Both the position numbers and the translations under genes were made by a program. 59,537 bases of DNA from a virus: positions 1 through 59,537 of IMG/VR virus record IMGVR_UViG_3300043640_000359, one strand, 5' to 3'. This document shows positions 1-59,537 of this stretch, piece after piece. The notes beneath the pieces are model-generated. The model had not been told where the DNA came from. It worked only from the letters and a program-made list of their open reading frames with translations, and made no database searches. Position 1 is the stretch's first letter. Each line of letters starts with the position of its first letter.

Positions 1-40
1 CGGTGGGCTGATAGGTGGCCGCGACATTGACACTCGCCAT
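1..40 (-). CDS. Terminase large subunit, first 13 codons (duplicate of contig end)
   Basis: Bases 40 down to 2 encode the first 13 residues of the large terminase, starting at the ATG on 38-40, one base after the TAG stop of the small terminase. The full gene is at 57915-59318. This fragment exists only because the contig ends overlap; it is not a second gene. Confidence 0.9.
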   Translation of the reverse strand, partial: MASVNVAATYQPT

Positions 41-259
41 GCTACCCGTCCGCCTTCTCAGCGATCTTGCTGGCGAGTTTGTTCAGGAGCGTGTCGAGCT
101 TTTCGCTGGCCGCATTCACCGCCTCGTGATGCGTCTGCACCGTGAGCTCCACACTCTCGGTGGGCTTGCCATCCATGTACTCGGCGCTGAGGCGGAGGTA
201 GTGATGCGCGTTCTTGCTGCTCCCACGAATGCCGCGGGCAATGGCGGCTTGAATCATGG
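1..259. repeat. Left copy of terminal direct repeat
   Basis: The first 259 bases match bases 59279-59537 with three differences, each C here and G in the other copy (111/59389, 120/59398, 132/59410). All three are synonymous in the terminase small subunit. This fits a circular or permuted genome whose assembly overlaps itself, with the two ends drawn from slightly different population variants. A true fixed terminal repeat is possible but would not explain the mismatches well. Confidence 0.9.
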
Positions 260-665
260 CCGGCTGTTCGGCCACCACCTTGCTGATCAACGCTTTCACG
301 CTGGCGCTCTTCTGGTGACTGTTGCCGCGGCCCTTGAAGCCGATGTTGCCCTTGCGAAAGGGGAAGAACTTATGCCCGTTTTTTAGGATGACGGGGTTGT
401 CGTAGTCCAACAGCTCGCGCTTCTGGTCCTCGGTCATGGGCGGCTTCTTGCCGAGCCGCACATCCAGTGCCGCCACATGCGCTTCCTTTTCTGCGATCTC
501 TTTGCGGAGTGCGGCCAGATGACGTTTGACCTGCGCTAAACTGACGCTATAGACCCGATTTGGCGTGCGCGCGACACCTTTCACCACCGTTTTCGGTGCT
601 TTTGTCACCTTTTTGGGGGTTTTAGGTGGCGAAAGCGCACGCTTCGCGGGTGCTGATTTGGTCAC
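42..665 (-). CDS. Putative terminase small subunit (TerS)
   Basis: A 207-residue basic protein and the first gene of the leftward late operon. It would recognise phage DNA and load the large terminase for packaging. The N-terminus is Lys/Pro/Ala-rich (about 35 residues), followed by a coiled-coil-like stretch (about 45-75). A Gly/Arg-rich segment (FKGRG, near residue 110) resembles the GRPKG motif of DUF5681-type packaging proteins, and a helical C-terminal part follows. The assignment rests mainly on position: its TAG stop lies one base before the large terminase start. The start is a GTG at 663-665 with no clear ribosome binding site, so the N-terminus is uncertain. A different DNA-binding function is possible. 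Confidence 0.6.
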   Translation of the reverse strand: MTKSAPAKRALSPPKTPKKVTKAPKTVVKGVARTPNRVYSVSLAQVKRHLAALRKEIAEKEAHVAALDVRLGKKPPMTEDQKRELLDYDNPVILKNGHKFFPFRKGNIGFKGRGNSHQKSASVKALISKVVAEQPAMIQAAIARGIRGSSKNAHHYLRLSAEYMDGKPTESVELTVQTHHEAVNAASEKLDTLLNKLASKIAEKADG

Positions 666-722
666 TTGGCTTGGGGAGGCTGTTGGGACGCACAGCGGAT
701 GGGTGTGAGCACCCTAGCTTAC

Positions 723-736
723 CACCTCGGGAGGTG
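723..736. promoter_or_regulatory. Palindrome upstream of the late operon, operator-like
   Basis: CACCTC-GG-GAGGTG is a perfect 6-base inverted repeat with a 2-base centre, about 58 bases upstream of the small terminase start. It could bind a dimeric regulator. It is a single copy, so its function is uncertain. Confidence 0.3.
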
Positions 737-887
737 ATCGCCTCGCTTTCACCACTCGCTGCCGTCCCGTGCATCACGAGTATGGGCCACCCCAACTGCT
801 GAAACACACGCAAAACATGTGATTTTTACCACTTTTCATGGCCTTCACGCAAGACATCACGCCCACCTCATTCTCCAACGAATTTTC

Positions 888-1003
888 GAATTCAACTCGC
901 CGAACGCGTTACTTAGCTATTGCTTAAGTATTCTTTTTTTTACCATAATTAAGGAAAAGGCCCAAAAGACCCTACCCTCCCCCGTGAACGGCGAGTTGAA
1001 TTC
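888..1003. repeat. 15-base inverted repeat flanking an AT-rich island (candidate replication origin)
   Basis: GAATTCAACTCGCCG at 888-902 is matched exactly by its reverse complement at 989-1003. The 86 bases between are far more AT-rich than the rest of the genome at their left end (runs of A and T at about 908-960, including CTTAAG and T8). A symmetric protein-binding site around an easily melted segment fits an origin or a divergent promoter operator. Confidence 0.45.
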
Positions 1004-1168
1004 CTTGAAGATCATGGTGCATTCGTTCACCACCTGGTAATGCCGGCCGTTCACCCGTCCCCCTCCGTTTTTCCGCTGACCCCATTCCGCTCATGAAGGG
1101 TCCAACCGTTTCACCTCCATCCCTTGGAGATCACTGTGACGGTCGGAAATTCACCCCGCAACCTCCAG

Positions 1169-1223
1169 TTATTTCGACCCTTTCTCGTGATTTCTGGGGT
1201 GACACACAATTTATTTCGACCCT
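1169..1223. repeat. Direct and inverted repeats just upstream of early promoter P1
   Basis: TTATTTCGACCCT occurs at 1169-1181 and 1211-1223, a spacing of 42 bases (four helical turns). GTTATTTC at 1168-1175 is also repeated inverted as GAAATAAC at 1228-1235, ending three bases before the -35 box of P1. The arrangement suggests an activator or repressor site for the first early promoter. Confidence 0.45.
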
Positions 1224-1237
1224 CTATGAAATAACTG

Positions 1238-1283
1238 TTGCCACACGGGAACGATTTGAGCCATACTACATTTCGTTGGTGGA
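1238..1283 (+). promoter_or_regulatory. Early promoter P1 (sigma70-like, repeated cassette)
   Basis: -35 TTGCCA at 1238-1243, 18-base spacer, -10 CATACT at 1262-1267. The block from TGTTG through TTTCGTTGG is shared with P2 (12176) and P3 (13706), including the spacer word GATTTGAG and the downstream word TTTCGTTGG. The transcript would have a leader of about 120 bases before the first early gene. Confidence 0.75.
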
Positions 1284-1357
1284 CGGCGAGAGGCGACATG
1301 AGATTCGCAAGCCGCTCACCACCGGCCGCAGATGATCCCGCCTGAGGGAGCGCGGCC

Positions 1358-1390
1358 AACGGAACGAACGGAACAGACGGAACGGAACGG
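1358..1390 (+). promoter_or_regulatory. GGAACG-repeat leader, copy 1
   Basis: Four GGAAC words in a purine-rich run directly before the ATG at 1394. Related leaders precede genes at 12257, 12877, 13791, 14588, 15799 and 18808. It probably provides the ribosome binding site and perhaps a further RNA signal. Confidence 0.6.
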
Positions 1391-1393
1391 ACC

Positions 1394-1873
1394 ATGACCA
1401 CCAAGACCTTCGCCTTCAACATCACGTTCACCCGGCCGGACGAAAACGACGCCATCACCTACGTGGTCGGTCACAACGTGACAGCCGACACCCGCGAAGA
1501 GGCCGATATCAAGGTTCGCGTGGCCAACGACCACCTCACGGTGTCGAAGGTCGAGCTCTTCGCGGTGATGGACGAAGACGGCAACGTCCTGGAAACCATC
1601 CCCACGCACGCGGCCGTGATTGCCAAGGCCGTGGCCGACATGGAGGCCTGGCGCCACATCAACATCACGGCCATCGACGCCACCGGCACCTACCGCGCCA
1701 CGCAACTCTGGACCAACGCCGACAACCAGGACGAGGCGCTCGCCAAGCTGGAAGAGTGGCGCACTCGCACCGACGCCGCTGGCCGGCTCGAGATGGCCCT
1801 CATTGCCGACCGCACCACCGTCCGCCGCTTTGTGGCCACCCCCGACGGCACGCTGACCGAGGTGGGTCGATGA
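1394..1873 (+). CDS. Hypothetical early protein, first gene after P1
   Basis: A soluble 159-residue protein of alternating beta and helix character, without Cys and with no domain I recognise. It is the first gene behind promoter P1 and the longest GGAACG leader, so it is probably an immediate-early, strongly expressed product. The ATG follows the purine-rich leader by four bases. Its TGA stop overlaps the ATG of the next gene (ATGA at 1870), suggesting translational coupling. Early phage genes in this position often act on host functions, but nothing in the sequence shows that. Confidence 0.75.
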   Translation: MTTKTFAFNITFTRPDENDAITYVVGHNVTADTREEADIKVRVANDHLTVSKVELFAVMDEDGNVLETIPTHAAVIAKAVADMEAWRHINITAIDATGTYRATQLWTNADNQDEALAKLEEWRTRTDAAGRLEMALIADRTTVRRFVATPDGTLTEVGR

Positions 1874-2664
1874 ACCCCTTCATCACCTACGCCGTGGACG
1901 CGCGGGTTGACGGCCGGCGCGAGATCCTGGACATCCGCCTGGTAGACTACCGCATCAAGGAGGAAGGCGCGCTCCCCCTGGTGCGGGAGGCGCTGGCGAA
2001 ACTCGCCGGCACCGTGGAGCTCCTGGGCCTGATGGGACCCGACCGCCGCTACCTCCAGATTGCGGCCACGCTCGCCCTGACCGCCTTCTTAGCCGCCTGC
2101 GGGTCCAAGGGAGGTCCCACCGGCCCGACCCCTACGGCCGATACCCCCACGGCCACGCGCGCTGTAGCGAGCTTCTACACGCCCGGCCAATGCGCCGGCC
2201 AATGCCGGATAGACGCCGCGCTGGCCCTGGTGGACTACGTGCAGACCGGGGAGGCGCTGCCGTGGACATCCCAGCCAGCTGGCGCGTGGTTCCGCGCGCA
2301 AGGCTTGACGGTCGCCATCGTGACCTACGCGCCAGAGTTCAACATCGCCGCCGACTGCTGTGCCGACAACGTGCTGCACGTCGGGAGCAAAGGCTTAGGG
2401 CCCATCCTCAGCGACGGTGAGCTCGTCGCCACGGCCGCCACGCTGCTGCACGAGGCGCGCCACAAACAGTTCCCGCACTCCTGTGCCGATGCGCGCCGCG
2501 ACCGCACCGAAGCCGAGCTGGGTGCCTGGGGTGTGCAGACCACGTTCATGGAGTGGGTCGCCACCAAGAGCACGAACCTCTCCATGTCCGACGCCAGCCG
2601 CGCCGACATCCTCAGCTTCGTCAACACCATCCGTGGCTATCAGTTCTGTGGAGCCGGCCAATGA
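1870..2664 (+). CDS. Putative lipoprotein with HExxH metallopeptidase-like motif
   Basis: 264 residues from the ATGA-coupled start. Residues 61-77 form a hydrophobic segment ending in the lipobox LAAC (Cys77), then a Gly/Pro/Thr-rich linker. The body carries HEARH at 194-198, with acidic residues at 215 and 217 that could supply a third zinc ligand in gluzincin style, and paired Cys (108/112, 163/164, 205, 260) suggesting disulfides outside the cytoplasm. An internal ATG at 2032 (residue 55) would give a textbook lipoprotein signal peptide of 22 residues, so the first 54 residues may be a separate cytosolic piece or not translated. I infer a secreted, lipid-anchored zinc protein. Whether it cleaves peptides is unknown. 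Confidence 0.65.
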   Translation: MNPFITYAVDARVDGRREILDIRLVDYRIKEEGALPLVREALAKLAGTVELLGLMGPDRRYLQIAATLALTAFLAACGSKGGPTGPTPTADTPTATRAVASFYTPGQCAGQCRIDAALALVDYVQTGEALPWTSQPAGAWFRAQGLTVAIVTYAPEFNIAADCCADNVLHVGSKGLGPILSDGELVATAATLLHEARHKQFPHSCADARRDRTEAELGAWGVQTTFMEWVATKSTNLSMSDASRADILSFVNTIRGYQFCGAGQ

Positions 2665-3173
2665 TCTGCCACAACCCCACGTCGCTCCGCGGCGAATGTC
2701 CGATGATGTTCCATAGCTGCGGGGAGTGGGGTGGCACCGAGTGCCTGCATGCACCCAAGGAGACGACACCAATGCCTGAGATGAAGATCACCATTGCCTA
2801 CGCCGACGGCGTGGGACCACCACGCAGCCAGACCTTTACCCTCGACGAGGGCACCGTTGCGGCGCTCACGGCACCGCGTGTTCCGCATCACGAGTCCCGA
2901 GCCGAAGCGACGCAACGTATCACCGACTACCTGATGACGCGGCCACCCGCGCTTGAGCTCCATATGCAGGTGGGCGCGGTGCTCGACGCCATGTGGGTGT
3001 GCGGCTTCGAAGTGGCGCACCACGATGTCTACGGCAAGGCGCAACAGGAGGCCTACGCCCGCGGCCGCACCGACGCCACCCGCGACATCGCCAAGGCCGT
3101 GACCAAGCTCCTCGACGCCAGCTCGGTGGGTGAACTGACGCGTGTGTTGGAGAAGGGATTGGCCGGCAAATGA
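2661..3173 (+). CDS. Hypothetical protein with Cys-rich N-terminus
   Basis: 170 residues from an ATG coupled (ATGA) to the lipoprotein gene. The first 30 residues hold four Cys and two His and could bind zinc; the rest is soluble and helical. A second start, ATG 2772, has a good AAGGAG site (2757-2762) nine bases upstream and would give a 133-residue protein without the Cys-rich part. I keep the longer form because it leaves no gap in a densely packed operon, but both may be made. No known domain recognised. Confidence 0.65.
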   Translation: MICHNPTSLRGECPMMFHSCGEWGGTECLHAPKETTPMPEMKITIAYADGVGPPRSQTFTLDEGTVAALTAPRVPHHESRAEATQRITDYLMTRPPALELHMQVGAVLDAMWVCGFEVAHHDVYGKAQQEAYARGRTDATRDIAKAVTKLLDASSVGELTRVLEKGLAGK

Positions 3174-3445
3174 TCCAGGTGCTCCTCGTCGGCATCACCG
3201 TGTTGGTGGGCGTGCTGCTGGGTGGGTGGATGGGCGAGCAATACGCCGCACCCACGCTCCCACGGCCGCACCCTAACGACATCGCCATCCTCGAGACCAC
3301 CACCGTGCACCGCGGCTCCATTCACGTGGAGGCGCATATCGTGCGCGTGGGCAACGCCTGTCAGCTGGTGTGGAGCGAGCACACCACCACGGACGAGGGT
3401 GCCTACCCCCGCACGACCACGAGCTGGAGTGTGGCATGCCCATGA
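3170..3445 (+). CDS. Small membrane-anchored hypothetical protein
   Basis: 91 residues. Residues 2-22 are a strongly hydrophobic helix (signal anchor), followed by a beta-rich domain of about 65 residues with two Cys. It most likely sits in the inner membrane with its C-terminus outside. The start overlaps the previous stop (ATGA). The function is unknown. Confidence 0.7.
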   Translation: MIQVLLVGITVLVGVLLGGWMGEQYAAPTLPRPHPNDIAILETTTVHRGSIHVEAHIVRVGNACQLVWSEHTTTDEGAYPRTTTSWSVACP

Positions 3446-3807
3446 CGCTCGAGATTGGAAAATACTACCGGGACCGACAGGGCCATGCGTGGACCGTGCT
3501 GGATATCCACGTCGGTCAGTCCGGCACGCGCGTGACCGTCGCACGGTGGGACGCCGCCGTCTACCGCACACGGCTCTACCGCTGGGACGGCCGCTACGAC
3601 AACGTCGTAGAGGACCCCTGGGATCTGGTGGAGGAGTGCAAGCCGGTCGCTATCGAACCGGACGACGCACCAGAGCGACTGCGACGCAAGGCAAACCAGG
3701 AATGGGAGATGGCCGGTCTGGCGCGGCAAGACGGTGACACCAAGGCCGCGACGCAACACACACTCAGCGCGCGATGGTATGAACGTCAACTGAGCGAGCG
3801 TCAATGA
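3442..3807 (+). CDS. Hypothetical small soluble protein
   Basis: 121 residues: an N-terminal beta-rich half (GKYYRDRQGHAWTV, like small SH3-type barrels) and a charged helical C-terminal half. The ATG at 3442 overlaps the previous stop. An alternative ATG at 3436 has a GGAG at better spacing and would add two residues. No function assigned. Confidence 0.65.
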   Translation: MTLEIGKYYRDRQGHAWTVLDIHVGQSGTRVTVARWDAAVYRTRLYRWDGRYDNVVEDPWDLVEECKPVAIEPDDAPERLRRKANQEWEMAGLARQDGDTKAATQHTLSARWYERQLSERQ

Positions 3808-4154
3808 CGTTCGACGAACAGTCGGCGGCATGTGACCACGTGCCCTACATCCACGACGTGCTATCGAACCACTGGCAATGTCTCTGCGGCCAGACCTCGA
3901 CGCCTGTGACGACCGTCTGTCCGTCCGCTGTCTGCGTGCCATGCAAGGAGAAACGTATGAACTTGGTCGAAGGCGTGTTGGCCGAATGCACGCGGGTGCG
4001 CGCGTTGCTCCCGCTCTACGACGAGATCCCAACCGGCATCTTCGCGGCCACGATGATGCGCGCGTCCCTCGAGCGCGCCGACCAGGCCATTGGCTCGGGC
4101 GATGTCGTGGCCCTGCTCGCCATCTACGAAGATTTGAAAGGCTACACGGCATGA
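3804..4154 (+). CDS. Hypothetical protein: Cys-rich N-terminus plus helical C-terminal domain
   Basis: 116 residues. The first 50 contain six Cys and a few His in zinc-finger-like spacing. From Met52 (ATG 3957, preceded by AAGGAGA) the sequence is a helical module of about 65 residues ending in GDVVALLAIYEDLKGY, a type seen as a stand-alone protein in other phages. The gene may therefore yield two products from two starts. Coupled by ATGA to both neighbours. Confidence 0.65.
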   Translation: MTFDEQSAACDHVPYIHDVLSNHWQCLCGQTSTPVTTVCPSAVCVPCKEKRMNLVEGVLAECTRVRALLPLYDEIPTGIFAATMMRASLERADQAIGSGDVVALLAIYEDLKGYTA

Positions 4155-4684
4155 GCGCGCCGAACGGCTCCGGCATTCAACGCTTCAAGACCGCCACCAC
4201 GCTTGTGGTGCATTGGTGCATGGGTGCCATGATCGGCGCGGGCGTCCTCATTCCGGCCACGCCGCTGGCCCTGTACACGTTCGCCATTTTCGGCGCGCTG
4301 TATGTGGCCGGCCAACTGTTCATGGCGTTGGTGCTGGCCACCGAGCGCCGGCTCTACCCGCCACAACCCAAGCCGAAGCCGGCGCGCACGCACTGCCCGT
4401 ATTGTGGCATCGTGCAGCCACACACCGAGCTTGAGCGCCAGATGCTCACGCCCTACAAAGAGACGCGCGTCGATAGTCGCCCCGATAAGATTGTTCTAGC
4501 GTCGATGGGTGGTGTGCGATCGCACACAATTCCAATCGGCACACCGGATGGTGGACCGGAGACGATTGTGTCGTTCTTGCCCGAAGGTGGCGACGGATGT
4601 CCCAACTGTGGGAGTGTCGTGGGGTGGATTCACGGTGCCATCAAAACCTGCGGCCCATGCGGCCATCAGTGGAGGCTCTCGTGA
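4151..4684 (+). CDS. Membrane protein with zinc ribbon
   Basis: 177 residues. Two hydrophobic helices (about 19-38 and 45-65) are followed by a Pro/Lys linker. The cytosolic C-terminal domain has paired CXXC motifs (CPYC, CPNC, CGPC), a classic zinc ribbon layout. The zinc domain is tethered to the membrane, which would suit a host-takeover or membrane-docking role, but this is inference. ATGA and GTGA overlaps tie it to its neighbours. Confidence 0.7.
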   Translation: MSAPNGSGIQRFKTATTLVVHWCMGAMIGAGVLIPATPLALYTFAIFGALYVAGQLFMALVLATERRLYPPQPKPKPARTHCPYCGIVQPHTELERQMLTPYKETRVDSRPDKIVLASMGGVRSHTIPIGTPDGGPETIVSFLPEGGDGCPNCGSVVGWIHGAIKTCGPCGHQWRLS

Positions 4685-4866
4685 GCACCGGACCCGCGCC
4701 GTCCAGTCCGCAGGATGCCCTTCGCGCCAAGGTGTGGGAGCTCCACTCGATGGGCCTGAGCTATGCCTCCATTGCGGCACGTCTGCACCTCACGTGGCGC
4801 GACGCCAAGATACTGGTGCGTGAGGCACAGTCCAATCTCTACGACAACGGCCGGGTGAAGCCATGA
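4681..4866 (+). CDS. Small HTH-type putative DNA-binding protein
   Basis: 61 residues starting at GTG 4681 with GGAGG six bases upstream and a GTGA overlap with the previous stop. The core LHSMGLSYASIAARLHLTW fits a sigma-factor or resolvase-type helix-turn-helix (helix, SYASIAARL turn, recognition helix). Likely a small transcription regulator; no target can be named. Confidence 0.65.
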   Translation: MSTGPAPSSPQDALRAKVWELHSMGLSYASIAARLHLTWRDAKILVREAQSNLYDNGRVKP

Positions 4867-5309
4867 AGACATCAGAGAAACTTGCGTTCGTCAAGCGACA
4901 GTTGAAATCCTATCGGTCTCTCGCGCGCCGCTCCGGAAGCTTCCAGCAGTGGATTGAACTGAAGATGGGCGTGAGTCGGCTCACCGCCTCCGAGCTGATC
5001 CGCAAGGCCCGCATCGATCTCCGTATGGAGGAATGCGACGCGCCGCTCAACGCACGCTGTGTGCCGTTGATTGTGGAGCAGGAGAATCTTGCGCAAGCGG
5101 AACCCGTGAGCGACGACACGCAGGTCGACGTGGTCACGGTCAAGACCTTCACGCGCACGCTCTCGACGGCGACGTTGCGCGAGGCACTCTCGCTCCCACC
5201 GGACACCGTCTTCTACACTGAGGTGCCATCCGGAGGCGACTGGTCCGGCATGCGCATTGAACTCGGACGCGAGTGCACCCTCTACGCCACCTGGATCGAA
5301 CGCGAGTAG
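4863..5309 (+). CDS. Hypothetical protein with basic N-terminal helices
   Basis: 148 residues. The first 60 are basic and helical with an HTH-like pattern (MGVSRLTASELIRKARID). The rest is beta-rich with a C-terminal segment rich in aromatic and charged residues. It may be DNA-binding. ATGA overlap with the small HTH gene upstream. Confidence 0.65.
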   Translation: MKTSEKLAFVKRQLKSYRSLARRSGSFQQWIELKMGVSRLTASELIRKARIDLRMEECDAPLNARCVPLIVEQENLAQAEPVSDDTQVDVVTVKTFTRTLSTATLREALSLPPDTVFYTEVPSGGDWSGMRIELGRECTLYATWIERE

Positions 5310-5311
5310 CC

Positions 5312-5653
5312 ATGGCGTGGAAATACGTCATCATGCGCGTGGGCAACCGAGAGGTGCCAGTCCTCTTCCCAGAGAGCATGGTCCACGCGCATATGGCCGA
5401 GATGATGCAACTCTACTTTGCCACCGAGGCACAGTTTCTGGCGGGTGGTGTGCTCTCTACCGACGCCGTACGGAAGATTGCCGACAGTGTCACGGCAGCA
5501 AGTGCCGGCTCCTGCGAGGTGCGGGTGTTGGTGGCCCGCGACTCTGGTTCCGAGACGCTCGGGATCAAGAGTAGGTTCCACGACACGGCGGTCATCAACA
5601 TGCATCCTTACACCGGTGGCTACGTTGAGGACGAGGAGGATCCCAATGGGTAA
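5312..5653 (+). CDS. Hypothetical small protein
   Basis: 113 residues, mixed alpha/beta, beginning MAWKYVIMRVGNREVPVLFP, a strand-turn-strand opening common in small phage early proteins. It starts two bases after the previous stop and overlaps the next gene by eight bases. No function recognised. Confidence 0.65.
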   Translation: MAWKYVIMRVGNREVPVLFPESMVHAHMAEMMQLYFATEAQFLAGGVLSTDAVRKIADSVTAASAGSCEVRVLVARDSGSETLGIKSRFHDTAVINMHPYTGGYVEDEEDPNG

Positions 5654-5825
5654 CACACGCATCGTGGCGGCGCGCATCGTGGAGAAGGTGCTGGCGCACT
5701 TCGCAGATGACGACGAATATCTGGAGACGTTGAAGCGGCGCGAACCCGCCGAAGAGTTCGAACAGCTGCGCGAGGACCTCACCAACATCGTCGCCACCGA
5801 GATGGACGACCGTGTCATCTACTAA
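5646..5825 (+). CDS. Hypothetical small acidic helical protein
   Basis: 59 residues, nearly all helix, acidic and without Cys. The start overlaps the end of the previous gene by eight bases and its stop overlaps the next start. No function recognised. Confidence 0.6.
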   Translation: MGNTRIVAARIVEKVLAHFADDDEYLETLKRREPAEEFEQLREDLTNIVATEMDDRVIY

Positions 5826-6432
5826 CCGGTGGGGCATTGAACGAGAGGACCGCATCGCGCTCACGCACGACGAGGTGTTGAAGTATCTCGCCGCGCGACG
5901 GAGCCGGCCGCGGCCAAAGGAGGCGGTAGATATCCTGACGTGGCTGCGCGGCCGGTGGGTGTGTTCCGCGGCCCACGCCCGCACCCGACTCCAAGAAGCC
6001 GGCGTGGAATGGCAGACGGGCGTCGACGACGTCTGCATCCCCACGGCCGCGGTCCGGCCCAACGTCCTCCGAGACTGGGCGATTCTGGCTGCGGAGGTTG
6101 CCCTTAGCGGCCACGTCGACGACGCCGGTATGCTTCGCCTGGGCTTGGGCCGGCTCGCCAAGCAAGGCAATCTGGTGAGCCAGCGGGTCGAGGCGCTGGA
6201 AGCCGTGCTCGCCGCGGTATTGGCCGGTGACCCGCTGCGCTACAACGGCGAATATCCCGAGGCGACATGCGCCCACTGCGGCCGCACAGCCACCTACAAC
6301 GGCTTCAATGCACAGCCGCAATTCACGTTGACCCTACACGATCACAAGGAGGACTGTCCGTGGCGCCAGGCAAACGAAACGCTTCCGGTAACTACCCGGT
6401 TCTCGCCGTTGCGGTCTCGGCGAGCGAGGTGA
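5812..6432 (+). CDS. Hypothetical protein with C-terminal zinc ribbon
   Basis: 206 residues from GTG 5812. The N-terminal 130 residues are helical, with a winged-helix-like stretch (VDILTWLRGRWVCSAAHAR). The C-terminal part holds CAHC and a downstream HKEDC that would complete a zinc site. The last 70 bases overlap the next gene in another frame. Confidence 0.65.
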   Translation: MSSTNRWGIEREDRIALTHDEVLKYLAARRSRPRPKEAVDILTWLRGRWVCSAAHARTRLQEAGVEWQTGVDDVCIPTAAVRPNVLRDWAILAAEVALSGHVDDAGMLRLGLGRLAKQGNLVSQRVEALEAVLAAVLAGDPLRYNGEYPEATCAHCGRTATYNGFNAQPQFTLTLHDHKEDCPWRQANETLPVTTRFSPLRSRRAR

Positions 6433-6578
6433 TTGCCGGGATGAAGCTGTTCACCACCGATGGATGGCGCGAGGTGGCCGTCACGTTGATCGAAGACGGC
6501 GACGTCACCTTCACCTTCGAGGACGACGACGACACCTTCACGATTGAGAATCGTATGGTGATCGCGTCGATGTACTGA
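6360..6578 (+). CDS. Hypothetical small beta-rich protein
   Basis: 72 residues. GTG 6360 is chosen because a near-perfect Shine-Dalgarno, AAGGAGGA (6346-6353), lies six bases upstream inside the previous gene. The protein has strongly alternating strands and an acidic patch (EDDDDTF). No known domain. Confidence 0.6.
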   Translation: MAPGKRNASGNYPVLAVAVSASEVIAGMKLFTTDGWREVAVTLIEDGDVTFTFEDDDDTFTIENRMVIASMY

Positions 6579-6772
6579 TGGGACACTACGACGAACAATT
6601 CGCGGAACTCGATCGTCGCGCCGCGGAAGAGCAACGACGACGACGCGCGGTCGTGGCTGAGCACCTCCTCCTGGCGCACGAAGCGTTGCAGGACGTTGCG
6701 AAGAGCCGCGAGACGGCGCTCGTCGCTACGAAGATCGAGGAAGCACAGATGTGGTTGGAGCGCGCCAAGTGA
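6578..6772 (+). CDS. Possible Acb2/Tad1-type anti-defence hairpin protein
   Basis: 64 residues, predicted to form two long helices. The C-terminal pattern RETALVATKIEEAQMWLERA is very close in style to the end of Acb2/Tad1 helical-hairpin proteins (typically ...TKLEEAxMWLxxA), which sequester cyclic nucleotide signals of CBASS, Thoeris and type III CRISPR systems. The length (usually 65-100 residues in that family) and its place among early genes fit. This is family resemblance by eye only; the N-terminal half is generic charged helix. Confidence 0.45.
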   Translation: MGHYDEQFAELDRRAAEEQRRRRAVVAEHLLLAHEALQDVAKSRETALVATKIEEAQMWLERAK

Positions 6773-6948
6773 ACAACCAGCAGCTCGCTCAGTTGCTTGT
6801 CGACATCACCTCCGTGGCAGCATCGTTGCACGACCTCGTGGCGTGGATGCGTTACGAACTGAACATCGCGCTGTCGGTCATCGCCGCGTCGCTGGCTGTG
6901 ATGGCGGTGACGTTGGCCTTCAAACGGTTCCACGGCTATGACGACTAG
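6769..6948 (+). CDS. Small single-pass membrane protein
   Basis: 59 residues from GTG 6769 (GTGA overlap). An amphipathic N-terminal helix is followed by one transmembrane helix (about residues 31-50) and a short basic tail. The function is unknown. It sits directly after the Acb2-like candidate. Confidence 0.6.
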   Translation: MNNQQLAQLLVDITSVAASLHDLVAWMRYELNIALSVIAASLAVMAVTLAFKRFHGYDD

Positions 6949-7315
6949 GCCGCGCACACCGGGGTGGATTGTCCTCACGGGGTTGATCCTCGGGAGCTAC
7001 ACCGCGTTCATTGCCGGTCAGCGGCCGGACACGTGGTATCTGTACATCGGCATCCATGTCGTGGCGTCATGGGCCATGTTGCGGTGGTTCTTCGGTCCCG
7101 AGCCCACGCCAGTCCATCACTGCGACTGTGACTGTCATGGCGACGAGGACCGCGGCCACGCACCGGTGCTGCCACGACCGCTCATCACGCGTGCAGAGAT
7201 GGAACCGATCTGTGCGTGGGCACGGACACACTACGACATAGAGTTCACCGACGATCACCTAGCCCACTACGCCGACGCCATGGGCTTCCGCTACGTGCGA
7301 GAGGAGAAGACATGA
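6938..7315 (+). CDS. Two-helix membrane protein with Cys/His cluster
   Basis: 125 residues: hydrophobic helices at about 9-26 and 33-51, then HHCDCDCHGDED, a compact metal-binding-like cluster, and a soluble helical tail. It overlaps the previous gene by 11 bases. No family recognised. Confidence 0.65.
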   Translation: MTTRPRTPGWIVLTGLILGSYTAFIAGQRPDTWYLYIGIHVVASWAMLRWFFGPEPTPVHHCDCDCHGDEDRGHAPVLPRPLITRAEMEPICAWARTHYDIEFTDDHLAHYADAMGFRYVREEKT

Positions 7316-7887
7316 AGCTGACGTTCACGGTAACGATGGAGATCGACGATGCGGAGGTCGAGAAGAACAACACACGGCGCACGCGCCAGGGACGACAAGT
7401 GCTGTTGCCGCTCGACATTGCACGCGACGCGTTGGACCAGGGATGCCGACACAACTTCCACATTGCCTCGCACCGCATCGAAGAGGTGGACATGGGGATG
7501 GCCCGCGCGCCGCTGCCCAACGACAACCTCCTGTCGTTCGAACGGTTCACCAAGACGAACGTGGCCCGCTGCGAGGCGCACGCGCAGGCCATCACGGCGT
7601 GGGGACCCGATCAGTGGAGCAACGCCATGGCCGGCGAGACCGGTGAAGCCTGCAATCTCACCAAGAAGATGTCACGCATCTGGCCGGCCAACCAGTTCAA
7701 ACAGAGCTGGAACAAACCCGAGGACCAACGCATGGACACGTTGGTGCAGAAACTGAAACGCGAGATCGGCGATGTCGTCATCTACGCGGACCTGCTGGCC
7801 GTGCGCGTCAACCTCACGCTCGAGGATTGCGTGCGCACCAGCTTCAACGAGAAGTCAGCTGAGCTTGGTAGCGCTCATCTGCTGTAA
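7312..7887 (+). CDS. MazG-like nucleotide pyrophosphohydrolase
   Basis: 191 residues. The first 60 form a separate beta-rich segment. From about 85 on, the protein follows the all-alpha NTP pyrophosphatase pattern: [13 protein letters not shown] (metal-binding acidic pair) and later [16 protein letters not shown] (the conserved ExxD helix). Such enzymes cleave NTPs or dNTPs to monophosphate and pyrophosphate; phage versions are linked to dUTP/dCTP control or to lowering host ppGpp-type signals. The start ATG overlaps the previous stop. Substrate not determinable from sequence. Confidence 0.75.
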
Positions 7888-7918
7888 GCCGTTCACCCGC
7901 TACCATCGGAGAGGCACC

Positions 7919-8599
7919 ATGCAACGTAGAATCGTTTGGATCAGCGTGCTCGTCGCGGCGCTCTACACCGTCGGAGCTGGCGCACAGAGCAACCCGTTCA
8001 GTTCGCCGCAGACCAACAACCCGCCGTCGTGCACCACCTGCCCGGCCGGACCCAAGGGCGACAAGGGCGACCGCGGCTATCAGGGCGTGAAGGGCGACCC
8101 CGGCCCGAAGGGGTCTACCGGCCCACAAGGACCCGCAGGGCCACAAGGACCGGCCGGTCCTATGGGTCCTCAGGGTCCCGAAGGCGTGGGGCTTCCTGGG
8201 CCACAGGGACCGCAAGGACCTCCGGGATCGGCCACGCCGCTCAACCCGCCCACGGTGGACCCGCGCTTCGGCCATATCGACCGGCGCATTCCGCCGCTGG
8301 GCGCAATCGATGTCGTGGAAACCATCTGGCGCTTCGACACCGGCATCAACGACCTGATCATCATGTATCGCGGCGTGGACGCGACACCCACGCGCGCCGC
8401 ATCCCCAGGGATCGTGGCTGTGGTGGACAACAACCGACCCATCCCCTGCTACCAGATGATCAGTCGCGGTGGTGAAGGGGGACGTGTGTGGGATCGCATC
8501 AACCCGCACACCATCCGGCAGTTCAACTACTTCGACAACGAAACCGGCTACTGGTGCATCCTGCCGTGGGACGTCACGCTGCCCTGCACCCCGTTCTAA
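7919..8599 (+). CDS. Secreted collagen-like repeat protein
   Basis: 226 residues. A Sec signal peptide (basic MQRR, hydrophobic core to about 18, small residues AGA before the likely cut near 22) is followed by a Ser/Asn linker and about 20 Gly-X-Y triplets (44-103, one register break near residue 90). A C-terminal domain of about 120 residues has two Cys pairs (37/40 or 41 and 186/213). Collagen-like phage proteins are usually tail fibres without signal peptides; here the gene lies among early genes and has one, so the product is probably exported, perhaps as a trimer. The RBS GGAGAGG lies seven bases upstream. Confidence 0.75.
8048..8227 (+). repeat. Gly-X-Y coding repeat
   Basis: Nine-base units encode about 20 collagen-type triplets rich in GPQ, GPA and GPK. 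One residue is missing near position 8187, which shifts the Gly register once. Such tracts are prone to length change. Confidence 0.8.
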
Positions 8600-8607
8600 G
8601 AAAGGAT

Positions 8608-8787
8608 ATGCCCGAGCACGAGCAGGTGCGGGTCACACGAGCGCTGTTACAGGCGCGCACCGCACTTCGCTTGTGCCGACAGGCGGCTCTGGAGTATGAC
8701 GATCCGTTTCTCCGTGAGACGACCACACAAGCCATCGAGGCTATCGGCGTCAACCTCGACCGGCGTCACCGCTATCACCGGCCGTAG
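8608..8787 (+). CDS. Hypothetical small helical protein
   Basis: 59 residues, basic and helical, with start ATG 8608 preceded by AAAGGA. A short gap with a TATACT box (8792-8797) follows, so the next gene may have its own weak promoter. No function recognised. Confidence 0.55.
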   Translation: MPEHEQVRVTRALLQARTALRLCRQAALEYDDPFLRETTTQAIEAIGVNLDRRHRYHRP

Positions 8788-8836
8788 GCTCTATACTAGA
8801 GCGTGAACCGTCCACTCGGATACAGAAGGAGCGCAA

Positions 8837-9163
8837 GTGAATCGACCGACGACGTCCGTCTCGGGTCAGCCCATTGTCATGCAGCCGTTGGAAGAGCAAG
8901 GCTCTGTCACCGTGCTGCGCATTTTGGAACGTCTCAACGGTGGCATGATGATGCCCATGCATCCGTTGGCTCCCATCACCAAACCTGAAGACATCGCGGC
9001 CGTCGTGGCCGAGATCGAAGCCGCCATGGGTGTGCCACTCAGCGACGAGCAGTTCGCCAAGGATGTCGAGGTGTGGCCCACGCAAACCGTGAGCGACGTC
9101 CTGCAGCTGTGGAAGGTGCGCGCTGGAGAAGCGCGGCCGAAACCAGATCAGGCCGACGCGTGA
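8837..9163 (+). CDS. Hypothetical protein
   Basis: 108 residues from GTG 8837 with AAGGAG at 8826-8831. The N-terminal third is beta-like with a Met-rich turn (GGMMMPMHPL); the C-terminal part is helical and acidic. GTGA overlap with the next gene. No known domain. Confidence 0.65.
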   Translation: MNRPTTSVSGQPIVMQPLEEQGSVTVLRILERLNGGMMMPMHPLAPITKPEDIAAVVAEIEAAMGVPLSDEQFAKDVEVWPTQTVSDVLQLWKVRAGEARPKPDQADA

Positions 9164-9372
9164 CGATTGATCTCGGACCAATGTTCGTGGTGTTTGCCGA
9201 TATGGCGCGCATCGTGCGTGACTATACGCAAGCCTGCGAGCAGACCGCCGAGAAATGGAACCGCTGGGCCGCAACCCCCGAGGCTCAGCGGATTCTTCGC
9301 AAGTGGCGATGGCAGGAACGCTATCGTCGTCGGTATGAACGGAGACGCCATGGCCTGGTCCGAACCAAGTGA
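9160..9372 (+). CDS. Hypothetical basic helical protein
   Basis: 70 residues from GTG 9160 (GTGA overlap). The C-terminal 30 residues are extremely Arg-rich (RYRRRYERRRHG), suggesting nucleic-acid binding. The last 23 bases overlap the next gene. The function is unknown. Confidence 0.55.
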   Translation: MTIDLGPMFVVFADMARIVRDYTQACEQTAEKWNRWAATPEAQRILRKWRWQERYRRRYERRRHGLVRTK

Positions 9373-9607
9373 GCCGGTCCCCGCCGCTGTAAAAGCGGTG
9401 GAGCTCGACGATATTGCCGCACTGCACCGAAAGATCACGACCGCGCGCCAGGTGGTAGGAGATGCCAAGGCCCACCTCACCGACGCGCAGACCACCCTCC
9501 GTACCGCAGAGAGCGCACACTACCGCGCCGAGAACGACGTGGAGTTCCTCTGCGACGAAATGAAAAAGCTACTGGCTCGGTATTCCGCCGAGCACCTGGG
9601 AGAGTAA
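9350..9607 (+). CDS. Hypothetical coiled-coil protein
   Basis: 85 residues, mostly one long heptad-rich helix (residues 20-80). ATG 9350 is preferred because GGAG lies five bases upstream; ATG 9335 would add five residues. It is directly followed by the next gene with no gap. Confidence 0.6.
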   Translation: MAWSEPSEPVPAAVKAVELDDIAALHRKITTARQVVGDAKAHLTDAQTTLRTAESAHYRAENDVEFLCDEMKKLLARYSAEHLGE

Positions 9608-9994
9608 ATGCATCCTGCACAGCCTCGGAAACTCCACAAGCGGTGGTCGCCCAGCCGGTATCGTCGCCGGCTCAAACGACAGGACCTCCGCGCGCCGGCT
9701 CGCTCGCGATGGGAAGCCGATGAACTCCTCCGCGCCACCGAACGCACGAAGACCTCCTGGCGCGAGAAGATCCTCGCCGCAGCGAAGTCGGTGCGTGAGA
9801 GCGGCGTCAAGATGTTGGTGGCGCTCACCTCACGCAAGGACCGCGCCGTGTCCGCACCCAAGGCCACCTGCCCGCGCTGCACCGGCCGGCTGCGTTCGGC
9901 ATCCTACGAGATCCCCACGTGGAGCTGCGACAGTTGCGGCCGCATGTGGCGGTTGTTCAACGGGGAGCTGGGACGCTTCGAGCCATGGCGCTAA
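9608..9994 (+). CDS. Basic zinc-ribbon protein
   Basis: 128 residues. The first 80 are rich in Arg and Lys and probably bind nucleic acid. The C-terminal CPRC and CDSC motifs (about 89-92 and 106-109) form a zinc ribbon. Such proteins in phage early regions can bind RNA polymerase or DNA, but no specific match is claimed. Confidence 0.65.
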   Translation: MHPAQPRKLHKRWSPSRYRRRLKRQDLRAPARSRWEADELLRATERTKTSWREKILAAAKSVRESGVKMLVALTSRKDRAVSAPKATCPRCTGRLRSASYEIPTWSCDSCGRMWRLFNGELGRFEPWR

Positions 9995-10317
9995 CCCCCG
10001 AAGAAGCCGCGGTGCAACTGCAGCATCTAGCACTCGATCACCACGACGAGGTGGATGTCGTCAGTCGCCGTCTCCCGCGGCTCATCGACACCGAGACGCC
10101 GGATGTGGTCGCCGAGGCTCGGCACGACATGCAGGAGAACGCACAGGACGCGTTGGCCTGCGAGATGGGCAGTGGCGCGTTGATGGCCGCGCTCGACTAC
10201 GCGGCCAAGATTCGATTCCTCCTCGACACCTACACACTATGGGGCGAGGACGGACACTTCACCTTCGCAGACGGAGACACATGGGAACGCTCGCCGCCGA
10301 AGACCTCCTCCGTCTGA
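9985..10317 (+). CDS. Hypothetical helical protein
   Basis: 110 residues, acidic and helical over the first 90, with a short tail. The start overlaps the previous gene by ten bases and the end overlaps the next start by 37 bases. No function recognised. Confidence 0.6.
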   Translation: MALTPEEAAVQLQHLALDHHDEVDVVSRRLPRLIDTETPDVVAEARHDMQENAQDALACEMGSGALMAALDYAAKIRFLLDTYTLWGEDGHFTFADGDTWERSPPKTSSV

Positions 10318-10649
10318 GGACGGCGTTCCCCGCGCCACTGCCGTGGGATCATCTCCGCGGCCGGTACGAACTGTACATCGTCCACCACCCGAGCAACGCG
10401 CTGTTGGCTCCGGTGGTGGGCGCTGACGGGATCACCCCGTTGGTGCTGTTGGAACAGGATGCGCACTACAGTGTCCACCGCCAATCGACCCGACGACACT
10501 ACGTGTTCATCCGGGAGTGGTACATGCGGACCATCCTGGACATCAACGAGCGGGTATGGGACGGCTCCAAGAGTCCACTGTGGCTCCGGGAGCTGTCCAC
10601 CGACGACATTGCCAGTATGATTGCGTGGAGGAGCGGACATGGAGTCTGA
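10281..10649 (+). CDS. Hypothetical protein
   Basis: 122 residues, alpha/beta with many aromatics. ATG 10281 is preceded by CGGAGACAC (GGAG five bases upstream). No domain recognised. Confidence 0.6.
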   Translation: MGTLAAEDLLRLRTAFPAPLPWDHLRGRYELYIVHHPSNALLAPVVGADGITPLVLLEQDAHYSVHRQSTRRHYVFIREWYMRTILDINERVWDGSKSPLWLRELSTDDIASMIAWRSGHGV

Positions 10650-10794
10650 GACGGATCGACTCGAACGGTATGCCTTTGAACTCTTCAAGCGGTTGTGGGC
10701 TACCAACGCACCGACCTCGTCCGCGCTCACGGTGAAGAAATGCATCGACGCCGCAAAGATCTTCATCACGATGATCGATGAGACCAAGCGATGA
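10639..10794 (+). CDS. Very small hypothetical helical protein
   Basis: 51 residues in a frame not used by its neighbours. ATG 10639 has GGAGGAG just upstream (10627-10633), and the TGA stop overlaps the next ATG (10791). The 11-base and 4-base overlaps on either side and a clean ribosome site support it as a real gene. It is charged, helical and has one Cys; function unknown. Confidence 0.6.
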   Translation: MESETDRLERYAFELFKRLWATNAPTSSALTVKKCIDAAKIFITMIDETKR

Positions 10795-11096
10795 CCGGGA
10801 CGCTTTGGATCAACGGGCATCCGTACACCACGACGTACTTGAGTCCGTGGTGTACGGAACCGCGAGAGCTAGAGCTTGGCGCGTGGGATGTGATTGCCGA
10901 AGTCGCGCGCGTGCAACCCGGTTTCACCATCAAACGATTCAAGGGTCACACGGCCGGTAAAACGTTTCGTGTGATGTGGCTCGGAGAGACCGGGTTGCGT
11001 CACGGCACGGCACACCTCCGAATGGTGGAGCCGAAGGCAGACTTTCTCGTGGTCACCTTCGTGGGCACGGGACCGCTACGGAGTACACGTCAATGA
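10791..11096 (+). CDS. Hypothetical beta-rich protein
   Basis: 101 residues, strand-rich, coupled by ATGA on both sides. No domain recognised. Confidence 0.6.
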   Translation: MTGTLWINGHPYTTTYLSPWCTEPRELELGAWDVIAEVARVQPGFTIKRFKGHTAGKTFRVMWLGETGLRHGTAHLRMVEPKADFLVVTFVGTGPLRSTRQ

Positions 11097-11269
11097 ACAA
11101 ACCAGTCCAAGTGGTGGACGAGTGCGATGTTTGCCGGCGACCGGTGGAACGTCCCTGGCCCAACCAAATATGCACACGGTGCAATCGTGCACTGTGCGGT
11201 AGTGATCACTGCGCACTGCGGCACGTCGAGCGCTGCGGCAATCGGAAACGTACCGATGGCGCTGAATAG
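11093..11269 (+). CDS. Small zinc-finger protein
   Basis: 58 residues. CDVC, CTRC, then Cys, Cys/His and a final Cys give an eight-ligand RING/treble-clef-like arrangement covering most of the protein. ATGA overlap upstream. Probably a protein- or nucleic-acid-binding adaptor. Confidence 0.6.
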   Translation: MNKPVQVVDECDVCRRPVERPWPNQICTRCNRALCGSDHCALRHVERCGNRKRTDGAE

Positions 11270-11762
11270 CAAAGAGATGCGGGTCGCGCATCTGCAACGC
11301 GCGGCCAAACGCCGGCACCACAGATGCAAGCTGCATGGCAAACCGAATGTCTTGTGCTTGCACTGTGGACGCACCACGTGTCCGTGGTGTCTGCCGGCGT
11401 GTCGCTGGTGCGGACAGACGATCCTCCTCCCAGAGATCGCGCCGCGCTCGAACTTCACGGCCAACGGCACCATCACGCAGAAGCCGGCCGTGGATATGAA
11501 CAACCTCCCTCCGCACATCGCGGAGCTCTACACCACGTTCCTCAAACCACGTGGCGCGTTGCGCATCGAGCTTCATCCGGATAGCGGCGGATGGTTGGCC
11601 ATCTTCCCGTATCAGCTTCCACCCTACGTCAGCGCGGGATCTCTGCTCGACGCGTTGACACTCGATGCGCCGGCCGGCTGGGCACCTACCAGCTTCGGCG
11701 CGGGCCGACGGTTCGCACCAGATGATTGGTTTGTTAGTTTTCACTATGAGGTTGCCCCATGA
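11256..11762 (+). CDS. Protein with N-terminal double CXXC zinc module
   Basis: 168 residues. Residues 24-52 hold a Cys/His set with CLHC, CPWC and CRWC, immediately after a basic helix. The remaining 110 residues are an alpha/beta domain with many aromatics that I do not recognise. It overlaps the small zinc-finger gene upstream by 14 bases; the two may act together. Confidence 0.6.
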   Translation: MALNSKEMRVAHLQRAAKRRHHRCKLHGKPNVLCLHCGRTTCPWCLPACRWCGQTILLPEIAPRSNFTANGTITQKPAVDMNNLPPHIAELYTTFLKPRGALRIELHPDSGGWLAIFPYQLPPYVSAGSLLDALTLDAPAGWAPTSFGAGRRFAPDDWFVSFHYEVAP

Positions 11763-11860
11763 GATGGATTGTGATGGGCCTGATCATCGTGATCGTGGCT
11801 GCACTCGTGTCGGTCCTCGAGATGTCGCGGCGCAACGGCCGTGATCAGGATCCCTGGTGA
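11759..11860 (+). CDS. Tiny single-pass membrane peptide
   Basis: 33 residues. The ATG overlaps the previous stop (ATGA) and the stop overlaps the next GTG (GTGATG). One hydrophobic helix (residues 3-20) is followed by a charged tail. Tight coupling on both sides is the main support. The function is unknown. Confidence 0.5.
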   Translation: MRWIVMGLIIVIVAALVSVLEMSRRNGRDQDPW

Positions 11861-12153
11861 TGTTGCAGCTCAAGGAGTATCGTGTCCCGCTGCCCACCAC
11901 GAACGACAGCCGCACCATGTTGGACCTGCCGCTGCCGGCGAAGCTGATGGGCCTTACATGGGACGAACGCACGGGACTGTCCGTGTCGGCCTTCGTGAAC
12001 CCGGAGTTGCCCACCGAGAGTGTGCCACTCTACATCTGGACCTACGGTGAGGAGCTGCCCGTCGGCGCGGACACCATGCCGCTGGTCGGGTTCTTCACCA
12101 CCAACCAGGGACTCCGGTGCCTGGTGTTCGACGCCAGGGTGGTGTTTTCCTAG
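11857..12153 (+). CDS. DUF7352-like phage protein
   Basis: 98 residues, all-beta. The layout (short opening strand, LPLPAKLMGLTWD, a middle strand pair, then GFFTTNQGLRCLVFDA at the end) resembles small phage proteins of the DUF7352 type, whose role is unknown. It starts at GTG 11857 and is the last gene before promoter P2, so it probably ends the first early transcript block. Confidence 0.6.
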   Translation: MMLQLKEYRVPLPTTNDSRTMLDLPLPAKLMGLTWDERTGLSVSAFVNPELPTESVPLYIWTYGEELPVGADTMPLVGFFTTNQGLRCLVFDARVVFS

Positions 12154-12175
12154 GAATCACCACTGATAATTTCTG

Positions 12176-12220
12176 TTGCACACGGTGGTGATTTGAGCGA
12201 TAATAGTTTTCGTTGGCGGC
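12176..12220 (+). promoter_or_regulatory. Early promoter P2
   Basis: -35 TTGCAC at 12176-12181, 17-base spacer, -10 GATAAT at 12199-12204. The spacer word GGTGGTGATTTGAG and the downstream word TTTCGTTGGCGGC are shared with P3, and most of them with P1. A GGAACG-type leader follows at 12236. Confidence 0.8.
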
Positions 12221-12235
12221 ATTCAGCCGCGGCGA

Positions 12236-12254
12236 AACGAACGGAGCGGAACGA
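12236..12254 (+). promoter_or_regulatory. GGAACG-repeat leader, copy 2
   Basis: AACGGAGCGGAACG before ATG 12257; GGAG lies ten bases from the start codon. Same element as at 1358. Confidence 0.6.
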
Positions 12255-12256
12255 CA

Positions 12257-12802
12257 ATGGCGATCACCAAGACGGTCTTCAGCAACCTCGAAATCGGAAC
12301 CAAGTTCACCCTGGCGGACGAGACCGTCGAGCATGTGAAGGTTGCAGAGACGCGCGGGTCCTACACGGACCTCAATGGCAAGCCGGCAACGGCGCACATC
12401 AAAAAGACCGCCGTGGTGAGCGTGTTCCGGCCCGACCCGACACCCGAGGAGCTTGCCGCGCAACAGGACCGCTGGGTGCGGCGCTTCTTCAAGAGCGAGA
12501 TCGAGAGCACGCTTGAGATCATCCAGAAGTTCAAGGACAATCTGGAGCAGAACCCGGCCTACGCCTTCGAGTGGTGCGACCTCGCCGCGGAAGCTGCGGC
12601 CAAGATGGACACCTACGTTCGCTTGCAGTCGCTCTACGAGGACCAGGGTCTGGACGTCACCTACAACGAGGCGATGAAGATGGCGTTGCAGAACGCCAAG
12701 TATCCCTCGCGCTCCACCAGCGTGATGACCAACTACGCCAAGGAGTGCAAGACCGCCGCGTTCGCGGAGTTCGCGGAGAAGTTCGCGCCGCGCAACCGCT
12801 AA
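12257..12802 (+). CDS. Hypothetical protein, first gene after P2
   Basis: 181 residues. The first 60 form a beta-rich unit that could be a small barrel; the rest is helical and charged, with a Lys/Ala/Phe-rich end. It has its own strong promoter and leader, so it is expected to be abundant early. No family recognised. Confidence 0.7.
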   Translation: MAITKTVFSNLEIGTKFTLADETVEHVKVAETRGSYTDLNGKPATAHIKKTAVVSVFRPDPTPEELAAQQDRWVRRFFKSEIESTLEIIQKFKDNLEQNPAYAFEWCDLAAEAAAKMDTYVRLQSLYEDQGLDVTYNEAMKMALQNAKYPSRSTSVMTNYAKECKTAAFAEFAEKFAPRNR

Positions 12803-12847
12803 TTCTCTACCCCGGCCGGGTTGCCTCTGGACCCGGCCACGCTTCTC

Positions 12848-12872
12848 AACGGAACGGAACGACCGGAGCGAC
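12848..12872 (+). promoter_or_regulatory. GGAACG-repeat leader, copy 3
   Basis: Two GGAAC words plus GGAG, eight bases before ATG 12877. No promoter of the P1-P3 type lies between this gene and the previous one, so the leader is not just part of the promoter cassette. Confidence 0.55.
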
Positions 12873-12876
12873 CGCC

Positions 12877-13689
12877 ATGATCCCCGACGAGACCAACAAA
12901 GACGCCGCACGACAGAAGGTGATCGACCGCTTGGCGAAACTGAAGCGCCATGCCGAGAGCGCCGAGAAGATTGGCAGCGAAGCGGAGGCACAAGCCTTCG
13001 CGGCCATGGTCCAACAGTTGCTGCTGAAGCACAACCTGGACATGACCGATCTCGAATACGAGGCCACGGTCGACGCCGAGCCGGTGGGTGTCCACTACAT
13101 CAACTACGCCAAGCATCCGCGCGTGAAGATCCGCCACACCCGCGTGCTGTGGATCGAACAGCTGGCCGGCGTCATCGCGCGTGCCCATCACTGCAGGATA
13201 CTGACGCATAGCGGCACGTCGCGGGTATCGTTGATCGGGCGGAAAAGCAACTGCGAGATCGCCGAGTATATGTTCGTGGTGATGCAACGCCAGATGGAAC
13301 GCATCAGCCACGCCGCGTGGTGGGCCGCACATCGCGAGCGACTCAAGAACGGCCTGACCAACGAAGACGCCCGCGCCGAGCTACTCGGCTTCCGCTCCGC
13401 CTTCCTCTCCGGCTTCATCGCGCGCTTGGAAGAGCGCTACAACGAAGAGCGCCGCACTACCGAGCAGAGCTACAGCAGCGGATGGGCGCTGATGCGGCTG
13501 GACATGAAGCCGGTGGACGACTTCATCGAGGCGCAGCATAAGAGCAAGAACTTCGGTACGGCCGGTCGCCTGACCCGCCGCGTGTCGACACACGCCGAAG
13601 GCCATCGTGCCGGCCGCAACGCGGCGGACGACGCCATCCTCAAAGCCAAGGCCATGAAAGACGGAGGTGCCAAAAAGCTCACCGAATAG
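12877..13689 (+). CDS. DUF2786/DUF7168 domain protein
   Basis: 270 residues. Residues 13-60 match the DUF2786 pattern (KVIDRLAKLKRHAES, then EAEAQAFAAMVQQLLLKHNL). The following domain of about 170 residues with many aromatics and basic residues is of the type usually paired with it in phage and plasmid genes (DUF7168). The molecular role is unknown; the family is common in early regions and on mobile elements. The start is fixed by the GGAACG leader. Confidence 0.8.
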   Translation: MIPDETNKDAARQKVIDRLAKLKRHAESAEKIGSEAEAQAFAAMVQQLLLKHNLDMTDLEYEATVDAEPVGVHYINYAKHPRVKIRHTRVLWIEQLAGVIARAHHCRILTHSGTSRVSLIGRKSNCEIAEYMFVVMQRQMERISHAAWWAAHRERLKNGLTNEDARAELLGFRSAFLSGFIARLEERYNEERRTTEQSYSSGWALMRLDMKPVDDFIEAQHKSKNFGTAGRLTRRVSTHAEGHRAGRNAADDAILKAKAMKDGGAKKLTE

Positions 13690-13705
13690 GGTGGTAAAAT
13701 ACATG

Positions 13706-13752
13706 TTGACACCCGGTGGTGATTTGAGAGACAATGAGTTTCGTTGGCGGCG
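13706..13752 (+). promoter_or_regulatory. Early promoter P3
   Basis: Consensus -35 TTGACA at 13706-13711, 18-base spacer, -10 GACAAT at 13730-13735. Followed by TTTCGTTGGCGGC as in P2. An ATG at 13734 lies inside the -10 region and therefore cannot be the start of the next gene. Confidence 0.8.
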
Positions 13753-13772
13753 ATGAGGGCGACGACACACAG

Positions 13773-13788
13773 AACGGAACGGAGACGA
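13773..13788 (+). promoter_or_regulatory. GGAACG-repeat leader, copy 4
   Basis: AACGGAACGGAGACG before ATG 13791, with GGAG six bases from the start codon. It decides the start at 13791. Confidence 0.55.
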
Positions 13789-13790
13789 AC

Positions 13791-14066
13791 ATGTTGGCAC
13801 TCACACTCAAGATCAACGGCATCGACCACAACGGCTTCACCGGCCGCACCTTGCATCCCACCGACGACATGATCGGCCAGGACGCTCAGGTGATGAAGAT
13901 GGAGCAGTTCTGCGAGAGCGGCGAACCAATGCAGCCGGCCAACGACAGTCAGAACCACGGCATGTATCCCTACACCGTGTTTCTCGCGCAACTGTCCGAC
14001 GGCCGCTTGGTGGAGCTGATCGATACCGAGATCGAAGTCGTCGTGTGCCAGGAGCAGGTGTACTAG
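13791..14066 (+). CDS. Hypothetical protein, first gene after P3
   Basis: 91 residues, beta-rich and acidic with two Cys. The start is fixed by the P3 cassette and leader. Its promoter position predicts high early expression. No family recognised. Confidence 0.7.
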   Translation: MLALTLKINGIDHNGFTGRTLHPTDDMIGQDAQVMKMEQFCESGEPMQPANDSQNHGMYPYTVFLAQLSDGRLVELIDTEIEVVVCQEQVY

Positions 14067-14068
14067 TC

Positions 14069-14281
14069 ATGGCACGCGCCGGGGTCCAGAGCGGAGAGAC
14101 GGAGGTCGTGGTCGTGGACTACGCCTCCCTCCGGTGCCCACAGTGCCGCACGCCGTTGCAGGTGCTGCGCAATGTGGAGGTCGAGTTGCCGGCGGAGCGG
14201 TATAGCTGGGAGCACGAGAGCCGCCGCTTCCGCACCCGCAGCACGGTGTTGGTGTGCCCGAGTTGCGAACACGCGGAGTAG
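14069..14281 (+). CDS. Small zinc-ribbon protein
   Basis: 70 residues: CPQC near residue 23 and CPSC near residue 65, separated by a beta-rich loop, a standard zinc-ribbon layout. The ATG lies two bases after the previous stop. Confidence 0.65.
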   Translation: MARAGVQSGETEVVVVDYASLRCPQCRTPLQVLRNVEVELPAERYSWEHESRRFRTRSTVLVCPSCEHAE

Positions 14282-14293
14282 GGAGGACAACCA

Positions 14294-14512
14294 GTGGATG
14301 AACTCGAAGCGGTGAAGCTTGTGGGTCGGTTGATTCGTGCAACGAGCGAGAGCACGAAGGCCGTCAACGGTATGCGACGCGGCGAGAAGAGTTGCGCCAA
14401 GGAGGAATTTGCGGCAGCGAAGGCAGTGCTGCGAGAGCTGATCGGTGCTAACCGGAAGTGGAAGCCCGACACTGGTTTGGATGCACTAACGCACGAAGCG
14501 TTGCGCGGCTAG
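14294..14512 (+). CDS. Hypothetical small helical protein
   Basis: 72 residues, all helix, Lys/Ala-rich. GTG start with GGGAGG eight bases upstream. No function recognised. Confidence 0.6.
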   Translation: MDELEAVKLVGRLIRATSESTKAVNGMRRGEKSCAKEEFAAAKAVLRELIGANRKWKPDTGLDALTHEALRG

Positions 14513-14565
14513 AACTTCGGTGTTGCCAAACGGAAGTGGTTGAGCGAAACTAAGCGTCCCGATAG

Positions 14566-14587
14566 GACGAACGGAGCGAACGGAACG
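14566..14587 (+). promoter_or_regulatory. GGAACG-repeat leader, copy 5
   Basis: GGACGAACGGAGCGAACGGA and then ACG directly before ATG 14588. It supports that ATG over an upstream TTG at 14540. Confidence 0.55.
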
Positions 14588-14764
14588 ATGGCGACCAAGC
14601 GGAGAACCTTCACATGTCCCGAGTGCGGCCAGAGCTACGACAGCAGAGCGCCGCGCGTGCAGTGCAAGAGCGCGCAACACGAGGACCGCGTCGTGCCGTG
14701 CAACCTGAAGTCGCTGCAACCGCTGCGCGACCGCGTGGCACCGTTGCCACCCACTCGGGTCTAA
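14588..14764 (+). CDS. Small zinc-finger protein
   Basis: 58 residues. CPEC at 11-14, then Cys, His and Cys (C..H....C), would bind one zinc. The ORF opens with a GGAACG leader. The next 76 bases up to 14842 hold no obvious gene. Confidence 0.6.
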   Translation: MATKRRTFTCPECGQSYDSRAPRVQCKSAQHEDRVVPCNLKSLQPLRDRVAPLPPTRV

Positions 14765-14841
14765 CGCTTCGGCTGCATCCGTTTCCGTTCCGCGGCGTGC
14801 TCCGACTCTACCCGAGTCCCGTGCACCCCGGCACCCTGGTG

Positions 14842-15735
14842 ATGTGTGTGACGCGGATCACCTGCTCGAGCAACGGCGGCATGCACACCGCGCACGAGAG
14901 TCACACGGCGGTGGCGCGGCAAGACTGGGAGGCAATGAAACGGTTGGGCTGCGTGTGGTGGAATCGCCAGACGCAGCGATGGGAACGCGAATGGCCGCTG
15001 GCCTTGTGGGGATACGACGTGGCGCAGTATCGCGCCGCGCAAGATGGGCACCTCCCGTGGCGAGAGATCGCACCCCACCCAACGGCCGCAACGATTTGTG
15101 TCGAGGAGTTTTACCAAGCTGCCGGCGCGCGTGGCGTAGCGCCTCAGTCGCGGAAACAAACGGGAGCCGATCGAGTAGGCTCCGAGTGGGAACGGACCGC
15201 ACCATCGAACCCGGCTCCCGTTCCGCGAACAACCAACACGGCCACTTCAAGAGGAGAAGGCACCATGGTCACGAAGAAGAAAGCGAAGTCCCCGAAGAGC
15301 GCCGCGCGTGCGGCGAAGAAGGCCGCGAAGAAGACGGCAACCGCCACCACGGCCGCAGCCGGCGGACGCAACTGGAACCAGAGCTACAAGTATCTGAAGT
15401 CGCCGGGCGACACGGGTGCCGAGACCAGCAACCGCTACGCCGTGTTCACGGCCATCAAGGAGCTCCGCTCGGGCACTGCCGACGAGATCGCCAAGGCCGC
15501 GGTGAAGGCCGGCCTGGAGACCACGCAGGACGCCCGGTCGCAGACCATGATCTTCCTGCGGCAGTTTGCGGCCGAAGGGTCGGTCGAGGTCGTGCGGTCC
15601 ACCAAGGCCAAGGCCGAGGCCACGCCGGCCGTCGAGAAGGCTCCCAAAGCGACGACCGCCAAGCCGCGTGTCCGCCTGAGGGTCGCCAAGAAGAAGACCA
15701 AGGCGGACCAGGCAGAGGCTCCGGCGACGACCTAG
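14842..15735 (+). CDS. DUF5710-like segment in frame with a basic winged-helix-like protein
   Basis: One uninterrupted frame of 297 residues made of two unlike parts. Residues 14-60 resemble DUF5710 (a short motif, DWEAMKRLGCVWWNRQTQRW). A weakly structured linker follows. From Met142 (ATG 15265) there is a 156-residue unit: a Lys/Ala-rich histone-like N-terminus (AARAAKKAAKK), a winged-helix-like core of about 70 residues (NRYAVFTAIKELRSGTADEI) and a second Lys/Ala/Pro-rich tail. ATG 15265 has an excellent ribosome site, so the C-terminal part is certainly made on its own; the long form is less sure. The C-terminal product looks like a nucleoid-type DNA-binding protein. Confidence 0.55.
   Translation: MCVTRITCSSNGGMHTAHESHTAVARQDWEAMKRLGCVWWNRQTQRWEREWPLALWGYDVAQYRAAQDGHLPWREIAPHPTAATICVEEFYQAAGARGVAPQSRKQTGADRVGSEWERTAPSNPAPVPRTTNTATSRGEGTMVTKKKAKSPKSAARAAKKAAKKTATATTAAAGGRNWNQSYKYLKSPGDTGAETSNRYAVFTAIKELRSGTADEIAKAAVKAGLETTQDARSQTMIFLRQFAAEGSVEVVRSTKAKAEATPAVEKAPKATTAKPRVRLRVAKKKTKADQAEAPATT
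15249..15267 (+). promoter_or_regulatory. Strong internal ribosome binding site and start
   Basis: AAGAGGAGAAGG followed by CACC and ATG 15265. This site marks the start of a separate 156-residue basic DNA-binding protein (15265-15735) inside the longer frame. Confidence 0.7.
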
Positions 15736-15775
15736 GCTGGACAGCTCCGGGAACCCTCCTGGGCTAGCAAGCAAC

Positions 15776-15797
15776 CGGAACGGAACGGAGCGATCGG
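15776..15797 (+). promoter_or_regulatory. GGAACG-repeat leader, copy 6
   Basis: CGGAACGGAACGGAGCGATC before ATG 15799, GGAG eight bases from the start. Confidence 0.55.
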
Positions 15798-15798
15798 G

Positions 15799-16041
15799 AT
15801 GGTGCTACTACGTCGTCGCAAGAAGAAGGTGAAGTCGACCGGGGACGCGACCCCGCAACGCCGGTCGATTCTCACCATGACCTTTCGCTACTCCACAGAC
15901 GCGCGCATCGGGTTGGGAGCGGAGCTCGGCAAAGAGCCGGGTGAGTATGTGTGGGAGCCGGTCATGGCCGACCACATTCGTACAATCGTCAACGCAGAAG
16001 TGACGCGCCTGGAAGCGCGCGCACGAAAGGTGAAGCGATGA
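15799..16041 (+). CDS. Hypothetical small basic protein
   Basis: 80 residues with a Lys/Arg-rich N-terminus (LLRRRKKKVK) and a helical C-terminus. Preceded by a GGAACG leader. ATGA overlap with the next gene. Function unknown. Confidence 0.6.
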   Translation: MVLLRRRKKKVKSTGDATPQRRSILTMTFRYSTDARIGLGAELGKEPGEYVWEPVMADHIRTIVNAEVTRLEARARKVKR

Positions 16042-16283
16042 GACTCCTCCTACACATGTGTGTCGTCGTGCTGTGGACCGCGGCGGCGATCGGTCTCGCG
16101 TTTCAGGTTGCGGTGAACTGGCCCACACGGCCGGTGATGTCGCTGATCTGCGCGATCGGATTTCTCGCGGTGATCTCGCAACTGCGGATCACGGCGGATC
16201 GAGTGCCGATGGGTTGGGAGCAACGGCTCCCTCTCGACAGTGAACGGAAGTGGATGTTCGTGCAACGCGATCGGAGCCTGTGA
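16038..16283 (+). CDS. Small two-helix membrane protein
   Basis: 81 residues, two hydrophobic helices (about 5-25 and 31-48) and a basic cytosolic tail. It overlaps both neighbours by one to four bases. Function unknown. Confidence 0.6.
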   Translation: MRLLLHMCVVVLWTAAAIGLAFQVAVNWPTRPVMSLICAIGFLAVISQLRITADRVPMGWEQRLPLDSERKWMFVQRDRSL

Positions 16284-16510
16284 TGAGCGACCTGCAGAGA
16301 ATGAACGGTGTCGTGCGCACCGTGGTATCGGACCGCGGCTTTTTCTTCATCCGCGCCGAGAACGGGGTGGACTACTTCGCGCACATGGAAGACCTGGTCG
16401 ACGCCGGCAACGTGCGCGTGGAGATCAACACACGTCTCTCGTTCACCGCCACGCAGACCGGTAAGGGTCCGCGCGCACGACAGGTGGAAGCGTTTTCGGC
16501 CGCGGAGTAG
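16283..16510 (+). CDS. Cold-shock domain protein (CspA-like)
   Basis: 75 residues. GVVRTVVSDRGFFFIR and DYFAHMEDL align with the RNP1 (KGFGFI) and RNP2 (DVFVH) motifs of the five-stranded cold-shock OB fold, with the usual length of about 70. Cold-shock proteins bind single-stranded RNA and act as RNA chaperones or antiterminators. RNP1 is altered (RGFFFI) but keeps aromatics. It stands just before the helicase gene. Confidence 0.85.
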   Translation: MSDLQRMNGVVRTVVSDRGFFFIRAENGVDYFAHMEDLVDAGNVRVEINTRLSFTATQTGKGPRARQVEAFSAAE

Positions 16511-16512
16511 CC

Positions 16513-17880
16513 ATGCGCACTCTCTACCCGCACCAGCAAGAAGCGCTTGCCTACGCCGGCTCCCGCTCGGCCATCGCGCTCTACATGCAGATGCGCTTGG
16601 GCAAGAGCACCGTCGCCATGCGATGGCTCAAGGGGATTGGCGCGAGTCGTGTGCTACTGGTGGCACCGGGACCCACACACTACGACTGGGCCGACGAAGC
16701 CGCGCGGGAGGCGTGGGGCGTGCTGTCGCTTACCGAGTTGAAGAAGGAACAGCGCGTTCCGGCGATTGTGGCACAGCGGCGCGACGATGACATTCTCTTC
16801 ACCATCCATTACGAAGGTCTCCGTGTGCATCCCCAGTTACTGAACCTGGACTGGGACGCTATCGTCCTCGACGAGAGCACACGCATTCGCAACCCGAAGG
16901 CCGCGATCACGAAGCTGCTCATCCGCAAATCCGCGCACATCCCCAACCGCGCGCTGCTCAGCGGTGAGCCGGCACCCGAAGGCCCGTTGGACTACTTCGC
17001 GCAGTCCTGTTTCCTGGTCGGGCACTTCATGGGCTACGATAACTTCTGGGCGTTCCGCCAGAAGAAGATGCATCAAACCTTTGCCGCATGGGCGTGGTCG
17101 CCGAACAAAGGCGTCAACGACGAGATCCGCACCTTCATGCACGACATGGCGTTCTTCAAGACGCGCAAGCAAGCCGGCCTGGCGAGCAAGACCGTGAAGC
17201 AACGCCGTATGATCGAGCTCGATCCCGTGCAGAAACGCTACCTGCGCGAGCTGAAGAAGGATCTCGAGATTCAAGACCTCGACGTGTCCACCAAGTTCAC
17301 CGTCGCCACACAGGCGTGGATGCAGAAGATTGCCGGTGGCTTCGCGCCAGACGCGGCCGGCACTTTGATTTCGAATGCCAAGACGGACGAGCTGATCCGA
17401 CTCCTGCAGGGAGAACTGAAACGTGAGAAGGTCGTGGTGTGGTTCAACTACAACCATGAACTGAAGCACGTGTTCTACGAGCTGCGCAAGAAGGGCATCA
17501 CATGCACACGCCTGAGCGGCCAGACACCGCGCGCCAAGCGTCGCGGCCGGATCGAAAAGTTTCGCGGGACGAACTACCAAGTTATCTTGGTGCAGTTGCG
17601 GCTGGGTTTGTTTGGCTTGGACCTCTCAGTGGCGGATACGGCCGTCTACTACTCGAACTCCTACGAATACGAGGTGCGCTCGCAGAGCATCGAGCGTATC
17701 GAGCACATGCGGAAGATCAAAGCCGGCGTAACCACGCTAGTGATTGACCTCGTGACCAAGGGCACCACCGACGAAGATGTCGTGGCCGCGCTCAACGACA
17801 AACAGATGACGGCCAAGAAGTTCAAGCAGCGGCTCGCCATCCGCACTATGGAACGCATTCGTCCGGGACGTGCCGCATGA
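16513..17880 (+). CDS. SNF2-like superfamily 2 helicase
   Basis: 455 residues. Starts with the Q-motif-like YPHQQEAL; motif I is MRLGKST (27-33, equivalent to GxGKT), motif II is DEST (120-123), and motif III is in the LLSGEPAPEGPLDYFAQ stretch. The second RecA domain has VVVWFNYNHELKHVF, LSGQTPRAKR, a motif V (LRLGLFGLDL) and a motif VI-like RSQSIERIEHMRK. Phage SNF2-type proteins of this length are thought to remodel replication forks or remove proteins from DNA. GGAG lies upstream of the ATG. ATGA overlap with the next gene. Confidence 0.85.
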   Translation: MRTLYPHQQEALAYAGSRSAIALYMQMRLGKSTVAMRWLKGIGASRVLLVAPGPTHYDWADEAAREAWGVLSLTELKKEQRVPAIVAQRRDDDILFTIHYEGLRVHPQLLNLDWDAIVLDESTRIRNPKAAITKLLIRKSAHIPNRALLSGEPAPEGPLDYFAQSCFLVGHFMGYDNFWAFRQKKMHQTFAAWAWSPNKGVNDEIRTFMHDMAFFKTRKQAGLASKTVKQRRMIELDPVQKRYLRELKKDLEIQDLDVSTKFTVATQAWMQKIAGGFAPDAAGTLISNAKTDELIRLLQGELKREKVVVWFNYNHELKHVFYELRKKGITCTRLSGQTPRAKRRGRIEKFRGTNYQVILVQLRLGLFGLDLSVADTAVYYSNSYEYEVRSQSIERIEHMRKIKAGVTTLVIDLVTKGTTDEDVVAALNDKQMTAKKFKQRLAIRTMERIRPGRAA

Positions 17881-18131
17881 CCATCACCGTGAGAGAGCAA
17901 GTGTTCGAGTTCATCGAGACGCATCCGTTCCTGACGGCGTGGAAGATCTCGTCCGCGCTCGGACTGAAGTCCAGCACCGTGTCGTCGGTGTTGCGGAAGG
18001 AGTGGGAGCGTGGTCGCATCGAGCGGTGCCTGGTGGACTCGCCTGGTGTCCCGATCCGCGGCTCGCTGACACCGGTCGAGAAGAGCTCCGGCGCGATGTA
18101 CTACTTCCCCGCGCAAGCGCCATGGCGGTGA
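17877..18131 (+). CDS. Winged-helix transcription regulator
   Basis: 84 residues. VREQVFEFIETHPFLTAWKI followed by SALGLKSSTVSSVLRKEWERGRIER is a standard winged helix-turn-helix (MarR/ArsR-like) with wing and a short C-terminal strand. Likely a phage regulator acting on DNA. ATGA overlap with the helicase gene. Confidence 0.75.
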   Translation: MTITVREQVFEFIETHPFLTAWKISSALGLKSSTVSSVLRKEWERGRIERCLVDSPGVPIRGSLTPVEKSSGAMYYFPAQAPWR

Positions 18132-18451
18132 GGCGCAAGCGTCCGCGGCCGGTCGTCATTCCGCCGTCGCGGTTTCGCTGCCAGTGTGTGGGCTGTCGCA
18201 ACTTGGTTCCGTTCGAGAGGTTCACGTGCCACGAGTGCTTCCTGTTTTGCCGGCCACCACAACGCGTCTCCGACGGACACCGAAGGTTTCGGCTCAACGC
18301 TACCTGGGGATCGACCCCGGCCTTACAGGCACAGGCATCGCCTCGATCGAAATCACCGGGGACGGTGTTGAGATTCTCGACGCGCGTGTCTACGTCCCCA
18401 AGCGTAAATACGAGTGGACCGGCCGCGCGATCCTCGTCGCCAGAGAGGTAG
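18122..18451 (+). CDS. Zinc-finger frame overlapping the resolvase gene (uncertain)
   Basis: 109 residues from ATG 18122. The first 55 look protein-like: a basic start, then CQCVGC and CHECFLFC, a clear double Cys knuckle. Beyond about base 18290 the frame runs antiphase through the resolvase gene and loses protein character. Three explanations: a real overlapping gene, an N-terminal zinc finger of the resolvase joined by a -1 frameshift, or a one-base assembly error. Confidence 0.35.
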   Translation: MAVRRKRPRPVVIPPSRFRCQCVGCRNLVPFERFTCHECFLFCRPPQRVSDGHRRFRLNATWGSTPALQAQASPRSKSPGTVLRFSTRVSTSPSVNTSGPAARSSSPER

Positions 18452-18795
18452 CCGAGGCGTGGCGGGACATGGGCCGCAACTACACCGGTGCCATGTGGTG
18501 CGCGGTGGAGATGACGGAGTTCTTTGCTGCGGCACATCGCGCCATGGGATGGAAGACGGGCGACCTCCAGCGGCTGACGTTCCTCTGCGGGTCGATCTAC
18601 ACGGCGCTGGCACAAGAAGATGGTGACGCCTTTACCACCATGGTGCGGACGTCGGAGTGGAAGGGCAACCTCTCGAAAGAGCAAACGATTCGCCGGCTCC
18701 AGCGCACACTCGGCCGCGCGCTGGAACCACACGACGTGCAAACGCATGCGTGGGATGCACTCGGCATCGCGATGTGGAAAGCCGGCCGGTTCTAA
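18226..18795 (+). CDS. RuvC-like Holliday junction resolvase
   Basis: 189 residues. YLGIDPGLTGTGIA carries the first catalytic Asp (residue 30), CAVEMTEFF supplies the Glu, and the C-terminal THAWDALGIAMW supplies the last acidic pair of the RNase H fold. It would resolve branched DNA before packaging and in recombination. GTG 18226 is chosen because GAGAGG lies six bases upstream. An earlier GTG at 18184 adds 14 residues. See the overlapping zinc-finger frame at 18122. Confidence 0.8.
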   Translation: MPRVLPVLPATTTRLRRTPKVSAQRYLGIDPGLTGTGIASIEITGDGVEILDARVYVPKRKYEWTGRAILVAREVAEAWRDMGRNYTGAMWCAVEMTEFFAAAHRAMGWKTGDLQRLTFLCGSIYTALAQEDGDAFTTMVRTSEWKGNLSKEQTIRRLQRTLGRALEPHDVQTHAWDALGIAMWKAGRF

Positions 18796-18807
18796 CGGAG
18801 CGGAACG
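18794..18807 (+). promoter_or_regulatory. GGAACG-type leader, copy 7
   Basis: AACGGAGCGGAACG abuts ATG 18808; GGAG is seven bases from the start. Confidence 0.5.
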
Positions 18808-19410
18808 ATGGCAGTCAGAACACACACTCAATCGTCGTATGACCCACTGGTGCTCACACACCCAGTGATGATCGTCGGTGATCTTGATGTCTCCGTGAGG
18901 TCCGCAATTCTTGATCATGTCGGTCATGTCTTCAAGAAGATCGAACGTACCGACGACGGGTTGACACTTCACGTCGATCAAATCGATCCATCGGCGATGT
19001 CCGGGAAGAAGAAATGGGTGTGGTTGAAGGTGATCATGGCCCTCATCCGCATCCACAAGGCCGCTGCCTACGTGTCGTTGACTCTTCGTCGTGAGGACCG
19101 ACATAAACTATACCAGGCTCTTCGTTGTGTTTACGAGACGCCCGCGCCACGATGGAAAGCTTCATACGTAATCACTGCGTGGTTGGGTGGATTCTCGAGA
19201 TTTGAGGTGTCGTCAGAAGACGCGACGGACGATCAGATTGACGCGTGGAAACGGCAACGCCGGTCCAACAAGGTTTCACTGAAGAGTTTTCATAAGAGAC
19301 ACCCAGAACGGAAACCTAGTCATCGCGCTCGATACATCGCCAAGAAAGCTGACAAGCCACGAGATCCGTTGTCGTCGGTGAAAAAGATCGTCAAGGCGGT
19401 GCAAGCATGA
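18808..19410 (+). CDS. Hypothetical protein, AT-richer than neighbours
   Basis: 200 residues. An N-terminal alpha/beta part (about 1-130) and a very basic C-terminal tail (KRQRRSNKVSLKSFHKRHPE and onward) suggest nucleic-acid binding. Codons ending in A or T and AGA codons are clearly more common than in the genes on either side, suggesting recent acquisition. It sits between resolvase and nuclease. No family recognised. Confidence 0.65.
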   Translation: MAVRTHTQSSYDPLVLTHPVMIVGDLDVSVRSAILDHVGHVFKKIERTDDGLTLHVDQIDPSAMSGKKKWVWLKVIMALIRIHKAAAYVSLTLRREDRHKLYQALRCVYETPAPRWKASYVITAWLGGFSRFEVSSEDATDDQIDAWKRQRRSNKVSLKSFHKRHPERKPSHRARYIAKKADKPRDPLSSVKKIVKAVQA

Positions 19411-20438
19411 AGCTCAAAGTGAAACGCAAGCCGGCCGTCACAAAACAGGAGCTGACGCCCGAGCAACAGATCGGAAACTTCTACCGGCCCGAACGCGACG
19501 GTGTCACGTTCTCGCTGCTGTCGAACTGGACCAACTGCCGGGAGAAGGCGTTGCAATCGCTCCTGGGGATGACCAGCAAGGCCGAAGGCATGGGTCGTGT
19601 CTACGGCACCATCGTGCATGCCATCGACCAGCAGGCGCGCGACGAGCATAAGGCCGGCAAATTGAAGAAGCCTCCATCTAACGAATGGATTTCAATCCAG
19701 ATCAAACGTCTCGAGGCTCTCTGGAAAGAAGAGAATCCTCTAGCCAGCAAAGAGACGCTCGAGAATCTCGAGATGTCGCTGCTACTCGCTGACAACGTCA
19801 TGCCATACTACTTCAGGTATTGGCAAGACGATTTCAAGAAGATGAAGCATACGCGCATCGAGAGCACCTTCAAGCTACCGGCACCCGGCACCTTTCTCCG
19901 TGGCAAGATGGACGGTAACTTCGTGATGGTCGACGCACCCAAGAGCGGCTCATGGTTGCTGGAGACAAAGACGAAGTCCCGACTAGGAGACGCCGGTGAA
20001 ACAAACCTGGTGGACACACTGGGCTACGAGCTACAGGTGAACACCTACCTGGTCGCGCTGAACGAAATCGACGGCGTGACGCCGGCCGGCGTGCTCTACA
20101 ACATCGTGCGTCGGCCCGGTCTGCGACCCAAGGTGGGCGAGTCCCCGGTGCAGTTTGCCGAGCGCGTCACCGAGGACGTGAAGAAGCGACCGGACTTCTA
20201 CTTCATTCGCTTCCGCATGTCGGTGGAGAAAGGCGAGATCCGCGAGCAGGGCGTGAAGCTGCATGCCCGTATCCAGGAGTTCATGAAGTGGTATCGCGGC
20301 GAGAGCGCACACTACAACAACTCTGACCACTGCGAGAACAAATACGGCACCTGCGAGTTCATCAAGATCTGCGCGCACGGTGATCGCAGCGGTCACTACA
20401 AGCGGCCCACGGTGTTCCGCGAGTTGGAGGAGCTGTGA
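19407..20438 (+). CDS. Cas4/RecB-like PD-(D/E)XK nuclease
   Basis: 343 residues. FSLLSNWTNCREK opens the domain with the first Cys; IVHAIDQQ holds the His; LRGKMDGNFVMVD the catalytic Asp; WLLETKTKS the ExK pair; and LGYELQVNTYLVAL the QxxxY motif of the RecB family. Three C-terminal Cys (HCENKYGTCEFIKIC) complete a probable 4Fe-4S cluster, as in Cas4 and AddB. Phage homologues act in recombination and end processing. The ATGA overlap and the adjacent RecA-like, SSB and polymerase genes support this. Confidence 0.85.
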   Translation: MKLKVKRKPAVTKQELTPEQQIGNFYRPERDGVTFSLLSNWTNCREKALQSLLGMTSKAEGMGRVYGTIVHAIDQQARDEHKAGKLKKPPSNEWISIQIKRLEALWKEENPLASKETLENLEMSLLLADNVMPYYFRYWQDDFKKMKHTRIESTFKLPAPGTFLRGKMDGNFVMVDAPKSGSWLLETKTKSRLGDAGETNLVDTLGYELQVNTYLVALNEIDGVTPAGVLYNIVRRPGLRPKVGESPVQFAERVTEDVKKRPDFYFIRFRMSVEKGEIREQGVKLHARIQEFMKWYRGESAHYNNSDHCENKYGTCEFIKICAHGDRSGHYKRPTVFRELEEL

Positions 20439-21271
20439 TGAAAGCGGAGCTGCTGATCCTCGGTGGTGGGTTCGTGGGCCAGTTGATCCACACGGTGTTC
20501 CCGCATGGCACCGTGTTGGACTGGCGAGCTGCGCCGCGCAACGGTGAGACGATGGTGCAGAACCGCTCCTTCGGTCCACAGTATTTGTGGCAACCGTTGG
20601 AGGGATTCGACTGCACACCCTTCAAGATCTTCACCACCGTCGACGGCGCGTTCGCGCGGCCAGAGAACGTGGCACGCTACAAAGCCAAGGTGGGCAAGGG
20701 TCACGAGACGGACTGGGGGATGCAGTTCGAGACCGTCACCACCGGCTATGACATCGCGATGCCGGATGTGCCGGTGTCCTACGGTCATCGCGCCACACAC
20801 ATCGATGTGGCATCGCGCACGGTCTACTTCGATGGGCAACCGCCGCGCGTGTACAGCCGGCTGTTCTCCACCATCCCGTTGTATGCGCTGTTCGAGTTGC
20901 TCGGCCACGTGGACATCGCACAGGACTTCAGCTACGCGCCCATCTTCGTCGCCAGTGGCTACGACCAACGTCGGCCCAGCAACGGGTCCATGTGGGTGGA
21001 CTACCGCAGTCAGCCGGCGGACCCGGTCTACCGTGTGACCTCTCGGCATGGCACCATGCACGAGGAAGCCTTGCAGCCGCTGGCGCCGCGGAGTTGCCGA
21101 CGGATCATCCCCGGCAAACTCTACCCGCACGCACACGTGGCAGCGATGCACGCGGTGTTGGCGTCGTACAACATCTTCTGCTTCGGCCGCTACGCCACGT
21201 GGGATGGTGACGAGCTGGCCCACCAGACCTACGACAAGATTCGCAGCTGGCAGGCGGTGGTCAATGACTGA
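20438..21271 (+). CDS. FAD/NAD(P)-binding oxidoreductase-like protein
   Basis: 277 residues. LLILGGGFVGQ is a Rossmann dinucleotide-binding loop, and the C-terminal NIFCFGRYATWDGDELAHQTY resembles the second flavin-contact motif of amine-oxidase and UDP-galactopyranose-mutase-like proteins. Shorter than those enzymes (about 370-450 residues), so the substrate domain is reduced. Its neighbours (nucleotide pyrophosphatase-HAD, ThyX-like) suggest a role in nucleotide chemistry, perhaps flavin supply or base modification; this is inference. GGAGGAG precedes the start. Confidence 0.65.
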   Translation: MKAELLILGGGFVGQLIHTVFPHGTVLDWRAAPRNGETMVQNRSFGPQYLWQPLEGFDCTPFKIFTTVDGAFARPENVARYKAKVGKGHETDWGMQFETVTTGYDIAMPDVPVSYGHRATHIDVASRTVYFDGQPPRVYSRLFSTIPLYALFELLGHVDIAQDFSYAPIFVASGYDQRRPSNGSMWVDYRSQPADPVYRVTSRHGTMHEEALQPLAPRSCRRIIPGKLYPHAHVAAMHAVLASYNIFCFGRYATWDGDELAHQTYDKIRSWQAVVND

Positions 21272-22247
21272 ACAAACCGAACTGGAACGAATCTGGGAGG
21301 ATCAGCGCGCGTTCAACGCGTTGCTCCGTCCCGCTCCTACGGACGAAGCGGAGCGTGGGCAGCTGACCAAGGACATGGTCATCCTTCTGACGGACGAGCT
21401 GCACGAACTCCTCCGCACCACGGTGTGGAAGAAACATCGCAACACTCCGCACCGCGGCAATCGACCGCACACCATCGAAGAGCTCGCGGACGCCTTCAAG
21501 TTCTTCATCTCGCTGTGCCAGGTGCACGACGTCACGGTGGACCAGCTCCTGAGGATGTACTGGGACAAAACAGCCGTGGTCAAGCAGCGCTATGACAGTG
21601 AATGGAAAGCGCAGCTAACCGACTGCGTGGTCGTGGATATCGACAACGTCATTGGCGACTACATCACGTGCATATGCCAGTGGCTCGCTATTCAGTATCC
21701 CAGCATCCCCGTGTCCAAGCTAAACGAGATTCGGCGTGAGGGTCGGTGGGTGAACGCGCAGAGCCTCGGCATCCCCGAGCCGCGGTGGCAGCTGATCAAG
21801 CACACGTTCCGCACGAGCGGCGCGAAGCGCGACATGCCGGTGTTCCCCGATGCCAAGCGCTTCCTCGAAGGGATGCGCGCCATGGGATTGCAAATCGTGT
21901 TGCTGACCAGCCGCCCGATCGACGGCTACCCCAACATGTACACCGACACCATCCTCTGGCTGCAGAAGAGTGGCCTGCTGTTCGACCACGTGTGGTGGGC
22001 CCACGACAAACCCGAGGCGCTGCAGAATCGCGACATTGTGGACCACGTGGTGGCCGCAGTGGACGATGACATGAAGTTCGTATCGGCGTATCGCGCGGCC
22101 GGTATCCCGGTGTTTCATCTGGTGCGTGGCGCATCGGTGACGGGCGTAGGCGCGAGCAACGGCGTGCACACGGTGTCGTCGTTGCATCACATTCAACCGA
22201 TCTTGACTCGACTGATCCTGGAGGCAACGGATGTACGACGACGCTAA
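21264..22247 (+). CDS. MazG/dUTPase-like domain fused to HAD phosphatase
   Basis: 327 residues with two domains. Residues 30-112 follow the all-alpha NTP pyrophosphatase plan (TDELHELL at 43-50, then EELADAFKF at 72-80). Residues 120-327 form a HAD-family hydrolase: VVVDIDNVIG (nucleophile Asp125, acid/base Asp127), LLTSRP as motif II and VAAVDDDMKF as motif IV. The logical product is a bifunctional enzyme that takes a (d)NTP to monophosphate and then to nucleoside, or strips an unwanted dNTP. It overlaps the ThyX-like gene by 17 bases. Confidence 0.75.
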   Translation: MTEQTELERIWEDQRAFNALLRPAPTDEAERGQLTKDMVILLTDELHELLRTTVWKKHRNTPHRGNRPHTIEELADAFKFFISLCQVHDVTVDQLLRMYWDKTAVVKQRYDSEWKAQLTDCVVVDIDNVIGDYITCICQWLAIQYPSIPVSKLNEIRREGRWVNAQSLGIPEPRWQLIKHTFRTSGAKRDMPVFPDAKRFLEGMRAMGLQIVLLTSRPIDGYPNMYTDTILWLQKSGLLFDHVWWAHDKPEALQNRDIVDHVVAAVDDDMKFVSAYRAAGIPVFHLVRGASVTGVGASNGVHTVSSLHHIQPILTRLILEATDVRRR

Positions 22248-23454
22248 GCACCGGCCGCATGGCACGCATTTCGGCGAGCCACCGTCCACAGAGATTACCT
22301 TCGGACCCGACTCGCTCGACGTGACGCTCGACACGTGGGGTCCGAAAGAGAATCTCTTCCCCACCATCTACGACGCGCTGCAAAGCAACTGGGGCGATAG
22401 CCCAAGTCGCACGGCTGCACACTACGACCGTCGCGACGCACACGAAGCGCCGCTGGGATCGTGGGAGCGGCAGACCGGGTGGGACCTGTTGACCGAGAAG
22501 CAGCGCACCTACGTCGAGGCGTGCTTCGCCGGCCGCACGCTCCAGCAGATTCTCGAGATGCTGACGTTCACGTTCACCATCGACGGCGTGACACGCGCCT
22601 TCACCCACGAGTTCGTGCGTGCGCGTATTGGCTCCGGTTTCATGCAGCATGGTGGCCGTGACAACGACTGGCGACACCGCCCGTGGACCATGCCCGAGAC
22701 CATCCGCCGCGCCTGCATCGCCAGTGGCGCAAACCCCGGCGATCTCGAGGAGCGCGACCACTGCCTCGTGGATATGCGGCCCATCATCGATCTGATCGAC
22801 AAGGAACGGGTCACGGCGATGGATCCGGACCCGCTCGCCACGGTGATCGATCGTCACCTGATGCGTACCAAGCGGCTTTATGCCGCACTGGTCGACGCGG
22901 GCATCCCCTGGCAGGATGCTCGGCGCGTGTTGCCCATCGGGTGCCAGACCTACATCCACGGCACGTTCAACTACGTGGCGCTCAACGGCGTACTGGCCAA
23001 CCGCTTGGAGCATATCATGGACTGGGAGATCAACTGTGTCACGCAGCTGATGCTCCGGCAGATCCACATGCACTGCCCGCCGCTCCTTGCGAAGTATCTG
23101 GGGAGCCACAGCGACAAGGCGCGCAAGGCCGCATTCGCCGGCTTGGATAGCTGGCCGCCGGACGGCAAGTATCCCAACCCGTTCGAGATCTGCGTGTGTG
23201 GGCACGGCCGCGGCGCGCACACCGGCCAGTGGGAGCACCCGCAAGCCACGCAGGATGGTTGTGGCGCGTGCGCAAGCGGTGGAACCCTGTGCCTGCACTA
23301 CCAGGCGACGGACGGTCGCCAGAGGCAACACAGGCGCGAGCAGAACCCGTTCTGGATCCTCTCGCCGGCTGCTATGGTCGGTGGCCCCATCGAGTGGATC
23401 GGAACCAACGGCGTCTATCCGGAAGACCTCCGGCCTGGCGCACGGAAGGAGTAG
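22231..23454 (+). CDS. thyX-like: Divergent flavin-dependent thymidylate synthase-like protein (ThyX-like)
   Basis: 407 residues, longer than ThyX (about 220-300). The central region has the ThyX topology: VTRAFTHEFVRARIGSGFMQ corresponds to the signature helix and ARRVLPIGCQTYIHGTFNYV plus LEHIMDWEINCVTQL to the C-terminal helices. However, the RHRX7S signature reads RARX7H (130-140), so flavin and dUMP contacts are altered. A C-terminal extension (about 310-360) has CVCGH, CGAC and a later Cys/His pair, a zinc-binding-like module. It may still make dTMP, or a different 5-substituted pyrimidine. The TAG stop lies three bases before the next gene. Confidence 0.7.
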   Translation: MYDDAKHRPHGTHFGEPPSTEITFGPDSLDVTLDTWGPKENLFPTIYDALQSNWGDSPSRTAAHYDRRDAHEAPLGSWERQTGWDLLTEKQRTYVEACFAGRTLQQILEMLTFTFTIDGVTRAFTHEFVRARIGSGFMQHGGRDNDWRHRPWTMPETIRRACIASGANPGDLEERDHCLVDMRPIIDLIDKERVTAMDPDPLATVIDRHLMRTKRLYAALVDAGIPWQDARRVLPIGCQTYIHGTFNYVALNGVLANRLEHIMDWEINCVTQLMLRQIHMHCPPLLAKYLGSHSDKARKAAFAGLDSWPPDGKYPNPFEICVCGHGRGAHTGQWEHPQATQDGCGACASGGTLCLHYQATDGRQRQHRREQNPFWILSPAAMVGGPIEWIGTNGVYPEDLRPGARKE

Positions 23455-23457
23455 GCT

Positions 23458-24339
23458 GTGGCTGTCGTCAAGAAACTGAAGGGTGCCGGTACCGTCGGCA
23501 AGAAGAAAGTGAAGGAGGTCGACGACACCCCGGCCTTCAAGATTTCGAAGGCGCTGTCGGTGCCGGTGGACAATCTCGCCGGCTACATCATCCTCCTCTT
23601 CGGCGAGAAGAAGATCGGCAAGACCACACTCGCCGCGCAGATGGGGAAGAACTACATCGCACGGTTCGAAGAGGGCACCAAGGCACTGCGCGTCTACGGC
23701 GATACCATCGGCTCGTGGCGCGATGCCAAGTCCATGGCGAAGCAGATGCTGAAGGATACCTTCTACGACACCGTCACCGTGGACACCATCGAGAAGATGC
23801 ACGCCATGTGCGACCGATGGGTGTGCCAGAAGCTGGCTATCGGCCATCTCAGCGAAGCGGACTGGGGTCAGGGCTACCAGATGGTGCGGCAGGAGATCGC
23901 CGAGTTCATCGACACGCTCGCGAAGAGCGGCAAAGGCGTTGTGCTGATCAGCCATGCGGATGTCCGCGAGATCACCGCACGCGACGGCAACAAGTACGAT
24001 CGGCTCACGGCGTCGGCACCAAAGATCTCCGCGGAGGTCTGCGAGGCGCTGGTGGATGTGTGGGCCTACTACGGCTACGAGGGTCGGCGACGCGTGCTCC
24101 AGATTCTGGGAGATGACCACGTCGCCGCAGGCCACCGACTCGACGGCCGCTTCCGCACACCGGACGGCCGACCGCTTCGACTCATCGACATGGGCAAGAC
24201 GCCGCAGCAGGGGTACAAGAACCTACTGGCCGCGTTTGCCAACGAGTTCACGCCAGTGCGTGAGACCGACGCAGACGACGATAGCGTCCCGTCTGTGGCG
24301 AAGAAGGCGAAGAAGAAGACGCTGCGTCGCCGCGCGTAG
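23458..24339 (+). CDS. RecA/Sak4-like ATPase
   Basis: 293 residues from GTG 23458. Walker A is GEKKIGKTT (49-57), Walker B TVTVDT (about 104-109), followed by a motif with GVVLISHADVRE as in the RecA-fold sensor strand. Phage proteins of this type (Sak4 / AAA_24 group) promote single-strand annealing together with an SSB, and the next gene is SSB-like. Both ends are Lys-rich. Its place between ThyX and SSB fits a recombination-replication role. Confidence 0.8.
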   Translation: MAVVKKLKGAGTVGKKKVKEVDDTPAFKISKALSVPVDNLAGYIILLFGEKKIGKTTLAAQMGKNYIARFEEGTKALRVYGDTIGSWRDAKSMAKQMLKDTFYDTVTVDTIEKMHAMCDRWVCQKLAIGHLSEADWGQGYQMVRQEIAEFIDTLAKSGKGVVLISHADVREITARDGNKYDRLTASAPKISAEVCEALVDVWAYYGYEGRRRVLQILGDDHVAAGHRLDGRFRTPDGRPLRLIDMGKTPQQGYKNLLAAFANEFTPVRETDADDDSVPSVAKKAKKKTLRRRA

Positions 24340-24374
24340 GGTGCGGCATCTACCCTCAGTCACAGGAGAGCACA

Positions 24375-25268
24375 GTGAAGAAACCGAACAAAGGCACCGC
24401 GGCGAAGAGCATCGATCTCAAGACCCTGATGGGGTCGGGTGGCGTGAAGCGGCTGAAGGCCGCGCGTGAGAAAGCCGCTGAGGGTGGTGGCGTCACCGAG
24501 TTCGAAGACGGCCGCTACATCGCCAAGTGCACGAGCGCCACGCCGTGCAAGTCGCAAGCCGGACGCCCGCAGGTGAAGTTCGTGTGGGTGTTCGTGGATG
24601 GCGAGTACGAGAAGAAGGAGAAGTGGTCCTTCCAGGGCATCGACACGGACGACGGCATGGGCTACCTCCTGATGGATCTCGACCGTCTCGGCTACGACGT
24701 GTCGGAGGTCGAGTCGCCGGAGGAAGTGCAGGAAGTGCTCGACGCCGTGGGCAAGGACAAGCCGGTCGCGCGCATCTCGCTGAAGACCAGCGGCGACTTC
24801 CAGAACGTCCGCATCCAGAAGCTCGTCGACCTCGACGACGCCGAAGAGGAAGAGGACGACGAGGAGGAAGACGAGGCCGAGGTCGAGGAAGAGAAGCCGG
24901 TGAAGAAGGCGAAGACCGCGAAGGGCAAGAAGGCGAAGCCCGAGCCGGTGGAAGAAGAAGAGGAGGAGGAAGAGGAAGAAGAAGAGGAAGCCGACGAGGA
25001 GGAAGAAGAGGACGACGAAGCCGCCGATGACGAAGAAGGTGGTGACGAACTCGATGTCCAGGTCGGCTCCCACGTCACCGTGCAGACCAAGGCTGGCAAG
25101 AAGAAGGCCGAGATCACGGACATCCTCGAGGACGAGAACGCCGTGAAGGTGCTCACCGAGGACGGCAAGAAGTTGAAGCTGTCCGCGGAGAAGATCATCA
25201 CGGTGGACGACGTCCCCGAGGAGCCGAAGAAGAAGGCCAAGAAGACCGCGGCCAAAACCAAGAAGTAG
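24375..25268 (+). CDS. ssDNA-binding protein (DUF669-like) with long acidic tail
   Basis: 297 residues. Residues 38-150 resemble DUF669-type phage SSBs: FEDGRYIAKCTSATPCKSQA, then VKFVWVFVDGEYEKKEKWSF and a helical pair. A run of about 75 residues nearly all Glu/Asp (156-230, broken by a Lys/Pro stretch) works like the acidic C-terminal tail of SSBs that recruits partners, here greatly extended. A small KOW-like beta unit (VGSHVTVQTKAGKKKAEI) and a Lys-rich end follow. GGAG at 24366 precedes the GTG start. Confidence 0.75.
   Translation: MKKPNKGTAAKSIDLKTLMGSGGVKRLKAAREKAAEGGGVTEFEDGRYIAKCTSATPCKSQAGRPQVKFVWVFVDGEYEKKEKWSFQGIDTDDGMGYLLMDLDRLGYDVSEVESPEEVQEVLDAVGKDKPVARISLKTSGDFQNVRIQKLVDLDDAEEEEDDEEEDEAEVEEEKPVKKAKTAKGKKAKPEPVEEEEEEEEEEEEEADEEEEEDDEAADDEEGGDELDVQVGSHVTVQTKAGKKKAEITDILEDENAVKVLTEDGKKLKLSAEKIITVDDVPEEPKKKAKKTAAKTKK
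24838..25060 (+). repeat. Low-complexity purine tract (GAG/GAA/GAC repeats)
   Basis: Nearly uninterrupted GAG, GAA and GAC codons encode the acidic tail of the SSB-like protein. The plus strand is almost pure purine over about 200 bases, so the tract may expand or contract and could form unusual DNA structure. Confidence 0.75.
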
Positions 25269-25292
25269 ATCGGGTCTGACGGCGGTGTAATG

Positions 25293-25321
25293 CTACGAGC
25301 CGGCCGAGTGCCGGCTCGTAG
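25293..25321 (+). terminator. Perfect hairpin between SSB and Nmad1-like genes
   Basis: CTACGAGCCGG, 7-base loop, CCGGCTCGTAG: an 11-base perfect stem. No T-run follows, so it is either a weak terminator, an RNA-processing site or a 3' stabiliser of the SSB message. Confidence 0.5.
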
Positions 25322-25345
25322 TGTGTTCGCGAATGGGGTGACACA

Positions 25346-25756
25346 ATGGCTGCGCTGGATCTCGGTCAACAGTACGACTACTTCAACTACGTCTACGAGT
25401 GCGCCACCGACGTGCTCGACAACCGTGCTAAGGATTACGCACCAGGAGGCGCACCACTCCTCAACGTGCTGGACACCTGTGTGCGCCGCAAGCTGACACC
25501 GTCCCAGGTGCTCGGTGTGCTCCTCGACAAACAGACCACCGCGCTCGACCGCTTCTTCAAACACGACGGCCGGCTGGACTCCGATTCCCTTCGGAGCCGC
25601 ACCATTGACGCGCTCAACTATCACGTGTTCATGCTCTTCTGGGTAGAGCGGCGCGCGGACATCTGTGAGGCGTGGCGCGTCTATTGGGACGCGCAACCCA
25701 ACAGTCAGCGAAAATCCAAGACCCTCCAAACCATCGATCGTCTCCGACAGCTATGA
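25346..25756 (+). CDS. Nmad1/DUF1599-like protein
   Basis: 136 residues, helical. AKDYAPGGAPLLNVL, then LLDKQTTALDRF and SLRSRTIDALNYHVFMLF follow the pattern of the nucleotide-modification-associated domain 1 / DUF1599 family (DYG..., DK..R, E/D..D..NY), common in phages beside replication genes. The biochemical role is not established; an association with altered bases has been proposed. ATGA overlap with the polymerase gene. Confidence 0.65.
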   Translation: MAALDLGQQYDYFNYVYECATDVLDNRAKDYAPGGAPLLNVLDTCVRRKLTPSQVLGVLLDKQTTALDRFFKHDGRLDSDSLRSRTIDALNYHVFMLFWVERRADICEAWRVYWDAQPNSQRKSKTLQTIDRLRQL

Positions 25757-27828
25757 CCCGCTTTCGGATTCGCGGTCCGATTGCCTGGGACACGGAAGGC
25801 ACTGGACTCTCGCCGCACGGCAAGTGGAAGACCGTGTGCTACAACTTCGGCAACGCCAAGAAGCCGGACCTCGCGATTCGTCGTGTGGTGCCGGCGAGAC
25901 CGTTCGCCTTTGCGTTTTGCAACACCCAGAACCAAACGCTCTACGTGCGTGGTGAGGTGGATCCGTTCACCCGCACCGTAGCGTTCACCAAGTCGCAACA
26001 GCAGCAGATCACCGACATCCTCGCGGACGAGCGCATCCCGAAGATCGCGCACAACGGCCGCTACGATATCGGTGTGTCTGAAGCGCAAGGGTTCGTCTTC
26101 CGTGGCGAAGCGATCGACACGATGATTCTCGGGCACACCTACACGGGTGGCAGCGAGTTGACCTACGCGTTGAAGCCGCTGACAAAGAAGTACCTGGACT
26201 ACGGCGACGACGACGAGAAGATTCTGGTGAAGGCCACGCACAAGGCGCGGCTCCTCGCCAAGAAGATGCGGTGGTCCTACGCCAACGAAAAGCTCGGCGG
26301 ACGCGAGCCGGCCAAAGCCGACTACTGGCTCGCACCCTACGAGATGTGCGAGGACTACGCCACCCGCGATGCGGTTCGCGCCATGCTGCTCTACCTGATG
26401 TGGTGGCCGCAGGTTAGCGACGACCAGAAGCGAAAGATCATATGCGAGCGTGAACACAAGTTGTTCTGGACGCTCAAACGGATGGAGGATCGCGGCGCAC
26501 GGGTGCACCCCAAGGATGTGCAGCGGCTGAAGAAGTTCTACCAGGCCTACAGCGACAAACAGATTGCCGTCGCCGTGAAGAACGGCGGTGCGGGAATGAA
26601 CTACAGTAGCACCCCGCAAATGTCGGCAAAGTTCTACGACGACCGTGGACATGAACCCGTGTTCACCGACGCCGGCAACTACTCCCTCAACGGCGAGATG
26701 CTCCTGAAGCTCGCCACCGGCTACACGCTCGACGCCGACGTAGACGAACGGAAGCTGAAGAAGCTCCGCACGCTCTTCGGCCGCTCGCTGGTGTTCGACC
26801 CGAAGTCCGAGGCGTGGCTCATTCCGGCGGACCCGCTAGCAAAGAGCGTACTGGAGTACAAAGCGGCCCAACAGACCATCTCCAGTTTCTTGGAGGTCTA
26901 CGAACGCTGCTGGGTGAAGGAAGCGGCCGACACCTACATCCTGCATCCTAGCTACCGTCAGAACGGCACGAAGACCGGCCGCCTCTCCTGCAGCGATCCC
27001 AACTTGATGCAGGTGGCCAGCGAGACCACCGGCCGTCGCAAGGCCGACATTCAGAGTCGGCCGCGCGAAGCCTTCGGCCCACGACCCGGCTACGTGTGGT
27101 ATCTCCCCGACTACTCGCAGATCGAGGTGTGGCTCTTCGCACACATGTCGGGCGAAGCACGCATGATGGCGCAACTGCTGAGCGGGATGGACTACCACGG
27201 TGGTATCGCCAAGCAGGTGTTCGGGCATCTGGCCGACTTCGCCGAGCACGCCGACTACTATCGCAAGTGCGCCAAGCTGATCATGTTCGCCAAGCTGTAT
27301 GGTGGCGGTATCGACAAGCTGGCCAGTCTCCTGAAGATGGCCCGCAGCCTGGCCGCCGAGTTCATCTCCCAGTACGAGGCGTCGCTCCCTGGTGTGCGGG
27401 CGTTCATGGACGAGATGATCGACCGTGCCAAGGTGGACGGCGAGATTGAGAATCCATTTGGCCGGCGCTACATCCTCGACCACGGGTTCGAATACCGCGC
27501 CACCAACTATATGATCCAGGGCACGGCCGCTGACGTGATGAAGAATGCCATGATCAACGTGGACGACATGCTGCGTCGCGAGTGGAACGACGAAGCCTAT
27601 CTCCTGTTGACCATCCACGACGAGCTGGTGATCGAGGTGCCGTATGCCTTGCACAGCCGTCGCCTGATGTACGCTATCGTGCGTGCCATGCAGCGCGATA
27701 CCCAGACGCTGGGGATGCCGTGTCATCTCCCGGTAGATATGAAGTTCGTTACACGCCGTTGGTCGTGGACCACGAAAGTGGATCTGCCCAAGGACGTGCG
27801 CGGTGGCGTACTGTTGAAAGCCGCGTAG
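25753..27828 (+). CDS. polA-like: Family A DNA polymerase with 3'-5' exonuclease
   Basis: 691 residues. Proofreading domain: Exo I DTEGTG (Asp13), Exo II HNGRYDIG, Exo III YATRDAVR. Polymerase domain: T/Q-loop-like NGTKTGRLSCSDPNLMQ, motif A DYSQIEVW (Asp453), motif B RKCAKLIMFAKLYGG (Arg504, Lys508, Phe512, Tyr516) and motif C HDE (622-624). No 5'-3' exonuclease domain. Phe512 corresponds to E. coli Pol I Phe762; in viral surveys Phe or Tyr here is linked to virulent phages. It is the main replicative polymerase, next to primase-helicase and SSB. The ATG is coupled by ATGA. Confidence 0.95.
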   Translation: MTRFRIRGPIAWDTEGTGLSPHGKWKTVCYNFGNAKKPDLAIRRVVPARPFAFAFCNTQNQTLYVRGEVDPFTRTVAFTKSQQQQITDILADERIPKIAHNGRYDIGVSEAQGFVFRGEAIDTMILGHTYTGGSELTYALKPLTKKYLDYGDDDEKILVKATHKARLLAKKMRWSYANEKLGGREPAKADYWLAPYEMCEDYATRDAVRAMLLYLMWWPQVSDDQKRKIICEREHKLFWTLKRMEDRGARVHPKDVQRLKKFYQAYSDKQIAVAVKNGGAGMNYSSTPQMSAKFYDDRGHEPVFTDAGNYSLNGEMLLKLATGYTLDADVDERKLKKLRTLFGRSLVFDPKSEAWLIPADPLAKSVLEYKAAQQTISSFLEVYERCWVKEAADTYILHPSYRQNGTKTGRLSCSDPNLMQVASETTGRRKADIQSRPREAFGPRPGYVWYLPDYSQIEVWLFAHMSGEARMMAQLLSGMDYHGGIAKQVFGHLADFAEHADYYRKCAKLIMFAKLYGGGIDKLASLLKMARSLAAEFISQYEASLPGVRAFMDEMIDRAKVDGEIENPFGRRYILDHGFEYRATNYMIQGTAADVMKNAMINVDDMLRREWNDEAYLLLTIHDELVIEVPYALHSRRLMYAIVRAMQRDTQTLGMPCHLPVDMKFVTRRWSWTTKVDLPKDVRGGVLLKAA

Positions 27829-27837
27829 GAGTAGCCT

Positions 27838-30048
27838 GTGGATTGGACCGACTCACCCAAACTCCGACCCTACGAGAACCACGGGGTGCTGTTCGCGAGC
27901 AGCCGTGGAAAGGAAGCGATCGGCTTGTGCCCCTTCACCGGGAAGCGAGACAAGTTCTACGTCAACATCGACAACGGTCTCTGGGACTCCAAGACCGCGG
28001 GCATGGGCGGCAACGTCCATCAGTTCCTGGAACAGATCCAGAAGATCTACCAGGAGGCGATGACCCCCGAGCGGTTGAAGGCGTTGGCCGATCACCGCAA
28101 GCTCCCCATGCGCGCGTTCGAGGACTGGGACCTTGGGTGGGACGGCGACTACGAGCGGAAGATCGACGGGGTCACGGTGCGTGGTGCGTACACACTCCCC
28201 GTGTACGATACGTCGGGCACGATGATCGATATCCGCCGCTACAACCTCTCCGCCAAGAGCATGATGTCCACGGCCGGGATGAAGGTGGGCCTGATGGGTG
28301 CGCACAAGCTCACCGCCAAGCCCAGCGCTCCCGTGTACATCTGCGAAGGCGAGTGGGACTGCATCGCGCTCACGTGGCTGCTGGAGCGTCTCGAGATCGA
28401 CGCCGTGGTGCTGGGACTCCCAGGTGCCGGCGTGATGAAGAGCGAGTGGTCGGGATGGCTGACCGGTCGCATCATCCACTTGCTCTACGACAACGACCGC
28501 GCCGGTCGCGTAGGCGAACTGAGCGCGTGGGAGAAGCTGAAGACCGTTTCTCGTCACATCACTTTCACGCATTGGCCGGCGGACGACGTGCCCGACGGCT
28601 TCGACGTGCGTGACTGGGTAGTGTATGGTGCGGTGGAGAAGAAGACGCCGAAGATGTGCTGGGAGCGGCTCCAGGGATTGTTCCGGAAAGAGCCGCGCGA
28701 TCTCAACGCGACCCTCATCGATGAGAAGGTTACAAAGAAACTCCGACTGGTGAAGCGCAAGCCCACCGAAGCGGAGACGAAGAAGGCCGGATGGAAGCCT
28801 ACGCTCGAGGAGGTGCACGCCACCTTCTCGAAATGGCTGCATCTCCGCAACACCGACGCCATCGACGTCATGCTCGCCACGGTGCTGTCGCAGCGTATTG
28901 GCGGCAACGATCCCTGCTGGGTATTCCTGGTGGGTCCGCCGGGGAGCGCCAAGACGGCCATCCTGAATTCCATCTCCGACTACGAGATGGTCTACGCCAC
29001 CAGCTCCCTCACGCCCCACTCACTGATCTCTGGTGCGAAAGTGGACGGCGTGGATCCGTCGTTGATTCCGCGGTTGAACGGCCGCGTGTTGATGGTCAAA
29101 GACTTCACCTCCATCCTGTGCATGCGCGAGATGGACAAGGAGGAAATCTTCGGCTACCTGCGCGACGCCTACGACGGCCGTTGCGGTAAGGTGTTCGGCA
29201 ACGGCGTGGAACGAAGCTATGTGTCGCGCTTCACAATCGTCGCGGCCGTCACCCCGCGCATCTACGACCTGGGCGAGAACCACCAGGCACTCGGCGAACG
29301 GTTCCTGAAGTTCACGGTGGGCGACAACCTCAATCACGACCAGGAGAACGACATCATCGATCGCGCCATTGCGAACATCGGCACCAGCGATGCCATGAAC
29401 GTGGAGTTGCGCGCGGTGGTCGAAGCGTTCCTCACCAACACCATCGCGCAAGAGGTGACGGTGATCCCGCACATCGAGCACGAGATGGCGGTTCGCATTC
29501 GCGAGCTTGGCAAGTTCGGCGCGAAGATGCGCGGCACGGTCTCACGGCATCACTATCACAACGATGTGATGACGGCACGTCCCTCCGCAGAGATCGGGAG
29601 TCGTCTCGGGATCCAGCTGGCGAAGCTCGCGCAGTCGGTCGCGCTGCTGCATCAACGCGCCACCGTCAGCGACGACGACTATCGTATCATCAAGAAGGTG
29701 GCACTGGATACCATCTCGCAGCGTATCGAGGATGTGGTGCGCTATATGTTGAAGGCGTGCCCCAACCCGGACCACTTCATCTCGACGAAGGAAGTGGCCA
29801 ACATTACCAACTACCCGCTGGCCACCTGCACACGAATCCTGGACGACCTACTGGCGTTGAAGGTGGTGGCGCGCAAGGGCAGTGGCTACCGCTATGCGTG
29901 GAGTGTGACGCCCTACATTCGGAACGCCGTGCGCATCAGCGGCATCTACGACGCGGCCGAGCAGCGCAACCGAGAGGTGGGCACGTGGTTCACGCTGCGC
30001 CGCAAGCGGAAGCCGCGCCGGCAGACGGCGGAGCCGGTTACGCCCTAG
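27838..30048 (+). CDS. Primase-helicase (TOPRIM plus AAA+/MCM-like ATPase)
   Basis: 736 residues from GTG 27838 (GGAG seven bases upstream). The N-terminus has a reduced zinc-finger-like CPFTGKRDKFYV; the TOPRIM fold shows ICEGEWDC (Glu170) and YDNDRAG (Asp218, Asp220). The second half is an AAA+ motor: Walker A GPPGSAKT (366-373), an arginine-finger-like ALGERFLKF, and a C-terminal winged helix (FISTKEVANITNYPLATCTR). This layout (primase fused to an MCM/D5-type rather than RecA/DnaB-type helicase) is found in several phage lineages. Last gene of the rightward unit. Confidence 0.85.
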   Translation: MDWTDSPKLRPYENHGVLFASSRGKEAIGLCPFTGKRDKFYVNIDNGLWDSKTAGMGGNVHQFLEQIQKIYQEAMTPERLKALADHRKLPMRAFEDWDLGWDGDYERKIDGVTVRGAYTLPVYDTSGTMIDIRRYNLSAKSMMSTAGMKVGLMGAHKLTAKPSAPVYICEGEWDCIALTWLLERLEIDAVVLGLPGAGVMKSEWSGWLTGRIIHLLYDNDRAGRVGELSAWEKLKTVSRHITFTHWPADDVPDGFDVRDWVVYGAVEKKTPKMCWERLQGLFRKEPRDLNATLIDEKVTKKLRLVKRKPTEAETKKAGWKPTLEEVHATFSKWLHLRNTDAIDVMLATVLSQRIGGNDPCWVFLVGPPGSAKTAILNSISDYEMVYATSSLTPHSLISGAKVDGVDPSLIPRLNGRVLMVKDFTSILCMREMDKEEIFGYLRDAYDGRCGKVFGNGVERSYVSRFTIVAAVTPRIYDLGENHQALGERFLKFTVGDNLNHDQENDIIDRAIANIGTSDAMNVELRAVVEAFLTNTIAQEVTVIPHIEHEMAVRIRELGKFGAKMRGTVSRHHYHNDVMTARPSAEIGSRLGIQLAKLAQSVALLHQRATVSDDDYRIIKKVALDTISQRIEDVVRYMLKACPNPDHFISTKEVANITNYPLATCTRILDDLLALKVVARKGSGYRYAWSVTPYIRNAVRISGIYDAAEQRNREVGTWFTLRRKRKPRRQTAEPVTP

Positions 30049-30245
30049 GGTTCGCCGGCCGGCCAAACCGCCTGGATTGGCTGGCCCGGCGCTCCGCCTT
30101 GCCGCAAACGGGGGTCCGCCCCTAGCCTTGGGAGGGTCGCCGCGGCGATCGTTCCTAAGGCCTTCTAAGGGTTTTCGTTCTTAACCCGATCAATCTAAGG
30201 GAGTTAACCCCGGCCCACACAAGGTAGGCCGGGGTCCGAGGGAGG
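30049..30245. other. Convergent intergenic region
   Basis: About 200 bases between the ends of the early and late units. It holds several GC-rich inverted repeats (for example CCGGCCGGCC near 30057) and the hairpin at 30207-30235; no gene seen. Confidence 0.6.
30207..30235. terminator. Hairpin between convergent operons, candidate bidirectional terminator
   Basis: ACCCCGGCC, 11-base loop, GGCCGGGGT: a perfect 9-base GC stem halfway between two converging stops. There is no T-run on either side, so termination would be weak or factor-dependent. Confidence 0.5.
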
Positions 30246-30488
30246 CTAGGCGTGCGGATCGGTCTCGCCGGCCGTCTGCGCGGCCACACGACGGGCGATC
30301 TCGTCGTCTACGCGCGCCAATTCCGCCGCATAGCGGACGCCCGTGTCCACAAGGGACTTGCGCTGGGCGTCGGTGTAGTCGGTGCCGAACTGATCGAAGA
30401 CCCAGTTGAGGCCTTTGCCGATCTGCTCGAGAGTCAACCCGGCACCGCGGAACGCGGCGACAAGCTGGAGAACGCCTGACAGGTCCAT
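30246..30488 (-). CDS. Small hypothetical late protein
   Basis: 80 residues, helical and soluble, last gene of the late unit. It starts three bases after the stop of the holin-like gene, so it is probably co-translated with it and may belong to the lysis group. No family recognised. Confidence 0.65.
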   Translation of the reverse strand: MDLSGVLQLVAAFRGAGLTLEQIGKGLNWVFDQFGTDYTDAQRKSLVDTGVRYAAELARVDDEIARRVAAQTAGETDPHA

Positions 30489-30491
30489 GGG

Positions 30492-31229
30492 CTACTTCGC
30501 TTTCTCGTAGGCGACTGCCAGCGCGCGACCCAGCGTGGCGGTCAGTTGTGCTTCCTGTGCGCCGTCGAACGTGTCCACCACAGCGGTCTGTAGCTTCGCG
30601 ATCTGCGCCACGAGTGGGCCGAGCTTATCGAACTGACGGGCCTGTGCCGCGGTATTGAACTCGCGACCAGTCGCCAGCGCTTCACGAACGACGACCTGTA
30701 CGTTGAGGCACGGCTTCGCCAACGGCGACGTCGTGTTCTCGGGAGCCGGACAGAACTTCGATACCATCTGACTGGCTTCGATCAGATAGTCCGCGGTCTG
30801 TTTGTCGGCAGTAACGACAGCTTGGTTCTGGCGCGCACTGCAGGCCAGGCCCGACAGCATCGTGGCCGCAATGAAGAAGGCCACGTACTTCTTGCCGTTG
30901 CCCAGCAGCGTGTTCACGCCGTTGACGCTACTGTCGAGCGACTTGGTGATCGTCAGGGCCCACTCGCGGCCACCGCTCGCCACCATGGCCGTCATGACGC
31001 TCTGTGCCAGCAGCGCGCCGAGCTCGCCGTCGAGCGTGTGCAGCACGCTGTGGGCCAGCCATGTACCGAAGCCGGACAGCCCGACCGCGTACACCCAAAT
31101 GGGGACCTTCTTGAGCACGGGGATTTCAGTAGCGGTGCGCTTGAGCACTTCGATCACGGCCCACACCGCGAGGCCAATGCCTCCGACGGTGGTGAACCAT
31201 GTCATGGGATCGAACACTTGCGGGTCCAT
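30492..31229 (-). CDS. Holin-like membrane protein fused to a lipoprotein-like domain
   Basis: 245 residues. The first 90 have two transmembrane helices (about 13-26 and 44-60) with a short basic loop, a common holin plan. Residues 115-131 form a third hydrophobic segment ending in LSGLAC, a good lipobox, followed by a helical domain of about 110 residues with a Cys pair. The second half looks like an outer-membrane spanin-type lipoprotein. Either this is a fusion with three membrane segments, or an internal GTG yields a separate lipoprotein. It would control lysis timing and envelope disruption. Assigned by topology and location only. Confidence 0.55.
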   Translation of the reverse strand: MDPQVFDPMTWFTTVGGIGLAVWAVIEVLKRTATEIPVLKKVPIWVYAVGLSGFGTWLAHSVLHTLDGELGALLAQSVMTAMVASGGREWALTITKSLDSSVNGVNTLLGNGKKYVAFFIAATMLSGLACSARQNQAVVTADKQTADYLIEASQMVSKFCPAPENTTSPLAKPCLNVQVVVREALATGREFNTAAQARQFDKLGPLVAQIAKLQTAVVDTFDGAQEAQLTATLGRALAVAYEKAK

Positions 31230-31263
31230 AGGGTCTCCTTGAAACGGGGGTTGAGTGGGTGCC

Positions 31264-33033
31264 CTATCGGGTCTGACCCACGAAGAGCCGGCCGACGTCG
31301 CCGAAGCTCACTGTGAACGATCCGCCGGCTGGCGCGCTCACATCCTGGCACGACTGCGCGGCCGTGTCGCAGAGCTTTCCGGCGAAGCCTTTGTCCACGT
31401 GCATGGTGTAGGTTCCAGGCCGTGGTCCATGAATGACGTAGTCGAAGCGACCGTCGCTATTGATCACGCCATCGATACGTACATCTCCTGACGACGGTGG
31501 CGCGAGTACACGGAAGGTACGCCAGCTGTCACCGCTATGGTGGATGGTGGTGAACGTCGCCACATCGCGATGCATCTGGCGAACGGTCCACGGGATCTGG
31601 TTGAACCCCACCACGTTCTCGAAGCTCTGGTAGCGCTGCACACAGTTGCCGCACATCTCCGATCCGATGCCGCGTACCGTCTGCATTGCCACGATGAGCG
31701 AGAGCGCCTCAGGCGAGTTCATCTCCTGCCCGTTGGATGTCGCACTCACACAGCGCAGCGAACCGCCGCACACCGGCGCACCAACGCCTTCACCATCTAC
31801 CCAGAAACGGTTCCACTTGCCAGGTGCCTCGTACAGCCACGTGAACCGCCGACGCACTTTGTCGTCCGCGTGGAGGTCGCGGTCGCCGTGGTAGTAGCCA
31901 AACGGTTGGTCGCTTGGGGTGAAGAGCTTCTGAGCGAAGCGGTCGCCGGGCGTATCCCATACGATGTTGCTGGCATGACCAAGATGCCACAGCATCCCCG
32001 TCCCGTCCACGACAACCCGGATCAGCGCACGGAGATGCGTGGGGTCCACGTCGCCGTTGTCGTCGGAGGTACCGTGCGTGCTGCTCGGTTCGTTGACCGG
32101 CGAGGCCCACGCAAACTTCCACGCACCGACACGATCCACTACGGCACGGAACTGCCGCATGACCGCGAACTCTTGGTCGCTGTTCAGGCCGTCAATGCCA
32201 CCGGTCTCGAGCGTGAGGCGCATGCCGCGCTCGACCACCGCATCGGCCAGCGAGGCTTCCCACTCCACGAAATGAGCGTGGCGCGCGTCCAGTCCGTCGT
32301 AGGCCGGCGAACCGCCGTGGGCCCAGACACTGCTCCCACCGCTTGGGCGGATGTGCGACCACGAGCGGAGGATGTGATACCCCTGCCGTGCCGCCGCGTC
32401 GAGATCACCGAGGATCTCACCCACGTACCGGTCACGCTCGCCGGCGTCGCTGATGGCTTGAGCCGCATGCCAGCGCAGCGGCAGGTCGCCCATGTGGAGA
32501 ATAACGAATGTCCGCGGCCCTGTGTCGTCGCCACACACCCCACTCTCGCACCAGATGCGGCCTTGCACCGGGTCCGCATTGACCCCAGGTGGAGGCTCAG
32601 GCAGTGCATCTCTGGCGAGGTGGACACGGTGTTCCGGTCCCGCGAGATTGCACGACGCACCGAGATCTCCGCAGTTGACGGTGTGCCATCCCTCGAGGAT
32701 AAACGCATAGTCAGCCGGTGCGCAGGCCCATCGATGCGAGAAGCCGTTACCGTCGCTGATACGGTCCGTATCCTGTGCGGTCGAAGCAATGCGGACATTC
32801 GGTAGCGGGTTGCTGGCGCCGTCCAGCGTATAGATGACCACATCGCGGCCGTCACACGACGATGGTGGCGTCCCAGGATCGGGCACGCAATTCTCGTCGA
32901 CCTGACCGTCGCCGTTGTTGTCCATGCCATCGCCGCAAATTTCGATGGGAGGTGTGATGATGGGTGGCCGGTTGCCTGCACAGGCAACGGCCGCGAAGAG
33001 CGCGACGATCCACAACCAACGTAGGGTACGCAT
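31264..33033 (-). CDS. Lipoprotein with MopE-like calcium motif and glycosidase-like TIM-barrel domain
   Basis: 589 residues. The lipoprotein signal MRTLRWLWIVALFAAVAC (Cys18) is followed by CGDGMDNNGDGQVDENC (50-67), the MopE/putative metal-binding motif. A small beta domain and then a domain of about 330 residues follow, with TIM-barrel glycosidase features: WASPVNEPSS (acid/base Glu candidate) and later WVDGEG (nucleophile Glu candidate). The C-terminus is a beta-sandwich. A good RBS (AGGAGAAGG) precedes ATG 33033. It sits in the lysis region, but its lipid anchor suggests the infected cell surface. Possible roles: cutting host surface glycan, lysis aid, or exclusion of other phages. Confidence 0.65.
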   Translation of the reverse strand: MRTLRWLWIVALFAAVACAGNRPPIITPPIEICGDGMDNNGDGQVDENCVPDPGTPPSSCDGRDVVIYTLDGASNPLPNVRIASTAQDTDRISDGNGFSHRWACAPADYAFILEGWHTVNCGDLGASCNLAGPEHRVHLARDALPEPPPGVNADPVQGRIWCESGVCGDDTGPRTFVILHMGDLPLRWHAAQAISDAGERDRYVGEILGDLDAAARQGYHILRSWSHIRPSGGSSVWAHGGSPAYDGLDARHAHFVEWEASLADAVVERGMRLTLETGGIDGLNSDQEFAVMRQFRAVVDRVGAWKFAWASPVNEPSSTHGTSDDNGDVDPTHLRALIRVVVDGTGMLWHLGHASNIVWDTPGDRFAQKLFTPSDQPFGYYHGDRDLHADDKVRRRFTWLYEAPGKWNRFWVDGEGVGAPVCGGSLRCVSATSNGQEMNSPEALSLIVAMQTVRGIGSEMCGNCVQRYQSFENVVGFNQIPWTVRQMHRDVATFTTIHHSGDSWRTFRVLAPPSSGDVRIDGVINSDGRFDYVIHGPRPGTYTMHVDKGFAGKLCDTAAQSCQDVSAPAGGSFTVSFGDVGRLFVGQTR

Positions 33034-33044
33034 TGTGCCTTCTC

Positions 33045-33530
33045 CTAGAATGTGACTGAACCGTTCCGAACTTGCACCAACCATCGATGGACACCGTCCA
33101 CATACGCTTGGGTGCGCTTGGGAAACACGCCGGGTTTATTGTCGGCGGTCTTTCCGCCGTTGTACGCGGCCAACGCCGCCTCGACATCGCCCTTGGCCCA
33201 CATCATCCGTTCGTGCAGGATGGCACAGCCCCAGTTCAACCCGATGTCGGGGATGGTGAGCCACTCGGGCGGATCGGTCTTCGAGTAGCCCATCTCGCGC
33301 GCCGTGACGTACATCGCCTGCATCAAGCCATAGCTGGCGGCAATACGCTCGGGGATGCCGTCCCGATAAAGCGGATTATTCGCGCAGTAAGTCAACCAGA
33401 ACTTCGGCTCGTACCGATACGCGCCGGTACGCCCAGCGGACTCCTGCAGGCAGACCGCCACGACCAGGTCGACGTCGAGGTGATGCCGGAGCGCCGCATC
33501 TGACGCCTCTGCACGATACCAGAACTTCAT
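33045..33530 (-). CDS. Lytic transglycosylase-like endolysin
   Basis: 161 residues with the SLT/goose-lysozyme plan: VVAVCLQESAGR (catalytic Glu), ASYGLMQAMY and NWGCAILHERMMWAKGDVEAALAAYNGG. It would cleave peptidoglycan, either as the endolysin or as a virion-associated enzyme. No signal peptide, so release would need the nearby holin candidate. ATG 33530 overlaps the previous stop (ATGA). Confidence 0.85.
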   Translation of the reverse strand: MKFWYRAEASDAALRHHLDVDLVVAVCLQESAGRTGAYRYEPKFWLTYCANNPLYRDGIPERIAASYGLMQAMYVTAREMGYSKTDPPEWLTIPDIGLNWGCAILHERMMWAKGDVEAALAAYNGGKTADNKPGVFPKRTQAYVDGVHRWLVQVRNGSVTF

Positions 33531-34174
33531 GCCATGCTCCCTGGTGTGGAGGTAGGGTTGTCGCGCACCGTGATGGTGCCGAACCACCCAATGGTTTCCT
33601 TCTCCACAATGTCGCGCATGGGTGTGGCTTCCATGTACACCTGCTTGGAGCTGGAGCCGGCTCCCGTCAGCAAGCGGAAATCTGCCCGGAACAGTCGCTG
33701 ATCCTTCACCGCGTGGGCCCACTCCGTGGCGATGTGGCGTCGGTCTTCGATGTACACGGCGCTGAACCAACCGTTGCCGAGGAGTTCGTCCAAGCTGAAG
33801 CCGGTGAGCTCCTCGTAGGCGTGGTTCACATGCACGTACAGACCCTTGGCGTTGGTCTCAAACAGCGGACGCGAGAACGCATGGCCGATGGCCGACTGTC
33901 GCGCCTCGGACCGCCGCACGGTATCCTCAATACGATCGATGGCATCGCGCAAACTCTTGCCGCCGTTCACGCCCATCTGATCTTTCATGGTTTTCTGTGA
34001 CACCTGCACTTCGGTGAGACCGGTCTGCAGGGTATCGATGCGCTGGAAGAAGCTCTTCCAGTTGTCGCGTCGGGTCTTCAACCACTTCCACACACCCCAC
34101 AGGACGCCCAGTGCGCCCGCGGCGTAGACGATGAATCGAGACCACTGCTCGAGATGCGAGAGGTCCAACCACAT
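33527..34174 (-). CDS. Membrane-anchored PAS-domain protein
   Basis: 215 residues: a transmembrane helix (about 12-32), a coiled coil (about 35-90), then a PAS fold (95-205; LFETNAKGLYVHVNHAYEEL, GFSLDELLGNGWFSAVYIED, and an F-R-A-D-F-R-L strand). No kinase or output domain follows. PAS domains sense small molecules or dimerise. Its location next to the lysin suggests a sensor or adaptor in lysis or in late virion proteins. The role is unproven. Confidence 0.75.
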   Translation of the reverse strand: MWLDLSHLEQWSRFIVYAAGALGVLWGVWKWLKTRRDNWKSFFQRIDTLQTGLTEVQVSQKTMKDQMGVNGGKSLRDAIDRIEDTVRRSEARQSAIGHAFSRPLFETNAKGLYVHVNHAYEELTGFSLDELLGNGWFSAVYIEDRRHIATEWAHAVKDQRLFRADFRLLTGAGSSSKQVYMEATPMRDIVEKETIGWFGTITVRDNPTSTPGSMA

Positions 34175-34184
34175 AACTCACTCC

Positions 34185-34667
34185 CTACGCCGTAACATAC
34201 GGGAAGGAAAAGTACAGCCAAAAGTTGTTGGGCGAGATGGAGAAATTGACACCATCCGTCCGTGTGATGAGGAGCGTCGTGCCGCTGACCGGTTGAATAA
34301 TCGCTGAGGTCTCACCTCCGTTGTCAATGCAATAGCCGACCTGTCGTACGCATCCGCCCACCGCAATACTCCCGATGGGGATGGTGTACGTGATCGACGC
34401 GGTCGATGCGCTCAACGACGACTGGACAATCTGTGCCGTGACCCATACTTCGTTCATCACGACCATGTAGAAGTGCGAACCGAGGTCCACATTCTGTACG
34501 GTCCAGAGTCCGGTAGCTGCCGTGAAGAGTGCGGCGTTGTACGCGATGTTGACCTTCGCTGCGCCGCTCGGGAGCATGAACAACATCTCGTCGCGAATCG
34601 CCGCGTTCATCTTCGCGGCGTCGCCCATCTCGCCGCCGATCCACTGCCGTGGCGTATTCCAAGCCAT
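34185..34667 (-). CDS. Tail-tip paralogue 3
   Basis: 160 residues. It opens with MAWNTPRQWIGGEMGDAAKM, the same signature (W-x-x-P-R-x-W-I-x-G-E) as the two genes upstream, then a beta-rich body with little similarity. ATG 34667 overlaps the stop of paralogue 2. Probably a short fibre or receptor-contact protein, by position after the tail genes. Confidence 0.65.
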   Translation of the reverse strand: MAWNTPRQWIGGEMGDAAKMNAAIRDEMLFMLPSGAAKVNIAYNAALFTAATGLWTVQNVDLGSHFYMVVMNEVWVTAQIVQSSLSASTASITYTIPIGSIAVGGCVRQVGYCIDNGGETSAIIQPVSGTTLLITRTDGVNFSISPNNFWLYFSFPYVTA

Positions 34668-35167
34668 TAGAGCCTCACCGCGAAGGAGACCGCCACGTAG
34701 ACGTAGAAGTTGGCTTCGGGTAGCGTAAAGTTCGCACCGTTCGTCAACGAGATGGTGATCGCGGTTGCACCGGCACCGGGGAGAATACTCCCGGCCGCGA
34801 CCACCCCACCGGCGAACATGAACCCCGATCGTTGGAATCCCGACTGCAGGATGGTCATACCGTCGGGGAGTCCAATCTGTATGGCCGGACTCGCCGACCC
34901 TCCGAACACGGACGTGGTGATCTGCGCCACATAGAAGATACGATTGCCGCACCGTGTGTAGTACTCTGCCGCGCGATCGCCGGCGTCAACGGTCCACGTC
35001 ATGGGTGCGACCCCCGTGAAGCGACCGGCGTCAAACGGAATGGGACTAGCCGAACGCGCGGGACTTCCGAACGGATTCAGGAAGAGGAAGTTATCCCGAA
35101 TCTGCGTGTTGAGGTAACTGGCCGGAACCAGCTCACCGTCGATCCACGTACGAGGTGCGGTCCACAT
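34667..35167 (-). CDS. Tail-tip paralogue 2
   Basis: 166 residues beginning MWTAPRTWIDGELVPASYLN and then TQIRDNFLFLNP, closely matching paralogue 1 over the first 32 residues. The body is beta-rich and keeps the FDAxRFTG...MTWTV block shared with paralogue 1. Likely a trimeric tail-tip protein. Confidence 0.7.
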   Translation of the reverse strand: MWTAPRTWIDGELVPASYLNTQIRDNFLFLNPFGSPARSASPIPFDAGRFTGVAPMTWTVDAGDRAAEYYTRCGNRIFYVAQITTSVFGGSASPAIQIGLPDGMTILQSGFQRSGFMFAGGVVAAGSILPGAGATAITISLTNGANFTLPEANFYVYVAVSFAVRL

Positions 35168-35169
35168 AA

Positions 35170-35700
35170 TTAAACCGGGGTGATGGCTAGCGGCATCGTC
35201 AGATACACAAATGTGGTGTTGGCCGTTACGATGAACGCGATCGTGATCGCCGCGATCTCAATTTTTCCACTACTGGCATTGGCCGTGGCCAGGCATCGAA
35301 TGGACGATGTTGCTTGCGCAAAGTACGTGACGCGGTCGAAGGTAGAATCTGAGAGCCGCGTATCCAATCCGTCTGGAAGCTTGATACTCAGCGTGCTGTT
35401 CGGTGTCCCGCCCACAGTGGTCGTGATGAGCTGGATTGTGTAGAGGCAGAATGGACCCGTGATCGAGTACCACTCAGCCGCGACATCGGCCACTTGTACG
35501 GTCCACGTCATCGCACCATTGCCGGTGAAGCGCGCCGCGTCGAACGTGTTCAGGTTGACAACCGTAATGTTGGTGCCGACGTTGTCGGTGGTGTTGGCGT
35601 GTGGGTTCAACACACGGAGGTTGTTCCGGATGTGGGTGTTGAACAACGACGCGTTCGTGTCTTCGCCGGCAATCCAGGTTCGTGGCGCGGTCCAGGCCAT
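35170..35700 (-). CDS. Tail-tip paralogue 1
   Basis: 176 residues beginning MAWTAPRTWIAGEDTNASLF and then NTHIRNNLRVLNP. Shares the N-terminal 32 residues and the FDAARFTGNGAMTWTV block with paralogue 2. The conserved start probably attaches to the tail, and the diverged body faces the host. Related short proteins follow the tail genes in many siphophages. Confidence 0.7.
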   Translation of the reverse strand: MAWTAPRTWIAGEDTNASLFNTHIRNNLRVLNPHANTTDNVGTNITVVNLNTFDAARFTGNGAMTWTVQVADVAAEWYSITGPFCLYTIQLITTTVGGTPNSTLSIKLPDGLDTRLSDSTFDRVTYFAQATSSIRCLATANASSGKIEIAAITIAFIVTANTTFVYLTMPLAITPV

Positions 35701-35702
35701 GG

Positions 35703-36179
35703 TTACTTTCGCGGATAGGTCAACGTCTTCGTGACGCCGTGTACAACGTTCTCACCGTCGAGGCCAATCGGTTTCTCCCACGGTTGCCAGTTGCGCGTGT
35801 CGGGATCCGGCCGCTTGCTCAGGAGCGTTTCGATCTTGGCACGTGTCTCTGGATCCGGTTGCACGATGTCCGTGAAGAGTGCCCCACAAGTGAAGCACCA
35901 CGCACGGGCCCACCCCGGCACAACCGCCACACCACCCTTGCAGTGCGGGCAGTCGCCACACCAGCGGCCTTGGTTCACGTACACCGTCACCGGTGTGGGA
36001 GACGCCCACGAGGGACGACCATTCAGCTTCATCGCGGCGTGATGCTCTTGACAGGCGTCGTCTTCGCGCCGGATGTTCCGCTCACGGAACCATTCGATGT
36101 ACTGTCGGGCGTCACGCAGCGCATTGGGCTGAACGCCCATCTGTGCGAGTCGCTTCTGCATCTCTTCGATCAGGGACAT
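35703..36179 (-). CDS. Zinc-ribbon protein in the tail module
   Basis: 158 residues. A helical N-terminus, then CGDCPHC and CFTC (zinc ribbon), then a Pro-rich tail with a final beta hairpin. It starts eight bases after the tail protein gene ends. It may be a minor tail or assembly protein; no family recognised. Confidence 0.65.
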   Translation of the reverse strand: MSLIEEMQKRLAQMGVQPNALRDARQYIEWFRERNIRREDDACQEHHAAMKLNGRPSWASPTPVTVYVNQGRWCGDCPHCKGGVAVVPGWARAWCFTCGALFTDIVQPDPETRAKIETLLSKRPDPDTRNWQPWEKPIGLDGENVVHGVTKTLTYPRK

Positions 36180-36186
36180 GAGTGCC

Positions 36187-38457
36187 TCACGCGTAGAATA
36201 CACGAGTGTTGATACCGAGCTCTCGAGAGCCGGCCTGTCCCAGGATCCAGAAGTTCTGGGTGGGAGCCGGGACTGTCCGCATCCAGAGTGTCGCTTCCCC
36301 ACCGACGCCGACTTCGATGCGGAGCGCGTTGACCAACATTTGCGAGACGAGATTGGCAATCGGTACGGACACGCGGTAGCTCACGTCAAGTTCCAGTGCG
36401 GACTCTGGCGTGAGTGGATCGTTGAGCGAGATCAGCAGACCACGTGCACGGGTCGTGGTGGACTGTGCCGTCACCAGGATGAGGTCGCCCACACCCTGAG
36501 CGATGTTCGCGTTGTCCTGATACGGCATGTCGAGCGACACACTGTTCGCACCGTCCGACGCCACAGCCGCGATATCCTCGCTCTTCATGGTCTGCGTGCG
36601 GAAGTCGTAGATGCCCTTGCCGCGAATCTGGAGCTTGGTGATCCACGCCGCAGACGTCGAGGAGTTCGTCACTGTGAGCTCGACGTTGTTGGCACCTTTG
36701 TTTGCCACGATCGCTAGGAAGGCCGTCAGGTTGGTTCCGGTCCCGTCGGCCTTGGTGTTCATCGTATAGTCGGTCGTGGGGACCGGTGTCACGACTTCTG
36801 CACCTCCGATACGCGCGACCTTCGTCGGTGCGCTGTCGGCACGGTAGGGACCCTGGAAGGTGAAGGTCTCGCCGGGTCCAATGGGCAACGCCGCCACCAT
36901 CGCGTACAGCACGGTCGTCGCCACGGGGTCCGTGACCGGCGGATGCGCCGTGGTCAGGACACGGTTGATGGCGTTGCTGTTGATCTCGACAACCTCGATA
37001 TCCTTGTACGCCGTGAACGCGGTATCCACCGCCAAATGCGAGATGTAGCGTTGCCCACGCGGCTCTTGCACCACGATGCCCGATCGATTGGTGTATAGAT
37101 AACCACCATCCGTATTGACCGTGCGGACCGCCTCGTTCAGTGCCGTACGGTTTTCGTCCTGCGCGTTGTTGAACCCGTAGGCCACAATGTCCTGCGTAGG
37201 CGTGATCCGCATGCCCGGTGGGCTTGCACCGAGGAACGCCATCAGGTACGACGTCATGTCCGACGACCGTGGGTTGTACAACAACGGCAACGTCTCGACC
37301 GGCGAGCGGCCCATTTGATCCAGGAAATCGTAGGCCATCATGTTCGTCACCTGCTCGTCGAAGCCGAGCGTCGGTGAGATGACGCGCACACGTCCGTGGA
37401 ACTGTGTCTTGTAGGTGGACCCCACAGTGGAGGATAGGAACGAGATGCGACACGCCATCCCTTTGCGAAAGCCGCTCCGGCAGCTCGCGCTCGCGGGGTC
37501 GTAGTAACCGGCCGTCTTCGCGCTGTTCTGGTCGCTGTTGTCCAGGCCAAAGAGTCCCTGACCGGGTCCCGCGATATGCGCCGTGGGGCTGTCGTCGCGG
37601 ATACCACGCTCCACCACGCACGGGACGTTGTCGCGCACATCGGCGGATACGTCGGTCCAGAGGAGCGGCGGCATACGCAAGGCGATCTCTGCAGCCGTGA
37701 GCTCCACCGGGAACACGCCCAGGTGGTAATAGGTGAACGCGCCGAACTGCGCAGACGTCCAGTGCTTGCCGGCAAACACACCGTCCACCCACGTGAACGA
37801 AAACCGCGCCGGAGTACCGGACACCGCCAGCACACCGTTCACATACATCTTCACGGCGTCGGGTGAGGCACCCGAGCGTGTCAGTGCTACGTGGATCGTT
37901 TGACCGAGACCCGGCAGCACGACGCTCCCTACCGCTGAGCCGTTGTAGTAGGCGTAGAGCCGGCCGTCTGGGCGCAGTGAGATCCCGAAGCGTGCCGCGG
38001 CACCGGACCCCCACACCCAGGTCTCTGCTGCGGGCAACGAGTTCACCCGGAAGAGCGCCTCCAACGAGGCGGGTGTGATGCCGGGGTATGTGGCATTCAG
38101 ACCAAACGTGATGAACCAATCGTCCACACCGTCCAGTGTCACGCCACCGCCACCCTCGGGCAGCACACCAGCTTCGCCGAAGTAGGACGGGTCCGTTACC
38201 GGCGTCCCGGCGTTGCCTTCACCGAGGATGAGCGCTGCCGCGCTGATGATGTTGGACGGTGCCAGACCGCCGTTGAAGTTCGGCGACGGCTGTTGCCATA
38301 CAACCACCAGCGACGGTGTCGTTTGCGACGGTGAGAGGTTGATACTGAACGGCGACGCGACCATACGATACTGGTTTTGCGCCACGCTACTCGCGCTGAC
38401 ACGTTCCCAGTAACTTCCGCCGAGTCCCAGTTCAACTTTCGTGGTGAGGCGTCGCAT
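36187..38457 (-). CDS. Large tail protein with LamG/concanavalin-like insertion
   Basis: 756 residues. Residues 100-260 form a lectin-like beta sandwich (LDGVDDWFITFG, ISLRPDGRLYAYYNG, VKMYVNGVLAVSG). The remaining parts, with YDFLDQMGRSP and an internal beta-rich hub-like region (about 280-750), fit a distal tail or baseplate hub protein located just after the tape measure gene. The lectin domain suggests contact with host surface sugars. It overlaps the tape measure stop by one base. Confidence 0.75.
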   Translation of the reverse strand: MRRLTTKVELGLGGSYWERVSASSVAQNQYRMVASPFSINLSPSQTTPSLVVVWQQPSPNFNGGLAPSNIISAAALILGEGNAGTPVTDPSYFGEAGVLPEGGGGVTLDGVDDWFITFGLNATYPGITPASLEALFRVNSLPAAETWVWGSGAAARFGISLRPDGRLYAYYNGSAVGSVVLPGLGQTIHVALTRSGASPDAVKMYVNGVLAVSGTPARFSFTWVDGVFAGKHWTSAQFGAFTYYHLGVFPVELTAAEIALRMPPLLWTDVSADVRDNVPCVVERGIRDDSPTAHIAGPGQGLFGLDNSDQNSAKTAGYYDPASASCRSGFRKGMACRISFLSSTVGSTYKTQFHGRVRVISPTLGFDEQVTNMMAYDFLDQMGRSPVETLPLLYNPRSSDMTSYLMAFLGASPPGMRITPTQDIVAYGFNNAQDENRTALNEAVRTVNTDGGYLYTNRSGIVVQEPRGQRYISHLAVDTAFTAYKDIEVVEINSNAINRVLTTAHPPVTDPVATTVLYAMVAALPIGPGETFTFQGPYRADSAPTKVARIGGAEVVTPVPTTDYTMNTKADGTGTNLTAFLAIVANKGANNVELTVTNSSTSAAWITKLQIRGKGIYDFRTQTMKSEDIAAVASDGANSVSLDMPYQDNANIAQGVGDLILVTAQSTTTRARGLLISLNDPLTPESALELDVSYRVSVPIANLVSQMLVNALRIEVGVGGEATLWMRTVPAPTQNFWILGQAGSRELGINTRVFYA

Positions 38458-41400
38458 TAGGCCGACACTCCGTTCGCATTGTAGCGCATGGCATTCGTCA
38501 AGCTATTGCGAATCTCAAACATGAACGACTTCATATCCTGGCGCAGCGCGGACACCTGACCTGACATGGCTTCCATGAAGTCCTTGCCGCCACCGGTGAA
38601 CTCGTCCATGCGGTCCAGCGGGATCAGCGCTTCCGCGCCACGCTCGCCGAAGATGCCCACGCTCGGCGAGAGCGCGATACCACCGCTTGCGTGCTCTGGG
38701 AGTTCCTCGGGAAGCGGCGTGCCGTCACCGTAGGTCTGCTGGAAGTACTCCTGCACCATGGCCTGGAGGAACTCCTCGAGTCGCGCGGCATTGATGGGAC
38801 CTCCCGTGTAACCGTAGGCCTGCGCCATGCGCTGGATCTCGGCTGTCGACGCATCGCGTCCGCCGTACTGGCGGAACACGGTGTTGATGCGCGCTACGGC
38901 CTGGTCCTGATTCAACATCTGCGGGCCACCCGGCTGGCCCGGTTGAATCGGATATCCCTCCCACGGGTTCTTGATATTCTTCAGATCCTCGATGCGTTTC
39001 TCTAGCACCTCGATCTGTTTCTTCAACTGCTCCTGCAACGCTTCGACGTACGTCTTCTGCGAGTCCAGCTCCGCGGCCATGGCGTCGCGACGCGCCTCGA
39101 GGATGCGTCCGAGCGGCGTGTCCGCACCGATCTCCTTGATGGAGGCGTCGTACGCCTTGAGCTCGTCCTCCATCTGCTTGATGTGGTCGTCGTCCTTGGT
39201 GCTGGACTGCAAGTCCTTCAGCTTCTTGAGTTCCGCCTCGGCCGAGTCGATCATGCCCTGAACAGCCGGCGAGATCGCTCCCTGCATCGTCAGCGGGATC
39301 TTCAGCGTGAACAGTGTGAGCTTCTTGGTCTTCTCGTCCAACAGGCCCATGCCGGTCAACAGCGCGTCGATGCCGTTGTACAGCTTGCCCATGGCAATGA
39401 CACCGTGCGACGCCAGATCACCGATCGCCGCGCTCGCCAGATAGGCGTGCTCGGTGAGGTCGATCATGCCGCCCGGTGAGTGACCGTAGGTGGCGCCGTA
39501 CACGGCGTTGTCCAGATTCTCCACCGCAGGTGTCGCCTTGTTGTTGAACTCGTCGGCGATCGTCCCCGCGGCGCGCTTGCCAGAACTCTCGAGACCGCTG
39601 AAGCCGCCTTGCACCGTACGAATGGCACCGGTCAACCCGTCGCGCACGCTCGCCGTGAGCTGTTGGACCGCTTCGATGACGCCATCGAAACCTTCCTTCA
39701 TCACGTCCTGATCGGTCTTCGCTTTGTGACCGAGCAGGTCGTGCTCGCGCGCCTGGTCGATCAACATCTGCGTGTTGTCGTCAATCTTCAAGCCGTACTG
39801 TTGCGCCAGCTCAATGATACTGTCCAGTGCCGGTGCCATCTGCTGCAACGCGTCACGGTGCGAACCGCCAGCCTTGGCGACCTCTGCTTGCACCCGTGTC
39901 ATCGTCTCGCCGAGCCGGCGCTGGACCGCGTCGAGCGTCTCCTGGGACACGGGACCGATGTTGCTCAGGGCGAGGGTGACCTCGTTGATACCCGCTGCGG
40001 CTTTGCCGGCAGCGGTCTCCGACACCCGTGCGCCCACGATGAGGGAGTTGAGTCCCTCGTCGGCCGTGAGGCCGAGTGTATCCTGCAGGGCAATGAGGTT
40101 TGCAATGGCGGGTTGAACCGCCTGCAACGCTTCGAAGTAGGACAGACCCGCGGCACGTGCGCTGTTGAACGCCGACAGCGCCAGGATGCCCATGTCGGTG
40201 AAGTCGTCACCGCTCTGTTGGGCCAGCGTGTTCATCTGGCCTTGCAGCTCGTTGACCTTCGCCTGTGCGGCGGCAATCTCCCCGGCCGCTTGCGATACAT
40301 CGTAGGGATCGCGGTCGTTGCCCTTGCCTGTGGCTTCGTTGGCACGCTCGCGTTCGGCATCGGTCAGCTTCTGGAGGTTGTCCTTTGCCTCCTTGAGCTT
40401 CTCCGCCATGGCCTGCGCATTGGTCACGGTATCCGCGAACATGTCCGACATGCCGCTGGCCGCACGACCGGTTTGCGCTTCCACGAAATCGTGGATGGCC
40501 TTGCTGCCGATGTTCATCTGCGCGTTCAGCCGGATGATCTCCGTGAACGCCGCGCTGGCGACATGACCGCTGTTGACCACCGTGTCGGCGAAGCTGGCAA
40601 AGTTCTCGTCGAGGATGTGTGCGGCCTGACCCGTGTTCAGCAAGCCGCGCTCGGTGAGGACGAACACATCGCGCAGTGGCCCCAGCAACTGCTGCATGTT
40701 ATCCGGCCGCACCCCACCCTGCTCCTTGATGACGTCCTTCAGGTTCCACGCGCGCGCAGCTTCCTCGACCCCGTCGAACAGGTTCTTGGCGTCTCCCTCG
40801 ATCTGCTTCGCCAGACCGAACGAGATGTCCGTGCCCCACTCCTCGCCGACCTTCTCCATCTCGCGGCGCGTCCCGCGGCCGCGGAAGATCCCGATCATAA
40901 TCCCGACGATGGCGCCGGCTGCGGCACCCCACACACCCGCCGCAGCGCCTGTGCTAGCGCCCGAGGACATCGCCATCGCGATGCCTGTACCAATCGCCGC
41001 GCCAGTCCCCGCACCCGTGAGTGCGCCGCCCAGCACGTTCTGGAGCCGGCTCTCGGTGCCGGTGGAGGCCATCATTCCAGAGATGCCGGCCACCATGGCG
41101 CTGGCGATGGACACCATGCCCGACGCCAGATTCTTCTTGACCCCACCCATGCCGAAGGACTGCTTGATCCCTTCGACGAACTGCGTGCCCGCTTGCACCC
41201 CGACATTGGCAAACGACACCATCGAACCGAGCGTCTTGGCAAGACCGCCGAAGGAACCACCGGCTACCTGCGCCAGATTCGAGAAGGCTGAGGCGAGATT
41301 CTGCAGTCCCTTCTGCCATGTGGTCGTTTCCTTGAGACGGTCCAAGAACATCTTGACCGCCTCCTCGGAAATGCCGAGGGACTTCGCAATCTCCTTCACG

Positions 41401-43820
41401 CTCCGGCCCATGTCGTTGCCGGCGATGATGTTCTTGCGCTGCTCCTCCGAGAGACCCTCCACTTCGCTCCGCACGGCACCAAGAATCTGCTGCATGGTGC
41501 CGGCGTCGGTAGTGAAGTTGGTGAAAGTGTCCTTGAGCTCGATCGTCTTGTCGTTGAGACGGTCGTTCTCCTCCCACATCTTCTTCATCTCGGCCGTGTG
41601 CTTTTGCACCGTGTCGAGATAGAGCTTCACCGCCTGCTCGGACACTTTGACGTTCTTCGCGATCTCGGCTTCACTATCACCGTAGGCCTTACCGGCTTCA
41701 ATCTCCGCACGCTTCGCCGCAGTGAGTTTGCTTACCTCGCTGCGGGTCGCCTGCATCATGTCGGTGTAGGTGCCGGCGGTCTTCGTGAAATTCTGGAACG
41801 TGTCCTCGAGATCGATGGTCTTCTTGCCGAGCTCCGCGGAGTCCTTCATGAAGTCGGCGCGCGCCTTCTTGCTCTTGTCCAGCGCGTCGACATAGAGCTT
41901 CACCGCAGCAGCACTGACCTTGACATTCTCCGCGACCTTCTCGTCGGTCAGGCCCATCGCGTGGCCGTCCGCGATGTTCTTCTTCTGCTCGGCGTTGAAG
42001 CCGGCCATCTCCTTCTTTGCTGCAGCGAAATCTGCGCTGAGACTGCCTGTGGCCTTGCCGGCAGCGCCTGCGGCCTTGGCCTGCTGACCGAGTGCGCCAC
42101 TCAAGTTGATGACGGTGCTCACCGCTACCTGACCGCCATCCACCATGCCACGCTGCCAGGCCTGTGCCATGGCGGCGGTAGCACCCTTGGCTTCGATCAT
42201 GCGGCCTTCGAGACCCGCCTGGTAGGAGTCCAACACCTTGACGGCTTCGGCGCTATCCTTCCACGTGATGTTCAGTTCATCAACGAGATACTTCAGGATC
42301 TTCGCCTGATCCGCCGTCTCCTTGAGGTACTTCGCATTGACGTTGTAGGCGTAGTTGGCCGCGGTCAGTATACCGACCGCTGCGGCCAGCGCGATGATCG
42401 GACCCGATAGCAGCGCGACGGCCGCTTCGGTGGCGTAGGCCGCGACGGTGATGCCGCGGAACGCGTTGACAACAGCCGGTGCGAGTGCAACGAAGTTCTT
42501 CCAGTTGCTCGCGATCAGCACAACGGTCTGTGCCATCTGTCCGCCGAAGTACAGCACGGGTCCGATGCCCGCGGCCACCAGACCGAGCCCCACGCTCGCC
42601 AGACGCAGCGGCTCCGGGAGCTTGGCCCACCCGTCGGCCATCCCCTTGACGATCGCCACAAGCGGTTCTGCCGCCGTGAGCGCGTCCTTCATCATCGGAA
42701 TCATCGCCGTGCCCAGCGTGATGCCGATCTCGTTGATGGTTTGCCGCGCGATCTTCAGCTGCGCATCGAGCGTCTCGCTCTTCTTGCGGTAGTCTTCCTG
42801 GAATTGACCGGTGTCCTGGAATCCCTTGCGCGCGTTCTCGATGCTTTCGTTGAAGAGGTTGCCGGCCGCGGTCGCATTGAGCAGCGCACGCTGCAGACGA
42901 ATATCTCGGAGCTCGAGACCGTCCAACGTACCGAAGATGTTCTCACCGCTGGCGTGCAGCTTTTGAAGACCCTGAATGAACGCGATGATGGCATCGGTGG
43001 CGTTCTCCTTGAACGATTTCGCGAACTGATCGCCCGACATGCCGGCCACGCGACCGAACTCATTCAGTTTCTTGCCACCCTCCGAAACGGAGTTGGCCAT
43101 CGAGAAGATGGTGCGCGAGATGGCACTACCGCCAGCCTCCGCCTCAATGCCAACCGATGCCAACGCGCCGGCGAAGCCAACCACATCGGCCGTGGACATC
43201 TTAACCACCGCCGCGGCACCGGTAAGGTTGCGCGCCATGGCCACAATCTCTGGTGCCGTGGACGCGCCGTTCTTCGCAACAAGGTTGATGCTGCTCGCGA
43301 GATTCTCGAACTGCTCCTGCGGCATCTTCATGACGTTGGCGATGCGCGCCATACCGTCCGCCGCGGCGTCACTCGTGAGCTCGGTGACCACCGCCATCTT
43401 CGCGATGGTGGCGGTGAAGCTCTCGATGTTCTCGGTCTTGATGCCCAGTGCGCCGGCCGCAGAGCCAATCTTGTTCAGCTCGGTGGTCGAGACCGGGATC
43501 TCCGTTGCTAGTTGGCGGAACCGAAGTGCGAGACTATCCAGCACCTTGTCGCTGCCTTCGACGGTGCGGCGCACGTCGGCGAAGGTGCTTTCGAATTCGA
43601 TGGCGGACTTGGCCGCCAGGCCCATCCCTGCGATGATGGGCAGCGTGAGACCGACCGACACTTTCCGTCCGAGTGATTCGGCATCCTTCCCCAAGCCGTC
43701 GAGATTCCCCATGATCTCGCCGCGCATGCGGAGGAAGTCCCTCCCCAGCTGCGCGCCGACGGCGCGAACAGAGACGGTCGCTTCTCCCAGTGAGCCTAGT
43801 GATCCCTGTTCGTCAGCCAT
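38457..43820 (-). CDS. Tape measure protein (TP901 type)
   Basis: 1787 residues, the largest gene. The N-terminal 350 residues match the TP901/phage tail tape measure core (IEFESTFADVRRTVEGSD, TELNKIGSAAGALG, MARNLTGAAAVVKMSTADVV). Hydrophobic segments lie at about 460-510 and 900-990, long coiled coils elsewhere. An exact 91-residue tandem repeat occupies residues 608-835. At roughly 1.5 angstrom per residue the length implies a tail of about 250 nm or more; this is an estimate. It sits directly after the chaperone gene, as usual. Confidence 0.95.
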   Translation of the reverse strand: MADEQGSLGSLGEATVSVRAVGAQLGRDFLRMRGEIMGNLDGLGKDAESLGRKVSVGLTLPIIAGMGLAAKSAIEFESTFADVRRTVEGSDKVLDSLALRFRQLATEIPVSTTELNKIGSAAGALGIKTENIESFTATIAKMAVVTELTSDAAADGMARIANVMKMPQEQFENLASSINLVAKNGASTAPEIVAMARNLTGAAAVVKMSTADVVGFAGALASVGIEAEAGGSAISRTIFSMANSVSEGGKKLNEFGRVAGMSGDQFAKSFKENATDAIIAFIQGLQKLHASGENIFGTLDGLELRDIRLQRALLNATAAGNLFNESIENARKGFQDTGQFQEDYRKKSETLDAQLKIARQTINEIGITLGTAMIPMMKDALTAAEPLVAIVKGMADGWAKLPEPLRLASVGLGLVAAGIGPVLYFGGQMAQTVVLIASNWKNFVALAPAVVNAFRGITVAAYATEAAVALLSGPIIALAAAVGILTAANYAYNVNAKYLKETADQAKILKYLVDELNITWKDSAEAVKVLDSYQAGLEGRMIEAKGATAAMAQAWQRGMVDGGQVAVSTVINLSGALGQQAKAAGAAGKATGSLSADFAAAKKEMAGFNAEQKKNIADGHAMGLTDEKVAENVKVSAAAVKLYVDALDKSKKARADFMKDSAELGKKTIDLEDTFQNFTKTAGTYTDMMQATRSEVSKLTAAKRAEIEAGKAYGDSEAEIAKNVKVSEQAVKLYLDTVQKHTAEMKKMWEENDRLNDKTIELKDTFTNFTTDAGTMQQILGAVRSEVEGLSEEQRKNIIAGNDMGRSVKEIAKSLGISEEAVKMFLDRLKETTTWQKGLQNLASAFSNLAQVAGGSFGGLAKTLGSMVSFANVGVQAGTQFVEGIKQSFGMGGVKKNLASGMVSIASAMVAGISGMMASTGTESRLQNVLGGALTGAGTGAAIGTGIAMAMSSGASTGAAAGVWGAAAGAIVGIMIGIFRGRGTRREMEKVGEEWGTDISFGLAKQIEGDAKNLFDGVEEAARAWNLKDVIKEQGGVRPDNMQQLLGPLRDVFVLTERGLLNTGQAAHILDENFASFADTVVNSGHVASAAFTEIIRLNAQMNIGSKAIHDFVEAQTGRAASGMSDMFADTVTNAQAMAEKLKEAKDNLQKLTDAERERANEATGKGNDRDPYDVSQAAGEIAAAQAKVNELQGQMNTLAQQSGDDFTDMGILALSAFNSARAAGLSYFEALQAVQPAIANLIALQDTLGLTADEGLNSLIVGARVSETAAGKAAAGINEVTLALSNIGPVSQETLDAVQRRLGETMTRVQAEVAKAGGSHRDALQQMAPALDSIIELAQQYGLKIDDNTQMLIDQAREHDLLGHKAKTDQDVMKEGFDGVIEAVQQLTASVRDGLTGAIRTVQGGFSGLESSGKRAAGTIADEFNNKATPAVENLDNAVYGATYGHSPGGMIDLTEHAYLASAAIGDLASHGVIAMGKLYNGIDALLTGMGLLDEKTKKLTLFTLKIPLTMQGAISPAVQGMIDSAEAELKKLKDLQSSTKDDDHIKQMEDELKAYDASIKEIGADTPLGRILEARRDAMAAELDSQKTYVEALQEQLKKQIEVLEKRIEDLKNIKNPWEGYPIQPGQPGGPQMLNQDQAVARINTVFRQYGGRDASTAEIQRMAQAYGYTGGPINAARLEEFLQAMVQEYFQQTYGDGTPLPEELPEHASGGIALSPSVGIFGERGAEALIPLDRMDEFTGGGKDFMEAMSGQVSALRQDMKSFMFEIRNSLTNAMRYNANGVSA
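41316..41999 (-). repeat. Tandem 273-base repeat in the tape measure gene (2.5 copies)
   Basis: Units at 41999-41727, 41726-41454 and 41453-41316 (the last a half copy). Each encodes 91 residues: a helical part with an IAKxxxVSxxAVKxxLD motif, then TFxNFTxxAGT. The period is exactly 91 residues, which indicates in-frame duplication. Confidence 0.85.
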
Positions 43821-43841
43821 CGGCGTACAACCCTACGTGTG

Positions 43842-44602
43842 CTACTTTTGCGTGATCATGCGAGCGACGCGTTCGTCATGCTCGCGTTTCAGACGCTCCT
43901 GGTCATCGACCGAGAGCTCCCGAGGTGGCGGGTTCAGCTCGCCGCGAAGCGAGGGTAGCCGTTTGGCTTTCGAGTAGCGCGCCGTGTTCCAGGCCTGCGC
44001 TATCGAGAGGACGCGTCGTGTCTCGAACTCCTGGTCGCGAACGTGTGCAGCCGCTCGCCCCAGTTCGTTCAACTCCCAAAACGTCACGTTCCAAAAAACG
44101 CGATCGTCCTGGACCCCATCGCACGCCGCGCGAAAGCGGAACTCCGCCCAGTCGTAAAACCCCTTCGAGTCTACGAGCGGGCGACCGGAGGGTTTTTCTT
44201 ACCCTTCTTCTTGCCGGCCTTCGGCAGTGTCGCTCCATCAGCCGTGGTGTTCGGCTTCTTCTCTGGTGCGGGGAACGCGTCGCTCCACGCTTCGGTCATG
44301 GCCTTGATGACGGGCGAGTCCTTCTGGAAGAACAGGGGAACACCGCCCAGCTCGTCGATCATGTCGTCGACTTCCTCCTGAGTCCAGGGTTGGGGACGCA
44401 CCTTGAGTTTCAAGCGTGCGCCTTCCAACCCTGCCCAGATGGTGGTCGACATCTCGCCGATGCCGTACAGCTCCTTGAGCATACGGTACGTGATGGTCTG
44501 GAGCGACATGTTGAGCGTCTTCTCCAGCATCCGCATCGACGTGGTGGTGAACATGATGGGCGTCTGCTCGCCCTTGAAAACGAAGTAGTGAAGTCCGTGC
44601 AT
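43842..44602 (-). CDS. Tail assembly chaperone, long form by -1 frameshift
   Basis: The ORF at 44171-44602 (143 residues, the short G form) ends at TAG 44171-44173. In the -1 frame an open reading frame runs from a TAA two codons before the slip site to the stop at 43842, with no usable start in the overlap. Slipping at GAAAAAC (44198-44192) joins the two into a 253-residue GT form, with YDWAEFRFRAACDGVQDD just after the junction. This arrangement, right before the tape measure gene, is the hallmark of siphophage tail chaperones that solubilise the tape measure during tail assembly. The internal ATG at 44087 (81 residues) is not needed. Confidence 0.85.
44171..44602 (-). CDS. Tail assembly chaperone, short form (G)
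   Basis: 143 residues, the unshifted product. The body is alpha-helical (FTTTSMRMLEKTLNMSLQTI, then TQEEVDDMIDELGGVPL) with a Lys-rich end (GKKKGKKNPP) that covers the slippery site. In other siphophages the short form is made in large excess over the shifted form. Confidence 0.85.
   Translation of the reverse strand: MHGLHYFVFKGEQTPIMFTTTSMRMLEKTLNMSLQTITYRMLKELYGIGEMSTTIWAGLEGARLKLKVRPQPWTQEEVDDMIDELGGVPLFFQKDSPVIKAMTEAWSDAFPAPEKKPNTTADGATLPKAGKKKGKKNPPVARS
44192..44198 (-). promoter_or_regulatory. Slippery heptamer G AAA AAC for -1 frameshifting
   Basis: On the minus strand the codons AAG AAA AAC hold the heptamer G AAA AAC. It lies between a -1-frame TAA just upstream and the 0-frame TAG 18 bases downstream, so the shift must occur within about 25 bases. 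Confidence 0.8.
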
Positions 44603-44667
44603 GATTGGGTGCCTCCGACTCTAACGTTGTGGTGAAAGGGTGGTCTCGGTCTTCTGCTACCGACGAA

Positions 44668-45081
44668 CTACGACCACGCTCCCGTGACCTGCAGTTCGAC
44701 GCTCACCACGGCCGCGTCCTGATCGGGCGCACTCGTGGAGAAGTTCGTCACGACGCATCGGGCGCTCTCGAGCGGCCCACCGAACTCCTGACGCTGGGCG
44801 CGGACGTAGGTCCCGTCGCGCATGGCGTTGCGGAGCACGGTCTGCCCGGACGCGCTCGGCACGTACAGGTGCTCCAGCGACATCGTGCTGGTGTACCGGC
44901 CGGGACCGAACTTGCCCTTGCGGTCGTTCTTGCTCGAGAAGTCGATGGGTGCGGTCTGCTCTGCGAACGTCGCCCCACGCTGCGAACCGATCACGAGGTA
45001 CGTGCCGGACGCTGCGGGATTCTCGATCGAGATCAGGATGTCGGTTCCGTTCACTTCGGGGTCGTTGATATTCGGCGGCAT
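44668..45081 (-). CDS. Major tail protein
   Basis: 137 residues, beta-rich. DILISIENPAASGTYLVIGS, TAPIDFSSKNDRKGKFGPGR and the final VVSVELQVTGAWS follow the TP901-1-type major tail tube pattern. Its place between tail terminator and chaperone is the standard order. The gene ends 65 bases before the chaperone start. Confidence 0.85.
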   Translation of the reverse strand: MPPNINDPEVNGTDILISIENPAASGTYLVIGSQRGATFAEQTAPIDFSSKNDRKGKFGPGRYTSTMSLEHLYVPSASGQTVLRNAMRDGTYVRAQRQEFGGPLESARCVVTNFSTSAPDQDAAVVSVELQVTGAWS

Positions 45082-45097
45082 TGACTGTCTCCTCTAT

Positions 45098-45514
45098 TTA
45101 CGTGGCCTGCGCTACGAGCCGCACGGTGATCACGCGGCCGTAAACCGTGTCATCAGTGGGCGCGAGCATGGGACCTGCGCAACTGGCCACCAGCGTGCGC
45201 ATGTCGGCGATGGCGAGCTTATGGCGATGCAGCAGCCAGAAGATCTTCATCATGATGGCGTTGATCAGCTCTCGACTGCCCGACTTCTCCACATAGCAGA
45301 AGACATCGAACAGCATGTCGAATCCAACGGTGGTCTTGGTGTCGAACGGTCCCGACCCCACCGGACCCGTAATGTACACGTAGGGATACGGTACCGCTTC
45401 CGGTACCACATCCAACGTGATGATGGAGGGTGCCCCACCGTAGTCGCTCAGCAGCGCCGTGAGCGTGGCGTCGCTCTCCAGTCGCGCATGCAAGGCATCC
45501 AGTACGGTGTTCAT
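45098..45514 (-). CDS. Tail terminator/completion protein (DUF3168-like)
   Basis: 138 residues. MNTVLDALHARLESDATLTA followed by PYVYITGP and FCYVEKSGSRELINAIM, with an alpha/beta fold, fits the DUF3168/gpU-like tail completion family. It sits between the HK97 gp10-like gene and the major tail protein, as usual. ATGA overlap upstream. Confidence 0.75.
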   Translation of the reverse strand: MNTVLDALHARLESDATLTALLSDYGGAPSIITLDVVPEAVPYPYVYITGPVGSGPFDTKTTVGFDMLFDVFCYVEKSGSRELINAIMMKIFWLLHRHKLAIADMRTLVASCAGPMLAPTDDTVYGRVITVRLVAQAT

Positions 45515-45945
45515 CCGCGCTCCTTCAGAATCTTCTGGATCGCCGCTTTGTTATTGGCGATCGCGGGCCGAATGAACGGCCGTGGCTTCTGGTTGAAGCG
45601 CCGGCCTTTGCGGTCCGTCCCCACGAACCCCAGTTCCAGCCGGCGCGCGTACTTCATGTTCACGCCCACATAGCCCACCACATCGCCGTTCTTGTCGACC
45701 GGCTCGGTGGCCACCACGCTGTCACGCAACCGACCGCTCACCCGCTTCGGCGGTTCACCCGGCAAGCTCGGGTTGTCGCCATCGGCGTTGCTCCGGTTGA
45801 TGGACTTCTGAATGACACCCTTGATGAAGAGCGTCGCGCGCCAGATACGTTTCTTCAACGCCTCGCGCGCGGCCGACTCCACCTGCTCGGGTGTCCACTT
45901 CGTGAGCGAGGCTCTCACGGCTTGCCTCGCTGCACTTGTTCGCAT
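45511..45945 (-). CDS. HK97 gp10-like neck/tail joining protein
   Basis: 144 residues. PKRVSGRLRDSV, YARRLELGF and RPFIRPAI are the three characteristic blocks of the HK97 gp10 family. It helps join head and tail. The start overlaps the preceding gene by 31 bases. Confidence 0.85.
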   Translation of the reverse strand: MRTSAARQAVRASLTKWTPEQVESAAREALKKRIWRATLFIKGVIQKSINRSNADGDNPSLPGEPPKRVSGRLRDSVVATEPVDKNGDVVGYVGVNMKYARRLELGFVGTDRKGRRFNQKPRPFIRPAIANNKAAIQKILKERG

Positions 45946-46268
45946 CGAATCCGCGTGTGGTGCCCGCGCACACTGGGCGACGTGTTGTCCTTCACCCGGT
46001 AGCGGCCCATGTCCATACCGAGCTCGTCGGTGGCGTCCACCACATCACCGATCGCGATGGCGAGCTCCGGCGGGAAGTAGATGTAGAACTCCGGCTGTGA
46101 TTGTGCCTGCGCACCCAGGAGCTTGTCGCCCATGCCCTGCGAGGTTGTACTCACACGGCAGGGTGTGGTGTAGATGGCCACGAGGTTTGTGGGCAACTGT
46201 CCACCCGCGGCCGCACCGGGACGGTTGCGCAGCACCACGCCCGTGTGGATGAGGAGGTCCTCGATCAT
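45915..46268 (-). CDS. Head closure (stopper) protein
   Basis: 117 residues, beta-barrel-like, with a central IYTTPCRVSTTSQ and FYIYFPPELAIAIGDVVD. Size and place between the adaptor and the gp10-like gene match head-closure proteins. ATG 46268 overlaps the adaptor stop (ATGA). Confidence 0.7.
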   Translation of the reverse strand: MIEDLLIHTGVVLRNRPGAAAGGQLPTNLVAIYTTPCRVSTTSQGMGDKLLGAQAQSQPEFYIYFPPELAIAIGDVVDATDELGMDMGRYRVKDNTSPSVRGHHTRIRCEQVQRGKP

Positions 46269-47143
46269 TCGACCACCTCCCACGACTCCAGCATCTCGCA
46301 GATGTACATCGGCATCACTCCTGGGGTAGCCTTGCCGCGCGTGTAGGAGTAGTCGCCGATCTTCTCCCCGCTCAAGGACGTGTCCTTGTTGCGGTTCTTG
46401 TAGCGGTACTTCACCATCTCGATGCAGGCCATCTCAATGGTGGCCGGGAGGTTGGCCACCTCCACCGAAACCTCCTGATCGGTGGGGCCTTCGTTGGTCA
46501 GCGGCTGGAGGACCGTGAGGGTCTCGTCGTCGACCCGGCGCGTAACCGTCCACACGCCGTTATTACGCGTTCCGGAGAACCCGCTCAGGCGGACACGGTC
46601 CCCGGCCACCAACATCGGCCAGAGCCCACCGGGCCACCTTATTGACCTATCCTCGGCCACAAGGGAGATCCCCGAGGCGAGAACGTTGTCGTCGGCGACC
46701 AGATACCCTCCGGTATAGTCGGCTTCCCACCCCTGATAGCCTTCGGCCGGGGTCAGGAACCTGGTGATGTAGTCGCCATAGCGCCGGTTGTCGTTGAACC
46801 GGCTGTTCAGGTAGAGGATGCCGGCGTTCCGGTCCCGCACCTGGACACCCGACACGGTCACGGCTGGCTGGATACCGATGTATCCGCCACGCACCGCGTC
46901 CAACGCCGCCACAGGCCGGCGCGTGATCATGGCGGTGGGCAACCCCGAGCCAACCAGCTGCTCGGTGACACCCTCACGCACGAACTCGCGATCGGTGAAC
47001 GCCACAATGGCATTCGTGGCGTCGCTGATGTACCGCTGCAGGAGTCCGTCTGTGCCGCTGGCCGAGACGAACTCCTGCTTCACTCGTGACAGCGAAGTGA
47101 AGTTGCGGTTCTGCGCGGGTACGCGTACCGTGACCGTGTTCAT
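46265..47143 (-). CDS. Head-tail adaptor (connector) protein
   Basis: 292 residues, longer than usual (about 100-200). The N-terminal LSRVKQEF...LLQRYISDATNAIVAFTDREF and the C-terminal IEMACIEMVKYRYKNRNKD form the helical adaptor core of the gp6/gp15 type. A beta-rich insertion of about 150 residues lies between. It would bind below the portal. Confidence 0.75.
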   Translation of the reverse strand: MNTVTVRVPAQNRNFTSLSRVKQEFVSASGTDGLLQRYISDATNAIVAFTDREFVREGVTEQLVGSGLPTAMITRRPVAALDAVRGGYIGIQPAVTVSGVQVRDRNAGILYLNSRFNDNRRYGDYITRFLTPAEGYQGWEADYTGGYLVADDNVLASGISLVAEDRSIRWPGGLWPMLVAGDRVRLSGFSGTRNNGVWTVTRRVDDETLTVLQPLTNEGPTDQEVSVEVANLPATIEMACIEMVKYRYKNRNKDTSLSGEKIGDYSYTRGKATPGVMPMYICEMLESWEVVE

Positions 47144-47150
47144 GATGGAC

Positions 47151-47345
47151 CTACTTCTGAACTCCGCCGGTCTGCTGACGGTTGTTGCCTGGCTGCGCCG
47201 TACGCGTGTCCTGCGTCACGTGCCGCTCGGCAATGCCCTTGGCCACCAGCTTCGAGGCGGTGTCCGAGGAGAACCCGGCGAGCTCACCCACCGCGTACGG
47301 CTGATACGACTTCTTGAACTTCACGATTTCCTTCTGCGTTTCCAT
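47151..47345 (-). CDS. Small head-assembly-region protein
   Basis: 64 residues. The pattern FKKSYQPYAVGELAGFSSDT and then ASKLVAKGIAE occurs in small phage proteins between capsid and connector genes; it forms a compact basic unit, function unknown. ATG 47345 has GGAGG seven bases upstream. The last 62 bases of the glycosyltransferase gene overlap its start. Confidence 0.75.
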   Translation of the reverse strand: METQKEIVKFKKSYQPYAVGELAGFSSDTASKLVAKGIAERHVTQDTRTAQPGNNRQQTGGVQK

Positions 47346-48543
47346 CACTGGCCTCCTGTACCGACGGTTTGTGTTCGTGCTGTTCGAGCACGTGGGTCAG
47401 TGTGTCGGAGAACACCTCCCCAATAGCGTGCCAGTCGAAGCGCGGCTCCACGGCGCGTGCATAGGCACGACGCGCATAGTCTTCGCGCATCTCCCGGTTG
47501 CGATAGAGCGTATCCATGGCGGCAACAAACGCGGTCTCGTCCGGAATGCCGCCGATGGTATTGGGTCCCTGGTTCACGACGAGCGCGGAGCAGGGGACGA
47601 CCCACGCCGCGTTCGCCATCCACTCTTGACAGGCGGACCATCCCCCCACGATCTGTGCACGGCGACATGCCATGCCTTCGTGTTGCGTGAGGCCCCACCC
47701 CTCACCAACGGCCGTCGAGATCTGGACATCGAAGCTGTTGTAGATGGCGGCGAGGATCTGCGCGTTGACCCCCACACCCACTTGCATCTTGGGATTCGTG
47801 ACGATGATCCGCTCCTCGACACCCAGGTAGCGGGCCAGCCGGATGAAGTCGATCCCCGCGGCGTCGTCGATCGATGCGTGGAGATACAGATACGCATTGT
47901 CCGGCTCTCCTGCCTGACGCCACCAGCGCGCGAAGTACAACACCGACAGGTCCATTCGCTTGCGCGTGCTGTTGCGGTTCACGTTCCCGAAAATGAACGC
48001 GTCCGCGGGCAACTGACCGAGACCCGCCATCGCGCGGGCATCCTTCTGGTCCATGGGTCGAAACACGTTGCTATCGACCCCGTGCGGAATCACCGAGATG
48101 GGGCCACGGTAGCCGCTCTCGTGCATTTCCTCGGTGCCGAAATTCGTGTACATGATGGCGTGCGCCAGACCCCCCAGGTCCTTACCCCACCGCATGTTGC
48201 GACCGTCCACCGGCATGTAGCCAATCAACGGTTGCGGCATAGCGTAGAACTCCATGGCCTTGACGAACTCCACCACGTTCCAGGGGTCGTTGTTCACCAG
48301 CACCACGTCGGGCTTCTCAGCGTCGACCACCTTGTCGAGCAGGTTCAGACCCCACACGTCACCACCCGAGAGCGCCGGCCAGATGTTGTAGGGAAACTTG
48401 TGCGGGAAGCCGGCGTAGTTCACACCCAGCACCGCCACGTCCCACCCCGCGTCCATCAGGCGCGGCAACACCGAGTGCGTGACACGCGCAAAGCCGGTGT
48501 GGATCACCGCGTCGCCGATCCAGAGCACCTTAGGCTTTTGCAT
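47284..48543 (-). CDS. Glycosyltransferase, GT4-like (GT-B fold)
   Basis: 419 residues. N-terminal Rossmann unit (VLWIGDAVIHTGFARVTHSV), then ISVIPHGVDSNVFRP, FIFGNVNRNSTRKR and STAVGEGWGLTQHEGMACRR, the EGWG-x-x-x-x-E block typical of GT4 donor binding. It would add a sugar from a nucleotide donor to a glycan or protein. It is the last gene of the sugar island and overlaps the upstream glycosyltransferase gene by 14 bases. Confidence 0.85.
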   Translation of the reverse strand: MQKPKVLWIGDAVIHTGFARVTHSVLPRLMDAGWDVAVLGVNYAGFPHKFPYNIWPALSGGDVWGLNLLDKVVDAEKPDVVLVNNDPWNVVEFVKAMEFYAMPQPLIGYMPVDGRNMRWGKDLGGLAHAIMYTNFGTEEMHESGYRGPISVIPHGVDSNVFRPMDQKDARAMAGLGQLPADAFIFGNVNRNSTRKRMDLSVLYFARWWRQAGEPDNAYLYLHASIDDAAGIDFIRLARYLGVEERIIVTNPKMQVGVGVNAQILAAIYNSFDVQISTAVGEGWGLTQHEGMACRRAQIVGGWSACQEWMANAAWVVPCSALVVNQGPNTIGGIPDETAFVAAMDTLYRNREMREDYARRAYARAVEPRFDWHAIGEVFSDTLTHVLEQHEHKPSVQEASDGNAEGNREVQEVVSAVRGG

Positions 48544-49447
48544 AACGCACCATCTCCCACCAGTCCGTCATGAGACGGTCCCACGCAAACCTATCGGCCA
48601 CATGCGCGCGCTCCGCCGGCGTCACCGGTCGTGTCTTGCCACCAAAGAGCGTGGCCAAGTCACTTTCCACATCTGCCGGTGCGCGCTCGGTGATGTAGTC
48701 CGCGTGTTCACCGAACCAGTGACGGTAGTGCGGCGCGTCCAGCATCACCGGCCGCGCACCACACATGAGACCTTCCAACGCCGGCATCTCGAAGCCTTCG
48801 ATGCGCCGCATCCCGGCCACCCACCGGCACTGGTTGTACTGCTCCACCAGCTGACGGTCCGAGATGCCCGACATGAACGACACGTTCTGGTAGCCGGCGT
48901 CGAGCACTTGCTGCAGGACTGGGCCGAGATGGAACACGCGGCCGTCGTGAGAGGACGCCGCGGAAATGCACTCCATCACGCACTCAGTGTCGGCAATGTA
49001 GCCGCTGGTCCCCACCATGTACGACTTGCGTGGCATAGGACCCGGTGTGAAGATGCTCGGCTCCGCGCCCATGGGTGCGTGGAGGAAGGTGAAGCCCAGC
49101 AGGTCGTCCGGCTGCAACAGGCCGGTCTCCACTGCCAGTTTTGGCAGATCGTAGTAGCTCCACACCACGCGCGCACCGCGCCAGAGGTCGAGCCACCGTG
49201 GGGAGGCCGGGTTCTCTGTGGTCCGGTAGCAGTACTGCACCACCCCGTACGGTTTGCCGCTGGCCAGCCAATCGGCCACGGGTCCGTCGAGCGAGCCCAG
49301 GCCGATGACGTGGAACACGGCGAAGTCTGCACTCGCCATGCGCGGCGTGAACAGCACGTCGTTCGGCGCGTGCGCCTTCATGGCGCCGGCCACCCGATGG
49401 ATGCCCTGGCTCAGATGACTAGGCACCACCTCTACGAAGGCCTTCAT
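48530..49447 (-). CDS. Glycosyltransferase, GT4-like
   Basis: 305 residues. The N-terminal domain is shortened; the C-terminal IEGFEMPALEGLMCGARPVM is the GT4 EX7E block. ATG 49447 overlaps the stop of the preceding glycosyltransferase (ATGA), so the two are translationally coupled. Acceptor unknown. Confidence 0.8.
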   Translation of the reverse strand: MKAFVEVVPSHLSQGIHRVAGAMKAHAPNDVLFTPRMASADFAVFHVIGLGSLDGPVADWLASGKPYGVVQYCYRTTENPASPRWLDLWRGARVVWSYYDLPKLAVETGLLQPDDLLGFTFLHAPMGAEPSIFTPGPMPRKSYMVGTSGYIADTECVMECISAASSHDGRVFHLGPVLQQVLDAGYQNVSFMSGISDRQLVEQYNQCRWVAGMRRIEGFEMPALEGLMCGARPVMLDAPHYRHWFGEHADYITERAPADVESDLATLFGGKTRPVTPAERAHVADRFAWDRLMTDWWEMVRYAKA

Positions 49448-50133
49448 GGGTGCCTCACAATCTGCGACGCGTCGCACGCGATGGTGTAACCTTTGGCGCG
49501 GACATCCTCACCGAAGCCGATGAGGCACGCGTCGTTGATAATGCGGCATTCGCGCGCCACATATCCGCGCATCAGGAACGCCGAGCCCACGCTGTCCATG
49601 TCGCGGGTGAGCTGGCCGTCGTGCCGGCACTCGCCGTGATACGGATAGAACGGACCAAAGCGATGCCCGCTCTTGCGGAACACGAAGATGTCGTAGAACG
49701 CCGCACCCGCCATGCAGAGCGGCGCAATGACATCCACCGATTCCAACATGATGCGCATGGCAAGCGACTCCACGGTGGTGGGGTCCCACTGCAGATCGCT
49801 CTCCACGTACCATACCAGGTCGTCGGTCTCGCCTACCGACGCCAAGCCGGCATTACCGAGCGCCGACAATGCCCGGAGTCGCGCGGGTTCCTCTGTGCTG
49901 CCGAACACCGGACCGCCGTGAGAATGTTCGACCAGCTGCAGGCGGAGGCCATGGCGTAGCGCCTCGAACTGGAGGACGTCAGCCGTGTTGTCAACGCAGT
50001 CACCGTAGACGGCAATGACACGCACCCCGTACGAAAGGCGGAGGACGTCGCGAAGCGCGGCGCAGCGCGCGAGGAACGCTTGTGCTTGGCCATGGGCGCT
50101 GTTCCGGAAGAAGGACAGGATGACGAGGTTCAT
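49444..50133 (-). CDS. Glycosyltransferase, GT-A-like
   Basis: 229 residues. LVWYVESDLQWDP carries the metal-binding DxD-like motif (ESD) of GT-A enzymes, related in style to ANP1/Mnn9-type proteins; VIAVYGDCVDNTADVL opens the nucleotide fold. ATGA overlaps on both sides. It would transfer one sugar of the glycan built by this island. Confidence 0.75.
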   Translation of the reverse strand: MNLVILSFFRNSAHGQAQAFLARCAALRDVLRLSYGVRVIAVYGDCVDNTADVLQFEALRHGLRLQLVEHSHGGPVFGSTEEPARLRALSALGNAGLASVGETDDLVWYVESDLQWDPTTVESLAMRIMLESVDVIAPLCMAGAAFYDIFVFRKSGHRFGPFYPYHGECRHDGQLTRDMDSVGSAFLMRGYVARECRIINDACLIGFGEDVRAKGYTIACDASQIVRHP

Positions 50134-50975
50134 CGCGGGTCCTCCATTTTGGCATTGCGGAGATAGGGCAGGTCGCCCATCGCCGCTTCACGCTCTTCAG
50201 CCGCGCGGACAACCTCGCGAAACGGCATCGTCGTGGTATCCTCGCCCACGGTCCACTTGGTGTTGAACGTGGTATTGAGCCGCTTGGCGGGCACGCCTCC
50301 CCAGATCTCGCCGGGTGGTACGTCCTTTGTCACCACCGCACCGGCACCAATGCGTGCGCCTTCGCCGATGGTGAGACCGGGCAGCACGGTGGCGCCGGCA
50401 TAGATGGTGGCGTTACGGCAGATGCGCGTCACGTAGCGCTGCACCATCTGCTCGGCGGCTGGGGCAACGGCGCTGCAGCTGACTGCCTCGGGGAGATTAC
50501 TCCCACTAAGCACCCGAGCGCCTGACCCAAAACTACTCCCATCTTCAAGGATCGTGGTCCCGCCACCGATACCAATATGACAGAAGCTGGCGATATGCAC
50601 GTGCCGCCCGATGCGCATACCGGTGCCACCTTCGAGTTTGACGAATGCGTCAATGCGTGCCTCGTGGTCAATGTAGATCATGTCCGCACGGATGGCCACG
50701 ATCTGGTCATCCACCAGGGTCTTGCCAGCGCGAAAGCCGAAGGCGTTGGCAAACGGCGGTGTGGCGCTCTTGCGACGCTGGCTCTGCTCGTACTGGTATA
50801 CCGCGTCCTCGACCGTGTCGAACGGACCAGCGTACAGATCGGGCTTCACGTCGTTGCGCAGATAGACACCCGGATGGGCCCACGGGCCATCGGGTCCTAC
50901 CACCAGGAACACCGACACCGGCGGGAACTCGCTGATGCGCTGATGCGCACCTTCATATTGCAGGTCAGGAACCAT
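50130..50975 (-). CDS. Left-handed beta-helix acyltransferase (sugar N-acyltransferase type)
   Basis: 281 residues. The hexapeptide repeat region (about 95-235) includes IGRHVHIASFCHIGIGGGTT and ATVLPGLTIGEGARIGAGAV followed by VTKDVPPGEIWGGVPAK, the classic end of LbH acetyltransferases. The N-terminal 90 residues are a separate alpha/beta unit. Next to an aminotransferase of the DegT family, it probably acetylates a 4-amino sugar nucleotide, as in perosamine or bacillosamine-type routes. Confidence 0.85.
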   Translation of the reverse strand: MVPDLQYEGAHQRISEFPPVSVFLVVGPDGPWAHPGVYLRNDVKPDLYAGPFDTVEDAVYQYEQSQRRKSATPPFANAFGFRAGKTLVDDQIVAIRADMIYIDHEARIDAFVKLEGGTGMRIGRHVHIASFCHIGIGGGTTILEDGSSFGSGARVLSGSNLPEAVSCSAVAPAAEQMVQRYVTRICRNATIYAGATVLPGLTIGEGARIGAGAVVTKDVPPGEIWGGVPAKRLNTTFNTKWTVGEDTTTMPFREVVRAAEEREAAMGDLPYLRNAKMEDPR

Positions 50976-52084
50976 TAGCGTGCCTCCACTTCACAAGCAT
51001 TGGCGAGCATCACACTGATGTGGGCCACGTCTGCGTCGGTCAGCCCACGATAGGTGGGTAGTGACAAACCGCGCATTGCAATCTCCTCCGCCACGGGGAA
51101 GTTTGCCGGTCGGCCGGTGTACATCGGCATGCGATGCAGGGGAACGAACACGGGTCGTGTCTCGACACCTCCTTCAGTTGCGAGCCGCCGCATGACGGCG
51201 TCGCGGTCTACGTACGGCGGCAATAGCACCGACATCAGCCAGTCGGCGCTGAGGATGGTCGCGTCCGCATTCTCCTGCCATTCCAAGTACGCCACCCCAT
51301 TCAGGTGCTGGCGATACATGGCGCACACCTCACGATGGGCCTTGGCATGCGCGTCGAAGTCCTCGAGCTGCGCACAGGCCACCGCGGCTTGCAGGTTCGT
51401 CATGCGGTAGTTGTAGCCCATCACTGGGTGGTAGTACCGGCGCGTCAAGGACATCCCCTGTCCGCGCAACAGGCGCATGCGGGTCTCGAGCTCCGGATTA
51501 GCCGTAGTGAGCAAGCCACCTTCGCCGGCCGTGATGATCTTGTTGCCGTAGAGGGAGAACATCCCGATGGTGCCCAGCGAGCCCACGGCTTCACCGGCCA
51601 CCGTGGCGCCATGCGCCTCGGCCGCGTCCTCGACCACCCACAGCTTATGGGCCTGGGCAAATTCGTTGATGCGCGTCATGTCGCAGGGTAGACCGTACAG
51701 GTGCACCGGGAGGATGCCCACGGTATGTTCGGTCACCTTGCTCGCCATGCTGTCCACCGTGAGGTTCCACGAGTGGGGATCCACATCACAGAGGACAGCG
51801 TTTGCGCCGCAGTAGGCCACCGCGTTCGCGGTCGCCACGTAGGTGAGCGTGGGCACCAGCACTTCGTCGCCCGGCTCCAGGTTGAGCGCCATCAGCGCGA
51901 GGTGCAATGCTACGGTTCCATTCATCACGGCCAACGCGTAGGGCGTTCCGCAACGTTCTGCCCAGTCCTGTTCAAGTTGAGTGACAAAGCGGCCGCTGCT
52001 GAGCGCGTTCTCCCGTACGCAGGCCAGCAGATAGTCCGCTTCATGTCCGCCAAGATATGGTTGGGCGACTGGATACCGTAACAT
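50975..52084 (-). CDS. DegT/DnrJ/EryC1/StrS sugar aminotransferase
   Basis: 369 residues. PLP enzyme of the sugar aminotransferase family: TLTYVATANAV, VEDAAEAHGA and SLYGNKIITAGEGG (Schiff-base Lys) are all present, and the length is typical. The usual reaction converts a nucleotide-linked 4-keto-6-deoxyhexose into the 4-amino sugar. No dehydratase for the keto sugar is seen in the window, so the substrate would come from the host. ATG 52084 is chosen with AAGGGG 11 bases upstream; a GTG at 52093 would add three residues. Confidence 0.9.
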   Translation of the reverse strand: MLRYPVAQPYLGGHEADYLLACVRENALSSGRFVTQLEQDWAERCGTPYALAVMNGTVALHLALMALNLEPGDEVLVPTLTYVATANAVAYCGANAVLCDVDPHSWNLTVDSMASKVTEHTVGILPVHLYGLPCDMTRINEFAQAHKLWVVEDAAEAHGATVAGEAVGSLGTIGMFSLYGNKIITAGEGGLLTTANPELETRMRLLRGQGMSLTRRYYHPVMGYNYRMTNLQAAVACAQLEDFDAHAKAHREVCAMYRQHLNGVAYLEWQENADATILSADWLMSVLLPPYVDRDAVMRRLATEGGVETRPVFVPLHRMPMYTGRPANFPVAEEIAMRGLSLPTYRGLTDADVAHISVMLANACEVEAR

Positions 52085-52109
52085 TGCACTCACACCCCTT
52101 CTAGAGAGC

Positions 52110-52181
52110 GGCCGGCTGTCCTACACACCGGATCACCGGAGGCACCACCGTGACCCAGTGTGGTGGCGTGGACAGCCGGCC
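52110..52181 (-). other. Branched RNA-foldable element between decoration gene and sugar island
   Basis: GGCCGGCTGTCC (52110-52121) pairs perfectly with GGACAGCCGGCC (52170-52181). Inside lies a second inverted repeat (CACCAC/GTGGTG) and a tandem CACCGGA pair. Such a 12-base GC outer stem with an inner hairpin may terminate or attenuate transcription leaving the abundant capsid genes, or stabilise their message. No T-run. Confidence 0.6.
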
Positions 52182-52193
52182 TTCTTGCGGAGC

Positions 52194-52676
52194 TTACATC
52201 CCTGACGGAACGGGGATGTGCTCGAGACCGCCGAGCGCGAAGATGCTCTGACCCAGCACTGCGGTGTCGGTACCGCTGGCGCTCAGATTCGGAGTGTACT
52301 TCACGCGCAGGTACCGCTTGGCACCCATGAGGTCAACGTTGACCGCGCCCACGCCGTTCGCCGCGACCACGGGTCCCGTCGGTGCGGTCTGCACCGTGAG
52401 GTTGGCCGATACGAAGGTGGTGGCATCGGACATCGTCGGCTCGTTGCCGTGTTCCAGGACCACCGCAAACGCCAGGGACTGTCCCGACGCCAGCGTGGTG
52501 AGGAACGGCTGCATGATCTTGCCGCTGCGTGCCCACGGACGACCCGTCGCCATGCGGTCGATGATCGGACCGGTCTGCTGTTGACCGTCCTGACCTGCGC
52601 CCGCCGTGATCGACAGATTCGCCCCTGCCACGACGCCGAAGAACGCGGCACCGCTGTTGTTCTGTGTCCAGTGCAT
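52194..52676 (-). CDS. Candidate capsid decoration/cement protein
   Basis: 160 residues, beta-rich, Gly/Ala/Thr-rich, no charge-rich tails. It follows the major capsid protein and is flanked by RNA-foldable elements, like other abundant capsid products. The segment VNVDLMGAKRYLRVKYTP resembles cement proteins that trimerise on HK97-type capsids. Assigned by position and composition. Confidence 0.6.
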   Translation of the reverse strand: MHWTQNNSGAAFFGVVAGANLSITAGAGQDGQQQTGPIIDRMATGRPWARSGKIMQPFLTTLASGQSLAFAVVLEHGNEPTMSDATTFVSANLTVQTAPTGPVVAANGVGAVNVDLMGAKRYLRVKYTPNLSASGTDTAVLGQSIFALGGLEHIPVPSGM

Positions 52677-52724
52677 GAGACGACTACTCCTTGTGAAACT
52701 ATCGTGAACGGTTGAACAGTTCAG

Positions 52725-52790
52725 AGAGGTGAGCCGGCCATCCTTGCCGGCCCTGACCTGGAGCGTACGTTACCGAACACTCTCACCTCT
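52725..52790 (-). other. Branched RNA-foldable element between capsid and decoration genes
   Basis: AGAGGTGAG (52725-52733) pairs with CTCACCTCT (52782-52790), enclosing a GCCGGC/GCCGGC hairpin at 52733-52751. The design (outer stem plus inner GC hairpin) mirrors the element at 52110-52181. The two bracket the decoration gene. Confidence 0.5.
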
Positions 52791-52798
52791 GCGGCGTC

Positions 52799-53998
52799 CT
52801 AGGCCGCGAACTGCCAGCTGAGGCCCGTCGCCACCGCGATGGACTGGTTGTGCCGCGCCGCGATGTCGTGCTCCTCGATCACGCGCATCAGCGTCTGATC
52901 CTTGCCGAACGCCGACTGGAGGTTGCCATCCTGGTCGACGTAGGCCGCTTCGGTGGACACGGCCACTTCCACGTTCACGGTCTGACCGATGGCGATGTCG
53001 TCGAAGTCCACCAGGTACGCTTCGCTCGCGTCACCGCCCACGCCGAGGTTGTTCGGCAGCTGCGTGGTGGTACGGAACGGGTAGCCCCAGAACTTCCCGG
53101 TCATCATCTCGTCACGGAACGCGTAGACGCCCAGCGCGTTGCGCAGCGTCATGAGGAACATCTTCGTACGCGGCGTGAAGATCCAGCCCATGTTGGTGAA
53201 GGCCACGTTCGCCTCTTCCAACTTGAGGATCATGGTCGCCAGGACGGCAGTGACGCCTTCCAGGGTCTGCGGATACGCGCTGGCATCCACGAAGTTCTCC
53301 GGAGCCGCCCAGTAGCGAATGCCCTTGGGGGTGAACTGCGTGCCCTGCGCACGGATAAAGGAGTAGTCTTCCTTCAGTGCCAGCGAACGGAGCACGTCGT
53401 TGCGTACGATGGTCTGTGCCTGCGAGCCGGCCCGGCGGATCAGGTCGTTGCTGATCGGCACCAGCGCCATCAGCTTCTTCGCCTGCAGCACGACGTTGTC
53501 GAACGCCGGCTGGCTGATGGTGGGCTGCATGCTCTCGCCCACGTACTCGGCCGTGGTCGCCGCGGCGATACGCGGGATCTGGAGCACGCCGCTCGACATC
53601 GGCACCTGGATCGGATTGAACGAGCGGACCACGGCACGTGGCCGCAGCAGTTCGATGATGTCGCTGGACACCTCGGGTTCGATCAGCAGGCCACCGCTGC
53701 CCGCCGTGCTGGCTTCGAGCGCCTTGACCACGGCATCGTTCTTCGCGATGGTCTTGGCGTACTCGATGGCCTTGCTGACGCCCTCACGGCCGGCATGCGC
53801 CAGCGCCATGGTGACGCCGGCGAAGACCAGGCCGCGCTCTTCGGTCTGCGGCGGTGCCGCCTTCTGATTGTGCGCGAGCAGGATGGACTCTCCGAGGCTC
53901 GGTGCCTTGAGTGCGGCTTCGACCGCGGCTTTCACGCGATCGGCAACGTCGTCGCCCACCACGTCCTTGATCATAGCGATCAGTTCTTCCTTCTTCAT
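52799..53998 (-). CDS. Major capsid protein (HK97 fold)
   Basis: 399 residues. The N-terminal 110 residues are helical and charged (delta/scaffold-like). The rest follows the HK97 pattern: AGSGGLLIEPEVSSDIIELL, RPRAVVRSFNP, MSSGVLQIPRI, AEYVGESMQPTIS, VVLQAKKLMALVPISNDLIR and an E-loop to P-domain end. It is the main shell protein. ATG 53998 is preceded by AGGAGGGAGA. Confidence 0.95.
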   Translation of the reverse strand: MKKEELIAMIKDVVGDDVADRVKAAVEAALKAPSLGESILLAHNQKAAPPQTEERGLVFAGVTMALAHAGREGVSKAIEYAKTIAKNDAVVKALEASTAGSGGLLIEPEVSSDIIELLRPRAVVRSFNPIQVPMSSGVLQIPRIAAATTAEYVGESMQPTISQPAFDNVVLQAKKLMALVPISNDLIRRAGSQAQTIVRNDVLRSLALKEDYSFIRAQGTQFTPKGIRYWAAPENFVDASAYPQTLEGVTAVLATMILKLEEANVAFTNMGWIFTPRTKMFLMTLRNALGVYAFRDEMMTGKFWGYPFRTTTQLPNNLGVGGDASEAYLVDFDDIAIGQTVNVEVAVSTEAAYVDQDGNLQSAFGKDQTLMRVIEEHDIAARHNQSIAVATGLSWQFAA

Positions 53999-54051
53999 CT
54001 GCGTCTCCCTCCTGGAGAGTGATAGTCCCGTGTTACGGTAGCGGTGAACTT

Positions 54052-55332
54052 CTAGCGGACAGCACCCGTCGCTTCGCGAATGGCGTCCTGCACGGCCGCC
54101 AGAATCACGTCGCCGACCGTTTGCCGTACGACCTCCGCCTCGGTTCCGCTACCGGCCGTGGCGGGAGTGTTGGCCTTGGCTGGCTCGTCGTCCAGCGTCA
54201 GCACCTCTTCCTCGTCGAGCGACAGCACATGCACGTCGTCGTCGACGGGGTCATTCTTGGCCACCGGAAGTTCGCTGTCGTCCAGCGTCATGATGTCTTC
54301 CGGGTCGTGTTCTTTCGCCACCGGCGGATCGTCCGCCTTGGGCGTCTCGGTGGTGGCGGGATCGGCCGCTGCGGGATCGGCCGCGGGCGGATCCACGTCC
54401 TCCAGTTGCGCCAACACCTCGCCGATGCTGTCGCTGGCGCTCCGGAGCTTGTCCTCGTTCTTCTTCGACAGGGTCCGGCCGGCCTTGATGCTGTCCACCA
54501 GCGCCACCTTCACCGCAGTGAGCGCCTTCACCGGGTCCACGGTCTCGTCGCCGGGGTTGCCGGTTGCGGGTGGTTCGGGCGTGTCCTCCGCCTTGGGCTC
54601 TGGCGGGTCCGCCTTGGCGTCGTCGCTCTTGGGCACCCGAAGCTCCTGGAGCACGAGGAACAACGGCTTCCCGGCCGGGTCAGAGGCCTTCCGCAGCCGT
54701 TCCAGACCCTCGCGCTCGGGGGTGGACGCGCCGTCGGCCCGTTGGCAGGCGTCCAGCGCGCGTTCCGCCCAGCTCTTCATGGGCAACGTGTCGATGCCGG
54801 CACTCCGCGCGGCAATCAGGGCGTCAGGATGGGCCGGCACGGGCACACAGCTGTATTCCAACAGCTCCTGCTTGAGGAAGTCAATGCCGAACGGCCGCTC
54901 GTCGCCACTGACGAACTTGTAGTCCTTGGGCGCAAAGCCCACCGACACCGCACGCATGTACCCTTGCAGGTACATCTGGAAGATCATGAAGCCGAACGGG
55001 TACATATCGCGCGGCGTGAACTGCGACCGCGACATCAGGTTGCCGGCGTCCTTCCACACGTTGAGCGCTTGCGCCACGGGTGGGTTCCAGTTGTCGTGCG
55101 CGAACAGCACCACGGGGTTGTTCAGGTAGTGGTCCAGTTCCCATCCGTCCTGGTTCACGGTATCGCTCTGGCGATCGATGGTCCCGAGCGAAATGGTGAA
55201 GTCGATGGTGCGGGCCGCTTCGTCCACGGCCTTGGCATTCGTGAGGGCGAAGCCTTTCAGAATGCCCTGGACATCCTTGCGTTCCGCCTCGGGCATTTTG
55301 CGAAACACTTCGATCGGGATCATCTTCCGCAT
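54052..55332 (-). CDS. Prohead protease with scaffold-like C-terminus
   Basis: 426 residues. Residues 20-170 match the HK97/U35 serine protease: VLFAHDNWNPPVAQA (His), YMRAVSVGFAPKDYK (Ser) and YSCVPVPAHPDALI. The C-terminal 220 residues are acidic and Pro/Asp-rich with helical stretches (TLSKKNEDKLRSASDSIGEV), as in fused scaffolding domains. It cleaves internal head proteins during maturation. AAAGG lies upstream of the ATG. Confidence 0.9.
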   Translation of the reverse strand: MRKMIPIEVFRKMPEAERKDVQGILKGFALTNAKAVDEAARTIDFTISLGTIDRQSDTVNQDGWELDHYLNNPVVLFAHDNWNPPVAQALNVWKDAGNLMSRSQFTPRDMYPFGFMIFQMYLQGYMRAVSVGFAPKDYKFVSGDERPFGIDFLKQELLEYSCVPVPAHPDALIAARSAGIDTLPMKSWAERALDACQRADGASTPEREGLERLRKASDPAGKPLFLVLQELRVPKSDDAKADPPEPKAEDTPEPPATGNPGDETVDPVKALTAVKVALVDSIKAGRTLSKKNEDKLRSASDSIGEVLAQLEDVDPPAADPAAADPATTETPKADDPPVAKEHDPEDIMTLDDSELPVAKNDPVDDDVHVLSLDEEEVLTLDDEPAKANTPATAGSGTEAEVVRQTVGDVILAAVQDAIREATGAVR

Positions 55333-55336
55333 GACG

Positions 55337-57649
55337 CTATCCTTTCAAAGCCGCCAATGCGGCCGACTGTTGTTCACGGAACCCGCGCTGCATAGCACTC
55401 TTGAGCGCAGTGTCGTAGGGTGCGCGCGCCGCTTCCACGTCGTTCCAGCGGGCGATGCGCGCGTCGTTGGCTTTCAGCATCTTGGTTGGGATGGCGGCCA
55501 GCACGGTACAGCGGCAGTTGATGTCCAGCTCTGCTTTGCCGAAGCCACCAGGGTACTGCGCCTTGGCACCGGCCACCACAAACGGATCGTCCACCGGCAC
55601 AATGGCCCCATCGAGACCCGCATGCTGTTCACGGGTGCGCGCATCCATCACCGCCAGCCATTCCTTCTCTTCGATGCCGGCTTGCTTGATGCCGCTGAGG
55701 GAGCCCCAGTTCGAGGAGCGCGCCACTTCGTTTCTGGCGATGAGCTCCGCGCGGTAGCCGGTGGCGTTCGAGAAGGTGGCGCGGACACGCGTCGCCAACT
55801 CGTCCAAGGTCTCACCCTTGTTCATGCCCTGGACCAACGTCTTGCGCAGCTCCCGACGCGTGGTGGCGTCAACAAGATCCTTGATACGCCGCGTGCCCCA
55901 CTGGCGCAAGAACCGCGTGGTCTGCGGATCCGCCAGATTGAACACGTCGGGATTCTCGAGGGAGTCCAACATGCGTTGGCCGAACACCTCCACCGTCTCA
56001 GTGATGATGGGCTTACCACGACGCACCAGCGGCTCGCTCTTGATGGAGCCGGTCACCTTGGCCACCAGGCGCTTCTGCTTCGTGTCCAGCGCCTTCACCC
56101 GTAGGAGGTGCGCGGCCTTGGAGTTCGGCTCGTCCGGATTCTCCTCGGTGGGGTCGGTGTCATCTTCGACATCCTCGAGGTCGTCCTCTTCCTCCTCGGG
56201 CAAGTCGTCGTCGAACTCGATATCGACATTCTCCTGATCGTCGCTCTCGTCCATGGGCGTGGCGCGGACCACCGTGTTGGCCGGCACCGCGAACACACGG
56301 CCTTGCTTGTCGGGCAGTGGGTCGGTCCCGGTGATCGCGCGCCACTCATCAAACGTGTAGGCCCAGGGACTGGCCTTCATGCTGTTGAGGAGGAACTCCT
56401 TGTCTTGCAGCGCCGGCGCTTCGTACAGCACCACCAGGCGCTTGTCGTACACGGGTGCCAGGCGCCACTGCAAAATCTCGCGCTGGAATTCGAGCCGCGG
56501 AATCACCACGTACTTCCACGTCAGGTAGTCGGCGGCTTCGATGGTGGCGCGGTTGGAGTTCTCCAGAATGCCGAAGATCTCCGGTGGCATCCCGTACACC
56601 TGCATGAACATGTCGCGTTCGTGCTGGCGCAACTCCGGCATCATCATGTCGCGGATGTTCTGGGAGAGGACCTCCACCTTGACATCGCGGTTCAGGAAGT
56701 ACGGCTTGAACATGTTGCCGATGCCCTGCAACCGTTCGAGCCACTTCTGTTCCAGGCGTGTCATCTCCTCCTTCTGGGCGTTAACGCCGTGGATGAGGAG
56801 GTCGGGCCGCGCGCGATTGATGAAGAACTGCTTCATGTATTTCGCGGCGTACTCGTCGGTCTCAAGCTCGTCCCCCAGCACATGGCCCGTGCCCACAGCA
56901 CGCTCGTAGGGCGACTCGGGTGCCGGGTGGTGCCACCACACGAAGCTGTCCTTCGGGATCTCGCTCATGCGGCCGTTGGGCGTACGCACCATATAGGTGC
57001 CCTCACCTTTGGCCGCAGCGTCGGGCGTGTCCCACGGTCGTTGCACCACCCATGTCGGCGGCACGGGCCAGAAGCCGGTGGGTCCGCCGGCGCGGTTCTT
57101 GTCCAGGATCCACCCACCACACCCGGCCATGTCGAGATAGTTCTGTGTGAGTTCACGACCGACCCGTCCGTTGAACTGGCTGTTGCCGTAGTCCAACGCC
57201 GTGAGCATGGGATGCCCGTCCAGGTACTCGAAAGCCTGCATGTCCACCATGTGGCGGAGCACCGACCCGCGCTTCGCCATGTCGGCGTTCTGCATGATGC
57301 GGGTCAACCCCTGCATCGACATGCGCGCTAAGGCCCGGCGCTCGTAGGCATCGGGCGTCCGCTTGCCCTGGCCATCGTCAGCCGGCACATTGGTGACGTA
57401 CCCTACGCGCCACACCACCGAACTCGACAGCTCCCCGATGCGCTTGACAATGGTGTGCAACCACGGCATGTGTTCGAAGCCGCGCAGCAGGTTCTGGGTG
57501 CCAATGCGGCGCGAGGTGGTGGGGCCATAGCCCGTGCTAAATTGCCACTGACCACCCTCGTTGGAGGCCGGATCACCAGGCGTCTGTTGCGCCTTGCCAT
57601 CAGGCTGGGTGTACCCAAACGCGCCGGCAATGCGATCGAGTAAACTCAT
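55337..57649 (-). CDS. Portal protein fused to MuF-type head morphogenesis domain
   Basis: 770 residues. Residues 30-480 fit the phage portal family (VWRVGYVTNV, GGWILDKNRAGGP, MPPEIFGILENSNRAT). An acidic linker (about 480-520) leads to the SPP1 gp7/MuF domain (590-745): LIARNEVARSSNWG, WLAVMDARTREQHAGLDG and AELDINCRCTVLA, with the conserved His and Cys pair. Portal and MuF are usually separate genes; here they are one. It forms the DNA-entry vertex. Confidence 0.9.
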   Translation of the reverse strand: MSLLDRIAGAFGYTQPDGKAQQTPGDPASNEGGQWQFSTGYGPTTSRRIGTQNLLRGFEHMPWLHTIVKRIGELSSSVVWRVGYVTNVPADDGQGKRTPDAYERRALARMSMQGLTRIMQNADMAKRGSVLRHMVDMQAFEYLDGHPMLTALDYGNSQFNGRVGRELTQNYLDMAGCGGWILDKNRAGGPTGFWPVPPTWVVQRPWDTPDAAAKGEGTYMVRTPNGRMSEIPKDSFVWWHHPAPESPYERAVGTGHVLGDELETDEYAAKYMKQFFINRARPDLLIHGVNAQKEEMTRLEQKWLERLQGIGNMFKPYFLNRDVKVEVLSQNIRDMMMPELRQHERDMFMQVYGMPPEIFGILENSNRATIEAADYLTWKYVVIPRLEFQREILQWRLAPVYDKRLVVLYEAPALQDKEFLLNSMKASPWAYTFDEWRAITGTDPLPDKQGRVFAVPANTVVRATPMDESDDQENVDIEFDDDLPEEEEDDLEDVEDDTDPTEENPDEPNSKAAHLLRVKALDTKQKRLVAKVTGSIKSEPLVRRGKPIITETVEVFGQRMLDSLENPDVFNLADPQTTRFLRQWGTRRIKDLVDATTRRELRKTLVQGMNKGETLDELATRVRATFSNATGYRAELIARNEVARSSNWGSLSGIKQAGIEEKEWLAVMDARTREQHAGLDGAIVPVDDPFVVAGAKAQYPGGFGKAELDINCRCTVLAAIPTKMLKANDARIARWNDVEAARAPYDTALKSAMQRGFREQQSAALAALKG

Positions 57650-57915
57650 TTCGTCAGCTCCATGCGGCGCTCGATGGCGTCGATCAGCACCTTCAGCGCG
57701 TACTGACTCTCTTCGCTATAGCCACCCGTACCGCTTGAGAAGCGCGCGTACACGGTCATCATGACGTTGCCCAACGCCTCAACCGGCAGCATCGCCATCG
57801 CCCCGAGGAAGGCGCGGTCGGCGATGGCGATCTTCGCGGCCATCTCGAGGGAGCACTGGACGCATACGTCGTCCACCACACCATGCGGACACGGAACATT
57901 GGGTACAATCGCCAT
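57646..57915 (-). CDS. Small protein between terminase and portal genes
   Basis: 89 residues. CPHGVVDDVCVQC near the N-terminus is a CX2H/CX2C metal site; the rest is helical. ATG 57915 shares a base with the terminase stop, and its own stop overlaps the portal start. Function unknown; perhaps packaging or head assembly. Confidence 0.7.
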   Translation of the reverse strand: MAIVPNVPCPHGVVDDVCVQCSLEMAAKIAIADRAFLGAMAMLPVEALGNVMMTVYARFSSGTGGYSEESQYALKVLIDAIERRMELTK

Positions 57916-59318
57916 CAGCCAAACTCCAACGGACCGGGTCCGTCCAACATCAACTCGGTCAAGGCCCACACCAGCGCGTCCATACGATCGGGACTCTTCT
58001 TGCCGGGGACCCACTCCGTCATCTGATCCTCGAGCTCCACGAACGAACCCACATGATGCACGCGGCCCTGCTCGTACAGCGCGGCCACGGGTTCGGCACG
58101 GGTGTACTTGCCGCGGCTCGCGCGCACGGTCTTGAAGTACACCGGCACCCCGAGCTCGACCGAGGCGGTCTTCACCACGAACTCCACCATGTCGCCGCCG
58201 TTGTTGATCTCGCCCACGATGGCGTCGGCCTGGCGATCGTCGAAGGCTTTCACCAGTGTCTGGCCCCAGGCGTTGGGCGACATGTTGTCACTGAGGTCGT
58301 CCCACACGTACCCATGACCACGCGCATCGATGCCGGCCACGATGATGCCGGTCTCGGGCAGCTTCCCCTCTGCCGCCTCGGTCCGCTTGTCTTCGTCGTC
58401 ATCCTTGTGCGACGCGCCAGGGTCAGCCGCCACCACCATACGTACCATGGCGGGCAGCGGCACCTCCTCGGTATGCCGGGCCACACGCGCGGCGTCGATG
58501 ATATCGTGCGTCCATAGGGCACCGGGCGTGTCGCTGAGGATCTCGGCATTCAGCTCTTGCCGGCCCAAGCGCGTGCCCGCATAGCGGTTGTACACAGTCG
58601 TGATGAAACGCGGCGGCAGGTTGCCCTTGTTGCTCTCCGTACTGGCCACCGTGAGCACCGTGCCCTGCATTTCGAGGACCGTTCGTAACGCCTTGCTGGG
58701 CCGTGGTGTGAAGGTCATCATCACCTGGGGGTGGGCACCCAAGCGTAACCCGAACTGTAGGTTGTCCCACACCTCCATCATGTAGCGGAACTTGGTCCAC
58801 TCGTCCAGCCACGCGCCATGATGCTGGGGTCCGCGCAGCTGGTCGGGTTCCTCACTGGAGTACAGAGTGGCGATAGAACCATCGGGCCACGTCAGCCGCC
58901 GGAGCGAGGGTTCGTACTTCGGCTTCCAGTACCAGGGCGACTGTTGCAGAAAGCCGCTCTCACCTTCCACCATGACATCGCGAATGTCGGCTGGCGTCTT
59001 GCCCACCAGTGCCCATCGCACGGGTCCATAGATCCGGCCCAGCCGATGGATCTCGTTGTTGCACCACTCGACCGCGCTGCGCGTCTTGCCTTCACCACGA
59101 CCCGCCATGCGACACCACGTGTCCCAGTCCATCTCCACCGGTGGGAGTTGGTTGGGTCGGCCAAACAGATCCCAGCGGTACGCCAGCACGCCACGCTCGG
59201 TGTCATCCAGCGCGCTCAGGAATTCATGGGTCTCGGTGGGGTAGTCCTCGAGCAACACCTGCATCAGACAGCGCGTCTCGGTGGGCTGATAGGTGGCCGC
59301 GACATTGACACTCGCCAT
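57915..59318 (-). CDS. terL: Terminase large subunit
   Basis: 467 residues. ATPase: Walker A GRGEGKT (73-79), Walker B GAWLDE (168-173), motif III TFTP (202-205). Nuclease: ADPG (Asp299), GEINNGGD (Glu370) and PDRMDALVWAL (443-452), the RNase H-like triad. It translocates DNA into the prohead and cuts the concatemer. The Terminase_6-type layout and a headful-like genome (no cohesive-end evidence) fit pac packaging, which is also consistent with the redundant contig ends. Start one base after the small subunit stop. Confidence 0.95.
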   Translation of the reverse strand: MASVNVAATYQPTETRCLMQVLLEDYPTETHEFLSALDDTERGVLAYRWDLFGRPNQLPPVEMDWDTWCRMAGRGEGKTRSAVEWCNNEIHRLGRIYGPVRWALVGKTPADIRDVMVEGESGFLQQSPWYWKPKYEPSLRRLTWPDGSIATLYSSEEPDQLRGPQHHGAWLDEWTKFRYMMEVWDNLQFGLRLGAHPQVMMTFTPRPSKALRTVLEMQGTVLTVASTESNKGNLPPRFITTVYNRYAGTRLGRQELNAEILSDTPGALWTHDIIDAARVARHTEEVPLPAMVRMVVAADPGASHKDDDEDKRTEAAEGKLPETGIIVAGIDARGHGYVWDDLSDNMSPNAWGQTLVKAFDDRQADAIVGEINNGGDMVEFVVKTASVELGVPVYFKTVRASRGKYTRAEPVAALYEQGRVHHVGSFVELEDQMTEWVPGKKSPDRMDALVWALTELMLDGPGPLEFG

Positions 59319-59537
59319 GCTACCCGTCCGCCTTCTCAGCGATCTTGCTGGCGAGTTTGTTCAGGAGCGTGTCGAGCTTTTCGCTGGCGGCATTCACGGC
59401 CTCGTGATGGGTCTGCACCGTGAGCTCCACACTCTCGGTGGGCTTGCCATCCATGTACTCGGCGCTGAGGCGGAGGTAGTGATGCGCGTTCTTGCTGCTC
59501 CCACGAATGCCGCGGGCAATGGCGGCTTGAATCATGG
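59279..59537. repeat. Right copy of terminal direct repeat
   Basis: Second copy of the 259-base end repeat. It carries the start of the large terminase gene and the 3' two fifths of the small terminase gene. See the left copy for the three C/G differences. Confidence 0.9.
59320..59537 (-). CDS. Terminase small subunit, C-terminal fragment (duplicate of contig start)
   Basis: This encodes the last 71 residues of the putative small terminase, identical in protein to the copy at 42-259 despite three base differences. It is cut by the window end and is an assembly-overlap copy. Confidence 0.85.
   Translation of the reverse strand, partial: MIQAAIARGIRGSSKNAHHYLRLSAEYMDGKPTESVELTVQTHHEAVNAASEKLDTLLNKLASKIAEKADG

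Follow-up and report, generated by a model that had tools for sequence, protein, structure and literature searches.

A tandem repeat with an embedded Shine-Dalgarno core precedes the start codons of seven early genes in an uncultured phage

Repeat leaders at the starts of early genes

Seven early genes of an uncultured tailed phage are each preceded by a purine-rich run of CGGAA and CGGAG units, mixed with CGAA, that lies immediately 5' of the ATG. This leader is a real, non-random element that is associated with start codons and specific to the coding strand. Judged from its sequence, it most likely serves control of the translation start rather than an RNA-protein switch.

The window analyzed here is the whole of IMG/VR record IMGVR_UViG_3300043640_000359, which comprises 59,537 bases and is a tailed-phage genome of an uncultured bacterial virus. 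Its ends are near-identical (1-259 and 59279-59537, with 3 mismatches in 259 bp and no exact terminal repeat), which indicates that the record probably wraps around and represents a nearly complete, circular-mapping genome. The + strand from 1394 to about 30,048 carries early and replication genes (helicase, RuvC-like resolvase, thymidylate synthase, Sak4-like annealase, DNA polymerase and primase), and the - strand carries the structural genes (portal, major head protein and terminase). An Rfam search of the window gave no match. Long acidic/lysine low-complexity repeats (GAA/GAC runs) occupy positions 24834-25038 within gene 24375-25268, and a perfect GC-rich hairpin of 15 bp (25290-25325, z about -5.9) is found directly 5' of gene 25346.

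A preliminary description of this DNA reported repeat runs before the starts at 1394, 12257, 12877, 13791, 14588, 15799 and 18808, and all seven were recovered where it had placed them. The leaders, and a gene from the same region that is discussed below, are as follows.

1358..1393, + strand, leader of gene 1394: AACGGAACGAACGGAACAGACGGAACGGAACGGACC; 6 CG[GA]A units, no T, no GGAG (GGA only)
12233..12256, + strand, leader of gene 12257: GGAG 10 nt before the ATG
12848..12876, + strand, leader of gene 12877 (DUF2786/DUF7168): GGAG 8 nt before the ATG; no promoter of the shared type
13773..13790, + strand, leader of gene 13791: GGAG 6 nt before the ATG
14567..14587, + strand, leader of gene 14588: GGAG 11 nt before the ATG
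15775..15798, + strand, leader of gene 15799: CCGGAACGGAACGGAGCGATCGGG; GGAG 8 nt before the ATG; no promoter of the shared type
18793..18807, + strand, leader of gene 18808: AACGGAGCGGAACG; GGAG 7 nt before the ATG; no promoter of the shared type
16283..16510, + strand, gene for a cold-shock-domain protein (CSD by Pfam, 2.4e-7): no leader of its own

Every copy is on the coding strand, and the last repeat unit ends 0-9 nt 5' of the ATG. Leaders are confined to the early + strand arm with its non-structural genes, with zero in the late - strand arm. The weakest, that of 18808, has 2 units. For genes 13791 and 18808 we take the start codon to which the leader points, in place of the 13734 and 18868 picked by a simple gene finder; position 13734 falls within the -10 box of promoter P3 (listed below). 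The first codons that follow the leaders of 12257, 14588 and 1394 are alike (ATGGCGATCACCAAG, ATGGCGACCAAG and ATGACCACCAAG, respectively), hinting that the copied unit may extend into the gene.

The repeat had been described as a GGAACG hexamer. The repeat itself stands, but its period is mostly 5 (CGGAA CGGAA CGGAG) and not 6: the unit is five bases long with irregular insertions, and Tandem Repeats Finder returns periods of 5, 9 and 14. Length and unit order vary among the leaders, and the core AACGGAGCGRACG has one exact match and two with one mismatch, matches with up to two mismatches being not clearly above chance.

With a motif definition that was chosen after the data were seen, GGARCGGARCG has 6 matches in the genome, all 6 within leaders and on the coding strand, where 0.39 are expected and none of 100 shuffles reaches 6. 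The top five spots of GGARCG coverage on the + strand of the whole window each abut a start (1394, 14588, 12877, 15799 and 12257). At least three CG[GA]A units within 36 nt upstream are found at 6 of the 51 + strand starts, against 0.4-0.53 expected and a maximum of 5 in 20,000 random sets. The motif is thus not equally common at random positions, a test that the preliminary description had proposed, but favors starts (6 against 0.53 expected). When the starts were moved by 30-300 nt, only 0-1 kept three or more units and the excess was gone. GGAACG by itself is only mildly over-represented in the window (61 versus 46.6 expected), and the signal therefore lies in its clustering.

Shine-Dalgarno core and sequence context

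One GGAG lies 6-11 nt before the ATG in six of the seven leaders, near the spacing at other genes (mostly 5-8 and 10 nt), and a Shine-Dalgarno (SD) core is therefore embedded in the repeat. The suggestion that each run contains a GGA or GGAG is borne out in this form, the leader of 1394 having GGA only. It also proved correct that the repeats exceed a simple ribosome site, since they include the SD core and extend beyond it.

The leaders occupy intergenic gaps of 12-806 nt, at which there is no coupling, and many other early starts overlap the preceding gene and have no leader. The early genes 3957, 6360 and 15265 have gaps, yet use a plain AGGAG or AAGGAG. The single best SD is no stronger in leaders (-6.5 versus -7.5 kcal/mol, p = 0.25). 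Anti-SD contact sites are more numerous, with a mean of 3.7 against 2.4 at other starts (one-sided p = 0.0008); these extra contacts were rejected as a special property, as shuffled leaders have about as many and base composition suffices. Leaders are depleted in T (2.0 versus 6.4 per 36 nt, p = 1e-4). Start regions are not significantly more open in leader genes than in other genes (opening energy 13.4 versus 16.3 kcal/mol, p = 0.13), and the 12257 leader is rather closed by this measure.

Shared promoters and upstream hairpins

A promoter pattern, TTG-N4-6-CGG-N4-G-R-TT(T)-GAG, has exactly four matches in the window, all four before leader genes, where 0.01 are expected.

1238..1267, + strand, promoter P1: TTGCCA ... 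CATACT, before gene 1394
12176..12204, + strand, promoter P2: TTGCAC ... GATAAT, before gene 12257
13706..13735, + strand, promoter P3: TTGACA ... GACAAT, before gene 13791
14523..14551, + strand, promoter P4: a more diverged copy, TTGCCA-N17-GAAACT with CGG...GTTGAG, before gene 14588

Four of the seven leaders thus follow a shared promoter, not three as first counted, as P4 at 14523 precedes 14588. The proposal that the leader is independent of the promoter is upheld, as 12877, 15799 and 18808 have a leader without the shared promoter; the leader is therefore tied to the start codon and not to the promoter. Where a promoter is present, the distance from its TTG to the ATG is 65-156 nt. Over 42 nt, P2 and P3 share 86% identity, which shows that pieces of this kind have been duplicated. 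Adjoining the -35 box of P1 is an inverted repeat, TTATTTC-gaccctcta-tGAAATAA (1209-1232), with another TTATTTCGACCC about 40 nt upstream; the arrangement looks like a candidate operator for P1 only.

GC-rich hairpins of differing sequence end just 5' of four leaders (1394, 12257, 12877 and 15799), with single z-scores down to about -3, including the following.

1324..1357, + strand, GC-rich hairpin: ends exactly at the start of the 1394 leader
12814..12838, + strand, perfect 9-bp hairpin with no T run: between gene 12257 and the 12877 leader
15736..15772, + strand, hairpin: between gene 15265 and the 15799 leader

A hairpin before every leader was rejected as a general rule, being clear in four of the seven, with a joint seven-site p of 0.01-0.13 that varies with segment length. 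The hairpins are suggestive, and we treat them as a lead only.

Distribution in relatives and other genomes

Near relatives were sought with the phage DNA, the leader-gene proteins and the promoter sequence among phage records and IMG/VR, and none was found. Distant relatives have the replication module in common, and profile searches with the primase and the helicase gave 32 and 53 loci, all from distant relatives. One distant relative, G001 (55 kb), encodes the cold-shock protein, helicase, RuvC, polymerase and primase in collinear order, with identities of 37-59%. A primase profile search of genome contigs found no relative, and hence gave no host prediction.

In about 1.4 Mb of loci from relatives the leader does not occur as a recurrent element, and GGARCGGARCG-N0-16-ATG has 4 stray matches in 49 whole contigs of relatives, compared with 6 in the window alone. 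An element conserved across the phage family was accordingly rejected, the leader being missing from the loci or contigs of about 50 related phages apart from those stray matches. The preliminary description had held that relatives keeping the genes should keep the motif. This did not prove to be so in the relatives compared: all five distant relatives with a DUF7168 gene of the 12877 type lack the leader and have a plain SD, a comparison that covers this gene, the other leader genes having no homolog in the relatives' fetched loci. Absence from relatives that keep the DUF7168 gene argues that the leader is lineage-specific and no ancient conserved element. A few relatives have start-linked words of their own, some of which, such as GGAGGTG, are merely longer SDs. 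In the relative L051 (IMGVR_UViG_3300020213_000303) the word is GGAGTCC, of which 14 copies are present (1.8 expected) and 6 precede predicted starts.

Beyond the relatives, 41 further viral stretches contain CGGAACGGAACGGA-N2-15-ATG. In about a dozen of them it could plausibly serve as a start leader, having an SD-like core and preceding an open frame of at least 100 codons (L110, L120, L122, L126, L129 and others), always one per locus; in the unrelated phages L110, L122, L126 and L129, (CGGAA)n-CGGAG lies directly 5' of genes. From these isolated look-alikes, the CGGAA/CGGAG sequence seems to arise repeatedly around an SD. Of the phages examined, this one alone has seven such leaders in its genome. 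A host-wide type of leader was rejected: among about 85,000 bacterial and archaeal genomes, 75 stretches contain the 17-mer CGGAACGGAACGGAGCG exactly, with the matches scattered over phyla and mostly off starts. Two viral contigs (L106, 11088-11561, and L111, 557-1030) have in common an array of GGAACGGAACGGATGGAACGG tandem repeats away from a gene start.

Proposed mechanism and alternatives

We favor, with somewhat better than even confidence, the reading that each run is an extended, SD-containing ribosome-binding site for ordinary translation initiation, which would multiply weak anti-SD contacts in a U-poor leader. One SD core (GGAG, 6-11 nt before the ATG) would sit inside a short array of near-copies (CGGAA and CGAA), and the array would act at translation initiation of early genes that are unable to rely on coupling from an upstream gene. 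Several overlapping weak contacts with the anti-SD could make the array a landing strip for 30S subunits, and with so little U there may be less pairing and cleavage around the start; we infer a benefit to recruitment or stability on these grounds. An in vitro selection study, which also describes AC-repeat enhancers of SDs, gives some support to the multi-contact idea (PMC3310771). Leaders may have spread within the genome by duplication of promoter and leader pieces followed by drift of the units, and the look-alike leaders of unrelated phages are consistent with such leaders having arisen from an SD more than once.

The main rival is that the repeat is a neutral by-product, in which an SD leader was copied along with promoter pieces, or grew by slippage of CGGAA, and the extra units are idle. 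The irregular units (period 5, 9 and 14), the recent copies P2 and P3, the absence of the repeat from relatives and a number of contacts equal to that of shuffled composition would all fit, but such a by-product is not expected to fall at seven separate sites, in one orientation and at starts only, with no copies elsewhere. Three leaders moreover lack promoter copies, and the arrangement of units varies among sites, so that simple recent copying cannot explain them all; we consider this reading possible but rather doubtful. It is unlikely that the leaders are regulatory sites for an RNA-binding protein or RNase that reads GGA or GGAG (CsrA/Rsm, T4 RegB or an unknown phage protein) and switches the early genes on or off jointly. 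Each leader has several GGAs, the element is common to early genes only, and T4 RegB cleaves GGAG in early translation initiation regions (PMC3014915). However, the phage is without CsrA by a search whose controls matched, and a search for RegB in the phage gave no match, though no positive control matched either. The strong RegB consensus GGAGRAYARAA (PMC3014915) is unlike GGAGCGGAACG, and in predicted folds the GGAs are not consistently in hairpin loops.

Other readings have less in their favor. If GGARCG units paired with a second site on 16S rRNA besides the anti-SD, the array might hold the 30S subunit at early genes and boost them over host mRNAs. The 16S rRNA of E. coli does have a single CGUUCC (1378-1383) to which GGARCG is able to pair, in the case of GGAGCG with one G-U. 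This pairing was rejected: no 16S site is preferred in common by the seven leaders, and by chance a 6-mer would find a match within 1.5 kb about a third of the time. We judge such an enhancer quite unlikely. A DNA-level element, such as a binding site or transcription signal, would suit the four leaders that lie shortly downstream of a shared promoter, but is very unlikely given the single orientation, the occurrence of leaders without a promoter, and a distance that is fixed to the ATG and not to the promoter (65-156 nt from TTG to ATG). Least probable of all is that the phage cold-shock protein binds the leaders. Its gene at 16283 does carry the CSD and does lie in the same early region, as had been pointed out, but has no leader. 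Bacterial cold-shock domains prefer pyrimidine- or U-rich single strands. The protein is retained next to the same helicase in G001/L008, with a weak homolog in L036, and neither G001/L008 nor L036 has a leader; the proposed link to the leaders is unsupported and fails, as the protein's best match is in a relative that lacks them.

Comparison with known systems

Start-associated sequences of phages have been noted since 2011, mostly in actinobacterial phages, and their role is not known. The SAS of Cluster K mycobacteriophages (GGGATAGGAGCCC, PMC3203893) is likewise a repeated asymmetric sequence at the position of the ribosome-binding site, found before many non-structural genes with ATG starts. 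Both elements combine an SD core with additional bases that are not complementary to 16S rRNA, and both are lineage-specific; SAS is essentially absent from host genomes, and the 17-mer here is rare in bacterial and archaeal genomes. SAS is, however, a fixed, highly conserved 13-mer, whereas the present leader is a variable-length run of degenerate five-base units of unrelated sequence. SAS is also conserved before homologous genes of related phages, and the five distant relatives with a DUF7168 gene lack the leader. The 17-bp imperfect inverted repeats of ESAS, found upstream of SAS, have no counterpart in a shared inverted repeat here, where there are only suggestive hairpins. Since two defining features of SAS, the fixed 13-mer and conservation in relatives, do not apply, we say that the leader appears to work like SAS, not that it is SAS.

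In Microbacterium Cluster EF phages, SAS-like motifs (GGGAAAGGACCCC; PMC7302621) occur ten times in a genome, at the same position and in the same style, with an unrelated sequence. They are, however, fixed 13-mers that show no more than one mismatch, are linked to an ESAS upstream and are not tandem. They show that the start-associated habit recurs in phages. With ordinary SD sites the leaders share GGAG at 6-11 nt (six of seven), while elsewhere in this phage, and in its relatives, a gene has one AGGAG or GGAGG with no flanking copies. T4 RegB sites also have GGAG within early translation initiation regions, but their strong-site consensus is absent from the leaders (PMC3014915).

What is new here is a tandem, SD-embedding, start-associated repeat in an uncultured phage unrelated to these. 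Its array is short enough that reporter assays could directly show whether near-copies flanking an SD increase initiation. Together with the look-alikes elsewhere, the repeat suggests that a ribosome-binding-site "dialect" for early genes evolves separately in different phage lineages.
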